NCBI GenBank assembly: GCA_022843125.1
Contig: JALHOG010000021.1
Span: 1-64,000 of the forward strand
Reading direction: 5' to 3'
Source of the DNA: Ilumatobacteraceae bacterium
GTDB lineage: Bacteria; Actinomycetota; Acidimicrobiia; Acidimicrobiales; Ilumatobacteraceae
DNA length: 64,000 nucleotides
In this document: positions 1 through 64,000 of the stretch, in pieces
How the letters are laid out: each line of letters opens with the position of its first letter
Position numbering within the stretch: the first letter of the stretch is position 1
Position numbers and translations under genes: made by a program
The notes under the pieces: model-generated
Database searches by the model: none
What the model was told of the DNA's origin: nothing
Seen by the model: the letters and a program-made list of their open reading frames with translations, nothing else

Positions 1-531
1 TGTTCGTCCGGTGGCGTCGAATCTGAATTTCGATGTGGGGACGGTGCAGCCGAATGTGGTGTTCTCGGCGGTGAGTGCGGCGGGGACGGTGTGTGTGTTC
101 GTGGGTGGGACGAGCGCGGTGCACCTGATCGTCGATGTGAACGGGTTCGTGGATGCGTCGTCGGATCTGTCGCCGTTGTTGCCGGCTCGGTTGGTGGATT
201 CGCGGTCGGGTGGTTCGTCGGTGGATGGCGGTCAGGTTGGTGTTGGTCGGGTTGGGGCTGGTGCTGAGTTGGTGGTGGGGGTTGCTGGTCGTGGTGGTGT
301 GCCGGTGGGGGCGACTGGTGTGGTGTTGAACGTGACGGCGTTGGGTGCTGATGGGCCTGGGTTCGTGACGGTGTATGAGTGCGGTGGTGTTCGTCCGGTG
401 GCGTCGAATCTGAATTTCGATGTGGGGACGGTGCAGCCGAATGTGGTGTTCTCGGCGGTGAGTGCGGCGGGGACGGTGTGTGTGTTCGTGGGTGGGACGA
501 GCGCGGCGCACCTGATCGTCGATGTGAACGG
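1..531 (+). repeat. Internal tandem repeat, 387-bp period
   Basis: Bases 1-144 and 388-531 are identical except one base (120 versus 507). They encode one 129-residue repeat period of a surface protein. The near-perfect DNA identity, with a GT-rich, TTG/GGT-rich codon pattern unlike the neighbours, suggests recent duplication or gene conversion between repeat units. Confidence 0.9.
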
Positions 532-544
532 CGTGCTCGCGTGA
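2..544 (+). CDS. C-terminal part of a repeat-containing exported protein (5' end outside window)
   Basis: The frame is open from the window edge, so the true start lies upstream. What is seen is one and a half copies of a beta-rich module of the type PxRLVDSR...LNVTA...GFVTVYxCG...SNLNF...N.V...VCVF...HLIVDVNG, common in secreted actinobacterial proteins. It overlaps the next gene by 4 nt (GTGA), so it belongs to the ECF-transporter operon. In related actinobacterial operons the first gene often has squalene-cyclase-like alpha-barrel repeats; if this gene does too, that part lies upstream. Function on the cell surface is inferred from context only. Confidence 0.75.
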   Translation, partial: VRPVASNLNFDVGTVQPNVVFSAVSAAGTVCVFVGGTSAVHLIVDVNGFVDASSDLSPLLPARLVDSRSGGSSVDGGQVGVGRVGAGAELVVGVAGRGGVPVGATGVVLNVTALGADGPGFVTVYECGGVRPVASNLNFDVGTVQPNVVFSAVSAAGTVCVFVGGTSAAHLIVDVNGVLA

Positions 545-1539
545 TCCGTCCGCTCGTCGCCGTCGCCGTCGTGGCCGCCAGCAGCTCGCTGCTGTTCGCC
601 GCGCCTGCGACGGCCGACGAGTGGTACGACGGGCCGTGCACCGACAACGTCGGCATCACCGTCGTCATCGACTTCCAGGAACTCGGCGGCGGGGTCAACG
701 TGCGGTGCGCGCCGGGCCCCGTCACCTCTGGCCTCGACGCGCTCGACAAAGCCGGCATCGCGTGGGAACCCCCGCTGCGGGAGCCCGGGTTCGTGTGTCG
801 CATCGCCGGCCAGCCCGGACCGGACCGCGAGGCGTGCGGCGTCACACCGCCACCCTCCGCCTACTGGGGCTACTGGATCGCGCCGCGTGGCGGCGCCTGG
901 TGCTACAGCAACATGGGCGCCGGCAATCGGGTTCCGCCGCCCGGGTCGGTCGAGGGCTGGTCATTCGCGCTCGACAAGTCGTCGACCCGGCTCCCGCCAC
1001 CCGGCTTCGCTCCGCCTGCGGTCACCCCCGGCACGACACCCAATCCGCTGTCGCCCGGCGAGTGCTCTGCGTCGGCCAGCCCCACGACCACGACGTCGCC
1101 GGCGCCCCCAGCGACCACCACGACGGCGGCCCCGACCACCGTCGCCGCAACCACCACGCAGGCGCCGGGCAACCCCGTCCCGCCGGCTGGCGGTGCTGCG
1201 CCCGGACCGACGACGACCTCCACATCGCCGCCCGGAGCGTCGGCCACGACGACCACGACCGGCGTTGCGGGCACGACCACCACCACGACGAACGCACCGA
1301 CGAGCACGACGAGTACGAGCACGACCATCCCCCCAGTGGCGACCACCACCACGACGAGTCCGACATCGACCACGGCTCCACCGTCGTCGTCGGTTGCGCC
1401 GCTCGGCACGGTCGACCTCGGCGACGACCAACGCGGCGAGGGCGGCTTCGGGTTCGCAACGGCCGCGGGGATGGCGGCTGCGGGAGCGTTGGCCGCGACC
1501 TCGTTCGTGGTCGTGCGGCGGCGAGCGAGGCTCGAGTGA
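541..1539 (+). CDS. Secreted SCO2322/DUF4430-like (transcobalamin-fold) protein with Thr-rich stalk and C-terminal anchor
   Basis: The GTG start at 541 overlaps the previous stop by 4 nt and gives 332 residues. Residues 1-29 form a signal peptide ending near ATADE. Residues 35-175 resemble the DUF4430/SCO2322 domain, with several paired cysteines and the YWGYW...W.YSN...VEGWSF pattern; this fold is related to the C-terminal domain of transcobalamins. A Thr/Pro/Ser-rich stalk follows (about 185-290), then a hydrophobic helix and an RRRAR tail that would anchor it in the membrane. It sits directly before the ECF transporter T gene, so it probably captures the transported vitamin outside the cell. 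A cobalamin substrate is inferred, not shown. Confidence 0.75.
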   Translation: MIRPLVAVAVVAASSSLLFAAPATADEWYDGPCTDNVGITVVIDFQELGGGVNVRCAPGPVTSGLDALDKAGIAWEPPLREPGFVCRIAGQPGPDREACGVTPPPSAYWGYWIAPRGGAWCYSNMGAGNRVPPPGSVEGWSFALDKSSTRLPPPGFAPPAVTPGTTPNPLSPGECSASASPTTTTSPAPPATTTTAAPTTVAATTTQAPGNPVPPAGGAAPGPTTTSTSPPGASATTTTTGVAGTTTTTTNAPTSTTSTSTTIPPVATTTTTSPTSTTAPPSSSVAPLGTVDLGDDQRGEGGFGFATAAGMAAAGALAATSFVVVRRRARLE

Positions 1540-2663
1540 GGGAACGCGTGAGCGAGCGGCTACCCAGGCAACTCCACCCCGGTGCGTGGTGGCTGTGGGC
1601 GATCGGCATCGGCGCGGCCGCATCACGCACGACCAACCCGATCACGCTGCTGGTCCTCGTCGCTGCGGTCGGGTGCGTCGTTGCGTTCCGTCGCACCGAC
1701 GCGCCGTGGGCGCGCGGCTTCAGCACCTACATCAAGCTCGCGTTGCTCGTGATCGCGATCCGGGTGGTTTTTCGGGTGCTGTTCGGGTCGCAGCACGGCA
1801 CGACGATCCTGTTCACACTGCCGGAGCTACAGCTGCCCGACGCCGCGGCCGGGGTTCGCATCGGAGGGCAGGTGAGCCTCGAGGGTGTGCTCGCCGCGCT
1901 CTACGACGGCATCCGGCTGGCGACACTGCTGCTCTGCATCGGGGCCGCCAACATGCTCGCGAACCCGAAACGGCTCCTGAAGTCGCTCCCGCCCGCGGTG
2001 CACGAGCTCGGTGTCGCCGTCACCGTCGCGCTGACGGTCGCGCCGCAGCTGATCGAGAGCGGCCAGCGGATCCGGCGTGCGCGCAAGCTCCGCAACGCCG
2101 GGTCGGGACGACGAGGGTTCGTGCGCGGCGTGGCGATCCCCGTGCTCGAGGATGCGCTCGACCGCTCGCTGGTGCTCGCCGCAGCGATGGACTCACGCGG
2201 CTACGGCCGCCATGATCCGCAGTCGCGATCGTCGTCGTTCGTCACCGGTGCACTGCTGCTGGGCGGTGTCGGCGGGGTGTGCGTCGGGGTGTATGCGATG
2301 CTCGACGGAACGGCGCCGCGAGCGCTCGGGGTGCCCACGCTCGTGGTCGGCTGTGTCGTTGCGGTGCTCGGCATCCGGTTGGGTGGGCGCCGGGTGCGCC
2401 GCACCGTCTACCGGCCCGATCCGTGGCGTGGGGCGGAGTGGGCGGTCAGCGCGTGCGGCGTGGGCGCGGCGGCGGTCATGTTCGTCGCGTCGGCCGTCGA
2501 CCCGGCCAACCTCTACCCGTCGCTACAGCCGTTGCGCTGGCCCGAGCTCGGTCTCCTCCCGGCGCTCGCTGCGGCGATCGCGATGCTGCCAGCGCGGCTC
2601 GCACCGCCGGTCGCGGTGCGGCCGGCATCCTCCGTCAGCCGTGACGTGGCGGTGGCGGCATGA
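1536..2663 (+). CDS. ECF transporter transmembrane (T) component
   Basis: The GTG at 1536 overlaps the previous stop by 4 nt; a second in-frame GTG lies at 1548. The protein has about 375 residues with hydrophobic segments at both ends and a cytoplasmic stretch between. Two Ala-Arg-Gly-type coupling motifs of EcfT proteins are recognisable, including AMDSRGYGR near residue 220, which docks on the ATPases. The C-terminal third adds further helices. The next gene, a double ATPase, overlaps by 4 nt, and the S component follows, so the group I type transporter is complete in one operon. Confidence 0.88.
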   Translation: MRERVSERLPRQLHPGAWWLWAIGIGAAASRTTNPITLLVLVAAVGCVVAFRRTDAPWARGFSTYIKLALLVIAIRVVFRVLFGSQHGTTILFTLPELQLPDAAAGVRIGGQVSLEGVLAALYDGIRLATLLLCIGAANMLANPKRLLKSLPPAVHELGVAVTVALTVAPQLIESGQRIRRARKLRNAGSGRRGFVRGVAIPVLEDALDRSLVLAAAMDSRGYGRHDPQSRSSSFVTGALLLGGVGGVCVGVYAMLDGTAPRALGVPTLVVGCVVAVLGIRLGGRRVRRTVYRPDPWRGAEWAVSACGVGAAAVMFVASAVDPANLYPSLQPLRWPELGLLPALAAAIAMLPARLAPPVAVRPASSVSRDVAVAA

Positions 2664-4282
2664 TCGAGTTCGACCGGGTGACCGTCACGTATGCCGATGC
2701 CGCGGCCCCCGTGCTCCGCGACGTCTCGCTCGTCATCCCCGAGGGTGAGCTGTGCCTCGTGGTCGGCTCGACCGGGGCCGGCAAGTCGACCCTGCTCGGC
2801 GCGATCAACGGTCTGGTGCCGCACTTCACCGGCGGCACCCTCGCCGGGCGCGTGGTCGTGGCGGGGCGCGACACCCGCACCCACCGCCCGCGTGACCTCG
2901 CCGAGGTCGTCGGTGTGGTGGTGCAGGACCCCGTGCAGGGGTTCGTCGCCGACACCGTCGAGGAGGAGCTCGCGTATGCGATGGAGCAGCTCGCCGTCCC
3001 CGCTGCGGTGATGCGCAAGCGGGTGGAGGAGACGCTCGACCTGTTCGGCATCGCCGAGCTCCGCAACCGCCCCGTGCGCACCCTGTCGGGCGGGCAACAG
3101 CAGCGTGTCGCGATCGGTGCCGTCCTCACTGCGCACCCGCGGGTGCTCGTGCTCGACGAGCCGACCTCGGCGCTCGACCCGGGCGCTGCCGAGGACGTGC
3201 TCGCCGCGATCGGGCGGTTGGTGCACGACCTCGGCGTCACGGTCGTGATGGCCGAGCACCGCCTCGAGCGTGTGATCGAATACGCCGACTCGGTGGTCCA
3301 CGTGGCCCGTGACGGCACCGTGCAGCACGGTACGCCGGGGGAGATCATGCGCATCAGCGATGTCGCCCCGCCCGTGGTCCGGCTCGGCCAGGCGTTGGCG
3401 TGGGAGCCGCTGCCGCTCTCGGTCCGTGATGCACGCCGGCGGGCGCAGTCGCTCCGGGAACTGCTCGATCGGCACGCAGACGCCCCCGTCGCGGAACCGA
3501 TCCCTGCCGGAGCGTGCCTGCTGAGCGCGCGGCGAGTCGTTGTGCGGTACGGCGACACGGTCGCCGTACGCGAGGTCGACCTCGACCTGCACGCGGGCGA
3601 GACGCTGGCGCTGATGGGTCGCAACGGTTCCGGCAAGTCGTCGCTGCTGTGGGCGGTGCAGGGGTCGGGAGCGCGCCAGGGCGGCACCGTGGCCGCCGGG
3701 CTCGACGGGGTCGACCCGGCACTCCTCGCACCGGTCGAGGCGCGTCGCCTCGTCGGCCTCGTGCCGCAGTCGCCCGGCGACCTGCTCTACCTGCCGACCG
3801 TCGGGGAGGAATGCGCGCTCGCCGATCGCGAGAGCGGGAGCGCCCGCGGCACGTGCCGGGCGATCCTCGAGCGGATCGTGCCCGGCATCGATCCGGACGC
3901 GCATCCCCGTGACCTGTCCGAGGGGCAACGCCTCGCGCTCGCGCTCGCGGTCCAGATGTGCCCCCGGCCGGCGGTGATGCTGCTCGACGAGCCGACACGC
4001 GGGCTCGACGAGTCGGCCAAGCATCGGTTTGCTGCGTTCGTTGCCGAGCTCGCCGCTGAGGGCCACGCCGTCGTGATCGCCACCCACGATGTCGAGTTCG
4101 TCGCCGTCGCGGCCGACCGTGTGGTCGTGCTCGCTGATGGCGAGATCGTCGCCGACGGGCCCACGGCGGACGTCGTGGTGGCCTCGCCGGTGTTCGCGCC
4201 GCAGGTCGCCAAGGTGCTCCACCCCGATCCGTGGTTGTCGGTCGCCCAGGTCGAGCGGGCCCTCGCAGGAGCACGCTCGTGA
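2660..4282 (+). CDS. ECF transporter ATPase with two fused ABC domains
   Basis: This 540-residue protein joins both nucleotide-binding domains of an energy-coupling factor. Domain 1 has Walker A GSTGAGKST (residues 36-44), signature LSGGQQQR and Walker B VLVLDEPTSALD. Domain 2 has Walker A GRNGSGKSS near residue 319, a variant signature LSEGQR near 419 and Walker B MLLDEPTRGLD. It powers vitamin uptake with the T protein encoded before it and the S protein after it; both junctions are 4-nt overlaps. Divergence of the second signature from LSGGQ is seen in fused EcfA proteins. Confidence 0.92.
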   Translation: MIEFDRVTVTYADAAAPVLRDVSLVIPEGELCLVVGSTGAGKSTLLGAINGLVPHFTGGTLAGRVVVAGRDTRTHRPRDLAEVVGVVVQDPVQGFVADTVEEELAYAMEQLAVPAAVMRKRVEETLDLFGIAELRNRPVRTLSGGQQQRVAIGAVLTAHPRVLVLDEPTSALDPGAAEDVLAAIGRLVHDLGVTVVMAEHRLERVIEYADSVVHVARDGTVQHGTPGEIMRISDVAPPVVRLGQALAWEPLPLSVRDARRRAQSLRELLDRHADAPVAEPIPAGACLLSARRVVVRYGDTVAVREVDLDLHAGETLALMGRNGSGKSSLLWAVQGSGARQGGTVAAGLDGVDPALLAPVEARRLVGLVPQSPGDLLYLPTVGEECALADRESGSARGTCRAILERIVPGIDPDAHPRDLSEGQRLALALAVQMCPRPAVMLLDEPTRGLDESAKHRFAAFVAELAAEGHAVVIATHDVEFVAVAADRVVVLADGEIVADGPTADVVVASPVFAPQVAKVLHPDPWLSVAQVERALAGARS

Positions 4283-5157
4283 GCGGCCGCGCTCTGCGTC
4301 CGCAGGCACGGGCGTGGCTCGTGCTCGCCGTCGGGTCGCTCGGCGGCCTCGTGATGTTCCTGTGGCCCCTGTTCGTCAGCCCGCCCGACGGCAGTGCTCA
4401 CGCCACCGACTCGCCGTTCGTGTTCGTCCTGATCCTCCCGCTCGTGATCGGGGTGATCCTCGCCGACATGAGTAGCGGTTCGATCGACGTGAAGGCGATC
4501 GCGATGCTCGGGCTCCTGGCGGGCGTGGGCGCCGCGCTGCGTCCGCTGGGTGCCGGGACCGCCGGGCTCGAGACCGTGTTCTTCATGCTCATCCTCGCGG
4601 GGCGCGTGTACGGGCCTGGGTTCGGCTTCGCGCTCGGTTCGACCACCCTCTTCGCGTCGTCGCTGATCACTGGTGGTGTAGGCCCCTGGTTGCCGTTCCA
4701 GATGCTCGCCGCGTCGTGGGTCGGACTCGGCGCCGGCCTGCTGCCGCGTGCCCGCGGGCGCTCGGAGATCGCGCTGCTCGCGGCGTACGGGGCGTTCAGC
4801 GCACTCGCCTACGGGTTCCTGATGAACATGTGGTTCTGGCCGTTCGCGATCGGCACGTTCGACGGGGTCGCCGGTGCCGACCCCGGGCTGCAGTTCGTGC
4901 CCGGCGACGCCGTACTCGACAACCTGCACCGGTTCGTGATGTTCACCGTGGCCACGTCGACACTCGGCTGGGACCTGGGTCGCGCGATCACGAACGTCGT
5001 CGTGATCTCCTTCGTCGGCGCCCCGGTGCTCGCCACGCTGCGCCGCGCCCACCGCAAGGCGGCGTTCGAACCCCACGTCGTGTTCGCCCCCGCGGACGCG
5101 CCGTCCGCCGAAGCGGCGACCGAAGCGACCGTCACGGTGACCTCCGCGACCCGCTGA
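4279..5157 (+). CDS. ECF transporter substrate-binding (S) membrane component
   Basis: The GTG at 4279 overlaps the ATPase stop by 4 nt. The 292-residue protein has about six hydrophobic helices between residues 10 and 260 and a polar C-terminal tail, as expected for an S component that binds the vitamin inside the membrane. Its family is the one usually found behind SCO2322-type proteins in actinobacteria. Because SCO2322/DUF4430 domains share the transcobalamin fold, cobalamin or a precursor is the most likely substrate, but no residue proves this. Confidence 0.8.
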   Translation: MSGRALRPQARAWLVLAVGSLGGLVMFLWPLFVSPPDGSAHATDSPFVFVLILPLVIGVILADMSSGSIDVKAIAMLGLLAGVGAALRPLGAGTAGLETVFFMLILAGRVYGPGFGFALGSTTLFASSLITGGVGPWLPFQMLAASWVGLGAGLLPRARGRSEIALLAAYGAFSALAYGFLMNMWFWPFAIGTFDGVAGADPGLQFVPGDAVLDNLHRFVMFTVATSTLGWDLGRAITNVVVISFVGAPVLATLRRAHRKAAFEPHVVFAPADAPSAEAATEATVTVTSATR

Positions 5158-5202
5158 CCCCGTCACGGCCGGAGCCGTTCGTCGAGCTCGCTCAGCGATT
5201 GT

Positions 5203-5652
5203 TCAGCCGTCGTGGGGCGGTTGACGATCGAGCCAGGCTTGGAGCGTCGTGGTGGTCCAGGTGGCGACGCCGGTGCCCAGGAAGTCGTTGTCGTTCGTCC
5301 AGATGGAGGCAGACAAGGCGAGGGCCGTCGCGACCACGGGCCAATCGTCCGGGTCGCGCAGCGATCGGGCGCGTGCTTCGTCCTCGAAGGCCGCGTAGAC
5401 CGCTTCGTCCAACACGACGATGTTCGCTTCGATCGCTTGCTGGCATGCAGCGACGAGTTCGGCACCGACCTCCTGGGGTAGTTCGCGGCGGCGCACGAAC
5501 GCGCTGATCCTGCGAGGCATCCCGACGGACAACTCACCGGCCATGCGCTCGGGCATGAACAACTCGAGTCGCTCGTCGCCGAGACGGATGCGCCCAGCGC
5601 TTCGCAGCAGCTCGCCGGCCAGCACGCTGGTGTCGACCACCAGTCGTATCAC
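5203..5652 (-). CDS. PIN-domain toxin (VapC-like)
   Basis: A 149-residue protein starting at GTG 5652, overlapping the antitoxin stop by 4 nt. PIN motifs are visible: VVDTSVLAGEL with the first catalytic Asp at residue 7, DPDDWPVVATAL with the central acidic pair near 102-103, and TNDNDFL near 118. PIN toxins are Mg-dependent ribonucleases that cut specific RNAs. The pair is transcribed toward the ECF transporter operon and ends 45 nt from it. No decay is visible. Confidence 0.85.
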   Translation of the reverse strand: MIRLVVDTSVLAGELLRSAGRIRLGDERLELFMPERMAGELSVGMPRRISAFVRRRELPQEVGAELVAACQQAIEANIVVLDEAVYAAFEDEARARSLRDPDDWPVVATALALSASIWTNDNDFLGTGVATWTTTTLQAWLDRQPPHDG

Positions 5653-5897
5653 CGTGAGCGTCGCTTCGGGGCGACCTCTCGAATCAACTCGTCCTCATCG
5701 CGCCCGCTGCGCTCGAGCAGGTCATCGACGACAGTTCCCAGTCGGCCGAGCGCGTCACGGCCACGGCGACGATCCTTGGCCTGGATCGGCACGTAGAACC
5801 CGATCGCTTCGCCGTGTCGTTCGATCACCAGGGTCTCACCGGCAGCGAGGAGTGAGGTCGCCTGATCCCTGAACTCACGTACACCGATCGCCCGCAT
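5649..5897 (-). CDS. Antitoxin, Phd/YefM-like, partner of the PIN toxin
   Basis: The chosen ATG at 5897 has a good ribosome site (GAGGAGG about 6 nt upstream) and gives 82 residues beginning MRAIGVREFRDQATSLL, the typical Phd/YefM N-terminal DNA-binding fold. The segment LVIERHGEAIGFYVPI matches the family. The C-terminal half is charged and would wrap the toxin. A longer reading frame reaches an ATG at 5936, but the ribosome site supports the shorter form. It probably represses its own promoter in the gap before 5965. Confidence 0.82.
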   Translation of the reverse strand: MRAIGVREFRDQATSLLAAGETLVIERHGEAIGFYVPIQAKDRRRGRDALGRLGTVVDDLLERSGRDEDELIREVAPKRRSR

Positions 5898-5964
5898 GGG
5901 TGCCTCCTCCTCAATGTGACCACTAGTTGTAGCCACAACATGTCGGCCATGTACACGGTCGGTT

Positions 5965-6831
5965 TCATCCCGACTCGGGCAGCGACTCGAGTGATGCGAG
6001 TTTGTCCGGGGCGGAGATCAGTTCGATCCGGCGGAGCAGGGCGCCGTCGAATTCGGGGGCGACGAGCATGGTCTCGTCGGCGAGGCGGATCAGGAAGCCG
6101 GGCGTGCCGTTGGCGGTCACGGGCACGATCTCGACCGCTGTCGAGAGGCGCCCGGCGAGGTTGACGACGAAGCGGCTCACGCGATGCGGTCCGACCACGG
6201 GCCGCCGTGCGGCATGTCGTGTGGGGCCACCGTCGGAGACGAGTACGACGTCCTCGGCCAGGAGCTCCCGGAGTCGATCCGGTTCGCCGCTGAGCACCGC
6301 GAGCAGGAACGAGTCGAGCAGGGCCTGACGCTGCTCCGGGTCGACCTCGAACCGGGGTCGTTCGCTCCGCACCCGCTCCCGCGAGCGGTGGGCGATCTGG
6401 CGGCACGTCTCGGGCGTGCGTCCCACGACCTCCGCGACCTCGTCGTACCCCGCACCGAACACCTCTCGCAGGAGGAACACGGCGCGCTCGACGGGTTCGA
6501 GTCGGTCGAGGACGTGGAGGAAGCTGAGCGTGAGCGACTCGTCGGCCTCGACGATGTGGGCCGGGTCGCGGTCGGTCAGGATCGGCTCGGGCAACCACGG
6601 GCCGACGTACTGCTCGCGCCGCCGGGCGGCCGAGCGCAACCGGTCGATCGAGAGGCGCGTGACCACCGTCGTGAGCCACGCGGCCGGGCGCTCGACATCG
6701 GTCGCCGTGGCCGCCCGCAGCCAGGCCTCCTGGACGATGTCGTCGGCGTCGGCGACGCTGCCTGTCATCCGGTAGGCGAGCCCGAACAGCCGTGGCCGTT
6801 CCCGTTCGAAGGCGTCGACGTCGATCGCCAT
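5965..6831 (-). CDS. ECF41-type sigma factor with C-terminal SnoaL-like domain
   Basis: 288 residues from ATG 6831. Residues 1-75 form region 2 (RLFGLAYRMTGSVADADDIVQEAWLR), followed by region 4 (VERAVFLLREVFGAGYDEVAEVVGRT). A further SnoaL-like domain of about 120 residues carries SDGGP and PDKL, which correspond to the DGGGK and NPDKL motifs of ECF41 factors; in that family the extension tunes activity in place of a classical anti-sigma factor. It is translationally coupled (TGATG, 1-nt overlap) behind a FAD oxidoreductase, which may be its functional partner. Confidence 0.88.
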   Translation of the reverse strand: MAIDVDAFERERPRLFGLAYRMTGSVADADDIVQEAWLRAATATDVERPAAWLTTVVTRLSIDRLRSAARRREQYVGPWLPEPILTDRDPAHIVEADESLTLSFLHVLDRLEPVERAVFLLREVFGAGYDEVAEVVGRTPETCRQIAHRSRERVRSERPRFEVDPEQRQALLDSFLLAVLSGEPDRLRELLAEDVVLVSDGGPTRHAARRPVVGPHRVSRFVVNLAGRLSTAVEIVPVTANGTPGFLIRLADETMLVAPEFDGALLRRIELISAPDKLASLESLPESG

Positions 6832-8111
6832 CACGCTGCCCGGCGCGCCCTGGCCGCGGCCGCCGCGAGCTGTCCGGCGGCCCGGCCGCTCGCGAGAGCG
6901 GCGTCCGCGAGGAGTCCGGTCGGGCCCACCCAGTCGCCGGCGAGCAGCACACCGTCGCGTCCGAGCGCGTCGACCCGCGGCCGGCCGGCGCAGCCGCCCC
7001 TCGCTGCGAGCGGTATGCCGTGGGCCACGGTCATGTCGTGCAGGTAGCGCTCGGTCAGCGTGGTCTCCACCCCCATCCGGCGGGCGAACGCCCGCAACGT
7101 CGCACGGTCGCGGTCGGCGTCGGCGATCTCGTCGGGCCGACGGTACCTGGCGAGCGACACCAGCGCGCGGCCGTCCGGCGTGAGGTCGGCGACGGGTGCG
7201 TGCAGCGAGTAGTAGCCGTGGTGGTCGAGGTCGAGCGCGAACGTCACGGCCGGAGGTGACGCCAGCACGAGGTCGAGGCACGCCGCCCGCACGGGCGGCC
7301 CCGCCGCGGTGCGAAGGGTCCCGGCGTCGCAACCGGCGAGACGCTCGGCGGCTTCGGGTGGCAGCCCGGCGACGATCACGGCGCTCGCCTTCCAACGCCC
7401 ACCACGTCCGTCGCTCACGACCCACTGGTCGCCGCTTCGCTCGACGGCGTCGACGCGGATCCCGGAGTGCACCGCTGCTCCGGCCAAGCAGGCGGTGGTC
7501 GCGAGCGAGTCGACGAGCGATCCCCACCCGCCGTGCAGGTAGCGCACCCCCGACCCGGCCAGGACGAGCTGGTCGATCGCCGCTCCGGCGCTGAGCAGCT
7601 CGGGAGCGTTCGCGTACAGGCCCAACCGGACGACCCCCTCGACGAGGGCGCCCACGTCGGAGCGCGCGCCGTCGAGGAACTCGGCGACGGTGACCGAGTC
7701 GAACGCACGGGCGTCGAGCCGGCCGAGCCGCATGTGGAAGCGGGCGAAGGCCACTCGAGAGCGCGGCGACAGGAGCGGTGTGGTGGCGAGAGCCCGAGCG
7801 TCGAAGGGCAGACGGCCCTCGCGGCCATTCCAGATGGCACGGCCGTTCGTGCGCGGTCGCCCTCCGGGCGGGTCGATGCCGAGCTCGCGCAGCACGGCCA
7901 TCCCCTGGCCGCCTTCGTAGAGGGCGTGCGGCCCACGGTTGAACGAGACGCCGTCCCGATGATCGGTGCTCGCCCGCCCACCCGCATGCGCACCCGACTC
8001 CAGCACGGCGACGCGAGCGCCGGCACGGGAAGCGTACGTCGCTGCCGCCAGCCCGGCGAGCCCCCCGCCGATCACGACGACGTCGAACGGTGTGACGAGA
8101 CGTTCATCCAT
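6831..8111 (-). CDS. FAD-dependent oxidoreductase, phytoene-desaturase/amine-oxidase type
   Basis: 426 residues from ATG 8111. The N-terminus has the Rossmann motif DVVVIGGGLAGLAAATYASRAG followed by the acidic ribose-binding VLE, then the GGR segment of flavin amine oxidoreductases. The C-terminal FAD-binding part ends with GVLLAGDWVGPTG. The substrate is unknown; carotenoid, protoporphyrinogen or amine oxidation are family possibilities. It overlaps the ECF41 sigma gene by 1 nt, a typical pairing of ECF41 genes with an oxidoreductase. Candidate earlier starts lie in the palindromic element upstream and are not convincing. Confidence 0.85.
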   Translation of the reverse strand: MDERLVTPFDVVVIGGGLAGLAAATYASRAGARVAVLESGAHAGGRASTDHRDGVSFNRGPHALYEGGQGMAVLRELGIDPPGGRPRTNGRAIWNGREGRLPFDARALATTPLLSPRSRVAFARFHMRLGRLDARAFDSVTVAEFLDGARSDVGALVEGVVRLGLYANAPELLSAGAAIDQLVLAGSGVRYLHGGWGSLVDSLATTACLAGAAVHSGIRVDAVERSGDQWVVSDGRGGRWKASAVIVAGLPPEAAERLAGCDAGTLRTAAGPPVRAACLDLVLASPPAVTFALDLDHHGYYSLHAPVADLTPDGRALVSLARYRRPDEIADADRDRATLRAFARRMGVETTLTERYLHDMTVAHGIPLAARGGCAGRPRVDALGRDGVLLAGDWVGPTGLLADAALASGRAAGQLAAAAARARRAA

Positions 8112-8152
8112 GCCCCATACGACGATCCAGCGGGTCGATGTGTGACACCCCA

Positions 8153-8212
8153 ACCCCGTTCCGGTCACCAAACCGGGGTGACCCCGCCGCAGAACGGTGA
8201 CAGGAACGGGGT
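8153..8212. repeat. REP-like palindromic element, copy 1
   Basis: The outer arms ACCCCGTTCCGGTCACC (8153-8169) and GGTGACAGGAACGGGGT (8196-8212) are complementary with one mismatch. Between them is a perfect inner palindrome CGGGGTGACCCCG (8174-8186). It lies 11 nt beyond the tmoF stop. A second copy with the same plan occurs at 16507-16563. It may act as a transcription terminator for the tmo operon or be a dispersed REP sequence. Confidence 0.85.
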
Positions 8213-8222
8213 GTGATGTGGT

Positions 8223-9224
8223 TCAGAAGAACCGGTCGAAGTGGATCTGGCTCACCGGAACGTCGTGCTGCAGGATGAGTTCGGTCTGCAACGCCTGAGT
8301 CATCGGGGGCGGACCGGCGCAGTACCACTCGAGTGAACCGAGACGGTCGGGGAGCGTGCTGCAGGCCACCTCGTGCACGAACCCGGTGGCACCGTGCCAC
8401 GCGTGGCCGTGCTCGCTCGCCGGCGTCGACACCACCGGATGGAACTCGACGCCGAGCCCGTCCAGCTCGCGCTCGCCACACACGTCGAGCGGTGTGCGAG
8501 CGCCGTAGAAGAAGTGCAACCGGTGCCGGCCGAGCATCCCGGCGGCGGCGGCGCCTCGCGCGATCGACAACATCGGTGCCAGGCCCGACCCGCCGGCGAC
8601 GCACACGATGTCGCGGTCGGCGTCGGTACGCAGCGTCGCCAGGCCGTACGGGCCGTCGATCTCGATCCGGTCGCCGATGCCGATCGAGTCGAAGAGCACG
8701 CTGGTCGCCGCTCCACCGGGCACGCGACGGACGATGATCTCCCACAGCCCGTCGGCGTTGGCGAGGTTGGACATCGAGTAGTTGCGCGGCGCCTCGACGC
8801 CGGGCACCCACACCGACACGTACTGACCGGGGAGGAAGACCGCCCGGCCGGCGGTGCGCAGCGCGATGCGGCGCATGTCGTGGGTGACCGCCTCGACCTC
8901 GACGACCTCGGCGGTCTGCCGGATCGGTGACGGTCCGGCGGTGTACTCGTCCGACGTGCGCACCTCGATCGTGAGGTCGGAGCGGGCGCGGGTCTGGCAG
9001 GCGAGCAGGCGACCGGTGCGGCGGTCGCGGTCGGACCGACCGGGCGCGTCGGGCCAGAGGTCGTCGACCTCACCGTCGACGACCTTGATCCGGCAGCTGC
9101 CGCACCCACCCGCGTTGCACTCGTACGCGATGCCGTGCCCGGCGCGCAGCGCGGCGCGCAGGATCGTGTCGTCGCCGTCCTGCTCGAAGGACGCACCGGT
9201 CCCGGTGATCCCGACGCGGTGCAC
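8223..9224 (-). CDS. tmoF: Toluene-4-monooxygenase reductase (NADH-ferredoxin oxidoreductase)
   Basis: 333 residues; GTG start at 9224. The N-terminal plant-type [2Fe-2S] domain has ligands C36, C41, C44 and C76. The FAD domain has RNYSMSN near residue 149, and the NAD domain has VAGGSGLAPML and CAGPPPM. It passes electrons from NADH to the Rieske ferredoxin TmoC. It is the last gene of tmoABCDEF, in the same order as in Pseudomonas mendocina. A palindromic element follows the stop. Confidence 0.92.
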   Translation of the reverse strand: MHRVGITGTGASFEQDGDDTILRAALRAGHGIAYECNAGGCGSCRIKVVDGEVDDLWPDAPGRSDRDRRTGRLLACQTRARSDLTIEVRTSDEYTAGPSPIRQTAEVVEVEAVTHDMRRIALRTAGRAVFLPGQYVSVWVPGVEAPRNYSMSNLANADGLWEIIVRRVPGGAATSVLFDSIGIGDRIEIDGPYGLATLRTDADRDIVCVAGGSGLAPMLSIARGAAAAGMLGRHRLHFFYGARTPLDVCGERELDGLGVEFHPVVSTPASEHGHAWHGATGFVHEVACSTLPDRLGSLEWYCAGPPPMTQALQTELILQHDVPVSQIHFDRFF

Positions 9225-9236
9225 GGGAAGCGGTGC

Positions 9237-10223
9237 TCAGACGCCGAGCGTGCGGCGCACGTCGCGCGTCGCAGCGGTGGCCGTGGCGGCAGCGTCGGGG
9301 CTGTCGGGCAGGGCGGCGCAGAACGCGGCGATCGCCGCGTCGGCACGGGGCACCCACACGTCGAGCCAGCTCGCGAGCTGTGCGACGTTGGCCGGGTCCT
9401 CCGACACCATCTTCACGAGCACGCCGGCCCACCGGCGGTGCCGGTCGGCGTCGACGAGCTGCGCGTCGGTGAGCATGCCGAGCAGCATGTCGCCCTGGTG
9501 CCGGGCGGCGTTGCCGAGCTGGCGCAGCACGGCCTCTTCGACGGCGGGCTTCACGACGAGGTTGAGCGCGACGAACGCCTCGGTCCAGTCCCAGGTGGTG
9601 AGCGCTCGCTCGATCAATTCGCGGAAGCCCTGCCATGCCGGGTGCTGCTCCCAGATCTCCCGCTCACCGGTGCCGAACCCCGCGTCCGGGTAGGTGAGCT
9701 GCAGCTCCTTGGTGCGGTACGCCGTGTGGCTCATCCAGCGCATCGAGTCCGCCGCCTGGAACGCGCAGCAGTTCGTGATCGTGCTCGCGGGCGACATCTG
9801 CTGGAGGTACGCGGACGCCATCTGCAGCGCGTGGAAGAGGTACCGCGCCGGGGTGTACAGCACCGCGAGCTGCTCGACCCACGCGGGGTCGAGCGCCTCG
9901 TCGTGTTCGCGCTCGTCGAACTGGTCGAACAGGCCGAACACGTACGTCTCCTGGCCGTCCTGCAGCATCGTGTAGGTGCGATACACCAGCTCGTCGGGGT
10001 CGCGGAACGAGTTCCAGTCGGCGTGCTGCAGGCCGCTGCCGTCGCGGTGCTCGATGTACCAGCGGTTCATGAAGACGCCGGGGTCCACCTCGTAGGGCGG
10101 CGCGTCCGGGCGCGTGTTGTAGAGCAGGTTGGTCGAGACGATCTCGTACTCGCTCGGCTTGCGGCGTCGGCCGGCGAGATGGCTCCAGGTCTTGAGCGGT
10201 TGCAGGACACCGGTGTCGGTCAT
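9237..10223 (-). CDS. tmoE: Toluene-4-monooxygenase hydroxylase beta subunit
   Basis: 328 residues beginning MTDTGVLQPLKTWSHLAG. The LKTWSHLAGRRRKPSEYEIV opening and the DWNSFRDPDELVYRTY segment are characteristic of TmoE/TouE beta subunits, which are structural partners of the di-iron alpha subunit and carry no metal. Length agrees with the family (about 327). The ATG at 10223 has an AGGAAGA ribosome site. It lies 16 nt after tmoD and 12 nt before tmoF. Confidence 0.94.
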   Translation of the reverse strand: MTDTGVLQPLKTWSHLAGRRRKPSEYEIVSTNLLYNTRPDAPPYEVDPGVFMNRWYIEHRDGSGLQHADWNSFRDPDELVYRTYTMLQDGQETYVFGLFDQFDEREHDEALDPAWVEQLAVLYTPARYLFHALQMASAYLQQMSPASTITNCCAFQAADSMRWMSHTAYRTKELQLTYPDAGFGTGEREIWEQHPAWQGFRELIERALTTWDWTEAFVALNLVVKPAVEEAVLRQLGNAARHQGDMLLGMLTDAQLVDADRHRRWAGVLVKMVSEDPANVAQLASWLDVWVPRADAAIAAFCAALPDSPDAAATATAATRDVRRTLGV

Positions 10224-10239
10224 GGCTCTTCCTCGATCC

Positions 10240-10548
10240 TCAGAGGTGGGTGGCGTAGTAGAAGCGGACGCTGTCGGCGCCGGTGTCGATCCGGCCGGCG
10301 AACGAGGCGAGGTCGACCTCGAGGTCGTTCATGGAGAAGGGCCGCCCGAGCATGTCCTCGATCGTCGCCCGTGTCAGCACGAGCTCGTCGTCGGTCTCGA
10401 TCCGCAGGTACGCGATCTTGTCCTCGACGGTGATCTGCCTGTCCGGGTTGTCGATCTGGGCGGCCTCGGCGACGGCGACGGCGAGGTCGCCGTGTCGCAT
10501 GACGGGGCCCACGCGGTTGTTCCGGTAGGCGGTGGAGATGTCGGTCAT
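10240..10548 (-). CDS. tmoD: Toluene-4-monooxygenase effector protein
   Basis: 102 residues of the MmoB/DmpM/TmoD family, recognised from the NRVGPVMRHGDLA opening and the DNPDRQITVEDKIAYLRIE strand region. The effector has no cofactor; it binds the hydroxylase and controls substrate access and regiospecificity. Length matches TmoD (103). A GAGAAGAGGGAA ribosome site precedes ATG 10548. It is fourth in the operon. Confidence 0.93.
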   Translation of the reverse strand: MTDISTAYRNNRVGPVMRHGDLAVAVAEAAQIDNPDRQITVEDKIAYLRIETDDELVLTRATIEDMLGRPFSMNDLEVDLASFAGRIDTGADSVRFYYATHL

Positions 10549-10587
10549 CGGTTCCCTCTTCTCTCGATCACTCTCGATGTCGCTCGA

Positions 10588-10923
10588 TCAGCTGACGGCG
10601 TGCACCGGTGCGACGCCGGTCGTGTCGACGAGCACGGTGTCGTCCTCGACGCGCACCGGGTACGCGGCGAGCCGGCAGTTGCCCGGGTTGATGCCCTCAC
10701 CGGTCGCGGCGTCGAAGACCCACTGGTGGGCGCGGCAGACGAGCCGCTTGCCGTCGAACGTGCCCTCGACGAGCGGGATGTCCTGGTGCGGGCAGATGCC
10801 CTGGTAGGCGCGGACCTCACCGCCGTCGAGCACGGCCACGAGCACCTCGTGACCGTCGACCTCGAACGACTCCATCTCGCCCTCCCAGACGTCGTCCAGG
10901 CTGCAGAGCTTCGCGAACGCCAT
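10588..10923 (-). CDS. tmoC: Toluene-4-monooxygenase Rieske ferredoxin
   Basis: 111 residues from ATG 10923. The [2Fe-2S] Rieske ligands are present: C44-P-H46 and C63-x2-H66 (CPHQD...CRAHQW). It carries electrons from TmoF to the hydroxylase. Only 2 nt separate it from the tmoB stop. The length equals that of TmoC (112). Confidence 0.94.
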   Translation of the reverse strand: MAFAKLCSLDDVWEGEMESFEVDGHEVLVAVLDGGEVRAYQGICPHQDIPLVEGTFDGKRLVCRAHQWVFDAATGEGINPGNCRLAAYPVRVEDDTVLVDTTGVAPVHAVS

Positions 10924-10925
10924 GT

Positions 10926-11207
10926 TCAGGCACCCGCAGCGGCGAGCGTCGGTGTCTCCCACACGACCTCGATGCACTCCATCGGTGCGAGGCCCGACTC
11001 GATGACGGTCATCGTGCGCGGGAACGGCTCGGTCGACCCCTGGCGCCGGACGCGCATCACGTGCCCGGGCCGGTCGGCGACGCGCCGGCCGACGGAGTGG
11101 TGCGCGGCCGCGGCGGCGACCTCGTCCATCGTGTGGTCGGTGTCGACCGGGAGCAGCTGGAGGACGAAGTCCTCCTCGAAGTTCGACGTCAACGGGAACA
11201 GTGCCAT
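10926..11207 (-). CDS. tmoB: Toluene-4-monooxygenase hydroxylase gamma subunit
   Basis: 93 residues beginning MALFPLTSNFEEDFVLQL, with VDTDHTMDEVA and the HHSVGRRV segment typical of TmoB/TouB, the ubiquitin-like gamma subunit of the hydroxylase. Start ATG 11207 follows tmoA by 13 nt with an AGGAGCTGAGAG ribosome site that overlaps the tmoA stop. Confidence 0.92.
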   Translation of the reverse strand: MALFPLTSNFEEDFVLQLLPVDTDHTMDEVAAAAAHHSVGRRVADRPGHVMRVRRQGSTEPFPRTMTVIESGLAPMECIEVVWETPTLAAAGA

Positions 11208-11220
11208 CGCTCTCAGCTCC

Positions 11221-12723
11221 TCAACTCGCCAACCGCTCGCGGGCGGCTCGCACCTTCTCGACCCACGCGTACGCGTGGGCGTCGTCGCCGATCTCGCCGG
11301 GCGCGAGGCCCATGTAGGCGAGGCCGCCCGACAGGTCCATCGGCTGGATCATCCCGGCCAGGAACCGGTCGATCAGCGACAGGTGCCCCGCGTACCGGGC
11401 GGGCTCGACCTGGAAGCACCAGCGGCACGGATCCGAGCAGAAGTGGTAGGTGCGGCCCTCGTGCGTGTGGGCGTAGTCGCGCACCTGCCACGCCGGGCCG
11501 GGCGTCGTGTTGATCGGCAGCTGGCACATGTTGCAGATCACCGGCAGCGTCTCGGGGTAGGTCAGCTCGATCCGACCCTCGAGCAGGTTGTCGGTGATCA
11601 CGTCCCAGCACTTGCCCCAGCTCGCGTTCCAGCCTGGGTACTTCTCCTCCAGCCAGTCGCGCTCGTCGGGCGACACGCCGGCGGCCGGGTTCCACCACAC
11701 CGTCGGCCGCCAGAACCAGACGCCGAGGTGTTGGCCGTGGTGCTGGGTGTCGATCTGCGCCATGAACTCGTCCCAGTACCACGGGCGTTCGAGGCCGATG
11801 TCGAGCAGCGAGCGCTCGAACTGGGTGACGATCCACTCCTGCATGAACTCCTTGAACGACTGCTTCCGGTGTTCGAGCGGCGTGTAGTAGTCCATGATCG
11901 GCCCGGTCAGCACGGAGAAGAGCCGCCACGCGCGCCAGATGCCGACGTCGACGATCTGCTGCGCCTCGGCCTTCCGGCCGTTCTCGATCAGCACGGTGAC
12001 CAGCGGTGCACCGATCTGCGCGTGGCGTGACTCGTCGGTCTGGATGCTGGAGATCAGGCTGGAGAACGTCCAGTCGCCGACCTCTGCCGCGTCGGCGGCG
12101 AGGCCGAGGAACTGCATGTTGGTGAAGCCGGTCTCGAACGCGAACGTCAGCATCAGCGCTGTCTCGGCGGCACCGCGCGTCGTGAACATGTCGTCGAAGA
12201 TGTGGCGGGCGGCGATGATGCCCCACTCGTTGGTGTCGAACGCCTTGTGGGCCCAGTCGAACTGGCGGTCCTTGCCGCACAGCTCGTGCGGGAAGAACAG
12301 CTGGATCTGCCCGTGGCGGATCTCGTCCATCATCCCGAGCGTCGCCATGTTGCGCATGCCGGGCGCCTTGCCGAAGCGGGCCATGCGCGCTTCGGCGGTC
12401 GATGCCGAGTATTCGCCGCGGGCGATCGCGCCGTAGTGCGCCTTCATGACGCTGATCCAGCCGGCGTCGGCGTTGGCGTACATGTTGCTGCGCTCGAGCG
12501 CCGCCTTCACCGAGTAGGCGCCGGCGTCCTTCTCGCGCTGGACCTTCACGTACTCCGAATAGGTCTGCTTGTACGGCTCGTCGTACGACTCCCACGCCTC
12601 CATGCGCAGGCCGTCGGCGCCCGACAACTCGGGCGGATAGAGCTCGTCCTCGGTGACGTACGACGGCGTCCAGTTGGTCGCGCGTGCGATGTCGTACCAG
12701 TCGAGACGTCCGAGCGTCGCCAT
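11221..12723 (-). CDS. tmoA: Toluene-4-monooxygenase hydroxylase alpha subunit (di-iron)
   Basis: 500 residues, the same length as TmoA of P. mendocina and with the same numbering. Di-iron ligands E104, E134, H137, E197, E231 and H234 are all present, as is T201. Active-site residues I100, G103, A107, Q141, F176, F196 and F205 are kept, but residue 180 is Phe where TmoA has Ile, a position that affects where the ring is hydroxylated. It oxidises toluene, benzene or related aromatics with O2. GGAGAGGGG precedes ATG 12723. The promoter faces the sensor kinase gene. Confidence 0.95.
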   Translation of the reverse strand: MATLGRLDWYDIARATNWTPSYVTEDELYPPELSGADGLRMEAWESYDEPYKQTYSEYVKVQREKDAGAYSVKAALERSNMYANADAGWISVMKAHYGAIARGEYSASTAEARMARFGKAPGMRNMATLGMMDEIRHGQIQLFFPHELCGKDRQFDWAHKAFDTNEWGIIAARHIFDDMFTTRGAAETALMLTFAFETGFTNMQFLGLAADAAEVGDWTFSSLISSIQTDESRHAQIGAPLVTVLIENGRKAEAQQIVDVGIWRAWRLFSVLTGPIMDYYTPLEHRKQSFKEFMQEWIVTQFERSLLDIGLERPWYWDEFMAQIDTQHHGQHLGVWFWRPTVWWNPAAGVSPDERDWLEEKYPGWNASWGKCWDVITDNLLEGRIELTYPETLPVICNMCQLPINTTPGPAWQVRDYAHTHEGRTYHFCSDPCRWCFQVEPARYAGHLSLIDRFLAGMIQPMDLSGGLAYMGLAPGEIGDDAHAYAWVEKVRAARERLAS

Positions 12724-12910
12724 GGTGATCCCCTCTCCGGCCCGGCGAACCCCCTCGCCGACGTGAGCAGTGTCCCCCTCGGGGCGTCGTGGGTGAAGTG
12801 GATGAAGGTTGCGGGCAACTACGACTTTGGTTTAGCGACAGCAGTTGACCGACGTCGTAGGATCCGGCGCAACCGGCGACCGTGGGGGATGCGCCGGTTC
12901 GAGGAGCACC
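12724..12910. promoter_or_regulatory. Divergent tmo / sensor-kinase control region with TodT/StyR-like half-site
   Basis: This 187-bp gap carries both promoters. On the minus strand, TAAACCA (12828-12834) equals one half of StyR/TodT-type boxes (for example ATAAACCATGGTTTAT) and lies about 105 bp upstream of tmoA, where activator sites sit in tod and sty operons. A hairpin GTTGC-GG-GCAAC lies at 12808-12819, and CTACGAC/GTCGTAG (12819-12825, 12854-12860) form an inverted pair. A candidate -10 for the kinase is TAGGAT (12858-12863). Binding is inferred. Confidence 0.5.
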
Positions 12911-15859
12911 GTGGCGTCGGACCAGGGATCGGATCGCGTGTCAGACCGGGAACCCGACGCATCCGCGACGCCGCTCGTCTCGTCGGTCGTCAGGGTCCGC
13001 GATGTCACGCTCCTGCCCGATGACCAGCCGACGACCCGCAGGGAGAAGCTGGCACGCATCATCCTCGACGAGCTCTACGAGTTCGTCGGCCTGCTCGACC
13101 GCGACGGACGCATCCTCGAGATCAACCGCGCGGCGTTGGAGGGAGCCGGCATCCGGCTCGACGAGATCGCCGGTACGCCGTTCTGGGACGCCCGCTGGTG
13201 GGCGGTCTCGGAGGAGTCCCGCGACGGTGCTGCCGAGATGGTCCGACGAGCCTCGACGGGGGAGTTCGTGAGGAGCGACGTCGAGGTCTACGGCAGCGCG
13301 GAGGGCAACCAGACGATCATCGTCGACTACTCGTTGACACCCATTCGTGACAGCGAGGGCCGGGTCGCGTTCCTGTTGCCGGAGGGTCGCAACATCACCG
13401 ACAAGAAGCTGGCCGAGGCCGAGCTGGCGCGCCGCACCGAGGAGCTGCAGCAGCTCCTCGACCGAGTCCGTGAGCTCGACGGCGCCCGGAGCAACTTCTA
13501 CGCGAACGTCAGCCACGAGCTGCGAACGCCGCTGTCGTTGATCCTCGGCCCGGTCGAGGAGCTCCTGAGCGACCGATCGTTGAGCACCCGGCACCGACAG
13601 CATCTCGACGTCGTGCGGCGCAATGCGGTCACGTTGCTCAAGCAGGTCAACGCGCTGCTCGACCTCGCGAAGATCGATGCCGACGAGATGGAGCTCAACT
13701 ACGTGCGTTTCGACGTGGGGGAGCTCGTGCGCACCACGGCCGCCCACTTCGACGCGCTCGCCGCTCAGAGCGGGATCACGTTCATCGTCGAAGCACCGAT
13801 CGGCATGACCGCTGATGTCGATCCCGACAAGTTCGAGCGGATCGTGATCAATCTGCTGTCGAACGCCTTCAAGTTCACGCCTCATCGTGGTTGGATCCGT
13901 TGCCGTGTCGAGCCGGCAGGGTCGGATCGTGTGCTGCTCTCGGTCCAGGACAGCGGACCGGGGGTCGATCCGGCGCTGCGCTCCGAGGTCTTCGACCGGT
14001 TCCACACGAGCCGTGCGATGGGTGCCGAGCCGATCGGCACAGGGCTCGGGCTCGCGATCGTGAAGCAGTTCGCCGAGCTCCACGCTGGCACGGTGACCCT
14101 CACGGACGCGTCGTCGGGTGGGGCTCTGTTCCAGGTCGAGCTGCCGAGATCGGCACCGCCCGCGGCCTACGTCAGGGTCGCCGATGACGCTCCGGTGTCT
14201 CAGGACGCGGGTGGCGAGGGGCTCGTCTCGACGGCGTGGCACGACACTGCGGTCGGCGTGTTCGGGCGCAGCGACCGCCCGACGGTCGTCGCTGTCGAGG
14301 ATCATGCCGACATGCGGCGATTCATCGTCGAGGCGCTTCGCGACGAATGGTGCGTGATCGCCGTGGCCGACGCCGGTCGGGCGCTCGCCATCATCGAGAC
14401 CGCGTTGCCCGACCTGGTGGTGACCGATCTGATGATGCCCGGCGTGTCGGGTGAGGAACTGGTGCGCTCGATCCGATCGAAGCCGGCGCTCGCCCAGATG
14501 CCGATCCTCGTGCTGTCGGCTCGGGCCGACGACGAGTTGCGACTCCAGCTGCTGACCAGCTCCGTTCAGGACTACGTGACCAAGCCGTTCGCCGCACAGG
14601 AGCTCCGGGCTCGCGTGCGGAACCTGATCATCACCAAGCGCGCACGCGATGCGCTGCAGGCGGAGCTCGTCACGCAGACGAGCGACCTCTCGGTGCTCAC
14701 CGAGCAGCTGATCGCGAACCGGCGTGAGTTGCAGGCGAGCCACGATGCGCTGCGCCGATCGGAGGGCCGCTGGCGTGCCGTCTATCAGAACTCCGCGGCC
14801 GGGATCGCCCTGCTCGATCGGCACGGCCGAATCATCGAGACCAACCCCTCGCTCTCGGCGATGCTCGCTCGATCGCACGGTGAGCTGCGCGACATGTCGG
14901 TCGTGGAGTTGTGCGTCGAGGCCGATCGCCCCCGCATGGAAGCCGATCTGCGTCTGCTCGGCACGCTCGCCGATGGTGGACGGCGCCTCCAACGCCGCCT
15001 GGTGCGCGGCGACGGCGCGCCGCTGTGGGTCGACGCCAGCCTGTCGCTCGCGCCCGCGACACTCGACTCGGATGCGATGGTGGTCTGCGTCGTGGAGGAC
15101 GTCACCGATCGAAACGAAGCCCGCGCTGCGCTGGCGAACGCTCAGAACGAGCTGACCCGGGTGGCGCGGGCCACGGCGCTCGGAGCGCTCGCGGCGTCGA
15201 TCGCGCATGAGGTGAACCAGCCTCTTGCGGCGATCTCGGCCAACGCCAACGCGAGTCTGCGTTGGCTCGCAGGTGAGCATCGAGACGAGCACGAGGCCGT
15301 CGCAGCGGTCGAACGGATCGTGCGTGACGCCGAGCGAGCGAGCGAGGTGATCGGCGGTATCAGGCGGTTCGTGGGTCGTGGAGGAACCAGGCGGACGATG
15401 TCCGATCTCGGTGACATCGTCGGCGACGTGCTCGGCTTGCTCGGCCCTTTGATCGACGCCAACGGGGTCATCATCGACCGGCGAATCGCGCGGCCACTGC
15501 CCGAGCTGTCGATCGATCGGGTCCAGGTCCAACAGGTGATCGTCAACCTGGTGATGAACGGCATCGAGGCGAGCCTCGGTGAGCGGACCGTGCGGCCCGA
15601 GATCACGATCGAGGCGCTCTCTCGCCGAGCCGCTGTCGAACTCCGCGTGATCGATCAGGGGCCGGGCATCGACGACGATGCGCGGAGCGACGTGTTCGAA
15701 CCCTTCTACACGACGAAGCAGGAGGGGATGGGCATGGGCCTTGCGATCGGCAAGTCGATCGCCGAAGCGCACGGCGGTTCGTTGTCGATCGAACGGACGG
15801 GGCCGGCGGGGACCACGATGTTGCTCGTCCTGCCGGCGGGCGAGGAGGGCGACCGATGA
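12911..15859 (+). CDS. TodS-like hybrid sensor with two histidine kinases
   Basis: From GTG 12911 (GAGGAG just upstream) the protein has 982 residues, close to TodS (978). Domain order is PAS (about 50-165), HisKA/HATPase 1 with SHELRTP (H202), receiver with VVTDLMMPG (D506), PAS 2 (about 615-740), HisKA/HATPase 2 with AHEVNQP (H766). TodS uses H190, D500 and H760, so all three phosphorelay residues align. There is no membrane segment; it is a soluble aromatic sensor. An in-frame TTG at 12845 would add 22 residues without a ribosome site. It overlaps the response-regulator gene by 4 nt. It probably activates tmo in response to aromatics. Confidence 0.92.
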   Translation: MASDQGSDRVSDREPDASATPLVSSVVRVRDVTLLPDDQPTTRREKLARIILDELYEFVGLLDRDGRILEINRAALEGAGIRLDEIAGTPFWDARWWAVSEESRDGAAEMVRRASTGEFVRSDVEVYGSAEGNQTIIVDYSLTPIRDSEGRVAFLLPEGRNITDKKLAEAELARRTEELQQLLDRVRELDGARSNFYANVSHELRTPLSLILGPVEELLSDRSLSTRHRQHLDVVRRNAVTLLKQVNALLDLAKIDADEMELNYVRFDVGELVRTTAAHFDALAAQSGITFIVEAPIGMTADVDPDKFERIVINLLSNAFKFTPHRGWIRCRVEPAGSDRVLLSVQDSGPGVDPALRSEVFDRFHTSRAMGAEPIGTGLGLAIVKQFAELHAGTVTLTDASSGGALFQVELPRSAPPAAYVRVADDAPVSQDAGGEGLVSTAWHDTAVGVFGRSDRPTVVAVEDHADMRRFIVEALRDEWCVIAVADAGRALAIIETALPDLVVTDLMMPGVSGEELVRSIRSKPALAQMPILVLSARADDELRLQLLTSSVQDYVTKPFAAQELRARVRNLIITKRARDALQAELVTQTSDLSVLTEQLIANRRELQASHDALRRSEGRWRAVYQNSAAGIALLDRHGRIIETNPSLSAMLARSHGELRDMSVVELCVEADRPRMEADLRLLGTLADGGRRLQRRLVRGDGAPLWVDASLSLAPATLDSDAMVVCVVEDVTDRNEARAALANAQNELTRVARATALGALAASIAHEVNQPLAAISANANASLRWLAGEHRDEHEAVAAVERIVRDAERASEVIGGIRRFVGRGGTRRTMSDLGDIVGDVLGLLGPLIDANGVIIDRRIARPLPELSIDRVQVQQVIVNLVMNGIEASLGERTVRPEITIEALSRRAAVELRVIDQGPGIDDDARSDVFEPFYTTKQEGMGMGLAIGKSIAEAHGGSLSIERTGPAGTTMLLVLPAGEEGDR

Positions 15860-16506
15860 GCGGCCCGACCCCGTCGCCGACCGTGTTCGTGGTCGACGAC
15901 GATCCTGCGGTGCGCGAAGCGGTCAGCAGCCTGCTGAGGTCGACGGGCCTGCGGGTCGTCGCGTTCGCATCGGCCGGCGCCTTCCTGTCCCATGGCGTCG
16001 ACACCTCCGTCGATACCGACGACGCCGAGCCGAGCTGCCTGGTGCTCGACGTTCGGATGCCGGGCATGACGGGCCTCGAGCTCCAGCGCGAGCTCGCGCG
16101 TCGTCACGTCGACACGCCGATCGTCTTCATCACGGGGCACGGCGACATCCCGATGGCGGTGAGCGCGATGAAGCTCGGCGCGGTCGAGTTCCTGCCGAAA
16201 CCGTTCCGGGAACACGATCTGCTCGACGCCGTCTGGGCCGCGATCCGACGCGACGAGCAGGCCAAGGAAGTGCGCCTCACGGTCGCAACGATCCGCGCTC
16301 GCTACGACACGCTCACCGAACGCGAGCGGGAGGTACTCCGCTCGATCGTCGAGGGGCGGCTCAACAAACAGGTCGGTGCTGCGCTCGGTGTGAGCGAGCA
16401 GACCGTCAAGGTGCACCGCCACAACATCATGCGCAAGATGGAAGCAGCCTCGCTGCCCGATCTCGTGCGCATGATCGAAACCCTGCGCGGCACCGCCCCC
16501 CGTTGA
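15856..16506 (+). CDS. TodT/StyR-like response regulator (FixJ family)
   Basis: 216 residues. The receiver domain has acidic pocket DDD (14-16), phospho-acceptor D65 in CLVLDVRMPG and the conserved Lys in PKPF. A LuxR-type helix-turn-helix follows (about 150-210, LTEREREVLRSIVEGRLNKQVGAALGVSEQTVK). TodT, TmoT and StyR share this size and layout. The ATG overlaps the kinase stop by 4 nt. Predicted to bind the tmoA promoter region. The stop at 16504-16506 touches the second REP-like element. Confidence 0.92.
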   Translation: MSGPTPSPTVFVVDDDPAVREAVSSLLRSTGLRVVAFASAGAFLSHGVDTSVDTDDAEPSCLVLDVRMPGMTGLELQRELARRHVDTPIVFITGHGDIPMAVSAMKLGAVEFLPKPFREHDLLDAVWAAIRRDEQAKEVRLTVATIRARYDTLTEREREVLRSIVEGRLNKQVGAALGVSEQTVKVHRHNIMRKMEAASLPDLVRMIETLRGTAPR

Positions 16507-16563
16507 CCGTTCTGGTCACCACATCGGGGTTACCCCGGCGCGGAATGGTGACAAGAACGGGGT
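16507..16563. repeat. REP-like palindromic element, copy 2
   Basis: Outer arms CCGTTCTGGTCACC (16507-16520) and GGTGACAAGAACGGGGT (16547-16563) pair with one mismatch; the inner palindrome is CGGGGTTACCCCG (16525-16537). Same architecture and clear sequence similarity to 8153-8212. It fills the gap between two convergent genes, so a bidirectional terminator role is possible. Confidence 0.85.
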
Positions 16564-16571
16564 TGTGCGGG

Positions 16572-17609
16572 TCAGCCGGTGACGGGGCGGCGTTCGACGG
16601 TGCCGTCGGCGCGGGTGACGAACAGGGCGTCGATTCGTGGCCAGGCGAGCTGACTGACGCCGGCTGGGCCGTCAACACCAGCATCGTCGACGTCGAGCGG
16701 GCGCATCTGGTCGCGGGCCTTGCGCGGCCTCCGCCACAGCACGAGGCGCCCGGCCGCGCACCCGGTGACGAGCCGGCCGCCGTCGCGCTGCCAGGCGATC
16801 GCATCGATGTGGCGGTCATGCGCTTCGCCGCTCGCCGGGGCGCGGCCGCTCGGACCCTTGCCCGAGAAGTCCCACACGGTGAGGCCGCCGAGGCAGCCGA
16901 CCGCCAGCCACTGGCCCTCGGGCGAGAACACGAGGCGTTCGACCTTGGCCGGATAGCCCGACATCGACAGCTCGTCGCCCGACCACAGCTTCCAGAGGTG
17001 GACGGTCGCATCCTGTGAGCCTGCACACGCCCATCGCCCGTTCGGCGACACCGCGAGGCCGAGCAACGAACCCTTCCACTCGAACATGGCCGTTGGCTCG
17101 AGCGCGGGGTCGGACACTTCGAACCAGGTGATCCCGCCGTACGCGATCGCGCCGACGCGGCCACTGTTGGGGGCCCACGCGACGTCGGTGACCGTCGAGG
17201 CGAGCGGGGCGTAGCGGTGCGTGATCGTGCCGGCGGTGTCGGCCACGAGCACGTGCTTGCCGGAGGCGATCGCGAGGAAGCGGCTGTCGGGGGACCAGGC
17301 GACGCGCTGCACCCATGCACCCGTGGCGATCGCGGCGATCTCGCGCAGGTCGCGGTCGACGATGCGGACCATGCCGTCCTGGCCGCCGGCCGCCAGATGG
17401 TCACCCGAGCGCGACCAGGCGAGCGTGGTGATGCCCATCGGGTGGTCGGCCAGCTTGAACAGGACCTCGCCGGTCGTGGCGTCGGCGACGACCCCGTCCC
17501 CGGCCAACGAGCCAGCTGCAACACGCTCACCGGTCGGGTCGACCGCGACTGCTGCGACGTAGTCGGCCAGCTCGAAGCGCCAGATCGGCGCGCCGATCAG
17601 ACCAGACAC
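16572..17609 (-). CDS. WD40-repeat beta-propeller protein, COG0523 partner (copy 1)
   Basis: 345 residues from GTG 17609, overlapping the end of the COG0523 gene by 13 nt. About seven WD40-like blades are visible with repeated patterns such as VAAVAVDPTGERVAAGS, TLAWSRSGDHLAAGG and GLAVSPNGRWACAGS...VHLWK. No signal peptide or membrane segment, so it is probably a cytosolic scaffold. It is the second gene behind the Zur-like box at 18616. Two other WD40 genes in this window (29278, 37939) also follow metal-handling genes. Function unknown; a client-binding role beside the metallochaperone is inferred. Confidence 0.85.
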   Translation of the reverse strand: MSGLIGAPIWRFELADYVAAVAVDPTGERVAAGSLAGDGVVADATTGEVLFKLADHPMGITTLAWSRSGDHLAAGGQDGMVRIVDRDLREIAAIATGAWVQRVAWSPDSRFLAIASGKHVLVADTAGTITHRYAPLASTVTDVAWAPNSGRVGAIAYGGITWFEVSDPALEPTAMFEWKGSLLGLAVSPNGRWACAGSQDATVHLWKLWSGDELSMSGYPAKVERLVFSPEGQWLAVGCLGGLTVWDFSGKGPSGRAPASGEAHDRHIDAIAWQRDGGRLVTGCAAGRLVLWRRPRKARDQMRPLDVDDAGVDGPAGVSQLAWPRIDALFVTRADGTVERRPVTG

Positions 17610-18601
17610 GCCCGGAACCCCTGCTCGAGCTCGGTGCGATCGAGGTTGCGACCGATGAACACCAGCTTGTTGGTGCGCGATTCGCCGTCGCGCCACGGGC
17701 GGTCGGCCTGCCCGTCGAGCAGCATGTGCACGCCCTGGAACACGTATCGCTTGTCGGCGCCCTCGATCGCGAGGATCCCCTTGGAGCGGAAGATGTCGAC
17801 ACCCCGCTCACGCAGCAGCGTGCCGATCCAGTTGTTGAGCTTGCGCTCGTCGACCTCGCCGTCGATCGCGAGCCCGACCGACGTGACGGTGAGGTCGTGC
17901 TGGTGCTCGGCGTCCGGATCGAGGAACTCGGGATCGTCCGCGAGCACGCGGTTCAGGTCGAACGCGCCGACGTCGAGGATCGCGTCGAGGTCGACCTGGC
18001 CGAAGGTGGTCCGCACGATCGGCGCCAGGTGGTTGATGGCGCGGATGCGGCGCTCGACGGCCTGCAGGTCGTATTCACCGGCCGTGAGGTCGATCTTGTT
18101 GAGCACGATCCGATCGGCGAACGCGAGCTGCTCGACGGCCTCGTTCTCGGTGCCCTCGGGCTTCTCGTCGTCGAGGTGCGTCACCAGGTGGACGGCGTCG
18201 ACGACCGTCACGATCGCGTCGAGCCGGAGCTGGCTCGAGATCTCGTCGTCGACGAAGAACGTCTGGGCGACGGGCGCCGGGTCGGCGAGGCCGGTGGTCT
18301 CGACGAGGATCTGGTCGAACTTGTCGCGCCGCTTCATCAGGTTGCCGAGGATGCGGATGAGGTCGCCGCGCACGGTGCAGCAGATGCACCCGTTGTTCAT
18401 CTCGAAGATCTCCTCCTCGGCGTCGAGCACGAGCGCGTCGTCGATGCCGATCTCACCGAACTCGTTCTCGATGACGGCGATCCGCTTGCCGTGCTGCGCG
18501 GTGAGGATGTGGTTGAGCAGGGTCGTCTTGCCCGAACCGAGGAACCCGGTGAGCACGGTCACGGGAACCCGGGTGTCGATGGCGGTCGCGGTGTCGGTCA
18601 T
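17597..18601 (-). CDS. COG0523/CobW-family GTPase, putative zinc metallochaperone (1)
   Basis: 334 residues from ATG 18601. Walker A GFLGSGKT (19-26), metal motif GCICC (71-75), ETTG switch and NKID base-recognition motif (168-171) are all present; the CobW C-terminal domain follows. Members of this family deliver zinc or other metals to client enzymes using GTP. The start is set by a leaderless promoter (TATTGT ending 7 nt upstream) under a Zur-like box. It is cotranscribed with a WD40 gene and divergent from a [2Fe-2S]-type small protein. Confidence 0.92.
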   Translation of the reverse strand: MTDTATAIDTRVPVTVLTGFLGSGKTTLLNHILTAQHGKRIAVIENEFGEIGIDDALVLDAEEEIFEMNNGCICCTVRGDLIRILGNLMKRRDKFDQILVETTGLADPAPVAQTFFVDDEISSQLRLDAIVTVVDAVHLVTHLDDEKPEGTENEAVEQLAFADRIVLNKIDLTAGEYDLQAVERRIRAINHLAPIVRTTFGQVDLDAILDVGAFDLNRVLADDPEFLDPDAEHQHDLTVTSVGLAIDGEVDERKLNNWIGTLLRERGVDIFRSKGILAIEGADKRYVFQGVHMLLDGQADRPWRDGESRTNKLVFIGRNLDRTELEQGFRACLV

Positions 18602-18615
18602 CCGCCCGACAATAC

Positions 18616-18630
18616 TCAGAATCGTTCTCA
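18616..18630. promoter_or_regulatory. Zur-like operator, box 1 (divergent)
   Basis: On the minus strand the site reads TGAGAACGATTCTGA, close to the palindrome TGAGAATnATTCTCA shared by six sites in this window. It lies between the COG0523 gene (minus, -10 TATTGT) and the small ferredoxin-like gene (plus, -10 GATAAT at 18647-18652) and would block both promoters when zinc is replete. Confidence 0.75.
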
Positions 18631-18660
18631 TTCACTCGATCAGCTCGATAATCTCACCGG

Positions 18661-19068
18661 ATGGCACCATCCCGCCCCGCGTTCCGCGTCCTGCTGTGCG
18701 ACGGCTGCTGCTGCGGCACCGAGCGCAAGCACCCCGACGTCGACCATGCGGCACAGCGGTCCAGGCTGGGTCATGCTGCCCGGCAGGGTGGCGGGTCGGT
18801 GCGGACCACCGGGTGTCTCGACCGGTGCAGCGAGTCCAACGTGGTCGTGGTGCGCCGCAGCGACGGCCCCACCACGTGGCTCGGGCGTGTGCTCGATCAG
18901 GACGCCGAGCGGGCCGTCGCGACCTGGCTCGCGGCCGGAGCCGACCCGGACGCGATGTCCGACACGGTCCGCCGCCTCGCCCTGCCGGCCCCGGTCAGCA
19001 ACGAGGCGAGCACGAAGCAGGCGACGGCGATCAGCGCGATCGTCGGGCCCGGCGGGGTCCCGAGGTGA
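18661..19068 (+). CDS. Small (2Fe-2S) thioredoxin-like ferredoxin-type protein
   Basis: 135 residues. The N-terminus has VLLCDGCCCGTERKHPDVDH and the middle TTGCLDRCSESNVVVVR...TWLGRVL, the cysteine layout of thioredoxin-fold [2Fe-2S] proteins. The family domain ends near residue 110; the remaining 25 residues run 172 nt into the convergent znuB gene, an unusual overlap. Leaderless start: GATAAT ends 8 nt before ATG 18661. Shares Zur-like box 1 with the COG0523 gene, so it probably has a role in zinc limitation. Precise function unknown. Confidence 0.72.
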   Translation: MAPSRPAFRVLLCDGCCCGTERKHPDVDHAAQRSRLGHAARQGGGSVRTTGCLDRCSESNVVVVRRSDGPTTWLGRVLDQDAERAVATWLAAGADPDAMSDTVRRLALPAPVSNEASTKQATAISAIVGPGGVPR

Positions 19069-19790
19069 TAGCTGAGCGTCAGGCCGCCGAGGCATGACCC
19101 GACGCCGATCGCAACTGCGACCAGGGTCATGGTCGACACCTGGTCGGTGACGAGACGCGCCGCGGCGGCGGGGGTCACGAGCATCGCCACGCTGAGCAGG
19201 AGCCCGACCGTGTCGAGGCTCACCACGACCGTGACGGAGATCAGCGCCATCAGCACGTACCGCAGGCGCGCCACCGGAACCCCGACCTGCGCTGCGTGGA
19301 TCGGATCGAAGGTCAACGCGCGCAGGTCGCCGAACGACACGGCGACCGTGAGCAGGGCGAGCAGGGTCAGCGACGCGGCGATGACGAGATCGGTGCGGTC
19401 GATCGTGACGATCTGGCCGAACAGGAAGTGGGTGATGTCGACACCGATCCGGTCGGTCTGGCTGATGAGCAGCACCCCGAGCGCGAACATCAGCGTCTCG
19501 GCGACGCCGATGATCGAGTCCTGCCCCAGCCGGCGTCGCCCCTCGAACGCGGTGATGACCCACCCCATCACCAGGCCGGCGGCCAGCGCGCCGAGCGTGA
19601 TCGAGATGCCTGCCATGTAGGCGGCCGCCACGCCCGCCAGCGTGCCGTGGCTCATCGCATCGCCGAGGTACGCGAGCCGGCGCAGCACCACCCACACGCC
19701 GACCGTCGGAGCGAGCACTCCCACGAGCAGCGCGGCGAGCGCCGCTCGCTGCATGAAGTCGGTCTGGTACGGGTCGAGCAGCCAGCTCAC
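18897..19790 (-). CDS. znuB: Zinc ABC transporter permease ZnuB
   Basis: 297 residues, ABC-3 family permease with about eight membrane helices. The family pattern RRLAYLGDAMSHGTLAGVAAAY is seen near residue 37-60 and SFGDLRALTFDPIHAAQVGV in the cytoplasmic coupling region. GTG start 7 nt after the znuC stop. The last 25 residues (after TGAGRARRR) are polar and extend under the convergent ferredoxin-like gene, so the functional protein could end earlier in relatives. Confidence 0.92.
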   Translation of the reverse strand: MSWLLDPYQTDFMQRAALAALLVGVLAPTVGVWVVLRRLAYLGDAMSHGTLAGVAAAYMAGISITLGALAAGLVMGWVITAFEGRRRLGQDSIIGVAETLMFALGVLLISQTDRIGVDITHFLFGQIVTIDRTDLVIAASLTLLALLTVAVSFGDLRALTFDPIHAAQVGVPVARLRYVLMALISVTVVVSLDTVGLLLSVAMLVTPAAAARLVTDQVSTMTLVAVAIGVGSCLGGLTLSYHLGTPPGPTIALIAVACFVLASLLTGAGRARRRTVSDIASGSAPAASQVATARSAS

Positions 19791-19797
19791 CGTGCGC

Positions 19798-20550
19798 TCA
19801 CACGGTTCCGGCGAGTGCGCTGCCGAACACGGCGTCGAGCTCGCGTTCGCCGAGCACGGTCCGTGGATCGCCGTCGGCGACGAGGCCGCGGTTGATCGCC
19901 AGGCACCGGTCGAACCGACGCCGTGCGAGCGCGAGGTCGTGGGTGGCGACGAGGAGCGTCACCCCGTCGTCGCGGAGGGCGTGGAACACGTCGAGCAACT
20001 GCTCGGTGCGGGGCTGGTCGACACCCGAGAGCGCCTCGTCGAGCAGGAGCACGTGGGCCTCCTGCGCGAGCGCACGGGCGAGGAACGCCCGCTGCGCCTG
20101 GCCGCCCGACAGGGTGCCGATCGGCCGTTCCGCGAGATCGTCGACGCCCACCCGCCGCATGCAGCCGAGCGCAGCGTCGCGATCGGCCTGACGCGGCCGC
20201 CGACCGAACGGAACGAAGCGGCGCCGGCCCGACAGGACCAGATCACCGACCGTGATCGGGAACCCCATGTCGAGGTCGCTGCGCTGCGGGATGTACGCCG
20301 CGCACATCCGGTCGCGCTGGTGGTGGCAGTGGGCACCGCTGAGCGCGACCGCTCCTGCGTGCGACACCAGGCCGACGATCGCCCGGAACATCGAGCTCTT
20401 CCCGGCACCGTTGGGCCCGATCACGGCGATCAGCTCGCCGGCCCCCACGTCGAACGTCACGTCGCGCAGCGCGACGACGTCGCCGTAGGCGACACCCAGC
20501 CCGTCGACCGACAGCAACCCGCAGCCTGCGTCGTGCACAGGTGGGTTCAC
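19798..20550 (-). CDS. znuC: Zinc ABC transporter ATPase ZnuC
   Basis: 250 residues from GTG 20550, overlapping the znuA stop by 4 nt. Walker A GPNGAGKSS, signature LSGGQAQR, Walker B VLLLDEALSGVD and the ATHD switch are visible, as is GAHCHHQRDRMCAAYIPQR of the metal-type subfamily. It powers ZnuB for zinc import. A longer open frame upstream is only a shadow of znuA. Confidence 0.93.
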   Translation of the reverse strand: MNPPVHDAGCGLLSVDGLGVAYGDVVALRDVTFDVGAGELIAVIGPNGAGKSSMFRAIVGLVSHAGAVALSGAHCHHQRDRMCAAYIPQRSDLDMGFPITVGDLVLSGRRRFVPFGRRPRQADRDAALGCMRRVGVDDLAERPIGTLSGGQAQRAFLARALAQEAHVLLLDEALSGVDQPRTEQLLDVFHALRDDGVTLLVATHDLALARRRFDRCLAINRGLVADGDPRTVLGERELDAVFGSALAGTV

Positions 20551-21503
20551 GCGGTACACCCGAGCCCGGCGACGAGCCGCTCCAGGTTCTCGCGCATGAT
20601 CGTCGCGTACGAGGTGCCCTCCTCGATCTGCTCGCCGGTCAGCCCTTCGATCGGATCGAGCAGGGACAGCTCGGCGCCGATCTCGTTCGCGACGGTCTCG
20701 GCGAGGTCGGGCGGCGCCAGCTCCTCGAGGAAGATCGTCGTGACGCCCTCGGCTGCCGCCTCCTCGGCGATCGCCTCGAGCGTCCGCGGGTCCGGTTCGG
20801 CGTCGGGCGAGACGCCGGCGATCGGGATCTGGCGCAGGCCGTACTGCTCGGCGAGGTAGCCGAACGCGCGATGGCTGGTGACGACCACCCGCGACTCGCA
20901 CTCGGCGAGCGCGGTGCGGTACTCGGCGTCGAGCCCCACCAGGTTCTCGAGGTAGGCATCGGCGTTGGTGCGGTAGGTGCCGGCGTTGTCGGGGTCGGTC
21001 TCGCTCAGCGTGTCGACCATCGCCTCGACCATCGTGATCATCCGGGCCGGGTCGAGCCACACATGTGGGTCGACGTCGCCCTCGAGCACCTCACCGTCGA
21101 CCTCGCCCTGCGTCCCGGCGAGCTGCGGGTCGACCGGCAGCAAGTCGACGGCGTCGAGCAGGTCGACCACGACCGTGTCGTCGCCCGCCCCACCGGCGGC
21201 GTCTTCGACCTCGGGCTGGAAGTTGCGGCCGAGCAGGAACACGACGTCGGCATCGACGATCTCCTCAACCTGCTTGGGTTCGAGCTGGACGTCGTGCGGC
21301 CCCTGACCGGGTGGGGTGATGCCGATCACCTCGACGAGATCGCCACCGACGCCGCGGGCCGCTTCCTCGATCGGGTAGAAGGCGGCGGCCACGCTCACCG
21401 ATCCGGAGGCACCGTCATCGTCGCTGCCGCACGCCGCGAAGGTGCCGGTGACGATGGCGGCGACGATGACGGGCATGGCACGCGAGTGGCGGGGTGATGA
21501 CAT
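20547..21503 (-). CDS. znuA: Zinc-binding lipoprotein ZnuA
   Basis: 318 residues with a lipoprotein signal (FAAC, lipidated C25). Cluster A-I ligands fit zinc: H70 (GPHDVQL), H147 (DPHVWLDP), H211 (TSHRAFGYL) and an acidic residue at 260/261 (FLEELAPP). The usual His-rich loop is replaced by an acidic one (EVDGEVLEGDVD, about 134-145). The start has no ribosome site; TATAGC ends 8 nt before ATG 21503, suggesting a leaderless transcript under Zur-like box 2. First gene of znuACB. Confidence 0.93.
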   Translation of the reverse strand: MSSPRHSRAMPVIVAAIVTGTFAACGSDDDGASGSVSVAAAFYPIEEAARGVGGDLVEVIGITPPGQGPHDVQLEPKQVEEIVDADVVFLLGRNFQPEVEDAAGGAGDDTVVVDLLDAVDLLPVDPQLAGTQGEVDGEVLEGDVDPHVWLDPARMITMVEAMVDTLSETDPDNAGTYRTNADAYLENLVGLDAEYRTALAECESRVVVTSHRAFGYLAEQYGLRQIPIAGVSPDAEPDPRTLEAIAEEAAAEGVTTIFLEELAPPDLAETVANEIGAELSLLDPIEGLTGEQIEEGTSYATIMRENLERLVAGLGCTA

Positions 21504-21522
21504 GCCGGCAAGCTATACGTAA

Positions 21523-21537
21523 TGAGAGTGATTCTCA
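21523..21537. promoter_or_regulatory. Zur-like operator, box 2 (divergent)
   Basis: TGAGAGTGATTCTCA lies between znuA (minus) and a 67-residue gene plus COG0523 gene (plus). Its position covers the -35 to -10 zone of both promoters (minus-strand TATAGC; plus-strand TACCGT at 21545-21550). Next to znuABC this is the strongest functional anchor for calling the six sites Zur boxes. Confidence 0.82.
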
Positions 21538-21556
21538 AACTTGCTACCGTGGCGAC

Positions 21557-21760
21557 ATGGAACTGATGAGTACCTCGCTGATCGACTGCTTCGGTTCGAC
21601 CACCCACACCCTCACGCTGCTCGTCGACGGGCGCGTGCGCATCAGGTTCGCGAGCGGGGCCGAGGCCGACGTCGATCCGAACACCGGCACGGTGCTCACG
21701 CCCGGGCGCACCGTTCCCGACCACGTGGTGGCGGCCGCGCGCTCGATGCGCCTCGGATGA
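21557..21760 (+). CDS. Small 67-residue protein of unknown function in the zinc regulon
   Basis: Begins MELMSTSLIDCFGSTTHTL. The start is fixed by a leaderless promoter, TACCGT ending 6 nt before ATG 21557, below Zur-like box 2. Its stop overlaps the ATG of the next COG0523 gene by 4 nt, implying translational coupling. The predicted protein is short, mostly beta-strand (TLTLLVDGRVRIRF, ADVDPNTGTVL) with one Cys and one His. No family recognised; it may assist or regulate the GTPase. Confidence 0.65.
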   Translation: MELMSTSLIDCFGSTTHTLTLLVDGRVRIRFASGAEADVDPNTGTVLTPGRTVPDHVVAAARSMRLG

Positions 21761-22704
21761 GACGGCGGCATGATGGCGGCGTGACGCGCTACGTCGAGCC
21801 CGAGTTCCTGCCGTGGGACGGCCGCCGGGTGCCGCTCACGTTCGTCGGCGGGTACCTGGGCGCAGGGAAGACCACGGCGATCAACGAGGTGCTCGCCCAG
21901 ACCGATCGCCCGATCGCCGTGATCGTGAACGACGTCGGTGCGGTCAACATCGACGCTGCGCTGATCCGGCGGCGTCACGGTGACACGATCGAGCTGACCG
22001 ACGGGTGCGTCTGTTGCTCGTCGGTCGACGGGCTGGGAGCGGCGTTCGACCAGATCCGGGCGCGGCCCGAGCCACCCGACCACGTGCTCGTCGAGCTGAG
22101 CGGGGTCGCCGAGCCGTCGCAGGTGGTGCCCTGGGGATGGTCGGCGGGCTTTCGGCTGGACGGCGTGATCGTGATCGCGGCGGCGGACCAGCTCGCAGGA
22201 GCAGCGGCGTTGCCGCGTTGGATCGTGGAGCGCATCGACCGGCAGATCGTCGAGGCCGACCTGCTGGTGCTCACGAAGACCGACATCGTCGACCTCGATG
22301 TCGAGCGGGCCGCGCGCGCCCGGCTCGACGAGCTGGCCCCGACGACCCCGGTCCTGGTCGGCGGCCGTGGCAGCGTCGAGCCCGGAACGGTCGGGCGGTT
22401 CCTGTCGCTCGGCGGTCGCCGCCCGGGTGGGCCGGCGGCGGTGCCCGACCCGACCCTGTTCGACGCCCACCAGGTCGCGACGGTTGCCGCCCCACGCGAC
22501 GTCAGCTCGGCCGAGCTCGACGTGTGGCTCGACTCGCTCGGGCAGGGGAGTGGGGGCGAGGTCGTCCGCGTCAAAGGGCTGGTCGACACGACCGACCTCG
22601 GGCTCGTGCTGGTGCAGGTGGTCGGCCGCCGCCGAGAGGTGACGCCGGTGCCCGAGCCTGAACGCGGCGAGCCCACCGACCTCGTCGTGATCTCGCTCCG
22701 CTGA
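21757..22704 (+). CDS. COG0523/CobW-family GTPase, putative zinc metallochaperone (2)
   Basis: 315 residues if read from ATG 21757 (4-nt overlap with the small upstream gene); GTG 21781 is an alternative start. Walker A GGYLGAGKTT (31-40), metal motif GCVCC (82-86), ELSG switch and TKTD base motif are intact. The C-terminal domain is short and lacks a His-rich tail. Same Zur-like control as znuA. Likely hands metal to an unknown client during zinc limitation. Confidence 0.9.
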   Translation: MRRRHDGGVTRYVEPEFLPWDGRRVPLTFVGGYLGAGKTTAINEVLAQTDRPIAVIVNDVGAVNIDAALIRRRHGDTIELTDGCVCCSSVDGLGAAFDQIRARPEPPDHVLVELSGVAEPSQVVPWGWSAGFRLDGVIVIAAADQLAGAAALPRWIVERIDRQIVEADLLVLTKTDIVDLDVERAARARLDELAPTTPVLVGGRGSVEPGTVGRFLSLGGRRPGGPAAVPDPTLFDAHQVATVAAPRDVSSAELDVWLDSLGQGSGGEVVRVKGLVDTTDLGLVLVQVVGRRREVTPVPEPERGEPTDLVVISLR

Positions 22705-22734
22705 CGCGCGGCACCCGGCCAACGACGGGTCGGC

Positions 22735-24276
22735 TCAGGCAGCGCGCCGGGCGCGCAGGACGGCGTCGTCGGCGTGGCGGGCACCCGCTGGTGGGTTCGG
22801 TCGTGGCCGGACCTCGTCGACCTCGATCGTGAACCCGTCGGCGAGCGCGCGGCGCAGATCATCGAGGTCTGCGAACCGCGTCATGTCGTGACCGTGCTCG
22901 CGCGCCACCTCAGGATCGATGTCGTGGCCGACCACCAGGAAGGTGCCGCCCGGGCGCACCGCATCGACGAGGCGCCGCAGCGCGACTTCGCCAGCCTCCC
23001 GCAGGAGCGAGGGGTACTGGACCGTCACCACGTCGTAGGCCTGCGAAGGCGGCGGCGACGCGAGCACGTCGGCGCACAGCCACTCGACATCGACTCCCTC
23101 CGCGACAGCGGCTTCCCGCGCCCGAGCGATCGCCACCGACGAGATGTCGACGGCGGCGACGGTCCACCCGCGTTGGGCGAGCCAGATCGCATCGGCGCCC
23201 TCGCCGCAGCCCACGTCGAGGATCCGCCCAGGGGTCACGCCGTCGAGCTCGGCCACGAGCGAACCGTTCGGTGCGCCGCTCCACCAGCGGTCGGTCACGG
23301 AGCCGTACCGCTCGTCCCACCAGCGGGCGTCGACCGTCGACCGGAGCGCCGCCACGGCGTCGGCCTCGGTGAGGTCCATGTTGACGAACGCGCCCACCTG
23401 GGCGCCGCGGGCGGCGGCCTGGAGCACCTGGTTCGACGGGTCGGCGACGTTGCCGGCGGCGTACACGCCGGCGACGTTCGTGGCACCGGTGGGCGACGTC
23501 GGCACCACGTCGCCGATCCCCATCGGGTGCGGCTCGGTGGCGATCGCGAGGCCGGCGACCATCGCCAGGTTCGGCCACATCAGTGGCCCGACCACCACCG
23601 CGTCGGCAGCGAGCAGCGCGCCATCGGTGAGGCGGACGCCATCGTCGTCCACGCCCTCGACTGCGACTGCGACCACGTCGACGCCGAGCGCGGCGAGCTG
23701 CTCGCGCCGGTGCTCGTCCGGGCCGGCTCCGCTGTGCACGACGAGCGTCACGGTGTCGCTGAGCTGGCGGAACAGCAGCGCCTGGTGGCCACCGAACCCG
23801 GCGCTGTCGATCACGACGATCCGCTGACCCTGCACCTCCCATCCGTGGCAGTACGGGCAGTGGATCACGCGCCGGCCCCAGTGTTCCCGCACGCCCGGGA
23901 TGTCGGGCAGCTCGTCGGTGAGCCCCGTCGCCATCACGACCCGCCGCGCGCTGAGTCGACCGCCCGACTCGAGGGTGACCTCGAAGCCGGCGGACGCGGA
24001 ACCGGTGGCGGCGACCACGCGATCGTCGATGACCTCGATGCCGTACGCGGCGACCTCGCGCCGGGCGATCGCCGTGAGCTCGGCGGGCGGGAGTCCGTCG
24101 TGGCCGAGGTAGCCGTGCATGTGGGCCGCGGGCGCGTTGCGCGGCTCACCTGCGTCGACCACCACCACGGACCGCCGCATCCGACCGAGCTGGAGGGCGG
24201 CGGCGAGCCCGGCAGGGCCGCCGCCGATCACGACGACGTCGAACGGGCGGGTGTGTTGTGCAGACGAGCCGGCCAT
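22735..24276 (-). CDS. Thioredoxin-reductase-like / SAM-methyltransferase fusion
   Basis: 513 residues from ATG 24276. Residues 1-305 form a thioredoxin-reductase-like flavoprotein: FDVVVIGGGPAGLAAALQLGR, redox pair CPYC near 129, and VAGVYAAGNVADPSNQ. Residues 320-513 form a class I methyltransferase with ILDVGCGEGADAIWLA. Such bifunctional proteins occur in other actinobacteria; substrate unknown (thiol or chalcogen compounds are conceivable). The gene is divergent from an XRE/cupin regulator, with a perfect palindrome between them, and has no Zur box. Confidence 0.88.
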   Translation of the reverse strand: MAGSSAQHTRPFDVVVIGGGPAGLAAALQLGRMRRSVVVVDAGEPRNAPAAHMHGYLGHDGLPPAELTAIARREVAAYGIEVIDDRVVAATGSASAGFEVTLESGGRLSARRVVMATGLTDELPDIPGVREHWGRRVIHCPYCHGWEVQGQRIVVIDSAGFGGHQALLFRQLSDTVTLVVHSGAGPDEHRREQLAALGVDVVAVAVEGVDDDGVRLTDGALLAADAVVVGPLMWPNLAMVAGLAIATEPHPMGIGDVVPTSPTGATNVAGVYAAGNVADPSNQVLQAAARGAQVGAFVNMDLTEADAVAALRSTVDARWWDERYGSVTDRWWSGAPNGSLVAELDGVTPGRILDVGCGEGADAIWLAQRGWTVAAVDISSVAIARAREAAVAEGVDVEWLCADVLASPPPSQAYDVVTVQYPSLLREAGEVALRRLVDAVRPGGTFLVVGHDIDPEVAREHGHDMTRFADLDDLRRALADGFTIEVDEVRPRPNPPAGARHADDAVLRARRAA

Positions 24277-24314
24277 GGAGGGTACGGTAGGGATCCATGC
24301 GGGTTGCGCATCAT

Positions 24315-24335
24315 GTCTTGCGGAATTCGCAAGAC
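24315..24335. promoter_or_regulatory. Palindromic operator for the XRE regulator
   Basis: GTCTTGCG-GAATT-CGCAAGAC is a perfect 8-bp-arm inverted repeat in the 76-bp gap between the TrxR/methyltransferase fusion and the XRE/cupin gene. A further TTGCG lies at 24304-24308. It is the obvious site for the HTH protein encoded next to it; binding is inferred. Confidence 0.65.
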
Positions 24336-24352
24336 GGCGGCATCCTCGTGGT

Positions 24353-24952
24353 ATGCCCGACGTCGAGTCGCTCGTCCGTGTCCGCCTACGCGCGCTCCGC
24401 CAGCAGCGGGGTTGGTCGCTCGACGAACTGGCCGAGCGGGCGCACCTGAGCGCGTCGACGCTGAGCCGGATCGAGACAGGGAAGCGGAGCATCGGGCTCG
24501 ACGTGCTCGTGGCGCTGGCGCAGGCGCTCGCAGCTGACATCGACCAGCTCCTCGCTGCCGACGACGACACCGACGTCGTGATCCGTCCGGCGCCCACCGG
24601 GATGGGCAACGCGACGGTCTGGCCGCTCAGCCGCCCGGGCGCGTCGACCACCGCGGTGAAGATCCGCTACGAGCCCTCGGATCGTCGCCCCGAGCCGAAG
24701 GTGCATCCCGGTCACGACTGGATGTTCGTCCTCGACGGAACGGTGGAGCTGACGCTGGGCGAGCGCCGGATCCTCGTCAACACGGGGGAGGCGGCCGAGT
24801 TCTCGACGATGACCCCGCACGCCGTCGCAGCCGTCGATCGCCCCGCCGAGGTCCTGATGCTGTTCGACCACGAGGGGCAGCGCACGCATCTCCGGCCGTC
24901 CCAGGACCGGAAGAAGCAGCGCCCGACACAGGATCCAGCGAAACAAGAATAG
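24353..24952 (+). CDS. XRE-family regulator with C-terminal cupin domain
   Basis: 199 residues. Residues 5-60 form an HTH_3 domain (LRALRQQRGWSLDELAERAHLSASTLSRIE). Residues 105-180 form a cupin (HPGHDWMFVLDGTVELTLGE...GEAAEFSTMTPHAV), likely sensing a small ligand. The C-terminal tail is basic. It is divergent from the TrxR/methyltransferase fusion and probably controls it through the 24315-24335 palindrome. Start ATG 24353 is 17 nt beyond that palindrome. Confidence 0.87.
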   Translation: MPDVESLVRVRLRALRQQRGWSLDELAERAHLSASTLSRIETGKRSIGLDVLVALAQALAADIDQLLAADDDTDVVIRPAPTGMGNATVWPLSRPGASTTAVKIRYEPSDRRPEPKVHPGHDWMFVLDGTVELTLGERRILVNTGEAAEFSTMTPHAVAAVDRPAEVLMLFDHEGQRTHLRPSQDRKKQRPTQDPAKQE

Positions 24953-24964
24953 GAATCATTCTCA
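24950..24964 (+). promoter_or_regulatory. Zur-like operator, box 3
   Basis: TAGGAATCATTCTCA precedes the leaderless promoter TACGAT (24973-24978), which ends 7 nt before ATG 24986. The right half (ATTCTCA) is perfect, the left half weaker. It would control the methyltransferase, importer, mogA and WD40 operon (24986-30321). Confidence 0.68.
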
Positions 24965-24985
24965 ACATCGGCTACGATCCCGCCG

Positions 24986-25768
24986 ATGCAGTTCGTCACC
25001 GAGTGGGATCGCCAGCAGGCGTCGTACATCGCCGCCCGCGAAGAGCGCTTCGACACGATGCTCGCCGCGGTCGAGTGGGGGCTCGGGCAACGCGGCGTGA
25101 CCAGTCCCGTCGTGGTCGACCTGGGCTGCGGCCCGGGTGCGCTCGGGCAGCGGCTCATGCAGCGCCTCCCCGACGCGCACTACATCGGGATCGACATCGA
25201 CCCCGTCCTGCTGCACCTGGCGCGCAAGGTGGGCGCCGCCTATGCGTCGGAGCAGTTCACCGTGATCGACTGCGACGTCAGCGACGAGCGGTGGCTCGAC
25301 CTGGTAGCCGCCGGTGCAGTCGACGCGGTGTGCTCGTCGACGGCGCTCCACTGGCTGGTCGGTACCGACCTCGATCGGACCCTGGCGCTCGCGCACCTGG
25401 CGCTCGCGGACGGCGGTGTCTTCCTCAACGCCGATCATCTCGGGTTCTCCTCCCAGCGGCTCGAGGCCGTCTCTCGTTGGATCGCCGACAGCGACGAGCT
25501 CGCCGCGCGCAGGGCTGGGGCGCTCGACTGGCCGACCTGGTGGGGCCTGGCGCGCGCCGACCCCGAGCTCGGGCCGCTGTGCGTGGCCCGCGACCTCGTG
25601 TACCCCCCGCTCGATCAGCCGGCCGACGGCGACGATTCCGGCCGACCTCCGCTGAGCCTGTTCCTCGACGCGCTCAGCGCGGCCGGTTTCGAGGATGTCG
25701 ACACGATCTGGCAGCGCTTCGACGACCGCATCGTGATGGGCGTCAAGGGTTCGCCCGCCGCTCGATGA
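24986..25768 (+). CDS. Class I SAM-dependent methyltransferase in a Zur-controlled operon
   Basis: 260 residues. Motif I VVVDLGCGPGALGQRL (41-56), motif II IGIDIDP, and motif IV CSSTALHWL give a standard small-molecule methyltransferase. It is first in the operon with the FecCD-type importer; its stop overlaps the permease start by 4 nt. A related methyltransferase (34301-35056) ends the zinc-free ribosomal protein operon. Substrate unknown; modification of a metallophore is one possibility. Confidence 0.85.
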   Translation: MQFVTEWDRQQASYIAAREERFDTMLAAVEWGLGQRGVTSPVVVDLGCGPGALGQRLMQRLPDAHYIGIDIDPVLLHLARKVGAAYASEQFTVIDCDVSDERWLDLVAAGAVDAVCSSTALHWLVGTDLDRTLALAHLALADGGVFLNADHLGFSSQRLEAVSRWIADSDELAARRAGALDWPTWWGLARADPELGPLCVARDLVYPPLDQPADGDDSGRPPLSLFLDALSAAGFEDVDTIWQRFDDRIVMGVKGSPAAR

Positions 25769-26862
25769 GCACCGATTCGTTCACGGTCGTCCCGCACGCT
25801 GCAGCGTCGGCCGCCGTCACGCCTGCGAGGTCGGTGGCGATCCGGCGCCGCCCGGTGCTGACGACGCTCGGCGTGCTCTCGTTGCTGTCGGTGGTCGTCG
25901 CGATCGGGCTCGGGCCGGTCGGCGTCGCTCCCGACGTGGTGTTGCAGATCATCGGACATCACACCGTCGGGTTCCCCGAGGTGCAGACCTGGCCGGACAC
26001 GCACGACGCGATCATCTGGGAGGTCCGCCTCCCGCGGGTCCTCCTGGGTGCGATCGTCGGGGCGGCGCTCGGCGTGGTCGGCGTCGCCCTCCAGGCGGTG
26101 GTCCGCAACCCGTTGGCCGAGCCGTACATCCTCGGGGTCAGCTCCGGTGCGTCCACTGGCGCGGCGGCCGCGATCCTGTTCGGCATCGGAGCCGGGTTGG
26201 GTCCCGAGTCGGTGTCGGTGATGGCGTTCCTCGGATCGCTCGGCGCACTCGCGCTGATGCTCGCGCTCGCCCGGTCGGGAGGGCGCATCTCGCCCTCGCG
26301 CATGCTCGTCGCCGGTGTCGCGGTCAGCTATCTCCTCAGCGCCACGACGAGCCTGCTGATCCTGTTCGCCGACACCAGCGAGGGGGCGCGGGCCGTCATG
26401 TTCTGGCTGCTCGGATCGCTCGTCAACGCCGACTGGTCGACGCTCCCGATCGGCTACGCGGGAATCGGCACGGGGATCGCGATCGTCTACTGGTGGCGGC
26501 GGCGGCTCGACCTGCTCGCGCTCGGCGACGACACGGCCCTCGCGGCCGGAGTCGACCCAGGCCGGACCCGGCTCGTCCTCATCGTCGTGGTCGCCCTGTG
26601 TGTCGGATGCGCCGTGTCGCTCTCGGGCGGCATCGGCTTCGTCGGGCTCGCCGTGCCACACATCGCGCGGCGGTTCGTGGGTCCGGTCCACCGCCACCTC
26701 GTCCCGGCGGCGGCTGCGGTCGGTGCGCTCGTCCTGGTGTGGGCCGACGTCGCCGCCCGCATGGTGCTGCAGCCGCGCGAGCTCCCGATCGGCGTCGTGA
26801 CCGGTGTGCTCGGCGCACCCGTGCTCGTCGCCCTCGTCCGCAAGCTCCCACACCACACCTGA
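25765..26862 (+). CDS. FecCD/BtuC-type ABC transporter permease
   Basis: 365 residues, about ten membrane helices. The pattern RLPRVLLGAIVGAALGVVGVALQAVVRNPLAEPYILGVSSGA is diagnostic of metal-chelate (siderophore, haem, B12, molybdate) permeases, as is GGIGFVGLAVPHIARRFVGPVHR near the C-terminus. ATG 25765 overlaps the methyltransferase stop. The predicted substrate is a chelated metal; the Zur-like box favours zinc, while the linked mogA leaves molybdate open. Confidence 0.9.
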   Translation: MSTDSFTVVPHAAASAAVTPARSVAIRRRPVLTTLGVLSLLSVVVAIGLGPVGVAPDVVLQIIGHHTVGFPEVQTWPDTHDAIIWEVRLPRVLLGAIVGAALGVVGVALQAVVRNPLAEPYILGVSSGASTGAAAAILFGIGAGLGPESVSVMAFLGSLGALALMLALARSGGRISPSRMLVAGVAVSYLLSATTSLLILFADTSEGARAVMFWLLGSLVNADWSTLPIGYAGIGTGIAIVYWWRRRLDLLALGDDTALAAGVDPGRTRLVLIVVVALCVGCAVSLSGGIGFVGLAVPHIARRFVGPVHRHLVPAAAAVGALVLVWADVAARMVLQPRELPIGVVTGVLGAPVLVALVRKLPHHT

Positions 26863-26891
26863 TCCCGATCTCCCCTGTGAAAGGAACACCC

Positions 26892-27923
26892 ATGACACCC
26901 CGAACCAGCGTGCGTCGCACGGTCGCCGGCCTCGTCCTCGTCTCGCTCGCCGCGACCGCGTGCGGCGACGACGACACGACGGCAACGACGGCAACGACGG
27001 CGACGACGGCAACGACGGCAACGACCAGGACCGCCGATGACGGCTTCCCGCTCACGTTCACCAACTGCGATCGGCCGTTCACGCTCGACGCCCCACCGCA
27101 GCGCGTGCTCCTCATGGAGGCGGCGGCGCCGTCGCTGCTGTTCGCGGCGGGGGCGATGGATCGGGTCGTCGCCCGGATCGAGGACTTCCCCGAGGAGTAC
27201 TACACCGCTGACGAGATGGCGGTGCTCGACGCGATCCCGGCGCTCCAGGCCGAGGCGACGTCGACCGGTGGCGTCGAGGTGTCGCTCGAGGCGATCATCG
27301 AGTACGAGCCCGATCTCGTGATCGGCTACGACACCGAGACGATCACGCACGACGCCCTCGCGAACGTCGGCATCCAGCTGTACGTGATGCCGCCGTTCTG
27401 CGACTCGCCGCCCATGCCGTCGTTCGACTCGATCGTCGAGGAGGTCCGGTTCTACGGGACGATGTTCGGCACCACCGACGTCGCCGAGGCGAGTGCAGCC
27501 GCCCTGGCCGACACCGTGGCCACCGCGCAGGGCGCCCCGGTTGCGGCGGGGAAGACCGCCGCGGCGCTCTACGTGAGCTCCGACGGCAGCGCGATCTACG
27601 CGTACTCGGCGCTCGGCATGGTGCACCCGCAGATGGAGGCGCTCGGCATGACGAACGTCTTCGCCGAGCTGGGTGAGCGTGTGCCCGAGGTGTCGATCGA
27701 GGAGGTCATCGGTCGCAACCCCGAGATCCTGATCCTGCTGTACGACGACACGGGCCTCACCCCCGACGAGATCGCCGCGCTGGTCACCGAGCTCCCGGGT
27801 GCGAGCGGTATCACGGCGGTCGCCGACGGCGCCGTCTACCCGGTGCTGTTCAACTTCTCCGAACCCCCGACGCCTCTGGTGGTCACCGGCCTGTCGGTCA
27901 TCGCCGACCAGATCACCGGATGA
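26892..27923 (+). CDS. FecB-type periplasmic substrate-binding lipoprotein
   Basis: 343 residues; lipobox LAATAC with lipidated Cys near residue 22, then an Asp/Thr/Ala linker encoded by a 9-bp microsatellite (acgacggca units, about 26976-27030). The TroA-like fold is recognised from QRVLLMEAAAPSLLFAAGA, VSLEAIIEYEPDLVIGY and VSIEEVIGRNPEILILLYD. Start ATG 26892 has an AAAGGA ribosome site. It captures the substrate for the permease encoded before it. Confidence 0.88.
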   Translation: MTPRTSVRRTVAGLVLVSLAATACGDDDTTATTATTATTATTATTRTADDGFPLTFTNCDRPFTLDAPPQRVLLMEAAAPSLLFAAGAMDRVVARIEDFPEEYYTADEMAVLDAIPALQAEATSTGGVEVSLEAIIEYEPDLVIGYDTETITHDALANVGIQLYVMPPFCDSPPMPSFDSIVEEVRFYGTMFGTTDVAEASAAALADTVATAQGAPVAAGKTAAALYVSSDGSAIYAYSALGMVHPQMEALGMTNVFAELGERVPEVSIEEVIGRNPEILILLYDDTGLTPDEIAALVTELPGASGITAVADGAVYPVLFNFSEPPTPLVVTGLSVIADQITG

Positions 27924-27930
27924 TCGCACG

Positions 27931-28719
27931 ATGATCGCGGCATCCGGGATCGAACTGCGGCTCGGTGCCGTCGACGTCCTGTCCGGGGTGGATCTGTCGT
28001 CCCGCCCTGGACAGGTGGTGGGGCTCATCGGGCCGAACGGCAGCGGCAAGTCGACGCTGCTGCGGTGCCTGTACGGCATCCTGCGGGCCGACCGGGGCGC
28101 AGTGCTCGTCGACGACACCACGATCGAGTCGCTGAGCCGGCGCACGATCGCCCGGTCGATCTCACTCGTCGAGCAGTGTGCGCCGGTCGACGGCATCGGC
28201 ATCAGCGTCGGCGAGTTCGTCCTGCTCGGCCGCCACGTCCACCGCGGCGACCATCAGGGGTTCACGGCCGACGACCACCGGATCGCGCTCGACGCGCTCG
28301 ATCGGGTCGGGGTCTCGGAGTTCGCTCACCGCGGGCTCCACGAGATCTCCGGTGGCGAGCGGCAGCGCGTGGTGATCGCCCGGTGCCTCGCTCAGCGCAG
28401 TCCGATGATGCTGCTCGACGAACCGACGAACCATCTCGACATCCGCTTCCAGCACGAGATCCTCGACCTGGTCCGCAGCCTCGGGCTGACGACGATCGTG
28501 GTGCTCCACGACCTCAACCTGGCGAACCGGTACTGCGACCACCTGGTGTTGCTCGATCGCGGTCGGGTGGTGCGGGCCGGCGGGCCGGACGAGGTGCTGC
28601 AACCCGGCGTGCTCGAGCCCGTCTACGGGATCGAGGTCCGGCGTGTCGCCGACGGTGACGACGTCCACATGGCGTTCGGTCGCAGCACGCAACTGGTCGG
28701 AGCGAGGAGCAGCGGATGA
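27931..28719 (+). CDS. FecE-type ABC transporter ATPase
   Basis: 262 residues. Walker A GPNGSGKST, signature ISGGERQR, Walker B MMLLDEPTNHLD and the VVLHDLN switch are intact, all typical of FecE/BtuD partners of FecCD permeases. It lies 7 nt after the binding-protein gene and its stop overlaps mogA by 4 nt, completing the importer. Confidence 0.92.
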   Translation: MIAASGIELRLGAVDVLSGVDLSSRPGQVVGLIGPNGSGKSTLLRCLYGILRADRGAVLVDDTTIESLSRRTIARSISLVEQCAPVDGIGISVGEFVLLGRHVHRGDHQGFTADDHRIALDALDRVGVSEFAHRGLHEISGGERQRVVIARCLAQRSPMMLLDEPTNHLDIRFQHEILDLVRSLGLTTIVVLHDLNLANRYCDHLVLLDRGRVVRAGGPDEVLQPGVLEPVYGIEVRRVADGDDVHMAFGRSTQLVGARSSG

Positions 28720-29285
28720 CCACGGATCATCGTTCGCGGCAGGCGGCGCGCATCGGGATCGTCACGGTGTCGGACCGTGCGAGCGCCGGTGCCTACGTCG
28801 ATCGCGGCGGGCCCGCCGTGGAGGCGTTCCTGCATGCTCACCTCGCAACGCCGTGGACGCCGGTCCTGCGACTGGTCCCCGATGACCGGGCCGCGATCGA
28901 GGCCGTGCTGATCGAACTGTGCGACGGGGAGCGATGCGATCTCGTGGTCACCACCGGCGGGACCGGACCCAGCCCTCGCGACGTGACGCCCGAGGCGACA
29001 CACGCGATCGGGCACAAGGAGTTGCCCGGTTTCGGCGAGCTCATGCGGGACGTTTCGCTGCGTGTGGTGCCGACGGCGATCCTCTCGCGACAGACCGCGG
29101 TGGTCCGCGGGACGACGCTCGTCGTCAATCTGCCGGGCCAACCGAACGCGATCGCCGACTGCCTGGGCGCGGTGCTGCCTGCCATCCCGTACTGCCTCGA
29201 CCTGATCGGCGCCGCATCGATCGACATCGCCGGCGGCATCGTCGCGTTCCGCCCGGGCGGCGTCGCATTGCCAGCCGATGGATGA
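28716..29285 (+). CDS. mogA: MogA/MoaB-like molybdopterin adenylyltransferase
   Basis: 189 residues. GIVTVSDRASAGAYVDRGG and LVVTTGGTGPSPRDVTPEAT are the signature motifs; VNLPGQPNAIADCL near the C-terminus is also typical (usually LPGxPxA). It would adenylylate molybdopterin before metal insertion, an Mg-dependent step. Its place inside a Zur-controlled importer operon is unusual and raises the option that the importer moves molybdate. Overlaps the ATPase gene by 4 nt and the WD40 gene by 8 nt. Confidence 0.88.
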   Translation: MTTDHRSRQAARIGIVTVSDRASAGAYVDRGGPAVEAFLHAHLATPWTPVLRLVPDDRAAIEAVLIELCDGERCDLVVTTGGTGPSPRDVTPEATHAIGHKELPGFGELMRDVSLRVVPTAILSRQTAVVRGTTLVVNLPGQPNAIADCLGAVLPAIPYCLDLIGAASIDIAGGIVAFRPGGVALPADG

Positions 29286-30321
29286 GATCCGCGGCGCGCT
29301 CGCACCAGGCCCGTGGCGGTGCGCGCTCACCGAACACGTCGCGGACCTCGCGTGGCACCCCGACGGCCGACGGCTCGCCGCAGCGACGTTCGACGGCGCG
29401 GTCGTCACGATCGACGCCGAACGTGACGGCGCCGCAGGCGATCTGGTCAGTCATCGCGGCGGCGCGTTCGCGGTCGCCTGGCGCGGTGACGATCGGCTGA
29501 GTGGTGGCGCTGACGGCAGCCTGGTCGTCGGCGACGAGCAGATCCGACTCGGAGGGTGGGTTGGTGCGATCGATGTCGCGCCCGATGGGTCCGTCGCCAT
29601 CGCCCACGGGCGACACCTCACCGTGCTCGGCGGTGCAACGTCGGCCCCGCTTCCCTCGACGATCGCATCGGCCAGCTGGCATCCGGACGGGCGACGAGTC
29701 GCGGTTGGGGGTTTCGGATTCGTCCGATGGCACCGCGATGGGCAGCATGATGGCGACGTCGATCTCGTCTGGGGCGGTGCCGTCGAGTCGCTCGTCACCT
29801 CGCCGGCGGGCACATGGATGGCCGCCGGGACGCGCGGCGAGATCGTCTACCTGTGGCGGATCGACGGCAGCGGACGTGTGCACGCCCTGCCGTGCCCGAC
29901 GTCGAACGGCCGGATGGTCGCATTCGACGGCTCGGGTCGCTGGCTGGCGGCCGGATCAAAGGGCGGGCTCGCCGTGTTCGACCTCGCTTCGGTCGACGAT
30001 CTGACGGGTCCGTCGGGCCGGCTCCTCCCGCTGTTCTGTCGTCCACACGCCATGGTGTGGCACCCCGACGCGCCGTTGGTCGTGGTTGGCGTCGAGATCG
30101 AGGAGGAGGGAGGCGGGTTGCTCGTGATCAGGTGCGACGACGCCGCCGCGCCGGTGGGCGTGCTCGATCTCGGCTGCGTCCCGACCACGCTGGCATGGTC
30201 ACCTGGTGGCGACGGGCTGGCGGTGGCCGGCGACGACGGCTCGGTCCAGGTGGTCGTTTGGGATCGGTCGTGGCCGTGGAGTGCAGCGGAAGGCCGGTGG
30301 GGCGTCGACGATCAGCGGTAG
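29278..30321 (+). CDS. WD40-repeat beta-propeller protein (copy 2)
   Basis: 347 residues with about seven blades, for example VADLAWHPDGRRLAAATFDG, ASWHPDGRRVAVGG, MVAFDGSGRWLAAGSKGG and TTLAWSPGGDGLAVAGDDGSV. No signal sequence. It ends the operon behind Zur-like box 3 and overlaps mogA by 8 nt. It is related in plan to the WD40 proteins at 16572 and 37939, each translationally coupled to a metal-handling gene. Function unknown. Confidence 0.83.
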   Translation: MDEIRGALAPGPWRCALTEHVADLAWHPDGRRLAAATFDGAVVTIDAERDGAAGDLVSHRGGAFAVAWRGDDRLSGGADGSLVVGDEQIRLGGWVGAIDVAPDGSVAIAHGRHLTVLGGATSAPLPSTIASASWHPDGRRVAVGGFGFVRWHRDGQHDGDVDLVWGGAVESLVTSPAGTWMAAGTRGEIVYLWRIDGSGRVHALPCPTSNGRMVAFDGSGRWLAAGSKGGLAVFDLASVDDLTGPSGRLLPLFCRPHAMVWHPDAPLVVVGVEIEEEGGGLLVIRCDDAAAPVGVLDLGCVPTTLAWSPGGDGLAVAGDDGSVQVVVWDRSWPWSAAEGRWGVDDQR

Positions 30322-30349
30322 TCCAGAGGTCGTGACGGATAGGCAAGAA

Positions 30350-30364
30350 CGAGAATCATTCCTG
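30350..30364 (+). promoter_or_regulatory. Zur-like operator, box 4
   Basis: CGAGAATCATTCCTG matches 12 of 15 bases of TGAGAATCATTCTCA. It precedes a leaderless promoter TACCGT (30373-30378), 6 nt from ATG 30385, and would place the Fe-type alcohol dehydrogenase operon under zinc control. Confidence 0.68.
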
Positions 30365-30384
30365 TCAAGCGCTACCGTGCAGTG

Positions 30385-31635
30385 ATGGACGTCTCCCGGC
30401 TGCACCTGTTCCCGATCAAGAACTACCACCCGACACCACACGCGCTGCTCGGTCCCGGTGCACACGAGATGATCGGCGTGTCGGCCGCTCAGCTCGGGTT
30501 CCGGCGGACCCTGCTGATGACGACGGGCTTGCGGGGAACCGGGATCGTCGACGAGGTTCGGGGCATCGTCGAGGCGGCCGGGGTCGAGGTGGTCGTGTTC
30601 GATCGCGTCGAGTCGAATCCGAAGGACCGCAACGTCATGGCGGCTCACGCTGCGTACACGGGGGAGGCGTGCGACAGCTTCATTTCCCTGGGCGGCGGAT
30701 CGAGTCACGACTGCACGAAGGCGACACGCGTCGTCGCCGCCCACGACGGTCGCAACATCAACGACTTCAAAGGGCCGCTGGCGCTCGACAACCCCGTGCT
30801 CCCGCCCCACATCGCGGTGTCGACCACCGCCGGCACCGGCTCCGAGACGAGCTTCGCGTTCGTGATCACCGACACCAGCTCTGGGCAGACCAACCACAAG
30901 TTCGCCAGCTTCGCCCACCAGATCGCACCGACGATGTGCATCGACGACCCGGTCCTGTTCATGACGCTCCCGCCCGACCTCACGGCCTACTGCGGCTTCG
31001 ACGTGCTCGCTCACGCGAGCGGTGCATTCGTCTCGATCCTCGACATGTACCCCTCGTGGGGGCCGGCCCTGCACGCCATCGAGCTGACCTTCCAGCATCT
31101 ACCCACCGCAGTCGGCAACGGGTATGACGCCGTCGCCCGTGAGCAGATGATGTATGCCCAGTACATCGCCGGTCAGGCGTTCAACTCCGCCGGCCTCGAC
31201 GCCGTCCACTCGATCTCGCATGCGGTCTCGGCGAGCTTCGACACCCATCACGGCATGGGGAACGGCATCGCGCTCGCTCACGTGTGGGAGCACAACCTCT
31301 CGGCCAACTTCCGCAAGTACGCGCGCATGGCGCAGGCGATGGGTGTCGACACACGCGGCATGACCGAGCCGCAGGCGGCCGATGCTGCGCTCGCCGCAGC
31401 GTCGCGGTTGGCCGACGACGTCGGGATCCCGCAGAGCTTCACGTCGCTGCCCGACTACTCCAAGTCGAGGGTCGGCAAGCACGACCTGCCGCCGGTCTCC
31501 GCGACCGACGACGACGTCACCCGGATCGCCCAGCATGCGCTCGGCGACGTGTGCACGGTCACCAACCCGCGCATGCTCACGCCGGAGGCGATGGAACGCC
31601 TCGTGCGAGAGTCGCTCGTCGGGAGCCGCGCCTGA
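30385..31635 (+). CDS. Iron-type (group III) alcohol dehydrogenase
   Basis: 416 residues from ATG 30385, matching the leaderless promoter; GTG 30382 is directly upstream in frame. NAD-binding GGGSSHD (103-109) and STTAGTGSE (146-154) are present. Metal ligands align with FucO-type enzymes: D206, H210, H275 and H289 (HSISH...DTHHG). Enzymes of this family usually use Fe(II), so expression under a Zur-like box suggests replacement of zinc alcohol dehydrogenases in zinc shortage. The substrate alcohol is unknown. Followed by MoxR and VWA genes in the same operon. Confidence 0.92.
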   Translation: MDVSRLHLFPIKNYHPTPHALLGPGAHEMIGVSAAQLGFRRTLLMTTGLRGTGIVDEVRGIVEAAGVEVVVFDRVESNPKDRNVMAAHAAYTGEACDSFISLGGGSSHDCTKATRVVAAHDGRNINDFKGPLALDNPVLPPHIAVSTTAGTGSETSFAFVITDTSSGQTNHKFASFAHQIAPTMCIDDPVLFMTLPPDLTAYCGFDVLAHASGAFVSILDMYPSWGPALHAIELTFQHLPTAVGNGYDAVAREQMMYAQYIAGQAFNSAGLDAVHSISHAVSASFDTHHGMGNGIALAHVWEHNLSANFRKYARMAQAMGVDTRGMTEPQAADAALAAASRLADDVGIPQSFTSLPDYSKSRVGKHDLPPVSATDDDVTRIAQHALGDVCTVTNPRMLTPEAMERLVRESLVGSRA

Positions 31636-32540
31636 GCGCCACCGCGCAGACGCCGTTCGCCGACCCGGACGAGGTGATCGAGCGTCTCGCTGCCGTCGGC
31701 TACCTCGCCGATGAGGAGGTCGCGAGCGCGGTGCACCTGATGACGGCACTCGAACGGCCGCTGCTGGTCGAGGGGCCGCCCGGCGTGGGGAAGACGGCCC
31801 TCGCCCGTTCGCTGGCCGAGCTGTCGGGTCGCCGCCTCATCCGGCTGCAGTGCCACGAGGGCATCGACGACGCGCGGGCCCTCTACGAGTGGGACTACGG
31901 GCGTCAGCTGCTCGCCACCCAGATGATGCGCCACGACCGGCGCGACGGAGCCGATCAGGACGCCATGGCCGCACTGTTCGACGAGTCGTTCCTCCTCGAG
32001 CGGCCATTGCTCGCGGCGATCCGTTCCCAGGAGCCGGCCCTGCTGCTGGTCGACGAGGTCGACCGCGCCGACGAGGCCTTCGATGCGTTGCTGCTCGAGG
32101 TGCTCGACGAGGGGCAAGTGACGTTGCCCGAACTGGGCACGATCAGGGCGGTCGTACGACCGTGGGTGATCCTCACGTCGAACGAGACCCGTGAGCTCGC
32201 CGACGCGCTCAAGCGTCGATGCCTGCGGATCGGGGTGGGGTACCCGACTCCGGAGCGCGAGCGGCAGATCCTGCTCTCCGCAGCGCCGGGGCTCGCCGAC
32301 GAACTCGCCGCCCAGCTGACCGTTGCGCTCGGCCGGCTCCGGGTAGCCGCCCTGCACCAACCTCCCGGCGTTGCCGAAGCGATCGATTGGGCCCGGGCAC
32401 TCGTACTGCTGGGCGCCGGTGACCTGGAGCCGGACACCGTCCGCCGGACGCTCCCGGCACTCGTCAAGCATGGCCGCGACGAGACGATGGTGAGGTCGGT
32501 CCTCGACGTCGATGCGACGGGTACGCGAGCGACGAGGTGA
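31632..32540 (+). CDS. MoxR/CoxD-like AAA+ ATPase
   Basis: 302 residues if read from CTG 31632, which overlaps the dehydrogenase stop (CTGA) and has GGGAG 7 nt upstream; the first standard start is GTG 31674. Relatives usually have about ten residues before DPDEVIERLA, which fits the CTG start. Walker A VEGPPGVGKT, Walker B LLLVDEVDRAD and sensor TSNET are seen. MoxR proteins with VWA partners insert metals or remodel enzymes, as CoxD/CoxE do for CO dehydrogenase. Likely client: the dehydrogenase encoded just upstream (inference). Confidence 0.87.
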   Translation: MSATAQTPFADPDEVIERLAAVGYLADEEVASAVHLMTALERPLLVEGPPGVGKTALARSLAELSGRRLIRLQCHEGIDDARALYEWDYGRQLLATQMMRHDRRDGADQDAMAALFDESFLLERPLLAAIRSQEPALLLVDEVDRADEAFDALLLEVLDEGQVTLPELGTIRAVVRPWVILTSNETRELADALKRRCLRIGVGYPTPERERQILLSAAPGLADELAAQLTVALGRLRVAALHQPPGVAEAIDWARALVLLGAGDLEPDTVRRTLPALVKHGRDETMVRSVLDVDATGTRATR

Positions 32541-33991
32541 TCGACGCACTCGTCGGATTCGTCGCCGTGCTCCGCCATCACGGCCTCGACGTCGGTACGG
32601 ATCGGACGTTGGCGGCAGCCCGCTCCCTGGCGCACGTCGACCTGGCCGACCGGGCTGCCACGCAACGCGCGCTCCGCATCACGTTGGTTGCCCACCGGCT
32701 CGACGAGGCACGATTCGACGACCTGTTCGACCGGTGGTTCGACGGGCGGATCGACGAACTGCACGACGACGATGACGCGAACCATGTCGAGCAGTCGGGT
32801 GCTGCGGTCCAGCCCTCTGGTGTCGAACTGACGCTCGACACCGAGCGGCGGCTCCATGCTTCGAGCCCCGATGGGAGTTACGTCGACGACCCGTCGGAAC
32901 GGATCGGCGTCGCAACGACTCACGAGACCGAGGGGCGGCCGGGCCCGGCGAGCCCGGTGATCGATCCCGGCGGCGATCCTGTCGCGGTGATGGTCGACGG
33001 GGCCGTGGGTGTCGGGGCGGCGAGCCCTGGACACGACGGGCTGACGACGCGTCGAGCGGCCGGTGAGACCGGCGCGATCCACCTCGGTTCCGAGGACGGT
33101 GATCTCTCCCACGTGCTCGATCGGCTCGCTGCGCAACGGCACCGCCGGCTGGCTCGACTCCATGTCGTCTCGCCGGGACCGGCAGCGCCGTCGTCGTGGG
33201 GCCGGTCGCTCCTCGCCAACCCGTTCGACGCGGCGGAGCGTCGGTTGCTCCGGAGCGTCGTGGACGAGCTCCGCCCACAGCTCACCGGGATGCCGGCATG
33301 GCGGCATCGACCTGGGCCGGCAGGTGAGCTCGACCTGCGGCGGACACTGCGGAGAGCTGCGACGACGGCCGGGACGCCGATCGACCTGCGGTACCGGTCT
33401 CCCGCCCCATCGCGGGCGTCGGTGCTCGTCCTGCTCGACACGTCGCTGTCGGTTCGTCCTACGGCACGGCTGATGCTCCATCTCGCACATCGGCTCCGCG
33501 CAGCGATCGGCCGGGTGCGGGTGCTGGCCTTCATCGATCGCTGCGTCGACGTCACCGACGTGATCCGGCATGCCGATCTGGCGGTGGCGCTCGGACGGCT
33601 GCTCGACGATGCACCCGGCGGCCCGCTCGACCCGGCACGGCCGTCCGACTACGGCGCGGCGATGCGCTCGCTGTGGGCTCGGTACGCCGGCCTGGTGCGC
33701 CCGACCACCACCGTGATCGTGCTCGGTGACGGCCGGTCGAACGGGCGCGACCCGGCCGTCGCCAGCGTGGCTGCGCTCACCGAGCGCTGCCGGCGGACCG
33801 TGTGGCTGACCCCCGATCCGCCCGGCGCCTGGGGTTTCGGCCATGGGGAGATGACGCACTACGCCGACACGGTCGATGTGGCCTGGACCGTTCGGACCCT
33901 GGACGATCTCTCGACGCTCGCCGCTTCCGGCCAGATCGCTGTTCCGCGGGCGGTTCAGGGCGCTGTCGGCGACCGGTGGCGGTACACGTAG
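32537..33991 (+). CDS. VWA-domain protein, CoxE-like
   Basis: 484 residues from GTG 32537, 4-nt overlap with the AAA gene. The N-terminal 85 residues are helical, residues 90-215 are low-complexity and variable, and the C-terminal VWA domain has the MIDAS motif LLDTSLS near residue 301. This AAA+/VWA pairing is the CoxD/CoxE type used in metal-cofactor assembly. The 3' end overlaps the remnant of a GNAT gene on the other strand. Confidence 0.88.
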   Translation: MIDALVGFVAVLRHHGLDVGTDRTLAAARSLAHVDLADRAATQRALRITLVAHRLDEARFDDLFDRWFDGRIDELHDDDDANHVEQSGAAVQPSGVELTLDTERRLHASSPDGSYVDDPSERIGVATTHETEGRPGPASPVIDPGGDPVAVMVDGAVGVGAASPGHDGLTTRRAAGETGAIHLGSEDGDLSHVLDRLAAQRHRRLARLHVVSPGPAAPSSWGRSLLANPFDAAERRLLRSVVDELRPQLTGMPAWRHRPGPAGELDLRRTLRRAATTAGTPIDLRYRSPAPSRASVLVLLDTSLSVRPTARLMLHLAHRLRAAIGRVRVLAFIDRCVDVTDVIRHADLAVALGRLLDDAPGGPLDPARPSDYGAAMRSLWARYAGLVRPTTTVIVLGDGRSNGRDPAVASVAALTERCRRTVWLTPDPPGAWGFGHGEMTHYADTVDVAWTVRTLDDLSTLAASGQIAVPRAVQGAVGDRWRYT

Positions 33992-34277
33992 GCGTCGCCG
34001 TACCGGTAGGTGACCTCGCGCTCGCGAACCGCGCCCAGGTGCTCGGCGACACGGGTCGATGCCGTGCCGGATACCACGGCCCGGTCAGGCCGACGTACTC
34101 ACCGGTGTCGCGCACCTCGATCGCCCAGGGCCCGTACCCGCGCAGGGACCTGTCGCCCGGGTACATAGCGAATCGGCGCCATGCGTCGGCCGGTTGGAAT
34201 GCCCGCAGCACGAGCCGCTCGGTGTGCACGGTCGGAATCGTGATCGAGGTCGACGCTGCAATTCCCGATCCTCCCAT
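33971..34277 (-). pseudogene. Decayed GNAT acetyltransferase, relative of the gene at 39312
   Basis: From ATG 34277 the frame reads SITIPTVHTERLVLRAF and GYGPWAIEVRDTGEYVGLTGPWYPA, nearly the same as the intact GNAT at 39312-39839. About 24 residues are deleted after LVLRAF, and the region after GPWYPA has lost its middle and changed frame; the last homologous bases (GCGTCGCCGTA..., near 33992-34060) are still recognisable. No full reading frame remains. Confidence 0.75.
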
Positions 34278-34300
34278 GCCCGATCTTCCCATGACGTCGG

Positions 34301-35056
34301 TCACGTCGAACGCGCTGCGGTCCGGGCGATCATGAGGTAGGCGGGCCCGCTCCGGGCGGCCACCGTGACCGTGTCGAAGCCCGCGCGATCGAGGAGTGAG
34401 GTCAGTTCCGAAAGCGACGGATGGTGCTCGGCGCTTTCGGGAACCGAGCGGGCGGCGCGGGCCGCGAACGCGTCCGGCCATGCACGCCCGCCGATCGAGG
34501 CGGCGAGATCCCACCATTGCGTCCATGTCGGGCCGGCGTGGTCGTCCGCAGCGTGCAGGATCTCGCCGCCGGCTTCGTCGACGACGTCGATCACGGCGAG
34601 CAGCCCGCCGGGCCGGAGGACGGAGCGGATCTCCTCGAGCATGGCCGGCCAGTCCGCCGCCGGGAAGTAGTGCAGGACGAGCATCGCCACCACGGCGTCG
34701 AACGGCCCGTTTGCGCAGACGTGCACGCTCCATCCGGGGTCGATCGCCGAGTCGACGATGTCGGCGCGGCCTGCGAACCGGTCGAGGTTCCGGCGCCCGA
34801 GCGCCACCAGCACCGGATCATTGTCGATGCCGATCAGCGATGCGCGGGGGAGTTCGGTCGCGATGGCCGCGAGCAGCGACGCAGGCCCGCAACCGAGGTC
34901 GAGGATCGCCAGGTCGGAATCGAGCGACCGGAGTTCGGCGAGGAGGTGATCGACCAGCCGTGGGCGTCCGGGGAGGTAACGCTCGGACATGGCCTCCCAG
35001 CGGTCGAGGAGCAGTGCGACGTCGCTCGGGTCGAGGGGTTCGGCGTTCATCGGCAT
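34301..35056 (-). CDS. Class I SAM-dependent methyltransferase ending the zinc-free ribosomal operon
   Basis: 251 residues from ATG 35056, which overlaps the stop of the flavoprotein gene by 1 nt (TGATG). Motif I LAILDLGCGPASLLAAIA, LIGIDNDP and VVAMLVLHYF identify the fold. It resembles the methyltransferase at 24986. Fifth gene behind Zur-like box 5. Substrate unknown; pairing with a putative N-hydroxylase suggests small-molecule chemistry. Confidence 0.83.
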   Translation of the reverse strand: MPMNAEPLDPSDVALLLDRWEAMSERYLPGRPRLVDHLLAELRSLDSDLAILDLGCGPASLLAAIATELPRASLIGIDNDPVLVALGRRNLDRFAGRADIVDSAIDPGWSVHVCANGPFDAVVAMLVLHYFPAADWPAMLEEIRSVLRPGGLLAVIDVVDEAGGEILHAADDHAGPTWTQWWDLAASIGGRAWPDAFAARAARSVPESAEHHPSLSELTSLLDRAGFDTVTVAARSGPAYLMIARTAARST

Positions 35057-36264
35057 CAGCCCGCGGCGAGCGGAACACGCACGATCGGATCGATGTCGAG
35101 ATCGATGCCGGTGATCGACCGCGTGATGCGGCGCGCTGCGACCCTGGCTCCCCAGAGGTTGCCGGCCGCTGGGCCGATCGTCGGGGCCGCCAGACGACCG
35201 ACCACGTGCACCCGGGTACCGCGTAGGCACAGGTCCGGATCGAGGAGCGGGTAGCCGTCGACCGACTCGAGGTCGAGGTCGGCGAGCGCCGGTTCCGCGT
35301 CGACGGCTGGTGTGCTGCCGGTCGCCAACCAGCATCGGTCTGCATCCACGACGGTGCCGGCGAGGTCGATCCGTACGCGGTCGGCCCCGGCGACCACGCG
35401 AGCATCGGAGAGATCGTGCACGATCCGCTGCAATCGGTCACGCTCGCGATGTGTGGCGAGCGCCTCGTCCATCCACGGCGGCACGCTGCCGCCGCCGCGG
35501 GCCGCCCGGACCAGGGCCAGCCGCCGCTCCGGGCTGCGCTCGACGCCGAAACGGTTGAGCTCGCGCGGTCCGAGCCACGCCGGCTCGACGTCGAAGTCGC
35601 GCACGACGACCGGTCGACGGACGATCTGGATGACGTCTGCGCCGCGTCGGATCGCTCCGCAGGCGAGGTGCCCAGCCGTCAGCCCGCCGCCGACGACGAT
35701 GACACGCTGACCGAGGAGCGAACCGTGGGTGCGAAGGTCGATCCGGCTGCTGTGCACCACACGATCGCTCGAACTGACCGCGTCGACGAATGCTGCCGGC
35801 ACGCAGGGTCGGGAGGGGTTCGAGGCGACGATCACCCGCGTCGCTCTGATGGTGCGGCCGGGCGTGGCCACGATGCACTCGTCGCCGACGTCGATCCGGT
35901 CGGCCCGGTCGGCGATCACGATGTCGGCGAGCCCGAGGCTCTCGATCAGCTCGTCGCAGTAGCCATCGAACACCGACGCCAGCGGAATCCCGTACGGGAG
36001 GCCGCTCGTGGGTTGGCTCCGTCGGCGGGTGAATGTCCCCAGACCGCCCGGGTCGACGCCCGGATGATGCACCATCGCCGAGCGGAGCACGTCGATCCCG
36101 AGCCGGGCGAACTGGTCGCGCCACGTGGTGAGCCATGCCCCGGCAGGGTCGAGCACGACGATCCCGCCGCGCAACGTCGGTCGGGCCGCGATGAGATGAG
36201 TGGCAACGGCGAGGCCGTGCGGGCCTGCGCCGACGATGCAGACGTCGACCGAACGGACCGTCAC
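35056..36264 (-). CDS. FAD/NAD(P)-binding monooxygenase-like protein
   Basis: 402 residues from GTG 36264, overlapping the L31 stop by 4 nt. FAD motif DVCIVGAGPHGLAVATHL (residues 6-23), a second dinucleotide motif VIVVGGGLTAGHLA near 180-193, and WRDQFARLGIDVLRSAMVHHPG resemble the lysine/ornithine N-hydroxylase-like flavoprotein group. It is cotranscribed with zinc-free ribosomal proteins under Zur-like box 5. A role in making or modifying a metal chelator is possible but unproven. Confidence 0.8.
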   Translation of the reverse strand: MTVRSVDVCIVGAGPHGLAVATHLIAARPTLRGGIVVLDPAGAWLTTWRDQFARLGIDVLRSAMVHHPGVDPGGLGTFTRRRSQPTSGLPYGIPLASVFDGYCDELIESLGLADIVIADRADRIDVGDECIVATPGRTIRATRVIVASNPSRPCVPAAFVDAVSSSDRVVHSSRIDLRTHGSLLGQRVIVVGGGLTAGHLACGAIRRGADVIQIVRRPVVVRDFDVEPAWLGPRELNRFGVERSPERRLALVRAARGGGSVPPWMDEALATHRERDRLQRIVHDLSDARVVAGADRVRIDLAGTVVDADRCWLATGSTPAVDAEPALADLDLESVDGYPLLDPDLCLRGTRVHVVGRLAAPTIGPAAGNLWGARVAARRITRSITGIDLDIDPIVRVPLAAG

Positions 36265-36521
36265 GAGTCGCCGCGCGAGCGCTTGCCGTACCGGCGGTTG
36301 AACCGTTCGACGCGCCCGGCGGAGTCGATGATCTTCATCTGCCCCGTGTAGTAGGGATGGCTGTAGCTCGAGACGTCGAGCAGCACGTGCGGGTAGGTGT
36401 TGCCATCCGTCCACACCGTCGTGCGGTCGGTCGTCATCGTCGACTTCCCGAGCCACGAATCGCCGGTGCCCGAGTCCTCGAAGACGACCGGGTGGTAGTC
36501 GGGGTGAATACCGTCGCGCAT
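36261..36521 (-). CDS. rpmE: Ribosomal protein L31, type B (zinc-free)
   Basis: 86 residues, [16 protein letters not shown]...SYSHPYYTGQMKI.D..GRVERFNRRYGKR. No cysteines, so it is the C-minus form that replaces zinc-containing L31 when zinc is scarce. ATG 36521 overlaps the L33 stop by 1 nt. Third gene of the operon; such paralogues are classic Zur targets. Confidence 0.95.
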   Translation of the reverse strand: MRDGIHPDYHPVVFEDSGTGDSWLGKSTMTTDRTTVWTDGNTYPHVLLDVSSYSHPYYTGQMKIIDSAGRVERFNRRYGKRSRGDS

Positions 36522-36691
36522 CAGCGCTCCTCCTTGAACTCGACATGCTGGCGCACCTTCGGGTCGTACTTGCGCAGCACGATCCGCTCGCGATCGTTGA
36601 TGGTGTTCTTCCGGGTCACGTAGGTGAACCCGGTGCCGGCGGTGCTCACCAGCTTGATGATCGGGCGACGTGCCTTGCTCGCTCGTGCCAT
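36521..36691 (-). CDS. rpmG: Ribosomal protein L33 (zinc-free form)
   Basis: 56 residues read directly from the sequence: [19 protein letters not shown]...[21 protein letters not shown] and a C-terminal [11 protein letters not shown]. No cysteines, so it is the zinc-independent type. It lies between L28 (6-nt gap) and L31 (1-nt overlap) and is easily missed because of its length. Confidence 0.94.
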
Positions 36692-36697
36692 CGCGGA

Positions 36698-36934
36698 TCA
36701 GACCTTGACGCCCTTGCGGCGGAGCTCGACGACGACCGACTCGATGCCGCGGTGGTCGATCGTCTTGATCGCCCGGGCCGACAGCGTGAGGCTGATCCAG
36801 CGCCGCTCGGACGGGAGCCAGTAGCGCTTGTTCTGGATGTTCGGGTTGAACCGGCGGTTGGTTCGACGGTGGGAGTGCGACACCGACTTGCCGAAGGCAG
36901 GTTCGGTCCCGAACAGTTGGCAACGACGTGACAT
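36698..36934 (-). CDS. rpmB: Ribosomal protein L28 (zinc-free form)
   Basis: 78 residues from ATG 36934: [15 protein letters not shown]...[21 protein letters not shown]...[15 protein letters not shown]. Only one Cys (C5) and no CxxC pairs, so it cannot hold the zinc ribbon. Leaderless promoter TATCAT ends 7 nt before the ATG. First gene of the operon L28-L33-L31-flavoprotein-methyltransferase under Zur-like box 5. Confidence 0.94.
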
Positions 36935-36954
36935 GCCGGGCATGATACCGGTAT

Positions 36955-36969
36955 CGAGAATCACTCTCA
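36955..36969. promoter_or_regulatory. Zur-like operator, box 5 (divergent)
   Basis: The minus strand reads TGAGAGTGATTCTCG, 14 of 15 bases the same as box 2 at znuA. It lies 20 nt upstream of the leaderless rpmB start and 22 nt upstream of the divergent COG0523-like/WD40 pair, so it can regulate both. Confidence 0.8.
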
Positions 36970-36991
36970 TAACTCGTCCGAAACGATCACG

Positions 36992-37942
36992 GTGTCGAGC
37001 GCGATCACCGTGGTCGCAGGTGGTGCCGGGCTCGATCGACTCCTGGCACACGTGGCGACCCCGGGCACGGCGGTGATCGCCCCACGCTCCGTCGTGCCCG
37101 GGGCGTTCGTGCCTGGCGCCACGATGGTTGCGGCCGACGTCGAATCGCGGACGCCTGGATGCAGCTGCTGTGCCGTGCGCCTCGATCTGATCGCGGCTGT
37201 CGAGCGGGCCGTGCTCCGGCGTGAGCGGCCAGGTCACGTGGTCGTGGCCGTCGATCTCGACGAACCGGCCGCTGCTGATGTCGTGACCGTCGTGTACACG
37301 CTGCTGTCCGATCCCGACCTCGCGCGACTCGTCAGGCTCGACGGCGTGGTCGTGGCGGTCGATCCGGTTGCGCTCGCCACCAGGCGGGCCGTCGGGCTGC
37401 CCGTACTCCGGCGTGCCGAGATCGAAGCGCTCGCCGTCGCCGACCGGGTGCTCGTCGGACGGGCCGACGCGCTCACCCCCCACGTCGCGCACGACGTCGA
37501 CGCCCTGTTGCACGCCGTGGCGCCCTACGCATACGTCCTGGCGCCGGCCCGGGTGCCCGTCGGCCGTGCCGACCTGTTCGGCATCGATGCCTGGCACGGC
37601 GTGCCTCATCATCATCAGCCATCCACCGTTCGGTCTTCCTTGGGCCTCGAGCTGCCCGACACGGTCGTGCTCCGGCATCAGGGCGCGCTCGACCCCGATG
37701 CGGCCGACCTGTTCTTCGACCGACTCGTCACGGGGAACGCGCCGCGGATCCTCCGGTTCCAGGGCGTGGTCGTCGGACGCGGCAGCGTCGGGCGGACCTG
37801 CTGCCACGGCGTGCGCTCCTACGCGATGAGCCATCCCGCCGCCGAGGACGGCGACCCCGGGCCGGACAACCTCGTCGTGGTGACCGGCTGGGGGCTCGAC
37901 GTCGACGAGCTCGTCGACGACTTCCGCGAGGCGACCGCGTGA
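36992..37942 (+). CDS. Degenerate COG0523 paralogue lacking nucleotide-binding motifs
   Basis: 316 residues from GTG 36992. The order of elements is that of COG0523: a first strand, the metal motif GCSCC (56-60) followed by [13 protein letters not shown], and a C-terminal domain with [11 protein letters not shown]...VVTGWGLD. However, the Walker A loop has become GGAGLDRLL (10-18) with no GKT, and the NKxD motif is GRAD. It therefore probably binds metal but not GTP. An HHH cluster lies near 205-210. A non-catalytic metal carrier, sensor or partner of the intact GTPases is the best guess. Behind Zur-like box 5; overlaps a WD40 gene by 4 nt. Confidence 0.78.
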
Positions 37943-38928
37943 GTACGGCGCCGCTGCTCACCGAGGTCGACTCGGAGTGGCGAACCGAGTTGGCCGACGG
38001 CCTCCGTTCGATTGCATGGTCGCCCGGCGGGCGTCTGGTCGCCGTCGACGCGGCAGGCGTCGTCCTCATCGATCGGCCGGAACAGCGGAGCACGCCGGTA
38101 GGGCCTGATCCGATCGCCGCCACCTGGCTGGGTGATCGTCGGGTCCTGGTCGCTGACGCCGCGATCGGGGTCGTGAGCGTCGGGGGCGGATGTGAACGGC
38201 TGGGACGTGTCGCGTCGTGTCTCGTCGGTAGCGGCAGGACGGTCGTCGCCGGCTGTGCGGACGAACTCGTCGTCTGGCGAGTCGATGCGCGCGACGTCGT
38301 GACCGTCGAGTCGCGCTGCGGTCGGGTTCGTGCGATCGCGCCGATCACGTCGACGTTGTGGGCGGTGGCCGGTGCCGACGGGGTGAGCGTCGTCGACGTG
38401 GCGCTGGACGCAGCCGATGTCGTCGTCGAGATCCCCGGGGCGCTCACGGTGGCGGCACATCCCGGTGTCGACTTCGTCGCCGCGAGCGATGTCTCCGGCA
38501 CGGTGCACCTGATCCCGCTCGGCGGTGGTGTGGCAGGTGCCGAGCTCGACGGCTACCCGGATCGAGTGCGCCGACTCGGATGGGTTGCCGGGGTGACGGC
38601 GCAGCTCGTCGCCGTCGCCGACGACGAGCTGACCTGGTGGCAGGTCAGTGAGGCCGCCGGGGCGGCGGACCAACCCGTGACGGTCGTCGCGCACGAGAGC
38701 GCGATCACTGCGCTGGCCGTGGACGCATCGGGCATGGTCGTGAGCGGTGATGCCGGCGGCGGGGTGCGGCTGTGGTCGCCGCTCCTGCCCGACCGCCCGG
38801 TGTGGGCTGCGGAGCTCGGCGCACCCGTCACCGCCGTCGCGTGGAGTCGGGACGGTGACCGGATGGTCGTCGGATGCGGCGACGGATCGCTGGTCCGATT
38901 CCGGGTGTTCCCCGGCAGCATCGCCTGA
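37939..38928 (+). CDS. WD40-repeat beta-propeller protein, COG0523 partner (copy 3)
   Basis: 329 residues from GTG 37939, 4-nt overlap with the degenerate COG0523 gene. Blade patterns such as [43 protein letters not shown] and [23 protein letters not shown] are clear at both ends, weaker in the middle. No signal peptide. The close pairing repeats the arrangement at 16572-18601, supporting a joint function. Confidence 0.83.
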
Positions 38929-38931
38929 ACG

Positions 38932-39087
38932 TCAGTGTTCGCCCCAGTGTTCGCCGTGGAGGGCGTGGCGGTGGCCGTCGTGGAGGTAGTCGACGTGGTC
39001 GCCGTGCTCGACCGCCTCATGGCCGCAGTCGGGCCCGTGCTGGTGGTCGTGCTCGGTGTGCGGGCGGTGCTGGAGATCGGTGGACAT
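38932..39087 (-). CDS. Histidine-rich small protein, 51 residues
   Basis: From ATG 39087, with the same GAGAGGAA ribosome site as the larger copy at 39898. It has 14 His in 51 residues and one Cys, built as one unit of HTEHDHQHGPDCGHE and HGDHVDYLHDGHRHALHGEHW. It likely buffers zinc or nickel. It is a truncated copy of the 101-residue gene, with the C-terminal part of an arsR gene duplicated in front of it; it may be expressed poorly since its repressor copy is broken. Confidence 0.7.
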   Translation of the reverse strand: MSTDLQHRPHTEHDHQHGPDCGHEAVEHGDHVDYLHDGHRHALHGEHWGEH

Positions 39088-39131
39088 GGGGGCGTTCCTC
39101 TCTGGTTGGTGTTCTCGGGTTCGTGGGTTCC

Positions 39132-39260
39132 ATCGAGTTCGGCGGCGTGGATCAGCGCGTCGTCGACGATGTGTCGGACGTGCTGGTCGCGCAGCTCGTA
39201 GCGCTGCTCTTTGCCGACGCGGGTGGCCGAGACCAACCGCGCTGCTCGGAGCACCTGCAG
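39132..39260 (-). pseudogene. Fragment of arsR (C-terminal 43 codons)
   Basis: Encodes LRAARLVSATRVGKEQRYEL and the metal helix up to AAELD, the same as the end of the intact arsR at 40245. The HTH part is missing and the stop codon is lost (GGA in place of TGA), so the frame runs on. It keeps the zinc-site helix but cannot bind DNA. Confidence 0.8.
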
Positions 39261-39311
39261 GCGCGTCGCTGCCGGTCGTGGTCGGTCGTCACAGCCCGCG
39301 GCTCGATACCG

Positions 39312-39839
39312 CTACGCCGCCTCGGGTGGCCGATGCCGGTACAGGTGGGCGTCGCCGTAGCGGAACGTGACGGCGCGCTCCCGGACCGCACCGAGGCGAT
39401 CGGCGACGCGGATCGACGCCGCGTTCGCGGTGGCGATCACGCTGACGGCGGTCGTCCAGCCGAACAGCTCGTAGGTGGCGGCGAGCGCGGCTGCAGCGGC
39501 CTCGGTGGCGTAGCCCTGGCCGTGGTGGCCGGGCACCAGCGCCCACGTGATCTCCGGTTCGATCCACCCGGCGGGGTACCAGGGCCCGGTGAGGCCGATG
39601 TACTCGCCGGTGTCGCGCCGTTCGATCGCCCAGGGGCCGTAGCCACGCAGGAACCAGTGACCGGGATACGTCGCGAACTTCCGCCAGGCGTCCTCCGGGC
39701 CGAGCGGGCCGCCGTAGAACTGCGAGACCGGGTCTGCGAAGAAGGCGGTCATCGGTTCCGCGTCGGCGGCCCGGAACGCTCGCAGCACGAGCCGCTCGGT
39801 GTGCAGCGTCGGAACCGTGATGGATGTGGCCTCGGGCAT
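39312..39839 (-). CDS. GNAT acetyltransferase, RimJ/RimL type
   Basis: 175 residues from ATG 39839. It starts with SITVPTLHTERLVLRAFRAAD, and has the acetyl-CoA loop VPGHHGQGYATEAAAAAL and ANAASIRVADRLGAVRE of the RimJ/RimL group. These N-acetylate protein N-termini or small amines. The gene splits the two copies of the arsR/His-rich duplication, and a decayed relative lies at 33971-34277. Confidence 0.88.
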   Translation of the reverse strand: MPEATSITVPTLHTERLVLRAFRAADAEPMTAFFADPVSQFYGGPLGPEDAWRKFATYPGHWFLRGYGPWAIERRDTGEYIGLTGPWYPAGWIEPEITWALVPGHHGQGYATEAAAAALAATYELFGWTTAVSVIATANAASIRVADRLGAVRERAVTFRYGDAHLYRHRPPEAA

Positions 39840-39897
39840 GCCCGATCCTCGCACGGGACGAGCGGTCGACCTCGCGTTGGCCGGGCCGGCCTGAAGG

Positions 39898-40203
39898 TCA
39901 GTGCTCGTCCCAGTGGTCACCGTGGAGGGCGTGGCGGTGGCCGTCGTGGAGGTAGTCGACGTGGTCGCCGTGCTCGACCGCTTCATGGCCGCAGTCGGGC
40001 CCGTGCTGGTGGTCGTGCTCGGCGTGCTCGGCGCAGGTGCCGTCGCCGTCGCACTCGTCCCAGTGGCCGTCGTGCTCGTGGTGGCGGTGGCCGTCGTGGA
40101 TGTAGTCGACGTGGTCGCCGTGGGTGACGCTGGCGTGGCCGCAGTCGGCGCCGTGCTGGTGGTCGTGCTCGGTATGCGGGCGGTGCTGGAGATCGGTGGA
40201 CAT
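39898..40203 (-). CDS. Histidine-rich metal-buffer protein, 101 residues
   Basis: 27 His and 4 Cys in 101 residues, arranged as two near-identical 50-residue units (HTEHDHQHG.DCGH...HGDHVDY.HDGHRH) joined by an Asp/Cys-rich link. ATG 40203 has GAGAGGAA 9 nt upstream. It directly follows a zinc-sensing arsR, 41 nt away, so it is probably induced by metal excess and sequesters zinc in the cytoplasm. It has no membrane segments. Confidence 0.85.
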   Translation of the reverse strand: MSTDLQHRPHTEHDHQHGADCGHASVTHGDHVDYIHDGHRHHEHDGHWDECDGDGTCAEHAEHDHQHGPDCGHEAVEHGDHVDYLHDGHRHALHGDHWDEH

Positions 40204-40244
40204 GGGGGCGTTCCTCTCTGGTTCGTGTTCTCGGGTTCGGCGGT

Positions 40245-40562
40245 TCAATCGAGTTCGGCGGCGTGGATCAGCGCGTCGTCGACGATGTGTCGGACGTGCT
40301 GGTCGCGCAGCTCGTAGCGCTGCTCCTTGCCGACCCGGGTGGCCGAGACCAACCGCGCGGCTCGGAGCACCTGGAGGTGCTGGGACACCGTGGGCTGGGC
40401 GATGCCGAGGGCGTCGACCAGCTCGTGGACGCACCGGTCGCCCTCGGCGAGCTCGCCGATGATGCGGATGCGGCCGGGATGGGCCAACGCCTTCAGCAGC
40501 GCTGCCGCCGCATCGGCGGCGTGCTCATCGACGATCGCGTCACGGGGCTCGGCCACGCACAC
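40245..40562 (-). CDS. ArsR/SmtB-family zinc-sensing repressor
   Basis: 105 residues; GTG 40562 or the in-frame GTG 40556. Winged helix with ALAHPGRIRIIGELAEG...QPTVSQHLQVLRAARLV. The C-terminal helix has D87-x-H89-x10-H100-x2-E103, exactly the alpha-5 zinc site of SmtB/CzrA. It should release DNA when zinc is high and derepress the His-rich gene downstream. Operator at 40560-40581. Confidence 0.92.
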   Translation of the reverse strand: MCVAEPRDAIVDEHAADAAAALLKALAHPGRIRIIGELAEGDRCVHELVDALGIAQPTVSQHLQVLRAARLVSATRVGKEQRYELRDQHVRHIVDDALIHAAELD

Positions 40563-40581
40563 ATTCTGATATTCGAATGTG
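40560..40581. promoter_or_regulatory. ArsR/SmtB operator
   Basis: CACATTC-N8-GAATGTG is a perfect 7-bp-arm palindrome that overlaps the GTG start of arsR, in an AT-rich patch. A -10-like AATATC sits inside it on the minus strand, so the start is probably leaderless and the repressor would block RNA polymerase directly. Confidence 0.7.
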
Positions 40582-40623
40582 ACGATGTCAACCCGTCAGC
40601 GAGCCGTCAGGCGTGGTCGGGCG

Positions 40624-41838
40624 TCACAGCTCGCAGGCGAGATCCCACTCGGGCAGCGGGTCGTCGAACATGGCCCACCCGTCGAACCCGAGCACGAACT
40701 CGGCCGGGGTGAGCACGCATGCGTCGAGCCGGGCGCGCAGCGCCACCTCGTCCATGTCGATGCCGATGAGGACGAGCTCGGTGAGTCGATCGCCGAGCAG
40801 CGGATCCCATCGTTCCAGCAGCTGCGAACGATCCGTGTCGCTCTCGAACTCCCACTCGTCCTCGGGGAGCGCGGCGTACCACGGCGACAGTGGTTCGAGT
40901 TGGACCGACAGCCCGGCCTGGCTCCACATGCCCTGCACCTCGGGACGGGTGGCGAGCCAGAAGAAGCCCTTGCTGCGGAGCACCCCCGGCCAGTCCGACG
41001 CGAGCGCCTCGGCGAGCCGTCCGGGATGGAACGGCCACGGGTTGCGGTAGACGAACGACGAGATGCCGTACTCGTCGGTCTCCGGTGTCGTGTCGCCGTT
41101 GAGCGCGCGCACCCAACCGGGAGCGAGGGCGGCTTCGTCGGCGTCGAACAGACGGCTGTCGAAGATCAGCGACAGCGGCACGTCGCCGCGCTCGACGATC
41201 TCGATCACGGCGCGCGGGTTGAGCGAGCGGACGAGCGACACCACCTCGCCGAGCTCGTCGGGGTCCACGAGGTCGGGCTTGGTCACGGCGATCACGTCGG
41301 CGAACTCGACCTGGTCGACGAGGAGATCGACGAGCATGCGATCGTCCTCGCCGTCGCGTGCCAGGCCGAGCTCGGCCAGATCGGACAGCTCGCCGAAGTG
41401 CTCGACGAACCTGGCCGCGTCGACCGCGGTCATCATCACGTCGAGCCGGGCGAGGGAGTCGAGCGACTCGCCGCCGTCCTGGTCGAACATGAACGTCGCG
41501 GCCACCGGCATCGGCTCGGAGATGCCGGTCGACTCGATCAGCAGGTGATCGAACCGTCCCTCGCGTGCGAGGCGGGCGACCTCGACGAGCAGGTCGTCGC
41601 GCAGGGTGCAGCAGATGCACCCGTTGGTCATCTCGACGAGACGTTCCTCGGTCCGGTCGAGCTGGACGCCGCCGCTCGCCACCAGCGACGCGTCGATGTT
41701 GATCTCGCTCATGTCGTTGACGATCACGGCGACGCGCCGACCCTCACGGTTGGCGAGCACCCGGTTGAGGATGGTGGTCTTGCCGGCCCCGAGGAATCCG
41801 GAGAGCACGGTGACGGGGAGCCGCGAGTCGGACTGCAT
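40624..41838 (-). CDS. COG0523 GTPase, YciC/ZagA-like zinc metallochaperone (4)
   Basis: 404 residues from ATG 41838, the long form typical of YciC/ZagA/ZigA. Walker [11 protein letters not shown] (13-22), GCICC (73-77), ESTG switch and TKPD base motif are intact; the large C-terminal CobW domain is present. Leaderless promoter TAGCGT ends 7 nt upstream and Zur-like box 6 follows. ZagA-type proteins are among the most strongly zinc-repressed genes and support folate or other zinc enzymes. Confidence 0.93.
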
Positions 41839-41858
41839 GCGGCCCACGCTACCGGAGA

Positions 41859-41873
41859 TGAGAATTGATCTCA
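41859..41873. promoter_or_regulatory. Zur-like operator, box 6
   Basis: TGAGAATTGATCTCA, with perfect TGAGA/TCTCA arms, lies just upstream of the YciC-like gene's leaderless promoter and overlaps the stop codon of the neighbouring SnoaL-like gene (41871-41873). Confidence 0.78.
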
Positions 41874-42374
41874 GTTTCCGGCGAGGGCGGCGAGCTCGTC
41901 GGGGATCACCGAGGAGATCACCGAGCCGTGCCAGCGGGCCTCACGCCATCCCTCCGGGGTCCGCTTCCACACGATCGTGGTCACGCAGTCGAACGTGGCG
42001 GTGTGGCCGGCGACCGTGAGGAACTGGCGGAACTCGAGCACGGAGTACCCGAGGTCGGCCGTGGCGATCGCCTGGTAGTCGAGGACCTCGGAGTCGGTGG
42101 CGGCCCCGAGCCCGTCGAGTGTTGCGAACAGCTCGTGGAACCAGCTCTCCCATTCGGCCCGCGTGCGGATCACGCGTGCCTGGCCCGCCGGATCGATGTC
42201 GATGATCCCGAAGTCGTCGTCGCACAGGGTGGCGAGCGAGTCGAAGTCGTGGTCGCGGACGCCGCGGAGGAGGGCGACGGTCTCGGCGAAGTAGGGCCGG
42301 TCGGCGAACTCGCGGGGCGGGTTGTCGAGCGGGGAGACGGCGGGAGCGGTGGTGGACGATGCGGTGGTAGCCAC
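41871..42374 (-). CDS. SnoaL/NTF2-like protein
   Basis: 167 residues from GTG 42374 (GAAAGG 8 nt upstream). NTF2-like features: [32 protein letters not shown], then [15 protein letters not shown] and [17 protein letters not shown]. Could be an enzyme or a ligand-binding protein; function unknown. It lies downstream of the rhodopsin gene behind a strong hairpin, so it probably has its own expression. Confidence 0.7.
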
Positions 42375-42398
42375 GGTTGGACCTTTCGGACAGCCCTT

Positions 42399-42429
42399 CG
42401 CGGCCCGGCCCACGAAGGGCCGGGCCGCG
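42399..42429 (-). terminator. Strong hairpin after the rhodopsin gene
   Basis: A perfect 13-bp stem, CGCGGCCCGGCCC / GGGCCGGGCCGCG, with loop ACGAA (42412-42416), 12 nt beyond the rhodopsin stop. No U-tract follows, so it is an attenuating or stabilising hairpin or a U-less actinobacterial terminator. Confidence 0.75.
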
Positions 42430-42441
42430 CGGAGGGGTGAT

Positions 42442-43242
42442 TCAGGAACGGACGAGCTCGGCGTCGTCGTGGGCGTCGTCGAGCGCTGGTGCGTAGCCGT
42501 CCTCGCGGGACTTCGCCATGGCGATGCCGAGCACCAGCAGGCCGAACAGCGGCTTGGCCACCACGTCGCCGATGGCGTAACCGACCTGGCGGGCCACCTC
42601 GGCGGTCGCCTCGTCGTCGATGAACGTCGGGGCGAGGTAGGCGAGCGGGTAGATGCTCCACGTCACGAGCACGATGTACCGGAGCCCGTCGACGAGCTTG
42701 CGCACCGTGGCGCTCTGTCGCTCGAGCGACTTGCCGAGCTCACCGAAGAGCACGTACAGGATGTAGAGGAACGGGATCATCGAGGCGATGAACCAGACGG
42801 CGCGAGCCGTCGAGTCGGGGTCCGACACCTCGCCGGGCCAGCCGAGGAGGATCATCGCGATCGCTGCGACGGTGAGACGGACGAGCAGGCTCCGAGTCTT
42901 GTCCTTCGTGAGCTTGAGCACCACGACCAGCTCGGCCAGCAGCAGCGGCACCGTCAACAGCCAGTCGACGTAGCGATACCCCTCGTTGAACGGTTCGCCA
43001 TCTTGGACGTACTGGGTCCCGTCGTAGGTGAACGCGGCAGACCACGAATCGAAGATCCGGAGGTAGTGGTAGAGGGCGATGGCGACCACGAGGGTCGACA
43101 GGGTGATGGCCATGCGATGGCGGGGCGCAACCCGATTCCTGACGAGCAGGAAGAAGATGAGCGCGGCGCCCATGCTGGCGATCACGAACGAAAACGAGTT
43201 GTAGACCAGGTTGAACTGGCCCTCGCTCAACGTCAGGTTCAT
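42442..43242 (-). CDS. Light-driven proton-pump rhodopsin
   Basis: 266 residues, seven helices. Retinal lysine K230 (VVAKPLFG). Pump motif D93-T97-E104 in RYVDWLLTVPLLLAEL equals the DTE motif of outward proton pumps, and H59 in YHYLRIF equals the proteorhodopsin counter-ion histidine. L101 at the tuning site predicts green absorption. Closest groups are xanthorhodopsin/actinorhodopsin-like. No retinal or carotenoid synthesis gene was seen next to it. Divergent from a B12 photoreceptor regulator. Confidence 0.94.
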   Translation of the reverse strand: MNLTLSEGQFNLVYNSFSFVIASMGAALIFFLLVRNRVAPRHRMAITLSTLVVAIALYHYLRIFDSWSAAFTYDGTQYVQDGEPFNEGYRYVDWLLTVPLLLAELVVVLKLTKDKTRSLLVRLTVAAIAMILLGWPGEVSDPDSTARAVWFIASMIPFLYILYVLFGELGKSLERQSATVRKLVDGLRYIVLVTWSIYPLAYLAPTFIDDEATAEVARQVGYAIGDVVAKPLFGLLVLGIAMAKSREDGYAPALDDAHDDAELVRS

Positions 43243-43364
43243 GACGGGCTCCTTGTGAGTGGTTGGTGCCGCAACGCTGCGGCGAGATCGAGATTATCAG
43301 CCTTTAGTCTGAATTAGCAGTGGTGAGCGCAAATAGATCGCGTCGTCGGCTACGGTCTGGCCGC
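43243..43364. promoter_or_regulatory. Rhodopsin / B12-photoreceptor divergent control region
   Basis: An AT-rich patch at 43290-43320 contains minus-strand -10 GATAAT (43293-43298) for rhodopsin. Around it, ATTATCAG (43293-43300) and CTGAATTA (43309-43316) share TCAG/CTGA cores as an imperfect inverted pair, a candidate site for the regulator. On the plus strand TACGGT (43351-43356) ends 8 nt before GTG 43365. Confidence 0.5.
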
Positions 43365-44174
43365 GTGACGGCGGCCGATGAACACGAGCTCGAACTGCAG
43401 GAGGCCGCCGACGCGCTCGGCGTCCACTACCAGACCGCGTACCGGTGGGTGCGCAACGGACGGCTCCCGGCCACGCTGCTCAACGGGCGGTACGTGGTGG
43501 CACGTAGCGACGTCGAGTTGGTCGACGCCCGGCGCCGCACCCCCGTGGCCCCCACGCCGCCGAGCCGGAGTCGGATCGAGCGCCAGGCCGAGCGCATGTA
43601 CACGGCGCTGGTCGACGGTGACGAGCCCACCGTGCGGGCGATCGCACGTCGTCTGGTCGAGGAGGGCGCGACGCTCGTCGACCTGATCCAGACCGTGCTC
43701 GTGCCGCCGCTGCGCCAGATCGGTCAGGCATGGCACGAGGGGAAGCTCACGATCTGGGTCGAGCACCGTGCGTCGGCGATCGTCGAGCGCACGCTGGGCG
43801 AGCTGTCACCCAACCCCCGCGGGCGACGACGGGGCACCGCCGTGGTCGCCGCGGTATCCGGCGACTACCACTCGCTGCCCACCACGATGGCCACAGTCGC
43901 CCTGCGCGAGTCGAACTGGCACGTGCACCACCTCGGCGCCGACATGCCGGGCGACGAGATCGTCAGCTTCTGCGCCGAGCACCCCGTCGACGTGGTCGTC
44001 CTGTCACTCACCAACCCCGACGTCGCCGATCTCGCGGCCGGCACCGCGCACGAGCTCCGTGAGCGAGGCATCGCAGCGATCGTCGGCGGCCCCGGCCGCC
44101 GTCTCGACGAGCTCGCCGACGAGGCAGCCGACGCGGTCCGCGGCAGCGGCGCCCGACGCTCCACCGTCGACTGA
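43365..44174 (+). CDS. CarH/LitR-like B12-dependent photoreceptor regulator
   Basis: 269 residues from GTG 43365 (GTG 43320 is an alternative). Residues 9-50 form an excisionase/MerR-like helix-turn-helix (LQEAADALGVHYQTAYRWVRNG). The B12 part has W123, E133, H134 (WHEGKLTIWVEH) and H169 (GDYHS). Thermus CarH has W131, E141, H142 and H177, so all spacings agree. Adenosylcobalamin would be split by light, changing DNA binding. Its likely target is the adjacent rhodopsin gene. Confidence 0.9.
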   Translation: MTAADEHELELQEAADALGVHYQTAYRWVRNGRLPATLLNGRYVVARSDVELVDARRRTPVAPTPPSRSRIERQAERMYTALVDGDEPTVRAIARRLVEEGATLVDLIQTVLVPPLRQIGQAWHEGKLTIWVEHRASAIVERTLGELSPNPRGRRRGTAVVAAVSGDYHSLPTTMATVALRESNWHVHHLGADMPGDEIVSFCAEHPVDVVVLSLTNPDVADLAAGTAHELRERGIAAIVGGPGRRLDELADEAADAVRGSGARRSTVD

Positions 44175-44225
44175 CGCGAGCGAATGCCGCCCTGCGGCGG
44201 CGATGGCGTGACAAGGTGGCGCCTC

Positions 44226-45452
44226 GTGGCGAGACCGAACAAGCACTCCGACGGCGGTGGCGACCCCGGCCACGCTCACGTGCACGTACACGGCCACTCA
44301 CACGGGGCCGAGCTGCCCGTCGACGCGCGATGGGCGAAGGCGCTCTGGCCGACCGTCGCCGCATGCGCGTTGCTCACCGTGTTGGCGGTGGTGCTGCTCT
44401 GGCCGAACGGTGGCGACGCCTTCGACGACCCGCTCCTGCTCGACGCCGACCCGATCGACGCCGAGGTGGTCGCGATCGATCTGGTGGGGTGCTCGTTCTC
44501 GCCCGCCGACCAGTGCGCACTGTCCGGTTTCGAACTGTCGGGTGGGATCTTCGACGGCGAGTTCGGTGCGATCGAGGAGTCGGCCCCGGGCCGCTTCGAG
44601 GTGGGTGACAAGATCCAGGTGACGTTCTTCGAGGACGTCGACGGCCAGCGGGTGTACTCGCTGTACGACTACCAGCGCGACACCCCGATGTTGATCCTCG
44701 CGGCGCTGTTCGTGGCGTGCGTGCTCGCGCTCGGACGATGGCGCGGGCTGGGCGCGATCGCCGGGCTGATCGCGAGCCTGCTCGTGATCGTGTGGTTCAC
44801 GCTGCCCGCGATCCTCGACGGGTCGAGCGCGATCACGGTGGCGGTGGTGTCGGCGGCGGTGATCGCCTTCCTCGCCCTGTTCCTCGCCCACGGCTTCGAA
44901 CCGGCCACCGCGGTCGCGCTGATCGCCACGCTGGCGAGCCTGCTGCTCACCGCGATCCTCGCGTGGGCCTTCGTCGGTGCGTCGCAGCTCACCGGACTCA
45001 CCGACGACTCCAGCTTCCTGCTGACCGGTCTCGCGGAGGGCATCGACCCGCGCGGCATCCTCCTCGCAGGGATCGTGATCGGCTCGCTCGGCGTGCTCGA
45101 CGACGTCACCGTCACCCAGGTGTCGGCGGTGTGGCAGCTCAAGGCCGTGCAGCCCGACCTCACGACGGCCGGCTTGATGAAGCCGGCCCTGCGGATCGGG
45201 CGCGACCACATCTCGTCGACGGTGAACACGCTGTTCCTCGCCTACGCCGGGACGTCGCTGCCGCTGCTGCTGCTGTTCGTCAGCGCCGAGCAGGGTTTCG
45301 GCGACGTGATCACCCGTGAGCTCGTGGCGACCGAGGTGGTGCGCACGCTGGTCGGCTCGATCGGCCTGGTGGCCTCGGTGCCGATCTCGACGTGGCTCGC
45401 CGCCGTGGTGGTGTCGGGCCGGGCGGCCGCAGAACCGGCCGCCGACGCCTGA
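44226..45452 (+). CDS. YibE/F-like integral membrane protein with His-rich N-terminus
   Basis: 408 residues from GTG 44226; GTG 44208 and ATG 44184 are alternatives. The N-terminus contains HAHVHVHGHSHG, a possible metal site. One helix (about 38-58) is followed by a 90-residue extracytoplasmic domain with two Cys, then about seven helices with the YibE/F pattern GVLDDVTVTQVSAVWQL and GRDHISSTVNTLFLAYAGTSLPLLLL. Transport role unknown. Confidence 0.85.
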   Translation: MARPNKHSDGGGDPGHAHVHVHGHSHGAELPVDARWAKALWPTVAACALLTVLAVVLLWPNGGDAFDDPLLLDADPIDAEVVAIDLVGCSFSPADQCALSGFELSGGIFDGEFGAIEESAPGRFEVGDKIQVTFFEDVDGQRVYSLYDYQRDTPMLILAALFVACVLALGRWRGLGAIAGLIASLLVIVWFTLPAILDGSSAITVAVVSAAVIAFLALFLAHGFEPATAVALIATLASLLLTAILAWAFVGASQLTGLTDDSSFLLTGLAEGIDPRGILLAGIVIGSLGVLDDVTVTQVSAVWQLKAVQPDLTTAGLMKPALRIGRDHISSTVNTLFLAYAGTSLPLLLLFVSAEQGFGDVITRELVATEVVRTLVGSIGLVASVPISTWLAAVVVSGRAAAEPAADA

Positions 45453-45453
45453 C

Positions 45454-45768
45454 TCAGCTGCCGAAGATGCGCTGGATCAGGCCGGGCGGGGGCGGCTCGT
45501 AGCCCTCGGGGAGCAGGTGCGGGGCCGACTGCTCCAGGTACTCCGCCACCTGGCGTGCCGACGGGTTGACCATGCCGACCTCGCCGATGACCACCGTGGG
45601 CACGGTCTCGTTGCCGTTCGCGTAGAACCGCACGGTCGCGGCGTCGTCGGGGTTCTCCCAGATGTTGTGGTCGACCGTCTCGATGCCGAGCTTGTCGAGG
45701 CCCCGTCGCAACGATGCACAGAAGCCACACCCGCGCCGCCAGTAGAAGTGGACGGCGTCGGCGCTCAC
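45454..45768 (-). CDS. Glutaredoxin-like protein
   Basis: 104 residues from GTG 45768, 4-nt overlap with the SRPBCC gene. Thioredoxin-fold glutaredoxin of the mycoredoxin type: VHFYWRRGCGFCASLRRGL (CxxC near 13-16), ENPDDAATVRFYANGNETVPTVVIGE (cis-Pro TVP). It reduces mixed disulfides with mycothiol. The C-terminal 20 residues are Pro-rich. It ends 1 nt from the convergent YibE/F-like gene. Confidence 0.88.
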   Translation of the reverse strand: MSADAVHFYWRRGCGFCASLRRGLDKLGIETVDHNIWENPDDAATVRFYANGNETVPTVVIGEVGMVNPSARQVAEYLEQSAPHLLPEGYEPPPPGLIQRIFGS

Positions 45769-46205
45769 GACTCGACGACCTGGGCCAACCGCTCGAGGGT
45801 CCGCTCGATGTTGCCGACGTGCTTGGTGGGGTAGCCCATCAGCTCGATCGCCTTCGGCACCTTCGCCGTCGACCAGTCGAACTCCTCGGTGACCTTGGTG
45901 CGGGCGCCACCGTCGATCGGGTCGAGTCGGTAGCGCCACCGGTGGCCGCCGAAGTGTGCCCATGCGATCAGCCGGTTCTCCTCGAACTCGACGACGGTGT
46001 TCTTGATGCCGTACGGAAGTGGTCCGATCTTCATGTCCATGCCGAACTTCGCGCCGAGGGTGAGCCGCTGCGCGCCGCCCTTCGCAGCCTGGACCATGCC
46101 CGACCCGTCGATCTCGCCGTGGCGGGCCGGGTCGATCAGCAGTTCGAAGATGCGTTCGGCGGGAGCATCGATCTCCCGCGAGATGGAGATGACTCGATCA
46201 CTCAT
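45765..46205 (-). CDS. SRPBCC-family (polyketide cyclase-like) protein
   Basis: 146 residues from ATG 46205: SDRVISISREIDAPAERIFELLIDPARHGEIDGSG, then ENRLIAWAHFGGHRWRYRLDPIDGGARTKVTEEFDW. The START-like hydrophobic pocket binds lipids or aromatic ligands. Coupled to the glutaredoxin gene by a 4-nt overlap. Function unknown. Confidence 0.85.
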   Translation of the reverse strand: MSDRVISISREIDAPAERIFELLIDPARHGEIDGSGMVQAAKGGAQRLTLGAKFGMDMKIGPLPYGIKNTVVEFEENRLIAWAHFGGHRWRYRLDPIDGGARTKVTEEFDWSTAKVPKAIELMGYPTKHVGNIERTLERLAQVVES

Positions 46206-46325
46206 CCCTCGAACGGTACCGGCCATCCCCGCCGATGCCCTCGCCGTGCCAGAGACGTGCCGCGGCGCGCGGGGGCGCGCTGGCCTGGTCGGAGAGTCGT
46301 GGTGGGCAGGTTCCGGGAGCGTGCG

Positions 46326-47630
46326 TCACGCTGCGGGTTGTCGTCGTCGCTCATGGTCGTAGTCGTCGTGTTCGGTGAGGATGTCGGGTCGGGTGGTGGC
46401 GTGGTGTTGCCCGTCGGGTCGGGTGATGGTGAGGGTGCGCTCAGGACTCAGCTGGATGGTCCAGCCGCCTTCGTGGACGAGGTGGTGGTGTCGTGAGCAC
46501 AGCGGCAGGAGGTTGTGGAGGTCGGTGGTGCCGCCGTGTTCGAACCAGTCGATGTGGTGGATTTCGCAGCGGTCGAACGCCATGTCGCAGCCGTGGTGGG
46601 CGCAGGTGCGGTAGATGGTGCGCAGTGCTCGTCGTTGGGCGCGGGTGGCGGTGCGGTGGGTGCGTCCGACGTTGATGGGGACGCCGTCTTCGCCGAGGAT
46701 GACGGGGGTGATGAACCCGTTGCACAACGCACGACGAACGCTGTCGGGTGGGACGGGGATGCCGTCGCCGGTTTCGCAGATCGAGTGAGCGTGGAGCCGG
46801 CGGGTTTCGGCGGTTTCGTGGTCGACGACGTAGGTGATGTCGGCTTCGAGGGGTCGTTCGCGGTCGTGTCCGCCGGCGACGAGTCGGCCGAGTGCTTCAG
46901 CCGCGAGCCGGTCGCGTTGGTAGCGCCGTTCGAGGAACTCGGGGTCGCCGGCGCGTTCGCCGGCTGCGATCATGGCGGCGATTTCGCGGTCGATGGCACC
47001 GAAGATCTGGTTGGCGAGTTCGGGGTGGAACGCCAAGCGGCCTTCGGTCATCCCGGTGGCGCGGTTGATTTTCCGGCGGAGGTAGGTGTCGTTGCGTTGT
47101 TGCGTGTTGCGTGAGATCCCGAGATCACGTTCCAGGCGGCGGATGCGGTCGCGGCACACCCGGGTGAACTCTTCGGGTGTCTTGGACAGAGCAGCGGCCA
47201 GCAACGATTCCTGCTGTCCGAGTAGTTCGGTCTTGATCGTGTCGTCGAGGCCGGTGGTGGCGTTGGCGAGTGCGTCGACGTGTTCGGCGCCGATCTTCCC
47301 GGTTTCGAGCGCATCGGCGAATGATGGTGCGTCGTCCAACGTCTTGGAGCGCCGCTCACGACGGCGCCCTTCGGCGGCGGACACCCCGCCGACCGAACCG
47401 TGGAGATCGCTGACCGCGGTCGCGGCCGGCCCGGTCGAGCCGGGTGTAACGGTGGACAGGTCGCGCATCCGTGACGAGATCCGCGCCTCGACCGCATCCA
47501 ACCAGCCGCGGGTGCGGCGCACGTCGCGCAACAGGTCGATGCACACGGCGGTGTCGGCCGCGGCGAGGTCGGCTGCGTCGAGGGCCTCGACCGCTGCGAT
47601 CACCGACACGTTGCTCATGTCGACCATCAT
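46326..47630 (-). CDS. DUF222 / HNH endonuclease-domain protein (13E12 type)
   Basis: 434 residues; ATG at 47630, with in-frame ATGs at 47627 and 47618. The DUF222 region spans about 20-330, and the C-terminal HNH motif is CAHHGCDMAFDRCEIHHIDWF...LHNLLPLCSRHHHLVHEGGW. Such proteins are abundant in actinobacteria, often in variable loci, and have no agreed role. The 3' half uses more T/G-ending codons than neighbours, in keeping with a repeat-like or transferred family. Confidence 0.88.
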   Translation of the reverse strand: MMVDMSNVSVIAAVEALDAADLAAADTAVCIDLLRDVRRTRGWLDAVEARISSRMRDLSTVTPGSTGPAATAVSDLHGSVGGVSAAEGRRRERRSKTLDDAPSFADALETGKIGAEHVDALANATTGLDDTIKTELLGQQESLLAAALSKTPEEFTRVCRDRIRRLERDLGISRNTQQRNDTYLRRKINRATGMTEGRLAFHPELANQIFGAIDREIAAMIAAGERAGDPEFLERRYQRDRLAAEALGRLVAGGHDRERPLEADITYVVDHETAETRRLHAHSICETGDGIPVPPDSVRRALCNGFITPVILGEDGVPINVGRTHRTATRAQRRALRTIYRTCAHHGCDMAFDRCEIHHIDWFEHGGTTDLHNLLPLCSRHHHLVHEGGWTIQLSPERTLTITRPDGQHHATTRPDILTEHDDYDHERRRQPAA

Positions 47631-48142
47631 GACAGGGGGGTGTAACAGCCATCTCGATCACCAGTTCGGCACACGCAAGCACCGTGCTCGTCGCGGTCAC
47701 GTCGACATGAACGGGTGCAGATCGCCGGCTCTCGGCGCTGTCCTCAGCTGCACGCCAGTTGGTTTGCTGGCGCGAACATGACCACCACGGTCCACATCGC
47801 TCCAGCACACCGGCGAGCTGCCTTCTCGTGGCGCGATCGTGCCGTCGGACGTCACCTTCGCGCCAGCAAACGCAGTAGGCGTGCAGATCGGCGCATCGGG
47901 CGCGCCGTGAGCGCTCGGCACGGGCCGACGCGCGGCGGCAAGTTGTCGTCAGCGAACCGGATACGGCGCTCGTGTTAGAGCGCGGTCGATGTCTCCCTGT
48001 CGGCGATCGCACCGCCGGTCCTCTTGCTCGTCACGATGCGTCGTGAGCGCGTCGACATGGGTGCCAGGGCCCTGGCTCGACGATCCGTTGACCAGTGGGA
48101 ACCTGCGCATGCTGATCGACGTCCGAAGAGACGGAGCGTTGG
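47631..48142. other. Gene-poor stretch containing a 139-bp inverted-repeat structure
   Basis: No convincing gene. Two inverted arms are present: GTTTGCTGGCGCGAA (47762-47776) with TTCGCGCCAGCAAAC (47857-47871), and CTGCACGCC (47748-47756) with GGCGTGCAG (47878-47886), all perfect, separated by 5 and 6 nt. The structure looks like a small non-autonomous element or a decayed insertion. Short open frames here have no recognisable features. Confidence 0.55.
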
Positions 48143-48703
48143 CTAGCGAAGTCTTGCTTCGAGCCACGCCACGAGGCCCTCGAGCCCGTCGACACGAGGC
48201 GCTTCGTCAGGATCGAAGAATGGTGCAACCAATGTCTCGTGCGGCCAAATCCGAATCGACGTCGCGGTCTTCGACTCGATGACGAACGAGTCCCCGGTCA
48301 CCGTTGCTCCAATGACCCAGAACTGGCTCACTTCGGCCGAGAGCGCTGACCAGCGTTCCGCGGTCAGCTCGTCATCAGCGTGCAGGGATTGGAGTTGTTC
48401 GAGAACTTGCTCGCGGAGGTCGTTCGTGTGGAGTTCGATCTCGTGTCGGTCGTACAGCACGGCCGTGTACGGCGGGGCACCGATCTCCTGCAGCATCTCG
48501 TCGTCCGAGCTGAACAATGCGACCCCATCGGTGATCGTGAGAACCTGAACCATGATCTCTGGGACGTCGACCGCCCCATCCTGTAACGGTGGCGCGACGA
48601 CGTGTCGGTAGTGGGGCCCGCCATTCCCCTTGTCGACGGAGAAGGCACGACTCAGCAGGTCGATCAGATCGTGGGCCTGCGCATCGTCGGACATCTCCAC
48701 CAT
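48143..48703 (-). CDS. Hypothetical protein
   Basis: 186 residues from ATG 48703 (ATG 48694 is a second choice). Acidic and soluble, with segments such as VQVLTITDGVALFSSDDEMLQEIGAPPYTAVLYDRHEIELHTNDLR (split strands and helices) and a C-terminal WPHETLVAPFFDPDEAPRV. No family recognised. The frame stays open further upstream to 49075, but that part is Arg/Cys-rich and not protein-like. Lies in a variable region between a DUF222/HNH gene and a toxin pair. Confidence 0.5.
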   Translation of the reverse strand: MVEMSDDAQAHDLIDLLSRAFSVDKGNGGPHYRHVVAPPLQDGAVDVPEIMVQVLTITDGVALFSSDDEMLQEIGAPPYTAVLYDRHEIELHTNDLREQVLEQLQSLHADDELTAERWSALSAEVSQFWVIGATVTGDSFVIESKTATSIRIWPHETLVAPFFDPDEAPRVDGLEGLVAWLEARLR

Positions 48704-49132
48704 CTTCGCGCGGGCGTCACCAGCGACGAGGAGGACGCCCGCCTCAAGGGCCTCGGTGCCACACGGATCGACATCGGGCAGACCTCGGGGTCCCCTGGCG
48801 CCTGAGCCGTTCCACCACCTCTGCGCCTTCCCCTGCCGTCCGCTCGGTATCGCCGACGAGTCGGCGTCAGCGGAGCGCTCCTGAACGGCACTTCCGATCG
48901 CCGGGACGACGTCGGACACCCGCTCGAAGTCCCGGCGAGAAACGATGCGGTCGGCCGCACACCCCCGGCGGTGTCGTGCGACACGCCGGCCCAGCAACCC
49001 ACACATAACACGCAGCGCAGAACGACGGCCGAACCCAGCTGAGTCGGCCGAGCAGATCGGCGCGTATGCGCTCACCGCGGCTGGTAGGTGAGCGCAGCGG
49101 TGCCCCGGTCGGCCGCTCTGGGAGCGGCGGAC
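48704..49132. other. Stretch without a recognised gene
   Basis: 429 bp between a hypothetical gene and a PIN toxin. Open frames on both strands are short or Arg-rich with no starts that carry ribosome sites. No repeats or strong hairpins were noticed. Confidence 0.5.
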
Positions 49133-49558
49133 TCAGGCTGTCACTACAGACACGGCGATCCCGGCTGCCTGCGCAGCGGCCGCGAGTTCGGCGTCGCCCG
49201 TGACGAGGACGAGATCGTCATCGGCGACGGCGAGTGCGGCGGCGAGGTGCACGGCGTCGTATCCGCGCAACCCGTGCTGCTGGGCGAGCTCTCCCGCAGA
49301 CCGTGCGATGTCGGGGCTGAGCTCGATCACGTCGACTTCTTCGATCAGTGAGTCGAGTTCGAGCACGGCTGCGTTCAGCTGGGAGCGGGTGAGCCGTCCC
49401 ATTCGCCCTGCCCGGGCGAGCGCAGCTCGTGCCTCTGGGTAGATCAGTCGAACGCTCACGACGCGGGTCGATTCGGTCCAGAGGCGTTGGCACGTCTCGG
49501 TGGTCGCTTCGTCGACGACCAGTGGAACGATCGCCGAGGTGTCGAAGTAGGCGATCAC
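49133..49558 (-). CDS. PIN-domain toxin (VapC-like), second pair
   Basis: 141 residues starting MIAYFDTSAIVPLVV with catalytic D6; further acidic positions in YPEARAAL, LRGYDAVHLAAAL and VTGDAEL complete the PIN active site. Predicted RNA nuclease. GTG/ATG region at 49558 overlaps the antitoxin stop by 4 nt. Confidence 0.9.
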   Translation of the reverse strand: MIAYFDTSAIVPLVVDEATTETCQRLWTESTRVVSVRLIYPEARAALARAGRMGRLTRSQLNAAVLELDSLIEEVDVIELSPDIARSAGELAQQHGLRGYDAVHLAAALAVADDDLVLVTGDAELAAAAQAAGIAVSVVTA

Positions 49559-49812
49559 CTGCGTTGTTCTGCGACGAGGTCGCTGACGGTTCCCTGTGCC
49601 TTGATGGCCGGGCCGGTGCGCGGCCGTTTCGCGGTGCGTCCGGGTGTGATCAGCCCTTCCGCGATGAGCCGGTCGAGCGGACGGGGGCGATCCAATGGGA
49701 CGAGGCGCGCCACCGCCCGGCCGTGGTCGGTGACCGTGACTTCTCCACCGTCGCGGACCAGGTCGAGGTAGCGGCTGAGATGGTCTCGGAGTTCTCGAAC
49801 GCCTGCTTCCAT
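49555..49812 (-). CDS. Phd/YefM-type antitoxin, second pair
   Basis: 85 residues from ATG 49812: MEAGVRELRDHLSRYLDLVRDGG, then VTVTDHGRAVARLVPLDRP, the family's DNA-binding fold; a basic C-terminal tail would neutralise the PIN toxin. Precedes the toxin by 4-nt overlap. The upstream frame extends further but lacks family similarity. Confidence 0.88.
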   Translation of the reverse strand: MEAGVRELRDHLSRYLDLVRDGGEVTVTDHGRAVARLVPLDRPRPLDRLIAEGLITPGRTAKRPRTGPAIKAQGTVSDLVAEQRR

Positions 49813-49998
49813 GGTGACCAGTATGGCGCTTTTACGACCGAGTTTCTCGCCATTTGTCGCGCCAGTCGATTCGGACTGCTGCATCGCCCACGAGGCATCG
49901 GAGGGTTGACGCAGATCAACGGCGCAGCACTCACCCGCACAACGGCGTATCGGGCGCGGCCGGACGGGCGTGATCGGGTCTCGGCCTAGGCTCGCTGG

Positions 49999-50556
49999 GT
50001 GGGGCTGCTGACCTTCTGCATCAACGTCACGCTGGACGGCTGCGTCGATCATCAGGAGGGGATCGCCGACGACGAGACGCACGCGTTCTTCACGCGTCTG
50101 ATGCACGAGTGCGGGGCGATGCTCTGGGGTCGTGTCACCTACGAGATGATGGAGAGCTCCTGGCCGGCGGTCGCCCGCGGCGACGTGGAGGCGCCGCCCG
50201 CCATGCTCGCGTGGGCGCTCGACCTGGAGGCCAAGGCGAAGTACGTCGTGTCGTCGACACGGTCTGACTTCCCGTGGACCAACAGCCATCACATCGCCGG
50301 CGATCTTCGAGCGGGCGTGCAGGCGCTGAAGGACGCAACCCCGGCTGGGGTGCTCCTCGGCAGCGGCCGGCTGGCCACCGAGCTGGACCGGCTCGACCTC
50401 ATCGACGAGTACCGGTTCCTCGTCCAGCCCAGGATCGCCGGTCACGGACCGACCTTGTACGAGCGCGGGCTGCCCGGCACGCGCCGGCTCGACCTGATCT
50501 CGGCGGACCCGATGAGCAACGGTGCCATCGCCACCCACTACCGACGCGCCTCCTGA
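49999..50556 (+). CDS. Dihydrofolate-reductase-like (RibD C-terminal) protein
   Basis: 185 residues from GTG 49999; TAGGCT (49987-49992) ends 6 nt upstream, so leaderless. RibD_C/DHFR-like family: FCINVTLDGCVDHQEG, GAMLWGRVTYEMM, YVVSSTRSDFPWTNS, GVLLGSGRLATELDRLDLIDEYRFLVQP. NADPH-dependent reduction is expected; the substrate is unknown. Stand-alone gene. Confidence 0.88.
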   Translation: MGLLTFCINVTLDGCVDHQEGIADDETHAFFTRLMHECGAMLWGRVTYEMMESSWPAVARGDVEAPPAMLAWALDLEAKAKYVVSSTRSDFPWTNSHHIAGDLRAGVQALKDATPAGVLLGSGRLATELDRLDLIDEYRFLVQPRIAGHGPTLYERGLPGTRRLDLISADPMSNGAIATHYRRAS

Positions 50557-50666
50557 CGCAGCGGCGCTCACTCCGAGTGTCAACACGACGGTCGCGGCAG
50601 GGTTGCGTGCCGTGGGGCCTTCGACCGGGTCGGCTGCAGGGGTGCGCGGTGCACGACGCCGACGCA

Positions 50667-50867
50667 TCAGGGGGAGCCGGCGAGTCGACGGGGGCGGGCG
50701 ACGAGCGGTCGCGCCTCGGCGACCCCGACGAGTCGGGTTCCGGCGGCGATCAGGCGCCGTCCGAGCCAGCCCCTGATCCGACGGCGTCGGGGCCTCCGGG
50801 TGGGGTCGCGACGTTGGACGTCCTCGAAGTGGCGGGCGAGCAGTTGGGCTGCTGCGAGTGACGGCAT
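50667..50867 (-). CDS. Small basic protein, 66 residues
   Basis: Begins MPSLAAAQLLARHFEDVQRRD; ATG 50867 has a strong GAGGAG site 8 nt upstream, which is the main evidence that it is real. An amphipathic first helix is followed by RRPRRRRIRGWLGRRLIAAGTRLVG, resembling short actinobacterial proteins with a basic membrane-associating C-terminus. Function unknown. Confidence 0.5.
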   Translation of the reverse strand: MPSLAAAQLLARHFEDVQRRDPTRRPRRRRIRGWLGRRLIAAGTRLVGVAEARPLVARPRRLAGSP

Positions 50868-50965
50868 CTCGATGGCTCCTCGGGCGGGCTCGTGTCGGTG
50901 ACACCATCATTCTGCACATGACGGTGTCGTGGATGCAACACCATTGACTGGCTTATGATGGTTAC

Positions 50966-51481
50966 ATGACGACCGATGCCGAGACGATCGTGAACTTCGT
51001 CAACACCCTCGACGTGAGTACGGGTGACGACGAGCTCGCCGACCTCGCAGGACTCAGGTCATGGCTCGCCGACTCATCCGTCACCGAGCGGGATCGGCGC
51101 AACGCCGTCGAGCTCCGTGAGCAGTTGCGTCGGACGCTGCTCGCCCACCACGACGGGGCTGACGATCCCGAGTCGCTCGAGGCGATCTCGGCGCTCACCG
51201 ACGGATCCCGCCTCGCACTGCGGTTCGTCGACGGCACTGCCGAGTTGGCGAGTCAGCGCCCGGGCTTCGACGCCTTCGTCGCGTCCGTCGTCAACGCGAT
51301 CGTGCGGCTGCAACACGATCGACAGTGGTTGCGCGTCAGGATCTGCCCGACCTCCGACTGCCTCGAGGCGTTCCACGACCAGTCGCGTGGCGGTACCCGA
51401 CGGTGGTGTTCGATGGAGGAGTGCGGCAACCGCTCCAAGGTGGGCAGGTACCGCACCCGCACCCGACCTGCCTCGAGCTGA
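50966..51481 (+). CDS. CGNR zinc-finger (ABATE-domain) regulator
   Basis: 171 residues. N-terminal ABATE-like part (FVNTLDVSTGDDELADLAGLRSWL) and C-terminal zinc finger C-x4-C...WC-x4-CGNR (ICPTSDCLEAFHD...RRWCSMEECGNRSK...YRTR). Probably a ligand-responsive transcription factor. Leaderless: TATGAT ends 6 nt before ATG 50966. Confidence 0.9.
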   Translation: MTTDAETIVNFVNTLDVSTGDDELADLAGLRSWLADSSVTERDRRNAVELREQLRRTLLAHHDGADDPESLEAISALTDGSRLALRFVDGTAELASQRPGFDAFVASVVNAIVRLQHDRQWLRVRICPTSDCLEAFHDQSRGGTRRWCSMEECGNRSKVGRYRTRTRPASS

Positions 51482-51553
51482 CGTCCGGACAACCGACGCG
51501 TCACGAGCGGGTGGCGCGTCGGCGCCGATCAGCAGCCGTGACGATGACGGCAC

Positions 51554-51919
51554 TCAGTGGGGGGTGCCGATGCAGAACTCGTTGCCTTCCGGGTCGGCGA
51601 GCGTGGTCCAGCTCATGCCGTACTCGTGCTTCTCGTGCAGCTTCGTGGCGCCGAGGGCGACGATCCGCTCGACCTCGGCGGCCGGTTCGGCGCTGTCGAA
51701 GTCGAGGTGCATGCGGTTCTTGACCGACTTCGGTTCGGGCACCTGGATGAACATGAAGCGATGCGGCGACGCGTCCGGTTCGTCGAGGCCGATCGACGCG
51801 AAGAACTCCGATGGGGGACGCCCGCTGTCGACCGGGCGGCCGAGCACCGCCGACCAGAAGGTGGCGACGCGCAGCGCGTCGGCGCAATCGACGGTGACGG
51901 CGGCGAGATGCAGGGACAT
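51554..51919 (-). CDS. VOC (glyoxalase-like) protein
   Basis: 121 residues from ATG 51919 with GGAGAG upstream. Glyoxalase/bleomycin-resistance fold: VDCADALRVATFWSAVLGRP, KNRMHLDFDSAEPAAEVERIVALGA and LADPEGNEFCIG. Metal ligands of the family (H, E) are partly visible (MHLDF, EGNEF). Substrate unknown. Downstream of the MerR gene by 26 nt, so perhaps cotranscribed. Confidence 0.87.
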   Translation of the reverse strand: MSLHLAAVTVDCADALRVATFWSAVLGRPVDSGRPPSEFFASIGLDEPDASPHRFMFIQVPEPKSVKNRMHLDFDSAEPAAEVERIVALGATKLHEKHEYGMSWTTLADPEGNEFCIGTPH

Positions 51920-51945
51920 GGTGACTCTCCTTCTGATCTGAACTG

Positions 51946-52818
51946 TCAGGCTGTCGGCTCGGGCGGCTCGGGCACCACGGGCCACACGATCTCGGTGCGC
52001 AGCGCGTCGTCGGGCAGCAGCGTGCCGGTCTCGTCGGTGCTCACGACGTACACCTCTCGAACCTGGAGCTCGGCCGACCGAGCGTTGCGTGCCACCCACG
52101 CACCGACCTGGCGGTAGGTGGCGTCGATGTCGGCGTAGGAGCCGGCGTGCGTCATGACCGCCGCCGTGACCGACGGGACGAGCATGTTGACCACGCCGGC
52201 CGCGGCGGCCTCGTCGTCGATCACGACCGGTTCGGCCACCGGCATGTAGGCGGTCACCTCCTCGCGGTCGGCGCCGACCTCCGGCGGGTACAGCGCCCCG
52301 CTCGGCCCCGTGGGCACGCCGCCCAGGCGCTGCATGGTCGCCCAGATGTCGTCGTAGGACCGCCCGAGGAACGCACCGAACGTCTGGTGTCCCGGCATCT
52401 CCACGGTCGCCGTGACGGCGAGCGCGTGGATCGCCGACTCGGTACGGATGTGCACCGGTGTCTGCAGGCTCGGGTGCTCGATCGCGACCTGCAGGTCCCC
52501 GACGATGCGCGTGAGCGCCGCGAGCCGGGAGCGCATGTCGGCTTCGTGGCGGGCGATCACCTCCCGGGTGACGTCGGGATCACGCGAGGCGACGATGCGG
52601 GCGACGTCGCGCAGCGACACGTCGAGGTCGCGCAGACGCTTGATCACCTGCGCGTCGGCGAGTTGGGAGACGCGGTACGACCGGTAGCCCGTCGCGGCGT
52701 CGATCTCGGCCGGGATCAGCAGACCCTGGTCGTGGTAGAGCCGCAGTGCCTTCACCGACACCAGCGACGCCCGCGAGAAGAGCCCGATCGACATCAGTGG
52801 GTCGGCGACGTCGTCCAT
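51946..52818 (-). CDS. MerR-family regulator with GyrI-like effector domain
   Basis: 290 residues from ATG 52818; the promoter ends 8 nt upstream, so it is probably leaderless (ATG 52794 is an alternative). HTH: MSIGLFSRASLVSVKALRLYHDQGLL, then the dimer coil and a GyrI-like ligand-binding domain from about residue 130 (ADIDATYRQVGAWVARNA near the end), as in BmrR-type drug sensors. Likely autoregulated through 52827-52857. Confidence 0.9.
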   Translation of the reverse strand: MDDVADPLMSIGLFSRASLVSVKALRLYHDQGLLIPAEIDAATGYRSYRVSQLADAQVIKRLRDLDVSLRDVARIVASRDPDVTREVIARHEADMRSRLAALTRIVGDLQVAIEHPSLQTPVHIRTESAIHALAVTATVEMPGHQTFGAFLGRSYDDIWATMQRLGGVPTGPSGALYPPEVGADREEVTAYMPVAEPVVIDDEAAAAGVVNMLVPSVTAAVMTHAGSYADIDATYRQVGAWVARNARSAELQVREVYVVSTDETGTLLPDDALRTEIVWPVVPEPPEPTA

Positions 52819-52826
52819 CACCCACC

Positions 52827-52857
52827 ATGCTGGAGTCTCCCCGTGGGGGAGAGTCAA
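52827..52857 (-). promoter_or_regulatory. MerR-type promoter with 19-bp spacer and operator palindrome
   Basis: On the minus strand, -35 TTGACT (52852-52857) and -10 CAGCAT (52827-52832) are 19 bp apart. The spacer holds the perfect palindrome TCTCCCC-GTG-GGGGAGA (52836-52852). An over-long spacer with the operator inside it is the hallmark of MerR-activated promoters. Confidence 0.75.
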
Positions 52858-52914
52858 GCCCTCGCTGTCCCGGCGCCCGAGGCATGTCACATCCCATCGG
52901 TACGGTGGGTGACG

Positions 52915-54327
52915 ATGGCCGAGCGGTGGAGCGTCGAGCAGGTGGTGGCGGTGGCGCCGACGCCGAAGTCGGTCGCCGCGGCCGAGCCGCTCGCCGTGCC
53001 GTCGCGCTGGTCGGGGATCGGCGCCGACGAGCGGGCGGTGTGGGGGCGGTGCCGGGGTTCGGGGGCCGAGCCCTACGAGACGATGGCCGACCACGCCGAG
53101 GTGGCATGGCGGTGCACCTGCCCCAGCCGCAAGCACCCGTGCAAGCACGTCATCGCGCTGCTCCTGCTGTGGGCGCGCGGCCAGGTCCAGCCCGGTGCCG
53201 CGCCCGCGGGTGTGGTGTCGTGGGTGGCCGCCCGCGACCAGCGCGCCGCGGCGTCGCAGCCGGTGGTCGAGCGAGGCGCCGGCGCTGGTGACCAGCAGGT
53301 CGACGGGCTCGACCGTCCGGACCGCGATCCTGACCGCGACCTCCCGGAGCCGTCGGGCACACCCGACCGGGGCGACCTCGATCGCTCCCGCGACGAACGG
53401 GTGGCACGGATGATGGAGGGGCTCGTCGAGCTCGATCGGTGGCTGGAGGACCGGATGCGAACCGGCCTCGCCGACCCGGCGCTCGCCCGGTACGCCACGT
53501 GGGATGCTTTGGCGGCGCGCCTCGTCGACGCACGCGCCGGCGCCCTCGCCAACCGTGTCCGCCGCCTCGCCGGGCTCGTGGGTGCCGCGCCCGACTGGCA
53601 GGCCGAGGTGCTCGCCGAGCTCGGCCTGCTGCACCTCATCGCCCAGGCCGGCCGCCGACTCCCCACGCTGCCCGGCAACCTCGCCGATGCGGTCGCCACG
53701 GCGTCGGGATGGCAGGTGCGCCAGGCCGAGGTGCTGGCCGGTGTCCCCGAGACCGACGACTGGATCGTGCTCGGCCGCAGCGACACCCGCGAAGACCGGA
53801 TCGAGGTCAGGCGGCTGTGGATCCGAGGCGTCGAGTCGGGGCGGTGGGCGATGCTGCTGTCGTTCGCCGCCTACCAGCAGGTGCTCGACGACTCGTGGGT
53901 GGTCGGCACCGTCGTGCGTGCCGACCTGCACCGGTACCCGGGTGACTCGCTGCGGGTGCTCGCCGGCACCCGCCACGCCGATCCGCTCCCGCTGCTCCGC
54001 GTCGACGGGCTGTCGATCGCCGACGCGTGCGCGGCGATCGGTTCACGGGTCGCGATCGAACCCTGGATCGAGCGGCTCGCGGTCACCGTCACCGCCGCAC
54101 CCACCTTCAGCGATCGGCGATGGGTGCTCACCGACTCCACCGGATCGTTGCCGTTGCTCGCCGGTCCGGTCGCGCTCGGGTCGATGCTGGCCGGCGGCGA
54201 CGGCGGTCCGATCACCGTCACCGTCGAGTGGACGCCGCGCGGCCTCGTCCCGCTGACCGTCCATCTCGACGACCGCGTGCTCGACGTCGGTCCACGCGCC
54301 GACCCGTCGTTCGTGGGGGCCGCATGA
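52915..54327 (+). CDS. SWIM zinc-finger protein
   Basis: 470 residues from ATG 52915; TACGGT (52901-52906) ends 8 nt upstream (leaderless). SWIM motif CTCPSRKHPCKHVIALLLLW near residue 65-84 (CxCx-n-CxH). The rest is helical and of unknown function. It overlaps the DUF5691 gene by 4 nt. This pair usually belongs to a five-gene set with a MoxR ATPase, a VWA protein and DUF5682. Confidence 0.9.
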   Translation: MAERWSVEQVVAVAPTPKSVAAAEPLAVPSRWSGIGADERAVWGRCRGSGAEPYETMADHAEVAWRCTCPSRKHPCKHVIALLLLWARGQVQPGAAPAGVVSWVAARDQRAAASQPVVERGAGAGDQQVDGLDRPDRDPDRDLPEPSGTPDRGDLDRSRDERVARMMEGLVELDRWLEDRMRTGLADPALARYATWDALAARLVDARAGALANRVRRLAGLVGAAPDWQAEVLAELGLLHLIAQAGRRLPTLPGNLADAVATASGWQVRQAEVLAGVPETDDWIVLGRSDTREDRIEVRRLWIRGVESGRWAMLLSFAAYQQVLDDSWVVGTVVRADLHRYPGDSLRVLAGTRHADPLPLLRVDGLSIADACAAIGSRVAIEPWIERLAVTVTAAPTFSDRRWVLTDSTGSLPLLAGPVALGSMLAGGDGGPITVTVEWTPRGLVPLTVHLDDRVLDVGPRADPSFVGAA

Positions 54328-55145
54328 ACGTCGCAGCGCCCGGTGTCGCGATCGAGGGGCTCTGGCGCGAGCTGGTCACCGCCGCGCTGCTCGGCACCGA
54401 CCGGCGCGAGCCACCGATCGCGCCCGTCGACCTGCTCGCCGACGTCGTCGCCGACGCGGTCCGACCCGACGACGCTTCGCGCATGCTCGCCCTGGTCGGC
54501 GCCGTCACCGCCGCCCGCCGCGCTGCGTTCCTCCCGCTCCCGCCCGCCGACCCCTTGATGGGTCCGCCCGCCGACGGCCGCCCGCCCACGCCGTCGTCGG
54601 CGTCGGCCACCTGGCGCGAGATCGTCGCCGAATGGCCCGTCCTGGAGGACGAGTGGACGCTGGCCGTGATCGGCCTCGGCTACCGGCTCGCACCCGACGT
54701 CCTGATGGAGGCACTGCTGCGTCACCGGCGCGACGTGGTGCGCCGGGCGCGCGTTGCCCTCGCCGGTGGGCCGCGGGCGGCGTGGCTGATCGATCACGTC
54801 CCGGCGCTCGAGGTGAGCGGCGGGCAGACCGCTTCGGCCGAGGCGGTCGCATCGCTGCCCGAGCTCGCGATCCCGCCCGAGCTGGCTGAGTTGCTCCCGC
54901 TCGATGCGCACACGTTCGTGCGGCGCCTACTCCCCGGGTTCGAATCGCGGGAATACGGCCCGGCCCACAAGGGCGTGCTCGTCAACCTGCTCGCCCGGTG
55001 CCGGCCGGAGGTCCTGCTCGACACCGCCGACGCGCTCACCCGCACGTCGACCGGACTGGCGGTCGCACTCGCCGACCTGTGTCGCCTCCGCCACCGGATG
55101 CTGGCCGAGCTCAGCCCAACGACCGGCGGTACTGCACCACGGTGA
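54324..55145 (+). CDS. DUF5691 family protein
   Basis: 273 residues. Family features: LWRELVTAALLGTDRREPP at the start, then EWPVLEDEWTLAVIGLGYRLAPDVLMEALLRHR. No catalytic motif recognised. Coupled to the SWIM gene by a 4-nt overlap. Its 3' end overlaps the convergent GNAT gene by 35 nt. Confidence 0.85.
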   Translation: MNVAAPGVAIEGLWRELVTAALLGTDRREPPIAPVDLLADVVADAVRPDDASRMLALVGAVTAARRAAFLPLPPADPLMGPPADGRPPTPSSASATWREIVAEWPVLEDEWTLAVIGLGYRLAPDVLMEALLRHRRDVVRRARVALAGGPRAAWLIDHVPALEVSGGQTASAEAVASLPELAIPPELAELLPLDAHTFVRRLLPGFESREYGPAHKGVLVNLLARCRPEVLLDTADALTRTSTGLAVALADLCRLRHRMLAELSPTTGGTAPR

Positions 55146-55656
55146 CCGGGTCGTCCGCCGGGTCCCACGTGTCGGTGAGTAGCTCGTCGCCCTCCCCGCA
55201 CCCCCAGCCAACCTTCTCGTAGAAGCGCCGCGACCTGGGCGTGTCGAACAGCGTCCAGAGCACCGCCTGTTCGAAGTGCGCGGCCAGACGCGTTTCGCAC
55301 GCCGCCATCAGCAGCGTGGCGACGCCGTTGCCCCACGCGTCGGGGTGGAGGTAGAAGCCGTAGACCTCGCCCCGCCCCGACGGCGCACCGTCGCCGACGT
55401 CCTCGTCGCCGACGTGACCGAAGCCGACCACCCGGCCGTCGAGCTCCGGGACGAGGATCGTGTTCAGCACGTTGCCGTTGTCGGGAGGCCCGTCGCGCAG
55501 GCGGCGTTCCCACCGGTCGTGACGCGTCTGCGCGAACTCGTCGGTGTCGAGGTACTCGTCGGGGAACACACCGCGGTAGCCGGTCCGCCAGGCCGCGACG
55601 TGCGCGGCGGCGACCGCCACCGCGTCGTTGGCCGTCGCTTCGCGGATCGTGGTCAT
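55111..55656 (-). CDS. GNAT acetyltransferase
   Basis: 181 residues from ATG 55656: IREATANDAVAVAAAHVAAWRTGYRGVFPDEYL, EVYGFYLHPDAWGNGVATLLM (acetyl-CoA loop, GxGxA variant WGNGVA) and RRFYEKVGWGCGEGD. Typical PhnO/RimI-like small-molecule acetyltransferase. Its start overlaps the next GNAT stop by 4 nt. Confidence 0.9.
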   Translation of the reverse strand: MTTIREATANDAVAVAAAHVAAWRTGYRGVFPDEYLDTDEFAQTRHDRWERRLRDGPPDNGNVLNTILVPELDGRVVGFGHVGDEDVGDGAPSGRGEVYGFYLHPDAWGNGVATLLMAACETRLAAHFEQAVLWTLFDTPRSRRFYEKVGWGCGEGDELLTDTWDPADDPVTVVQYRRSLG

Positions 55657-56666
55657 GGTGCCGACGCGTACGGCTTGGTGTAGACCGCGTCGTACTTCTG
55701 GAGCTGGAAGCCGAGGCCGGTGTAGACCTGGAACGCGCCACCGGGATTGTTGGTGTCGACGCCGAGCATCGCCTCGGTCATCCCGCGATCGCGGACTTCG
55801 CGCAGGCTCATCGCGAGCAGGGCGCGGGCGATGCCACGGTTGCGCCAGTCGCGATGGGTCGAGATGAACTCGGTGTAGCCGCGTCGGTAACCCCGCGCCT
55901 CGTTCTCCTCGTCGTTGATGAACGACTTCACCTGACCGACCACCTGATCGCCGGCCCACGCCACCTTCCACAGTGAGGTGTCGTGCATCACGGGGTCGTC
56001 GACGTGCTCGTCGATGTCGTCGTCGGTGGCCTCCTTGAAGTCCCACTCGCCGCGGAACGCCTCCCAGTGCTCCTCCCAGATGTGGCGCACCTGATCGGGG
56101 GTGACCGGCCGTACCTCGACGCCGTCGGGCAGCGGCAGCTCGGGGATGTCGTCGAGGTGCGGGCGCAGCAGCGCTGCCCCCCACTCGGTGGCCGTGTACG
56201 CGTGGGCTTCGAGCCATTCGGCCTCGCCGAGCGGCGGCTGGTCGGGGCCGGGATGGAGCGAGTAGGCGCGGTACCGGGCGCTCGGCGCGGCGGCCGCCCG
56301 CGGCGCCATGTGCCGCTCCATGCCGGGCACGATCGAGTCGAACAGCGGCCGTGTGAGGTACGGCGGGCGGATCGGCGCGAACACGATGCAGTCGCGCGTG
56401 CTGTTCTCGGCGTCCTCGTGCGAGGCGCGGGCGTACCCCGCCGGCTCGCCCGTGTCGGTCTCGAACACCGCGATGTCGACGTCGGGATCGCAGTCGGTGA
56501 GGTGCGCGTACGAGTTGTGCATCTGCTCGAGCGTGGGCATCTCGTCATCGCGGTGCAGGGCCCGGTAGGAGCGCAGCGACTCGAGCATCTCGGCCAGGTC
56601 GTCGACGCCGCGGTACGGCCGCGCCACGATGCCGGACGGCAGGTCGAGCGAATCGATCAGGTGCAT
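55653..56666 (-). CDS. Tandem-domain GNAT acetyltransferase
   Basis: 337 residues with two GNAT folds. The second domain (about 180-337) carries THRDWRNRGIARALLAMSLREVRDRG and GVDTNNPGGAFQVYTGLGF, an intact acetyl-CoA site; the first (1-170) is degenerate. This layout is seen in mycothiol synthase-like and related tandem GNATs. Substrate unknown. Confidence 0.88.
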   Translation of the reverse strand: MHLIDSLDLPSGIVARPYRGVDDLAEMLESLRSYRALHRDDEMPTLEQMHNSYAHLTDCDPDVDIAVFETDTGEPAGYARASHEDAENSTRDCIVFAPIRPPYLTRPLFDSIVPGMERHMAPRAAAAPSARYRAYSLHPGPDQPPLGEAEWLEAHAYTATEWGAALLRPHLDDIPELPLPDGVEVRPVTPDQVRHIWEEHWEAFRGEWDFKEATDDDIDEHVDDPVMHDTSLWKVAWAGDQVVGQVKSFINDEENEARGYRRGYTEFISTHRDWRNRGIARALLAMSLREVRDRGMTEAMLGVDTNNPGGAFQVYTGLGFQLQKYDAVYTKPYASAP

Positions 56667-56715
56667 GCCGCCGACCGTACGCGGCCCGGCGATTCACATG
56701 ATCACGAGTTTCGCT

Positions 56716-57087
56716 TCACGAGTTCCCGTCGAGCCGCTTGACGAGCGTCTTGGTGGCGACGGCGCGGTAGCTCTCCTCGACGAAGTCGAGCAGCACCTCG
56801 GTCTCCTCCTCGGGCACGCCGTCGAGCGGGATCGTGACCCACCCGTGCTTGCCGAGCCCGTACCCGGTGGGGTGGGCGTCGGGGTAGCTCAGCCCGTGGT
56901 CGTGCGAGTCGGGCAACTTGACGGTGATCACGGGCCGCTCGCTCTCGGGCGGGCTGAGGAACACGAAGATCTTCTTGCCCACCTTCACCACCCGATCACC
57001 CCACGGCGTGTCCACCCACGCCTCCGGCAACCCCAACGCGAACCCCTCGATCTCCCCCAACACCCGATGTGAGCGATCGTCGGCCAT
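56716..57087 (-). CDS. MmcQ/YjbR-family protein
   Basis: 123 residues from ATG 57087 (ATG 57105 possible). GFALGLPEAWVDTPWGDRVVKVGKKIFVFL and KHGWVTIPLD...LLDFVEESYRAVATKTLVKRL match the family, which has a CyaY-like DNA-binding fold and unknown function. Single gene. Confidence 0.86.
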   Translation of the reverse strand: MADDRSHRVLGEIEGFALGLPEAWVDTPWGDRVVKVGKKIFVFLSPPESERPVITVKLPDSHDHGLSYPDAHPTGYGLGKHGWVTIPLDGVPEEETEVLLDFVEESYRAVATKTLVKRLDGNS

Positions 57088-57109
57088 ACCCCCATGATCG
57101 CTCATGTGG

Positions 57110-57520
57110 TCACACCCCGTCCCGGGGGGCACGAACCCGCTCGCGAACCCAGGCAGCAAGCCATCGTTCATCACGTTCGCGAGCGGCGATCGCGAGCATC
57201 GCTGCGACGGCGTCGTCGGCGTGGGGTGGATCGGGTTCCCAGACCATCTCGTTGAGGTCGAGGAACACGACGAGACATGCCCACGCCGCACGCTTGTTGC
57301 CGTCGGGCAACGGGTGGTTCCACGACACCCGACAAGCGAGCACGGCGGCCTTGTCGATCAGGTCGGGGTAGAAGTCTTCCTCACCGAATCCGGCCTGTGG
57401 CGCGCGGAGCGCCGAGTCGGCCAGCTCGGTGCGGCTGACCTTGAGCAGCGTGGGCGCATCGATACCGGTGACCACCTCGGCCAGCGCGAAGAACTCAGCC
57501 AGGGTGAGGTAGCGGGTCAC
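57110..57520 (-). CDS. doc: Doc-type toxin (Fic fold)
   Basis: 136 residues. Fic/Doc core HPLPDGNKRAAW near residue 69-80 (family HxFxDxNKR, here Leu for Phe). Doc proteins phosphorylate EF-Tu and stop translation. It follows the antitoxin gene with a 4-nt overlap. Confidence 0.9.
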   Translation of the reverse strand: MTRYLTLAEFFALAEVVTGIDAPTLLKVSRTELADSALRAPQAGFGEEDFYPDLIDKAAVLACRVSWNHPLPDGNKRAAWACLVVFLDLNEMVWEPDPPHADDAVAAMLAIAARERDERWLAAWVRERVRAPRDGV

Positions 57521-57726
57521 TGGGCCAGACGATCGATGATCTCACGGTCTCGCTCGAGGAGGTGCCTGGCGCGATCCATGAACCCTCGGTCGGAGCGAAC
57601 TCGCTCGATCTCGGCCTCGAGCGCGCTGACGATCAGCTGATTGACGCTCGTGCCGCTGACGCGCGCCACCGTCTCCGCCTCGTCGGCGAGTTCGTCGGGA
57701 AGACGGACGGTGGTCTGCTTGGCCAT
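57517..57726 (-). CDS. Ribbon-helix-helix antitoxin of the Doc pair
   Basis: 69 residues: MAKQTTVRLPDELADEAETVARVSGTSVNQLIVSALEAEI, a CopG/Arc-type DNA-binding fold, then a charged C-terminal helix likely to bind Doc. It probably represses the operon through the palindrome at 57723-57755. RHH antitoxins with Doc toxins are common in actinobacteria. Confidence 0.88.
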   Translation of the reverse strand: MAKQTTVRLPDELADEAETVARVSGTSVNQLIVSALEAEIERVRSDRGFMDRARHLLERDREIIDRLAQ

Positions 57727-57755
57727 GACATCACGATATCACGACATCGTCATGG
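57723..57755. promoter_or_regulatory. Operator of the RHH/Doc pair
   Basis: Arms CCATGAC (57723-57729) and GTCATGG (57749-57755) form a perfect inverted repeat that includes the antitoxin start codon; between them ATCACGA occurs twice (57730-57736 and 57738-57744). Suits cooperative binding by RHH dimers. Confidence 0.65.
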
Positions 57756-57801
57756 CGAACCCGCCCAGAACGCTTCGGGTGGGTGCGGGCAAAGATGGGG
57801 C

Positions 57802-58380
57802 ATGAGCGCGTCCGACGGGGAGCTGATCGCGGCGTCGATCGATCAGCCCGTGCGGTTCGCGGCGATCTTCGACCGGCACGTCGATCCGGTGCGACGTTTC
57901 GTCACCCGACGCCTCGGCGCCGGCCGTGCCGACGACGTGGTCGGCGAGGTGTTCCGCGTCGCGTTCGAGCAACGGCGGTCGTTCGACACGGCGACATCGT
58001 CCGCGCTGCCGTGGCTGTACGGCATCGCCGCCAACCGCGTCCGCCGCGAGCACCGCTCGCACGCCCGCTGGCTGGCGGCGCTGCAGCGGGCGGACGGGCG
58101 CCGCGACCTCGGCATCGACCCCCTGCTCGACGTCGCGGCCCGCGTCGACGCCGAGGCCGAACGTGAGCAGCTCGCTACGGGCCTGCTCGCGCTCACCGAC
58201 GCTGATCGCGAGGTCCTGCTGCTCGTCGCCTGGGAGCAGCTCACCCCCGCTGAAGCCGCGGCCGTGCTCGGCATCCCCGCCGCCACCGCCCGCACGCGCC
58301 TCCACCGCGCCCGCCACCAACTTCGCGCCCATCTCGAACGAGCCGGCCACCCCCGAGAGGTGATCACCGATGCCCACTGA
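57802..58380 (+). CDS. ECF sigma factor
   Basis: 192 residues from ATG 57802. Region 2: FAAIFDRHVDPVRRFVTRRLGAGRADDVVGEVFRVAFE; region 4: LTDADREVLLLVAWEQLTPAEAAAVLGIPAATARTRLHRAR. It overlaps the next gene by 11 nt; that gene encodes a membrane protein that is the likely anti-sigma partner or target. Confidence 0.92.
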   Translation: MSASDGELIAASIDQPVRFAAIFDRHVDPVRRFVTRRLGAGRADDVVGEVFRVAFEQRRSFDTATSSALPWLYGIAANRVRREHRSHARWLAALQRADGRRDLGIDPLLDVAARVDAEAEREQLATGLLALTDADREVLLLVAWEQLTPAEAAAVLGIPAATARTRLHRARHQLRAHLERAGHPREVITDAH

Positions 58381-60718
58381 CCAACTGCTCCATCCATTCA
58401 ACGGGGACGCGGACATGGATCGCGCCCTGCGCGACCTCCTCCCGCCCATGCCCCGCTCCACCGCCTGGGAAGCCCACCAACGCGACACGCTCCTCACCTT
58501 CATCGAGACCGGGGATGTCAGCGCCGAGCGCACCACACCCGCATCTGTCGACGGCGCGATCATCACGCTCGACGCGCCCTCCCCGAACGATCGTCGCCGG
58601 CGCGCGGCGGTGGTGCTCGGGATGGCCGCCGCGGCAGTGCTGCTGGTCGCCGGCCTCGTGACCGCTCCGCGCTGGCGCGGGCAGGAGATCCCGCCGGCGA
58701 CCGCTCCGGCTCCAGCCCCATTGCCGACGGCCCCCGCACCATCCGACGAGCTGCTCTTCCCCGACGTCTTCCCGATGCTCCCCGACGACCACCCGCTAGC
58801 CGACCAGGCGGTGGCCTCGTGTTGCACGTGGCAGCGCCGGTCTGACCCTGCGGCGCAGGTGCTGGTGGCGATCGACGACGGCACCGGACTCAGCGGATCC
58901 GTGCTGCTGCAGGTGTACCCGACGGTCACCCCCGGGATGTGGGGCGGCCTCGAGGCCGAGCGGATCACCGTCGCGGACATCGCCGGCACGCTCTACTCCG
59001 ACCGCGGCACGCCCGAGATCAAGACATTCGTCGCCGACGGTGAGCCGGTTCTGGCCGTGCAAGCGCTCGATCCCGTCGCCTTCATCGAGGCCGCCGGCGG
59101 GGTGCCGGTTCACTCCAAGATCGGCGCCACCGGCAATCTGGTGTTCGATGTCCGCACGTTGCCCGACGGCTACAGCGTCGTCGCCGAGTGGTTGGCCGCC
59201 GGTGCCGTCGTCACCGCTGGGACTCTCATCTCGGAAGAAGGCGAGGGGATGGCTGTGTTCGTCGAGCGAATGCACCCGCTGTTGACACGGCCGATCGCTG
59301 GTGACCTCGAGTACGTCGACGTCAACGGCTCGACCGGATTCTGGCGCGACATGGAGTTCGACTCAGACCTCGTGTGGCAGGTGAGCGACCACACGTGGGC
59401 GCGAGTTCCGCGGTGGCCCGGTGCCGATAACGCCGACATGCTCGAGCTCGCCCGCTCGGTGGAGTTCGTCGATCGGGCGACCTGGGAGCAGCGCTACGAC
59501 GTCGAGCTCGGCAGCTACCCCACCCGCGAGGAGTTGGACATGATCGACGAGAGTGGCGCCTCGGCCACCGCCGACGAGCTGCTCTTCCCCGACCTGTTCC
59601 CGATCCTCCCCGACGACCACCCCCTCGCCGACCAGGCGACGGCCATGTACGGGGGCATGACCGGTTGGGACAACTCAACGATGACACAAGCGCTCGTGGC
59701 GATCGACGACGGCACCCGGCTCAGCGGAGCCGTGCAGCTCATGGCGTTCTCGGCGGTCACCCCTGGGATGTGGGGCAGCCTCGACGCCGAACGGGTCACC
59801 GTCGCCGGTGTCGTGGGCACGCTGTACACCGAGGGCGGCACCCCGGAGATCAAGACGTTCGTCGTGGACGGCGAGCCGGTGGTGGCCGTCCAGGCGCTCG
59901 ACCCCGTCGCCTTCGTCGAGGCCGCCGGTGGCGTGCCGGTGCACGCCAAGGTCGGTGCCGCCGGCAATCTCGTGTTCGACGTCCGCCCCCTGCCTGACGG
60001 CTACCGCGTCGTCGTCGAGCCCGGCGAGTGGCATCCGAGTGGCGCCGTCGAGGCGGTCACCCGGGTTCCCGACGGCGACAACGGCGACGGGATGATGGTC
60101 CTCGTCCAGCGGTCGAACCCGCTCCTGGTCGCGTCGATCGTCGGCGATCTCGAGCGCATCGACGTCAACGGTCGCCGCGGTTGGAAGCAGGACGGCGGTC
60201 CCGGGTCGACCGTGATCTGGCAGGTGAGCGACGGGACCTGGGCGCTGATCGGTGGTGCGATGACCGTCGATGCGGCCGTCGAGCTCGCCCTCGCCGTCGA
60301 GTTCGTCGATCGGGCGACCTGGGAGCAGCGCTACGACGTCGAGCTCGGCACGTACCCCACCCGTGAGGAGTGGGAGATGATCCCGGCCACCACGGTTCCG
60401 TCGCTGATCGCGCTCGAGGAGATCGGCGGGCTCCCCACCGATGTGCCCATCTCGTGCGGGTCGACCCCGCCGCGGGACGAGCTCGTCGACGTCCCGGCTG
60501 TCGCCGCGACACCGCAGGAGGCACTGGCGGCGTTCATCGAGACCGTCGAGCCCGGCCTCTGGCCGGACGGCTGGATCCACACGTGGAACGGTGAGGACGA
60601 CGATCCGCAGCACCGGTTCGACTACCGCCGAGACGACGGCCAGTTGGTGACGGTCGTGTACGTGGACGCCGTCGACGGCGGCTGGGCCGCCACCCGCTGG
60701 CTGTCGACCCCCTGCTGA
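58370..60718 (+). CDS. Single-pass membrane protein with duplicated 276-residue domain, sigma-factor partner
   Basis: 782 residues. The cytoplasmic N-terminus (1-78) resembles the sigma-linked CU044-like proteins, one helix lies at about 80-100, and the outside part holds two copies of the same domain: SDELLFPDVFPMLPDDHPLADQ... and ADELLFPDLFPILPDDHPLADQ..., each ending EFVDRATWEQRYDVELG.YPTREE. The DNA copies are offset by 828 bp. A third, unrelated C-terminal piece (about 690-782) has a Cys near each end. Probably senses an envelope signal and controls the sigma factor. Confidence 0.82.
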   Translation: MPTDQLLHPFNGDADMDRALRDLLPPMPRSTAWEAHQRDTLLTFIETGDVSAERTTPASVDGAIITLDAPSPNDRRRRAAVVLGMAAAAVLLVAGLVTAPRWRGQEIPPATAPAPAPLPTAPAPSDELLFPDVFPMLPDDHPLADQAVASCCTWQRRSDPAAQVLVAIDDGTGLSGSVLLQVYPTVTPGMWGGLEAERITVADIAGTLYSDRGTPEIKTFVADGEPVLAVQALDPVAFIEAAGGVPVHSKIGATGNLVFDVRTLPDGYSVVAEWLAAGAVVTAGTLISEEGEGMAVFVERMHPLLTRPIAGDLEYVDVNGSTGFWRDMEFDSDLVWQVSDHTWARVPRWPGADNADMLELARSVEFVDRATWEQRYDVELGSYPTREELDMIDESGASATADELLFPDLFPILPDDHPLADQATAMYGGMTGWDNSTMTQALVAIDDGTRLSGAVQLMAFSAVTPGMWGSLDAERVTVAGVVGTLYTEGGTPEIKTFVVDGEPVVAVQALDPVAFVEAAGGVPVHAKVGAAGNLVFDVRPLPDGYRVVVEPGEWHPSGAVEAVTRVPDGDNGDGMMVLVQRSNPLLVASIVGDLERIDVNGRRGWKQDGGPGSTVIWQVSDGTWALIGGAMTVDAAVELALAVEFVDRATWEQRYDVELGTYPTREEWEMIPATTVPSLIALEEIGGLPTDVPISCGSTPPRDELVDVPAVAATPQEALAAFIETVEPGLWPDGWIHTWNGEDDDPQHRFDYRRDDGQLVTVVYVDAVDGGWAATRWLSTPC
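58745..60380 (+). repeat. In-gene tandem duplication, 828-bp period
   Basis: Bases from 58745 (GACGAGCTGCTCTTCCCCGA) recur at 59573, and the match continues to the repeated EFVDRATWEQRYDVELG-coding stretches at about 59463 and 60299. Copies have diverged in the middle, so the duplication is not very recent, although some blocks remain identical. Confidence 0.88.
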
Positions 60719-60801
60719 GTCGGGGGCCTTCCGGACTATTGCGAACTTAGCGAGTTTATGTTGCGAAGATAACGTCGCAAACATCGACATAGAATCGGGT
60801 C
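60719..60801 (+). promoter_or_regulatory. Promoter region with TTGCGA sites
   Basis: AT-rich gap with leaderless promoter TAGAAT (60790-60795) ending 6 nt before ATG 60802. TTGCGA occurs at 60739-60744 and 60761-60766, and inverted as TCGCAA at 60775-60780; the last two form a palindrome. A regulator site is likely, protein unknown. Confidence 0.55.
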
Positions 60802-61998
60802 ATGGATCCGGTCTCCAACCCGTTCGCTCCCGGTGCCGGGAGCCCGCCGCCGGAGCTCGCCGGTCGCGATGTGTTGATCGACAGCGCCACCGTGGCGATC
60901 GAGCGGCTGCTGCGCGGGCGGCCGGCGAAGAGCCAGATGCTGATCGGCCTCCGCGGGGTCGGCAAGACGGTCCTGCTCGATCGGCTCGTCGAGATCGCGG
61001 AACGACGCGGCGTCGTCGCCATTCGTGTCGAGGCGCCGGAGGGGCGATCGCTGCCGGCACTCCTCGCTCCGCAGCTCCGCCTCGCGCTGCTGCGGATCAG
61101 CCGCGGCGATCGGGCCAAGGACCGCGCCGTCAGGGCGCTGCGAGCGCTCGCCGGATTCGCCGGCGCGCTGAAGGTCAAGTACGGCGACATCGAAGTCGGT
61201 GTCGACTACGAGCCCGAGCCAGGGCTCGCCGACAACGGCGACCTCGACCACGATCTGAGCGCGCTGTTCGAGGTGGCGGGCGAAGCGGCGAAGGAGGAGG
61301 GCACGGCGCTGATCCTGTTCGTCGACGAGCTCCAGTACGTGGCGGAGGATCAGCTCGCGGCGCTGATCATGGCGCTCCATCGCTGTGCACAACGATCGCT
61401 CCCGGTGGCGATGTTCGGTGCCGGCTTGCCGCAGCTGCCCGGCCAGCTCGGCCGCGCCAAGTCGTACGCCGAGCGGCTCTTCGAGTTCCCGGTGGTCGGA
61501 CCGCTCGACCCCGCAGCTGCGGCCGACGCGATCCGCAAGCCGATCGCTGCCGAGTCCACCCGCATCGACGACGCCGCGGTCGCCCGCATCGTCGAGGTCA
61601 CACAGGGTTACCCCTACTTCCTGCAGGAGTGGGGACAGCAGACCTGGAATGTCGCGGACGGGTCGCCGATCACGGCCGAAGACGTCGAGCGCGCCACGCC
61701 GCTCGCGGTGGCCACCCTCGACGAGAGCTTCTTCCGAGTGCGGTTCGACCGGCTGTCGCCCGCCGAACGTCGCTACCTCCGAGCGATGGCAGCGCTCGGT
61801 CCGGGGCCGCACCGCAGCGGCGACATCGCGGACGCGCTCGGGCGGAAGGTGACGTCACTCGCACCGATGCGCGCATCGCTGATCGCCAAAGGGATGATCT
61901 GGAGCCCCGAGCACGGCGACACTGCGTTCACGGTCCCGCTGTTCGACGAGTTCATGCGGCGGGTCATGCCCGGGGACACCTGGCGCACCGAGTCCTGA
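60802..61998 (+). CDS. Orc1/Cdc6-like AAA ATPase
   Basis: 398 residues. Walker A GLRGVGKT (49-56), Walker B LILFVDELQ near 171-178, then ALHRCAQRSLPVAMFGAGLPQL and a C-terminal winged helix (LSPAERRYLRAMAALGPGPHRSGDIADALGRK). This is the STAND/ArchATPase-like group found scattered in bacteria, sometimes in mobile or defence contexts. Function unknown; its own promoter has operator-like repeats. Confidence 0.86.
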   Translation: MDPVSNPFAPGAGSPPPELAGRDVLIDSATVAIERLLRGRPAKSQMLIGLRGVGKTVLLDRLVEIAERRGVVAIRVEAPEGRSLPALLAPQLRLALLRISRGDRAKDRAVRALRALAGFAGALKVKYGDIEVGVDYEPEPGLADNGDLDHDLSALFEVAGEAAKEEGTALILFVDELQYVAEDQLAALIMALHRCAQRSLPVAMFGAGLPQLPGQLGRAKSYAERLFEFPVVGPLDPAAAADAIRKPIAAESTRIDDAAVARIVEVTQGYPYFLQEWGQQTWNVADGSPITAEDVERATPLAVATLDESFFRVRFDRLSPAERRYLRAMAALGPGPHRSGDIADALGRKVTSLAPMRASLIAKGMIWSPEHGDTAFTVPLFDEFMRRVMPGDTWRTES

Positions 61999-62060
61999 CC
62001 TGCACCCGACGTGCTCATGGCGGGGGCGGGTGTCACAGGGGGTGGGTAACGTGCTCGGGG

Positions 62061-63155
62061 ATGGGGCTCGCTGATCAGCACGACATCTTGCGGCCGCACG
62101 CGGAGGTGCAGTACGCGCACGAGCTGGCGGCGTTGGCGGCGCTCGACGACCGCGAGCGGCCGCCGTCGTGGAAGCTGTCGCCGTGGGCGGTCGTCACCTA
62201 CCTGATCGGCGGCACGTTGGCCGACGGCACGGTGATCGTCCCCAAGTACGTCGGCCGTCGGCGGTTGATGGAGATCGCCGTCGCCACCCTCGCCACCGAC
62301 CGTGCCCTGCTCCTGCTCGGCGTGCCCGGCACCGCCAAGACCTGGGTGAGCGAGCACCTCGCCGCCGCGATCAGCGGCGACTCCACGCTCCTCGTCCAGG
62401 GCACCGCCGGCACCAACGAGGAGACGCTGCGCTACGGCTGGAACTACGCCCGCCTCCTCGCCGAAGGGCCCAGTGAGGCGGCCCTCGTGCCCAGTCCGGT
62501 GTACCGGGCCATGCAGGCCGGCACGCTGGTGCGCGTCGAAGAGCTCACCCGCATGCCGAGCGACGTGCAGGACGCGCTCGTCACGGTCCTGTCCGAGAAG
62601 ACGCTGCCCGTCCCCGAGCTCGGCAGCGAGGTGATGGCCGCCCGCGGCTTCAACCTGATCGCCACCGCCAACGACCGCGACCGCGGCATCAACGAGCTGT
62701 CGTCCGCGCTCCGCCGTCGCTTCAACACCGTCGTGCTGCCGCTGCCCGAATCGGCCGACGAGGAGCTGGCGATCGTCGCCCAGCGCGTCAACGAGCTCGG
62801 CGCGGCGCTGGCGTTGCCGGCCATCGCGCCCGCCGCCGACGAGATCCGCCGCATCGTCACCGTCTTCCGCGAGCTGCGCGCCGGCGTCACCGAGGACGGC
62901 CGCACCAGCCTCAAGGTGCCGAGCGGCACCCTCTCCACCGCCGAGGTGATCTCCGTCGTCACCAACGGGCTGTCGCTCGCCGCCCACTTCGGCGACGGCA
63001 CCCTGTCGGCCGACGACGTCGCGGCCGGTGTGGTGGGCGCCGTCCTGCGCGACCCCACCCACGACTCGGTCGCCTGGCGCGAGTACCTCGAGGGCGTCGT
63101 GGCCCACCGCGACGGCTGGACCGACTTCTACGACGCCTGTCGAGCTCTCGACTGA
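62061..63155 (+). CDS. MoxR-family AAA+ ATPase
   Basis: 364 residues from ATG 62061; TAACGT (62047-62052) ends 8 nt upstream (leaderless). Walker A variant GVPGTAKTW near 87, RVEELTRMP as Walker B (E retained), sensor 1 IATANDRDRGINELSSALRRRF. This subfamily normally sits with SWIM, DUF5691, VWA and DUF5682 genes; here SWIM-DUF5691 is 7 kb away and the others are not in the window. Confidence 0.9.
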   Translation: MGLADQHDILRPHAEVQYAHELAALAALDDRERPPSWKLSPWAVVTYLIGGTLADGTVIVPKYVGRRRLMEIAVATLATDRALLLLGVPGTAKTWVSEHLAAAISGDSTLLVQGTAGTNEETLRYGWNYARLLAEGPSEAALVPSPVYRAMQAGTLVRVEELTRMPSDVQDALVTVLSEKTLPVPELGSEVMAARGFNLIATANDRDRGINELSSALRRRFNTVVLPLPESADEELAIVAQRVNELGAALALPAIAPAADEIRRIVTVFRELRAGVTEDGRTSLKVPSGTLSTAEVISVVTNGLSLAAHFGDGTLSADDVAAGVVGAVLRDPTHDSVAWREYLEGVVAHRDGWTDFYDACRALD

Positions 63156-63175
63156 TCCGGGCGAAGGAACCTGCC

Positions 63176-64000
63176 ATGACCACGCCCACGGGAACGATCG
63201 ACCAGAACGCACTGCTCGACCAGCGCAAGCAACGGCTGCTCGCGGTGATGCGCGAACTGGCCGTGCCGGCCCTCCTCACGTCCGATCCGATCAGCATCCT
63301 GTACGCCACCGGTGCCCGGAACATGACCGTCCACGGCTTCACCGGACCCGACCGGTTCGTGCTGCTGTTCGACGACGGCCACACGATCCTGTTCGAGTTC
63401 GCCGGGTGCGAGCACCTCGCGGTCGGCCTGCCCGGCATCGACGAGATCCGCCCCGCCCCCGGGATCACGGCGAAGAAGTCGCTCTACTACCTCGACCAGA
63501 TCGAGCTGTTCGCCGACGAGCTCGTCGCCGAGTGCCGGCGCCGCGCCGACGGTCCGCTCCGGCTGGCCGTCGAGAAGGTCGAGTTCCCGATGACCGACGC
63601 GCTGCGCAGCCGTGGCGTCGAGCTCGCCGACGCCACGCTCGTCGTCCAGCTCGCGATGGCGATCAAGCAGCCCGCCGAGGTCGGGGCCATTCGCGACGCG
63701 ATGGCGGTCGTCGAAGACGCAACCCGCGAGCTGGAGGCGGCGATCGTCCCGGGGGCTACCGAGAACGAGGTGTGGTCGGCGTTCCACCGCGGGCTCATCG
63801 CGCACGGCGGCGAGTTCGTCGTCACCCGCCTGCTCCAGGCGGGCGTGCGCACGTTCCCGTACTTCCTCGAGTCGTCCGATCACGTGCTCGCCGCGGGTGA
63901 CCTCGTGTGCTTCGACACCGACGCGATGAGCCTGCTCGGCTACTCCGTCGACTTCTCGCGCACCTTCCTGTGCGGCGACGTCGAGGCCACCCCGACGCAA
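63176..64000 (+). CDS. M24-family (Xaa-Pro peptidase-like) enzyme, 3' end outside window
   Basis: 275 codons to the window edge from ATG 63176 (GAAGGAAC upstream). N-terminal creatinase-like domain (LLTSDPISILYATGARNMTV), then the start of the pita-bread domain with LVCFDTDAMSLLGYSVDFSRTFLCGD, which supplies the first metal aspartates. The FDTD...YSVDFSRTF form resembles DMSP lyase DddP as well as peptidases; the deciding His/Glu ligands lie beyond the edge. Confidence 0.85.
   Translation, partial: MTTPTGTIDQNALLDQRKQRLLAVMRELAVPALLTSDPISILYATGARNMTVHGFTGPDRFVLLFDDGHTILFEFAGCEHLAVGLPGIDEIRPAPGITAKKSLYYLDQIELFADELVAECRRRADGPLRLAVEKVEFPMTDALRSRGVELADATLVVQLAMAIKQPAEVGAIRDAMAVVEDATRELEAAIVPGATENEVWSAFHRGLIAHGGEFVVTRLLQAGVRTFPYFLESSDHVLAAGDLVCFDTDAMSLLGYSVDFSRTFLCGDVEATPTQ

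Follow-up and report, generated by a model that had tools for sequence, protein, structure and literature searches.

Introduction

Genes under Zur control have been found clustered in mycobacteria. In M. smegmatis, the MSMEG_6045-6071 cluster is induced by TPEN and by deletion of zur (PMC7174638). It contains znuABC, two CobW-type genes, alternative L28/L33/L31 genes, a SAM methyltransferase gene and extra transporters, and the Mrf gene is numbered directly after rpmB. In M. avium paratuberculosis, 45 of 70 TPEN-responsive genes lie on one island of approximately 90 kb, and FurB control is predicted for 35; the island carries MptABC and its authors call it unique to that mycobacterium (PMC4298942). 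Zur of C. glutamicum acts on six transcription units through a 21-bp motif that overlaps the core promoter, one motif can serve two directions, and some transcripts are leaderless; a candidate alcohol dehydrogenase there is zinc-dependent, not Fe-type, and is not bound by Zur (PMC2823685). COG0523 subfamily 5 genes were reported beside WD40 genes in 2009, in a COG0523-WD40-znuABC neighbourhood with predicted Zur sites (PMC2770081), and Mrf (Rv0106) is a Zur-repressed, COG0523-like protein whose GTPase motifs are gone, encoded beside zinc-free (C-) ribosomal protein genes (PMC2770081, PMC13418864).

Here we analyse a 64,000-nucleotide stretch (the window) from a draft genome of an Ilumatobacteraceae bacterium, in which a first-pass annotation had described a 25-kb zinc-starvation island. 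The island shares with the M. smegmatis cluster all the gene types listed above up to the extra transporters, whereas that cluster also holds S14, S18, MspD and a P-type ATPase, and has Mrf as its P-loop-less gene; genes for WD40, Fe-ADH or FecCD proteins are absent from its published table (PMC7174638). The promoter features of C. glutamicum Zur have predicted counterparts in the island, unlike its motif length and number of units, and the subfamily 5 neighbourhood recurs as COG0523a-WD40a-znuABC. The clustering, which had been called unusual, therefore has precedents, and WD40 proteins, which had been proposed as new members, are known COG0523 partners. Among the matches listed in a literature search on Acidimicrobiia and Zur, none mentions acidimicrobi or ilumatobacter.

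Results and discussion

Zur-like boxes and their promoters

Some 25 predicted low-zinc genes stand behind six Zur-like boxes in the 25-kb stretch.

18616..18630, box 1: 2 mismatches to TGAGAATnATTCTCA
21523..21537, box 2: 1 mismatch to TGAGAATnATTCTCA; between divergent genes
24950..24964, box 3: 2 mismatches to TGAGAATnATTCTCA; first bases form the upstream gene's stop codon
30350..30364, box 4: CGAGAATCATTCCTG, 4 mismatches to TGAGAATnATTCTCA; the weakest consensus match
36955..36969, box 5: 2 mismatches to TGAGAATnATTCTCA; between divergent genes
41859..41873, box 6: 2 mismatches to TGAGAATnATTCTCA

All six 15-mers of the first-pass annotation are present, and the agreement of boxes 2 and 5 in 14 of 15 bases holds with box 5 read on the opposite strand. 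Five match with one or two mismatches and box 4 with four; exact TGAGAATnATTCTCA occurs in none. Five places in the window have at most three mismatches, against 0.35 expected, and none of 100 shuffled windows reached five; box 4 is absent from this list because of its fourth mismatch. The draft genome (183 contigs, 5.49 Mb) has eight palindromic places with at most two mismatches, five of them inside the island (binomial P 1e-10). At most three mismatches are found at 13 places for TGAGAATnATTCTCA versus four for the reversed pattern. Three further places, C28:23168 (upstream of an M24 peptidase gene), C48:20406 (before an S-(hydroxymethyl)mycothiol dehydrogenase gene, over its cut-off) and C6:116779, have matrix scores like those of the weaker boxes and lack the window's promoter spacing; they are probably chance matches, since base composition alone predicts about 0.93 places with at most two mismatches.

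The boxes are palindromes with a 1-bp centre lying over core promoters, as expected of actinobacterial Zur operators. Most of the mycobacterial Zur sites compared have A/T at positions 4 and 12, whereas the window consensus has G and C. At six of nine box-flanking starts, TANNNT follows 7-8 nt past the box and the start codon 6-7 nt further on; a loose version of this arrangement occurs at 120 of the 127,880 combinations of position and strand in the window. All boxes lie near gene starts, but three flanking starts deviate: TANNNT is only 1 nt past box 1 for COG0523a and 18 nt away on its plus side, and none was found on the plus side of box 5.

Gene content of the island

The left half of the island encodes:

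16572..17609, minus strand: WD40a, beta-propeller, presumed operon partner of COG0523a (Pfam WD40 2.7e-30)
17597..18601, minus strand: COG0523a GTPase, resembling subfamily 5 in having a WD40 gene next to it (cobW 1.5e-62)
18661..19068, plus strand: possible DUF1636-like small protein with CxxCCC (weak); 3' end overlaps znuB
18897..19790, minus strand: znuB, ABC-3 permease (7.1e-70)
19798..20538, minus strand: znuC, ATPase (6.9e-25)
20547..21503, minus strand: znuA, zinc-binding protein (1.6e-75, scanned from 21476)
21557..21760, plus strand: sm67, 67-residue protein; no family match
21781..22704, plus strand: COG0523b GTPase (cobW 2.5e-36)
24986..25768, plus strand: MT1 methyltransferase, first gene of the importer operon (Methyltransf_25 6.1e-14)
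25834..26862, plus strand: FecCD-type permease (1.2e-90)
26892..27923, plus strand: periplasmic binding protein (Peripla_BP_2, 9.6e-16)
27931..28719, plus strand: FecE-type ATPase (2.2e-31)
28716..29285, plus strand: mogA-like molybdopterin adenylyltransferase (NF006932, 243.6 bits, cut-off 158)
29278..30321, plus strand: WD40b (3.6e-16)

The ribosomal-protein operon and the right end encode:

34301..35056, minus strand: MT2 methyltransferase, end of the ribosomal-protein operon (6.3e-17)
35056..36264, minus strand: FADox, FAD/NAD oxidoreductase (Pyr_redox_2 2.6e-11)
36261..36521, minus strand: L31 without cysteine ligands (C-); zinc-type paralog on contig C20
36521..36691, minus strand: L33 without cysteine (C-); zinc-type paralog on contig C124
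36698..36934, minus strand: L28 without CxxC pairs (C-); zinc-type paralog on contig C25
40624..41838, minus strand: COG0523d, ZigA-like GTPase (cobW 3.9e-49; ZigA NF038288 541 bits, cut-off 600)

The boxed genes include znuABC and COG0523 genes, as in known Zur regulons. L28, L33 and L31 each have two copies in the genome, the island containing the C- paralogs. The first-pass reading of Zur-like operators over zinc-limitation genes and zinc-free ribosomal proteins is supported; the zinc-type copies are encoded outside the island, and relatives have boxes at corresponding genes. Four of the six PF02492 matches in the genome lie in the island, while the remaining pair look like UreG and HypB, so that all four COG0523 genes found are island genes. 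COG0523a has Walker A, CxCC and NKxD motifs; in COG0523b and COG0523d, Walker A and CxCC are present and TKxD replaces NKxD. The COG0523a-WD40a pairing was found again in relatives.

The znuA start is probably at 21503, to which we moved it by the ORF list and promoter spacing. A further gene, absent from the first-pass list, may lie at 18661-19068 on the plus side of box 1; its DUF1636 matches are below cut-off both for the window copy (0.017) and for a homolog beside COG0523a at 9605-9988 of relative locus L068 (8e-4). Homologs of sm67 (44-53%) occur in zinc loci of five relatives, and a search of the genome-contig database found no sm67 relative. The COG0523b homolog stands behind a box in locus L077, where a FADox homolog also comes after a box, and after L28-L33-sm67 in L074. 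MogA, WD40b and MT2 are presumed members solely by position in presumed operons; MT1 is the first gene after box 3. A TrxR-methyltransferase fusion gene and an HTH-cupin gene also lie in the island, without boxes of their own.

Box scores at zinc-gene promoters of relatives

Promoters of relatives were scored with a matrix built solely from the window sites. They were picked by protein homology, not score, in loci fetched for COG0523 homologs; 12 of 14 order loci were used, L070 and L076 (approx. 4 kb each) being left out. Neither group includes genes matching something that is not on the zinc list, nor genes less than 160 bases from a locus end or less than 40 bases behind a same-strand neighbour. 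Gene calls came from our own window-trained caller, which mis-starts some genes, for instance the Fe-ADH and COG0523c genes of L191, c2 of L064, and znuA and COG0523c of the window. A score of at least 16 was reached by 19 of 36 first genes that are zinc homologs (the other 17 scoring lower) versus 2 of 85 others (Fisher 1.8e-10). Enrichment was weak in 12 named-record loci (4/20 versus 2/94, P 0.0085; rank test P 0.08), the four promoters belonging to three records, two of Acidimicrobiia and one unclassified, and none to the six named actinomycetes. With a relatives-trained matrix the six window boxes rank first (17.7 or more, next 7.2), a ranking given little weight because the window matrix had served to select the training sites; the control count of that scan, from loci fetched around motif hits, was not used. 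A sequence model of 19 positions made from the sites of relatives is too short for genome search, since at E<=10 it returned two of the six window boxes and nothing else.

Origin of the clustering

Horizontal movement of all or part of the island is a possible, though rather unlikely, alternative, under which clustering would reflect transfer and not selection on gene order. Five same-family genomes carry COG0523a at 71-83% identity and a genome of another family (G005) at 77%, and Streptomyces and Kitasatospora copies reach 72-75% among the best 80 of 585 matches. At E<=1e-40 it occurs in none of nine same-genus genomes, four of them less than 85% complete, and two give only COG0523d-like matches. 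Against transfer, island GC is 70.4% versus 69.8% in the remaining part of the window, tetranucleotide distances are in the range of other stretches, a tRNA scan of the window found none, and no integrase or transposase family appears among the ten flanking proteins scanned. Foreign composition, as in a recently acquired island, was not seen, nor were mobility genes among those ten; a window scan against Rfam at gathering cut-offs returned nothing.

The Fe-ADH unit and box 4

Box 4 precedes a three-gene unit:

30385..31635, plus strand: Fe-ADH, NDMA-methanol-dehydrogenase-like (TIGR04266 512 bits, cut-off 625)
31674..32540, plus strand: MadB-like MoxR AAA ATPase (NF047784 320 bits, cut-off 475)
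32537..33991, plus strand: MadC-like VWA protein (VWA_CoxE 2.1e-33; NF047783 178.5 bits, cut-off 600)

Fe-ADH thus scores below the curated cut-off for NDMA-dependent methanol dehydrogenase. With its four mismatches, box 4 might be a chance match that leaves these genes outside Zur control, and MSMEG_6239-6242, which include an AAA ATPase and an alcohol dehydrogenase, are lower, not higher, in the zur mutant (PMC7174638). We regard this as improbable: the spacing is that of other boxes, a same-spacing box precedes the 71%-identical Fe-ADH of the same-family genome G168 (locus L191). Remoter Fe-ADH genes (30-36%) also adjoin boxes in L065 and L192, and box 4 scores 18.0 (rank 5 of window positions) versus 7.2 for the best non-box, by a matrix that is partly circular. 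The unit's proposed membership of the regulon is accordingly sustained by the same-family box, but not the idea that it makes sense in zinc limitation. Literature searches of a partial library found no related paper on Zur with iron-containing alcohol dehydrogenase and none on MadA/MadB/MadC. The boxed unit looks new, in the sense of not found in those searches, as does the pair described next.

COG0523c and WD40c

Behind box 5 lie:

36992..37942, plus strand: COG0523c, COG0523 relative; Walker A and NKxD absent, CxCC kept
37939..38928, plus strand: WD40c, partner of COG0523c (8.3e-11); tree split congruent with COG0523c

Four COG0523 GTPases had been annotated; a, b and d stand, but COG0523c lacks the Walker A and NKxD motifs that mark this (G3E) family. 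The pair recurs in the order and adjoins C- ribosomal genes three times (window, L191, L192). L191 has a box between the same genes as box 5, and G168 shares L31-L33-L28/box/COG0523c-WD40c together with Fe-ADH-MadB-MadC. The WD40 trees cover proteins of 250-420 aa, with one identical row (L041) left out of one tree.

The lost GTPase motifs and long branches could point to a decaying, functionless gene copy. This is very improbable, as all six P-loop-less copies, from five genomes, have open frames and keep CxCC, the WD40 partner shows a congruent tree split, and the copies have a box upstream or lie in an operon with L28-L33 behind boxes. Five of the six also share an extra C-terminal cysteine.

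Such proteins would not be expected in an earlier COG0523 collection, which was chosen by CXCC and P-loop domain (PMC2770081). COG0523c resembles Mrf in its lost GTPase motifs and its place beside C- ribosomal genes, and in predicted Zur repression. It differs in its WD40 partner, in giving no match to the Mrf model NF047431 at E<=0.001, and in its tree group: COG0523c groups with the a proteins, Mrf-like proteins with the ZigA-like (d) proteins. No protein in 146 order genomes or 14 control genomes passes the NF047431 cut-off, but one from L085 does. Mrf brings a hibernation factor to C- ribosomes; for COG0523c the parallel lies in its position beside C- genes, and the genome has one S30AE match (25.1 bits, cut-off 23.7). 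The pair looks like a new, independent counterpart of mycobacterial Mrf. COG0523c is most likely a zinc-binding adaptor acting with WD40c, perhaps on C- ribosomes. More tentatively, and on balance doubtfully, the pair could be a second, independently evolved Mrf-like switch, which lost GTP binding, kept a thiol zinc site and acts with WD40c on C- ribosomes when CxCC is empty.

The candidate regulator

Of three Fur-family genes in the genome, two adjoin KatG-like and rubrerythrin-like genes, as named by sequence reading, and the third (C19:34519-34965) adjoins a second, boxed znu locus. Five relatives have homologs of it (43-52%) in their zinc loci. The C19 znu box lacks the plain spacing and, by our reading, overlaps what may be the start codon of the binding-protein gene. 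Among proteins of solved structure, the C19 protein is closest to a PerR, followed by Fur, the S. coelicolor regulator 3mwm and FurB 2o03, and its scores with NCBIfam models fall far short of the cut-offs. This gene is probably zur, a name that rests on context, as sequence alone does not separate Zur from PerR or Fur.

Fur-family palindromes resemble one another. Given three genes of this family and the PerR relative of the C19 protein, a member that senses iron or peroxide might bind the boxes in place of Zur, in which case the FecCD importer and Fe-ADH would be iron genes. This is highly improbable, because boxed znuABC, COG0523 and C- ribosomal protein genes are the core of known Zur regulons (PMC2823685, PMC6103462) and a box also stands at the second znu locus beside the C19 gene.

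Conclusions

The box counts, shared spacing, boxes in relatives, C+ copies elsewhere, confinement of the four COG0523 genes found to the island and probable zur together lead us to a clustered Zur regulon. The island is very probably such a regulon gathered in one place, for which we infer Zur as binder, the zinc signal, repression, the operons and the downstream roles. With enough zinc in the cell, Zur in its zinc-loaded form (probably the C19 protein) would occupy the 15-bp palindrome and block the short-leader or leaderless promoters whose -10 lies just downstream of it. As zinc falls, Zur would leave and approximately 25 genes would be switched on. ZnuABC and the FecCD-type importer would bring in zinc (or a zinc carrier), C- L28, L33 and L31 would replace the zinc-holding copies, COG0523 GTPases with WD40 partners would distribute scarce zinc, and the alcohol dehydrogenase unit and oxidoreductases would adjust metabolism.

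This reading would extend the clustered Zur regulon, seen experimentally in mycobacteria, to a probably distant actinobacterial class, and offer a usable operator and promoter model for that group. It places sm67, COG0523c-WD40c, the FecCD-methyltransferase importer and Fe-ADH-MadB-MadC in the predicted low-zinc response. If COG0523c-WD40c is a switch of the Mrf kind, two Zur-controlled COG0523 lineages would have convergently lost the GTPase and become zinc-reading ribosome factors. A natural COG0523 relative with the metal motif and without the GTPase motifs makes metal binding testable apart from GTP hydrolysis.

Zur-like operators and the genes beside them

All six 15-bp Zur-like sites proposed in the first-pass annotation were confirmed at their positions. 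Five boxes differ from TGAGAATnATTCTCA at one or two bases, and the one at 30350 differs at four. Shuffling the window gave an expectation of 0.35 matches at three or fewer mismatches, and the count never reached five in 100 shuffles. The host genome is a 5.49 Mb draft (183 contigs, 93% complete, G+C 70%), in which contig C21 is 72,353 bases long and supplies the window with its first 64,000 bases. Scanning it for palindromic matches at two or fewer mismatches yielded eight places against a composition-based expectation of approximately 0.93. Five of the eight lie within the 25.3 kb of the island (P of at least five landing there, 1e-10). At three or fewer mismatches there were 13 places genome-wide, against four for a control with the pattern reversed.

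Boxes of the island (16572..41873) and their adjoining genes
Box 1, 18616: leftward, COG0523a-WD40a; rightward, a possible DUF1636-like gene (18661-19068, weak match)
Box 2, 21523: leftward, znuA-znuC-znuB; rightward, sm67 (67-residue protein)-COG0523b
Box 3, 24950: methyltransferase (MT1), FecCD-type importer, mogA, WD40b
Box 4, 30350: Fe-ADH, MadB-like, MadC-like
Box 5, 36955: leftward, L28-L33-L31-FADox-MT2 (second methyltransferase); rightward, COG0523c-WD40c
Box 6, 41859: COG0523d, ZigA-like

If these runs are operons, the six boxes would cover 25 genes. In the island, L28, L33 and L31 have none of the cysteine pairs of zinc-type paralogs; second copies with these pairs lie on other contigs (C25, C124 and C20, respectively). 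PF02492 has six matches in the genome. Four fall in the island, and the other two look like UreG and HypB.

Inside the island, a thioredoxin-reductase-like domain fused to a methyltransferase (22735-24276) has no box of its own. The stretch 38932-40581 encodes a pair of His-rich proteins, of 51 and 101 aa, with repeats of HGDHVDYLHDGHRH type. It also holds a regulator of ArsR/SmtB type (40245-40556), with the inverted repeat CACATTCTGATATTCGAATGTG (40560-40581) upstream of it. Homologues of the His-rich protein, the regulator or both also adjoin zinc genes in the loci L064, L068, L081 and L192, so these genes may represent the zinc-excess side. The segment 39087-39310, after the 51-aa His-rich gene, resembles 40204-40380 and seems to repeat part of the end of the ArsR gene, as though the His-rich/ArsR pair was duplicated and one ArsR copy then decayed. 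At 42442-44174, a bacteriorhodopsin-type gene (PF01036, 9.4e-42) diverges from a regulator that combines an HTH with a B12-binding domain, presumably CarH-like and a possible light sensor.

Promoter layout and a putative Zur

Six starts (znuA, sm67, MT1, Fe-ADH, L28 and COG0523d) share one arrangement: box, 7-8 nt, TANNNT, 6-7 nt, ATG. A loose form of this spacing occurs at 120 of 127,880 positions in the window, counted over both strands. For znuA the spacing fits a start at 21503 and not at 21476. At COG0523a, TANNNT lies 1 nt past the box and the ATG 7 nt beyond it. The plus sides of 18616 (TANNNT 18 nt away) and 36955 (no TANNNT) are off-pattern. The layout resembles that described in C. 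glutamicum, in which core promoters are overlapped by Zur motifs and leaderless transcripts occur in some cases (PMC2823685).

The host genome has three Fur-family genes. Reading of the sequences places a KatG-like gene downstream of one and a rubrerythrin-like gene downstream of another. The third (C19:34519-34965) adjoins a second znu locus with TGAGACGGATTCTCA in its divergent promoter region, and homologues (43-52%) are present in zinc loci of the relatives L064, L071, L074, L193 and L196. Its closest solved relative is a PerR (3.6e-13), followed by Fur proteins, 3mwm (6e-12; S. coelicolor Zur) and FurB 2o03 (5e-11). The name putative Zur therefore rests on genomic context.

Boxes and island in relatives

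As a held-out test, a matrix built from the six window sites only was applied to promoters that had been picked through homology of the encoded proteins. Among 36 zinc-homologue first genes in 12 loci of order relatives, 19 scored at least 16 (17 scored lower), compared to two of 85 others (Fisher 1.8e-10). Another 12 loci came from named records: three were acidimicrobial, six actinomycete, one from Nitriliruptoraceae and two unclassified. Enrichment there was weak, at 4/20 versus 2/94 (P 0.0085; P 0.08 by a rank test). The four high scorers there were in L078, L079 and L085 (two), and no zinc-homologue first gene reached 16 in the six actinomycete loci.

The island recurs best in G168, a genome of the same family, with the order L31-L33-L28, box, COG0523c-WD40c, MadC-MadB-Fe-ADH; a further stretch (L077) has box-FADox-sm67-COG0523d', box-COG0523d and box-COG0523b. 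In G338, boxes lie between Fe-ADH and the run L28-L33-COG0523c-WD40, and another precedes L31-COG0523a-WD40a. In G122 they are found at COG0523x-WD40, Fe-ADH/L31 and COG0523d-L33-L28. The one-contig genome G006, from the same genus, has an 11-kb version with COG0523d, L28-L33-sm67-COG0523b, znu genes and a zur homologue. COG0523a has 77% matches in the same-family locus L072 and the Ilumatobacteraceae locus L080 but at E ≤ 1e-40 is missing from all nine genomes of the same genus, where the two matches obtained are COG0523d-like; gene content is therefore patchy. Composition shows no sign of recent foreign origin.

In Amycolatopsis palatopharyngis (L089, 12288-16036), a strong box, TGAGAATCATTTTCA, precedes a binding protein, a methyltransferase (34% to MT1), FecCD and FecE, so the methyltransferase-importer pairing occurs beyond the window. 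Directly upstream of COG0523a in L081, L082, L083, L085, L086, L087 and L089 lies a small protein of the pattern V.QLAC.EPGCPP.ET.V (QLDC in one copy); its L083 copy matched nothing in Pfam at E values up to 1.

The COG0523c-WD40c pair

COG0523c (36992-37942) retains CxCC (CSCC) and lacks Walker A, ETxG and NKxD. A profile of four such proteins matched at E ≤ 1e-8 in 52 of 397 order genomes, intact COG0523 proteins included; the search scored mostly five candidates per genome, and sequences were checked solely in fetched loci. Five genomes gave six P-loop-less copies with CxCC: one each from the host (G000), G168, G338 and G079, and a pair from G104. The G122 protein is an intermediate, with Walker A retained, NKxD lost and CPQC in place of CxCC. 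A WD40 gene follows in all seven cases. An extra C-terminal cysteine is common to five of the seven.

All seven proteins fall in a single clade (100/100), which joins the COG0523a proteins (99/99), while Mrf-like proteins, related to the mycobacterial COG0523-like protein that also lacks GTPase motifs, group with ZigA-like COG0523d (99/100; a second tree agrees), in trees with long branches and uneven letter make-up, for which the program issued a warning. The L085 Mrf-like copy passes the Mrf family model NF047431 (532 bits, cut-off 375), which no protein did in 146 order genomes. These groupings suggest two separate losses of the GTPase motifs. Loss of both motifs is already described for Rv0106 (Haas et al., PMC2770081). 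The seven WD40 partners split from the remaining 19 WD40 rows at 99/97, with weak branching among themselves; in parallel with the COG0523c clade, this suggests that the pair was inherited together.

COG0523c shares a box region or run with cysteine-lacking ribosomal genes in the window, G168 and G338, much as Mrf (MSMEG_6069) lies between rpmB (6068) and rpmE2 (6070) in M. smegmatis (PMC7174638); no such gene was seen near the copies in G104 and G079 within the stretches fetched. A link of COG0523c to ribosomes would thus be an analogy by position. Zinc at a CXXC governs Mrf stability, according to a review (PMC13418864). The sole S30AE match of the host genome is barely above cut-off.

The Fe-ADH unit and precedents

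G168 encodes an Fe-ADH 71% identical to that of the window, and its promoter reads CGAGACCCGTTCTCA, 8 nt, TAGTGT, 7 nt, ATG, the layout of box 4, when the upstream ATG matching the window protein's start is used. This supports the earlier inclusion of the Fe-ADH/MoxR/VWA unit behind a Zur-like box. A zinc-sparing role would be hypothetical: the window Fe-ADH scores under the NDMA-methanol dehydrogenase cut-off, and MSMEG_6239-6242, possibly (at a guess) the same kind of unit, are lowered in an M. smegmatis zur mutant (PMC7174638).

Clustering of Zur units had been considered unusual, but clustered targets have been described (PMC7174638; PMC4298942). Likewise, the WD40 proteins are not new members as such, since COG0523-WD40 neighbours with predicted Zur sites are known (PMC2770081). 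As far as the literature searched reaches, what is new is the operator form and promoter layout for this group, sm67, the COG0523c-WD40c pair and the Zur-like box on Fe-ADH-MadB-MadC.
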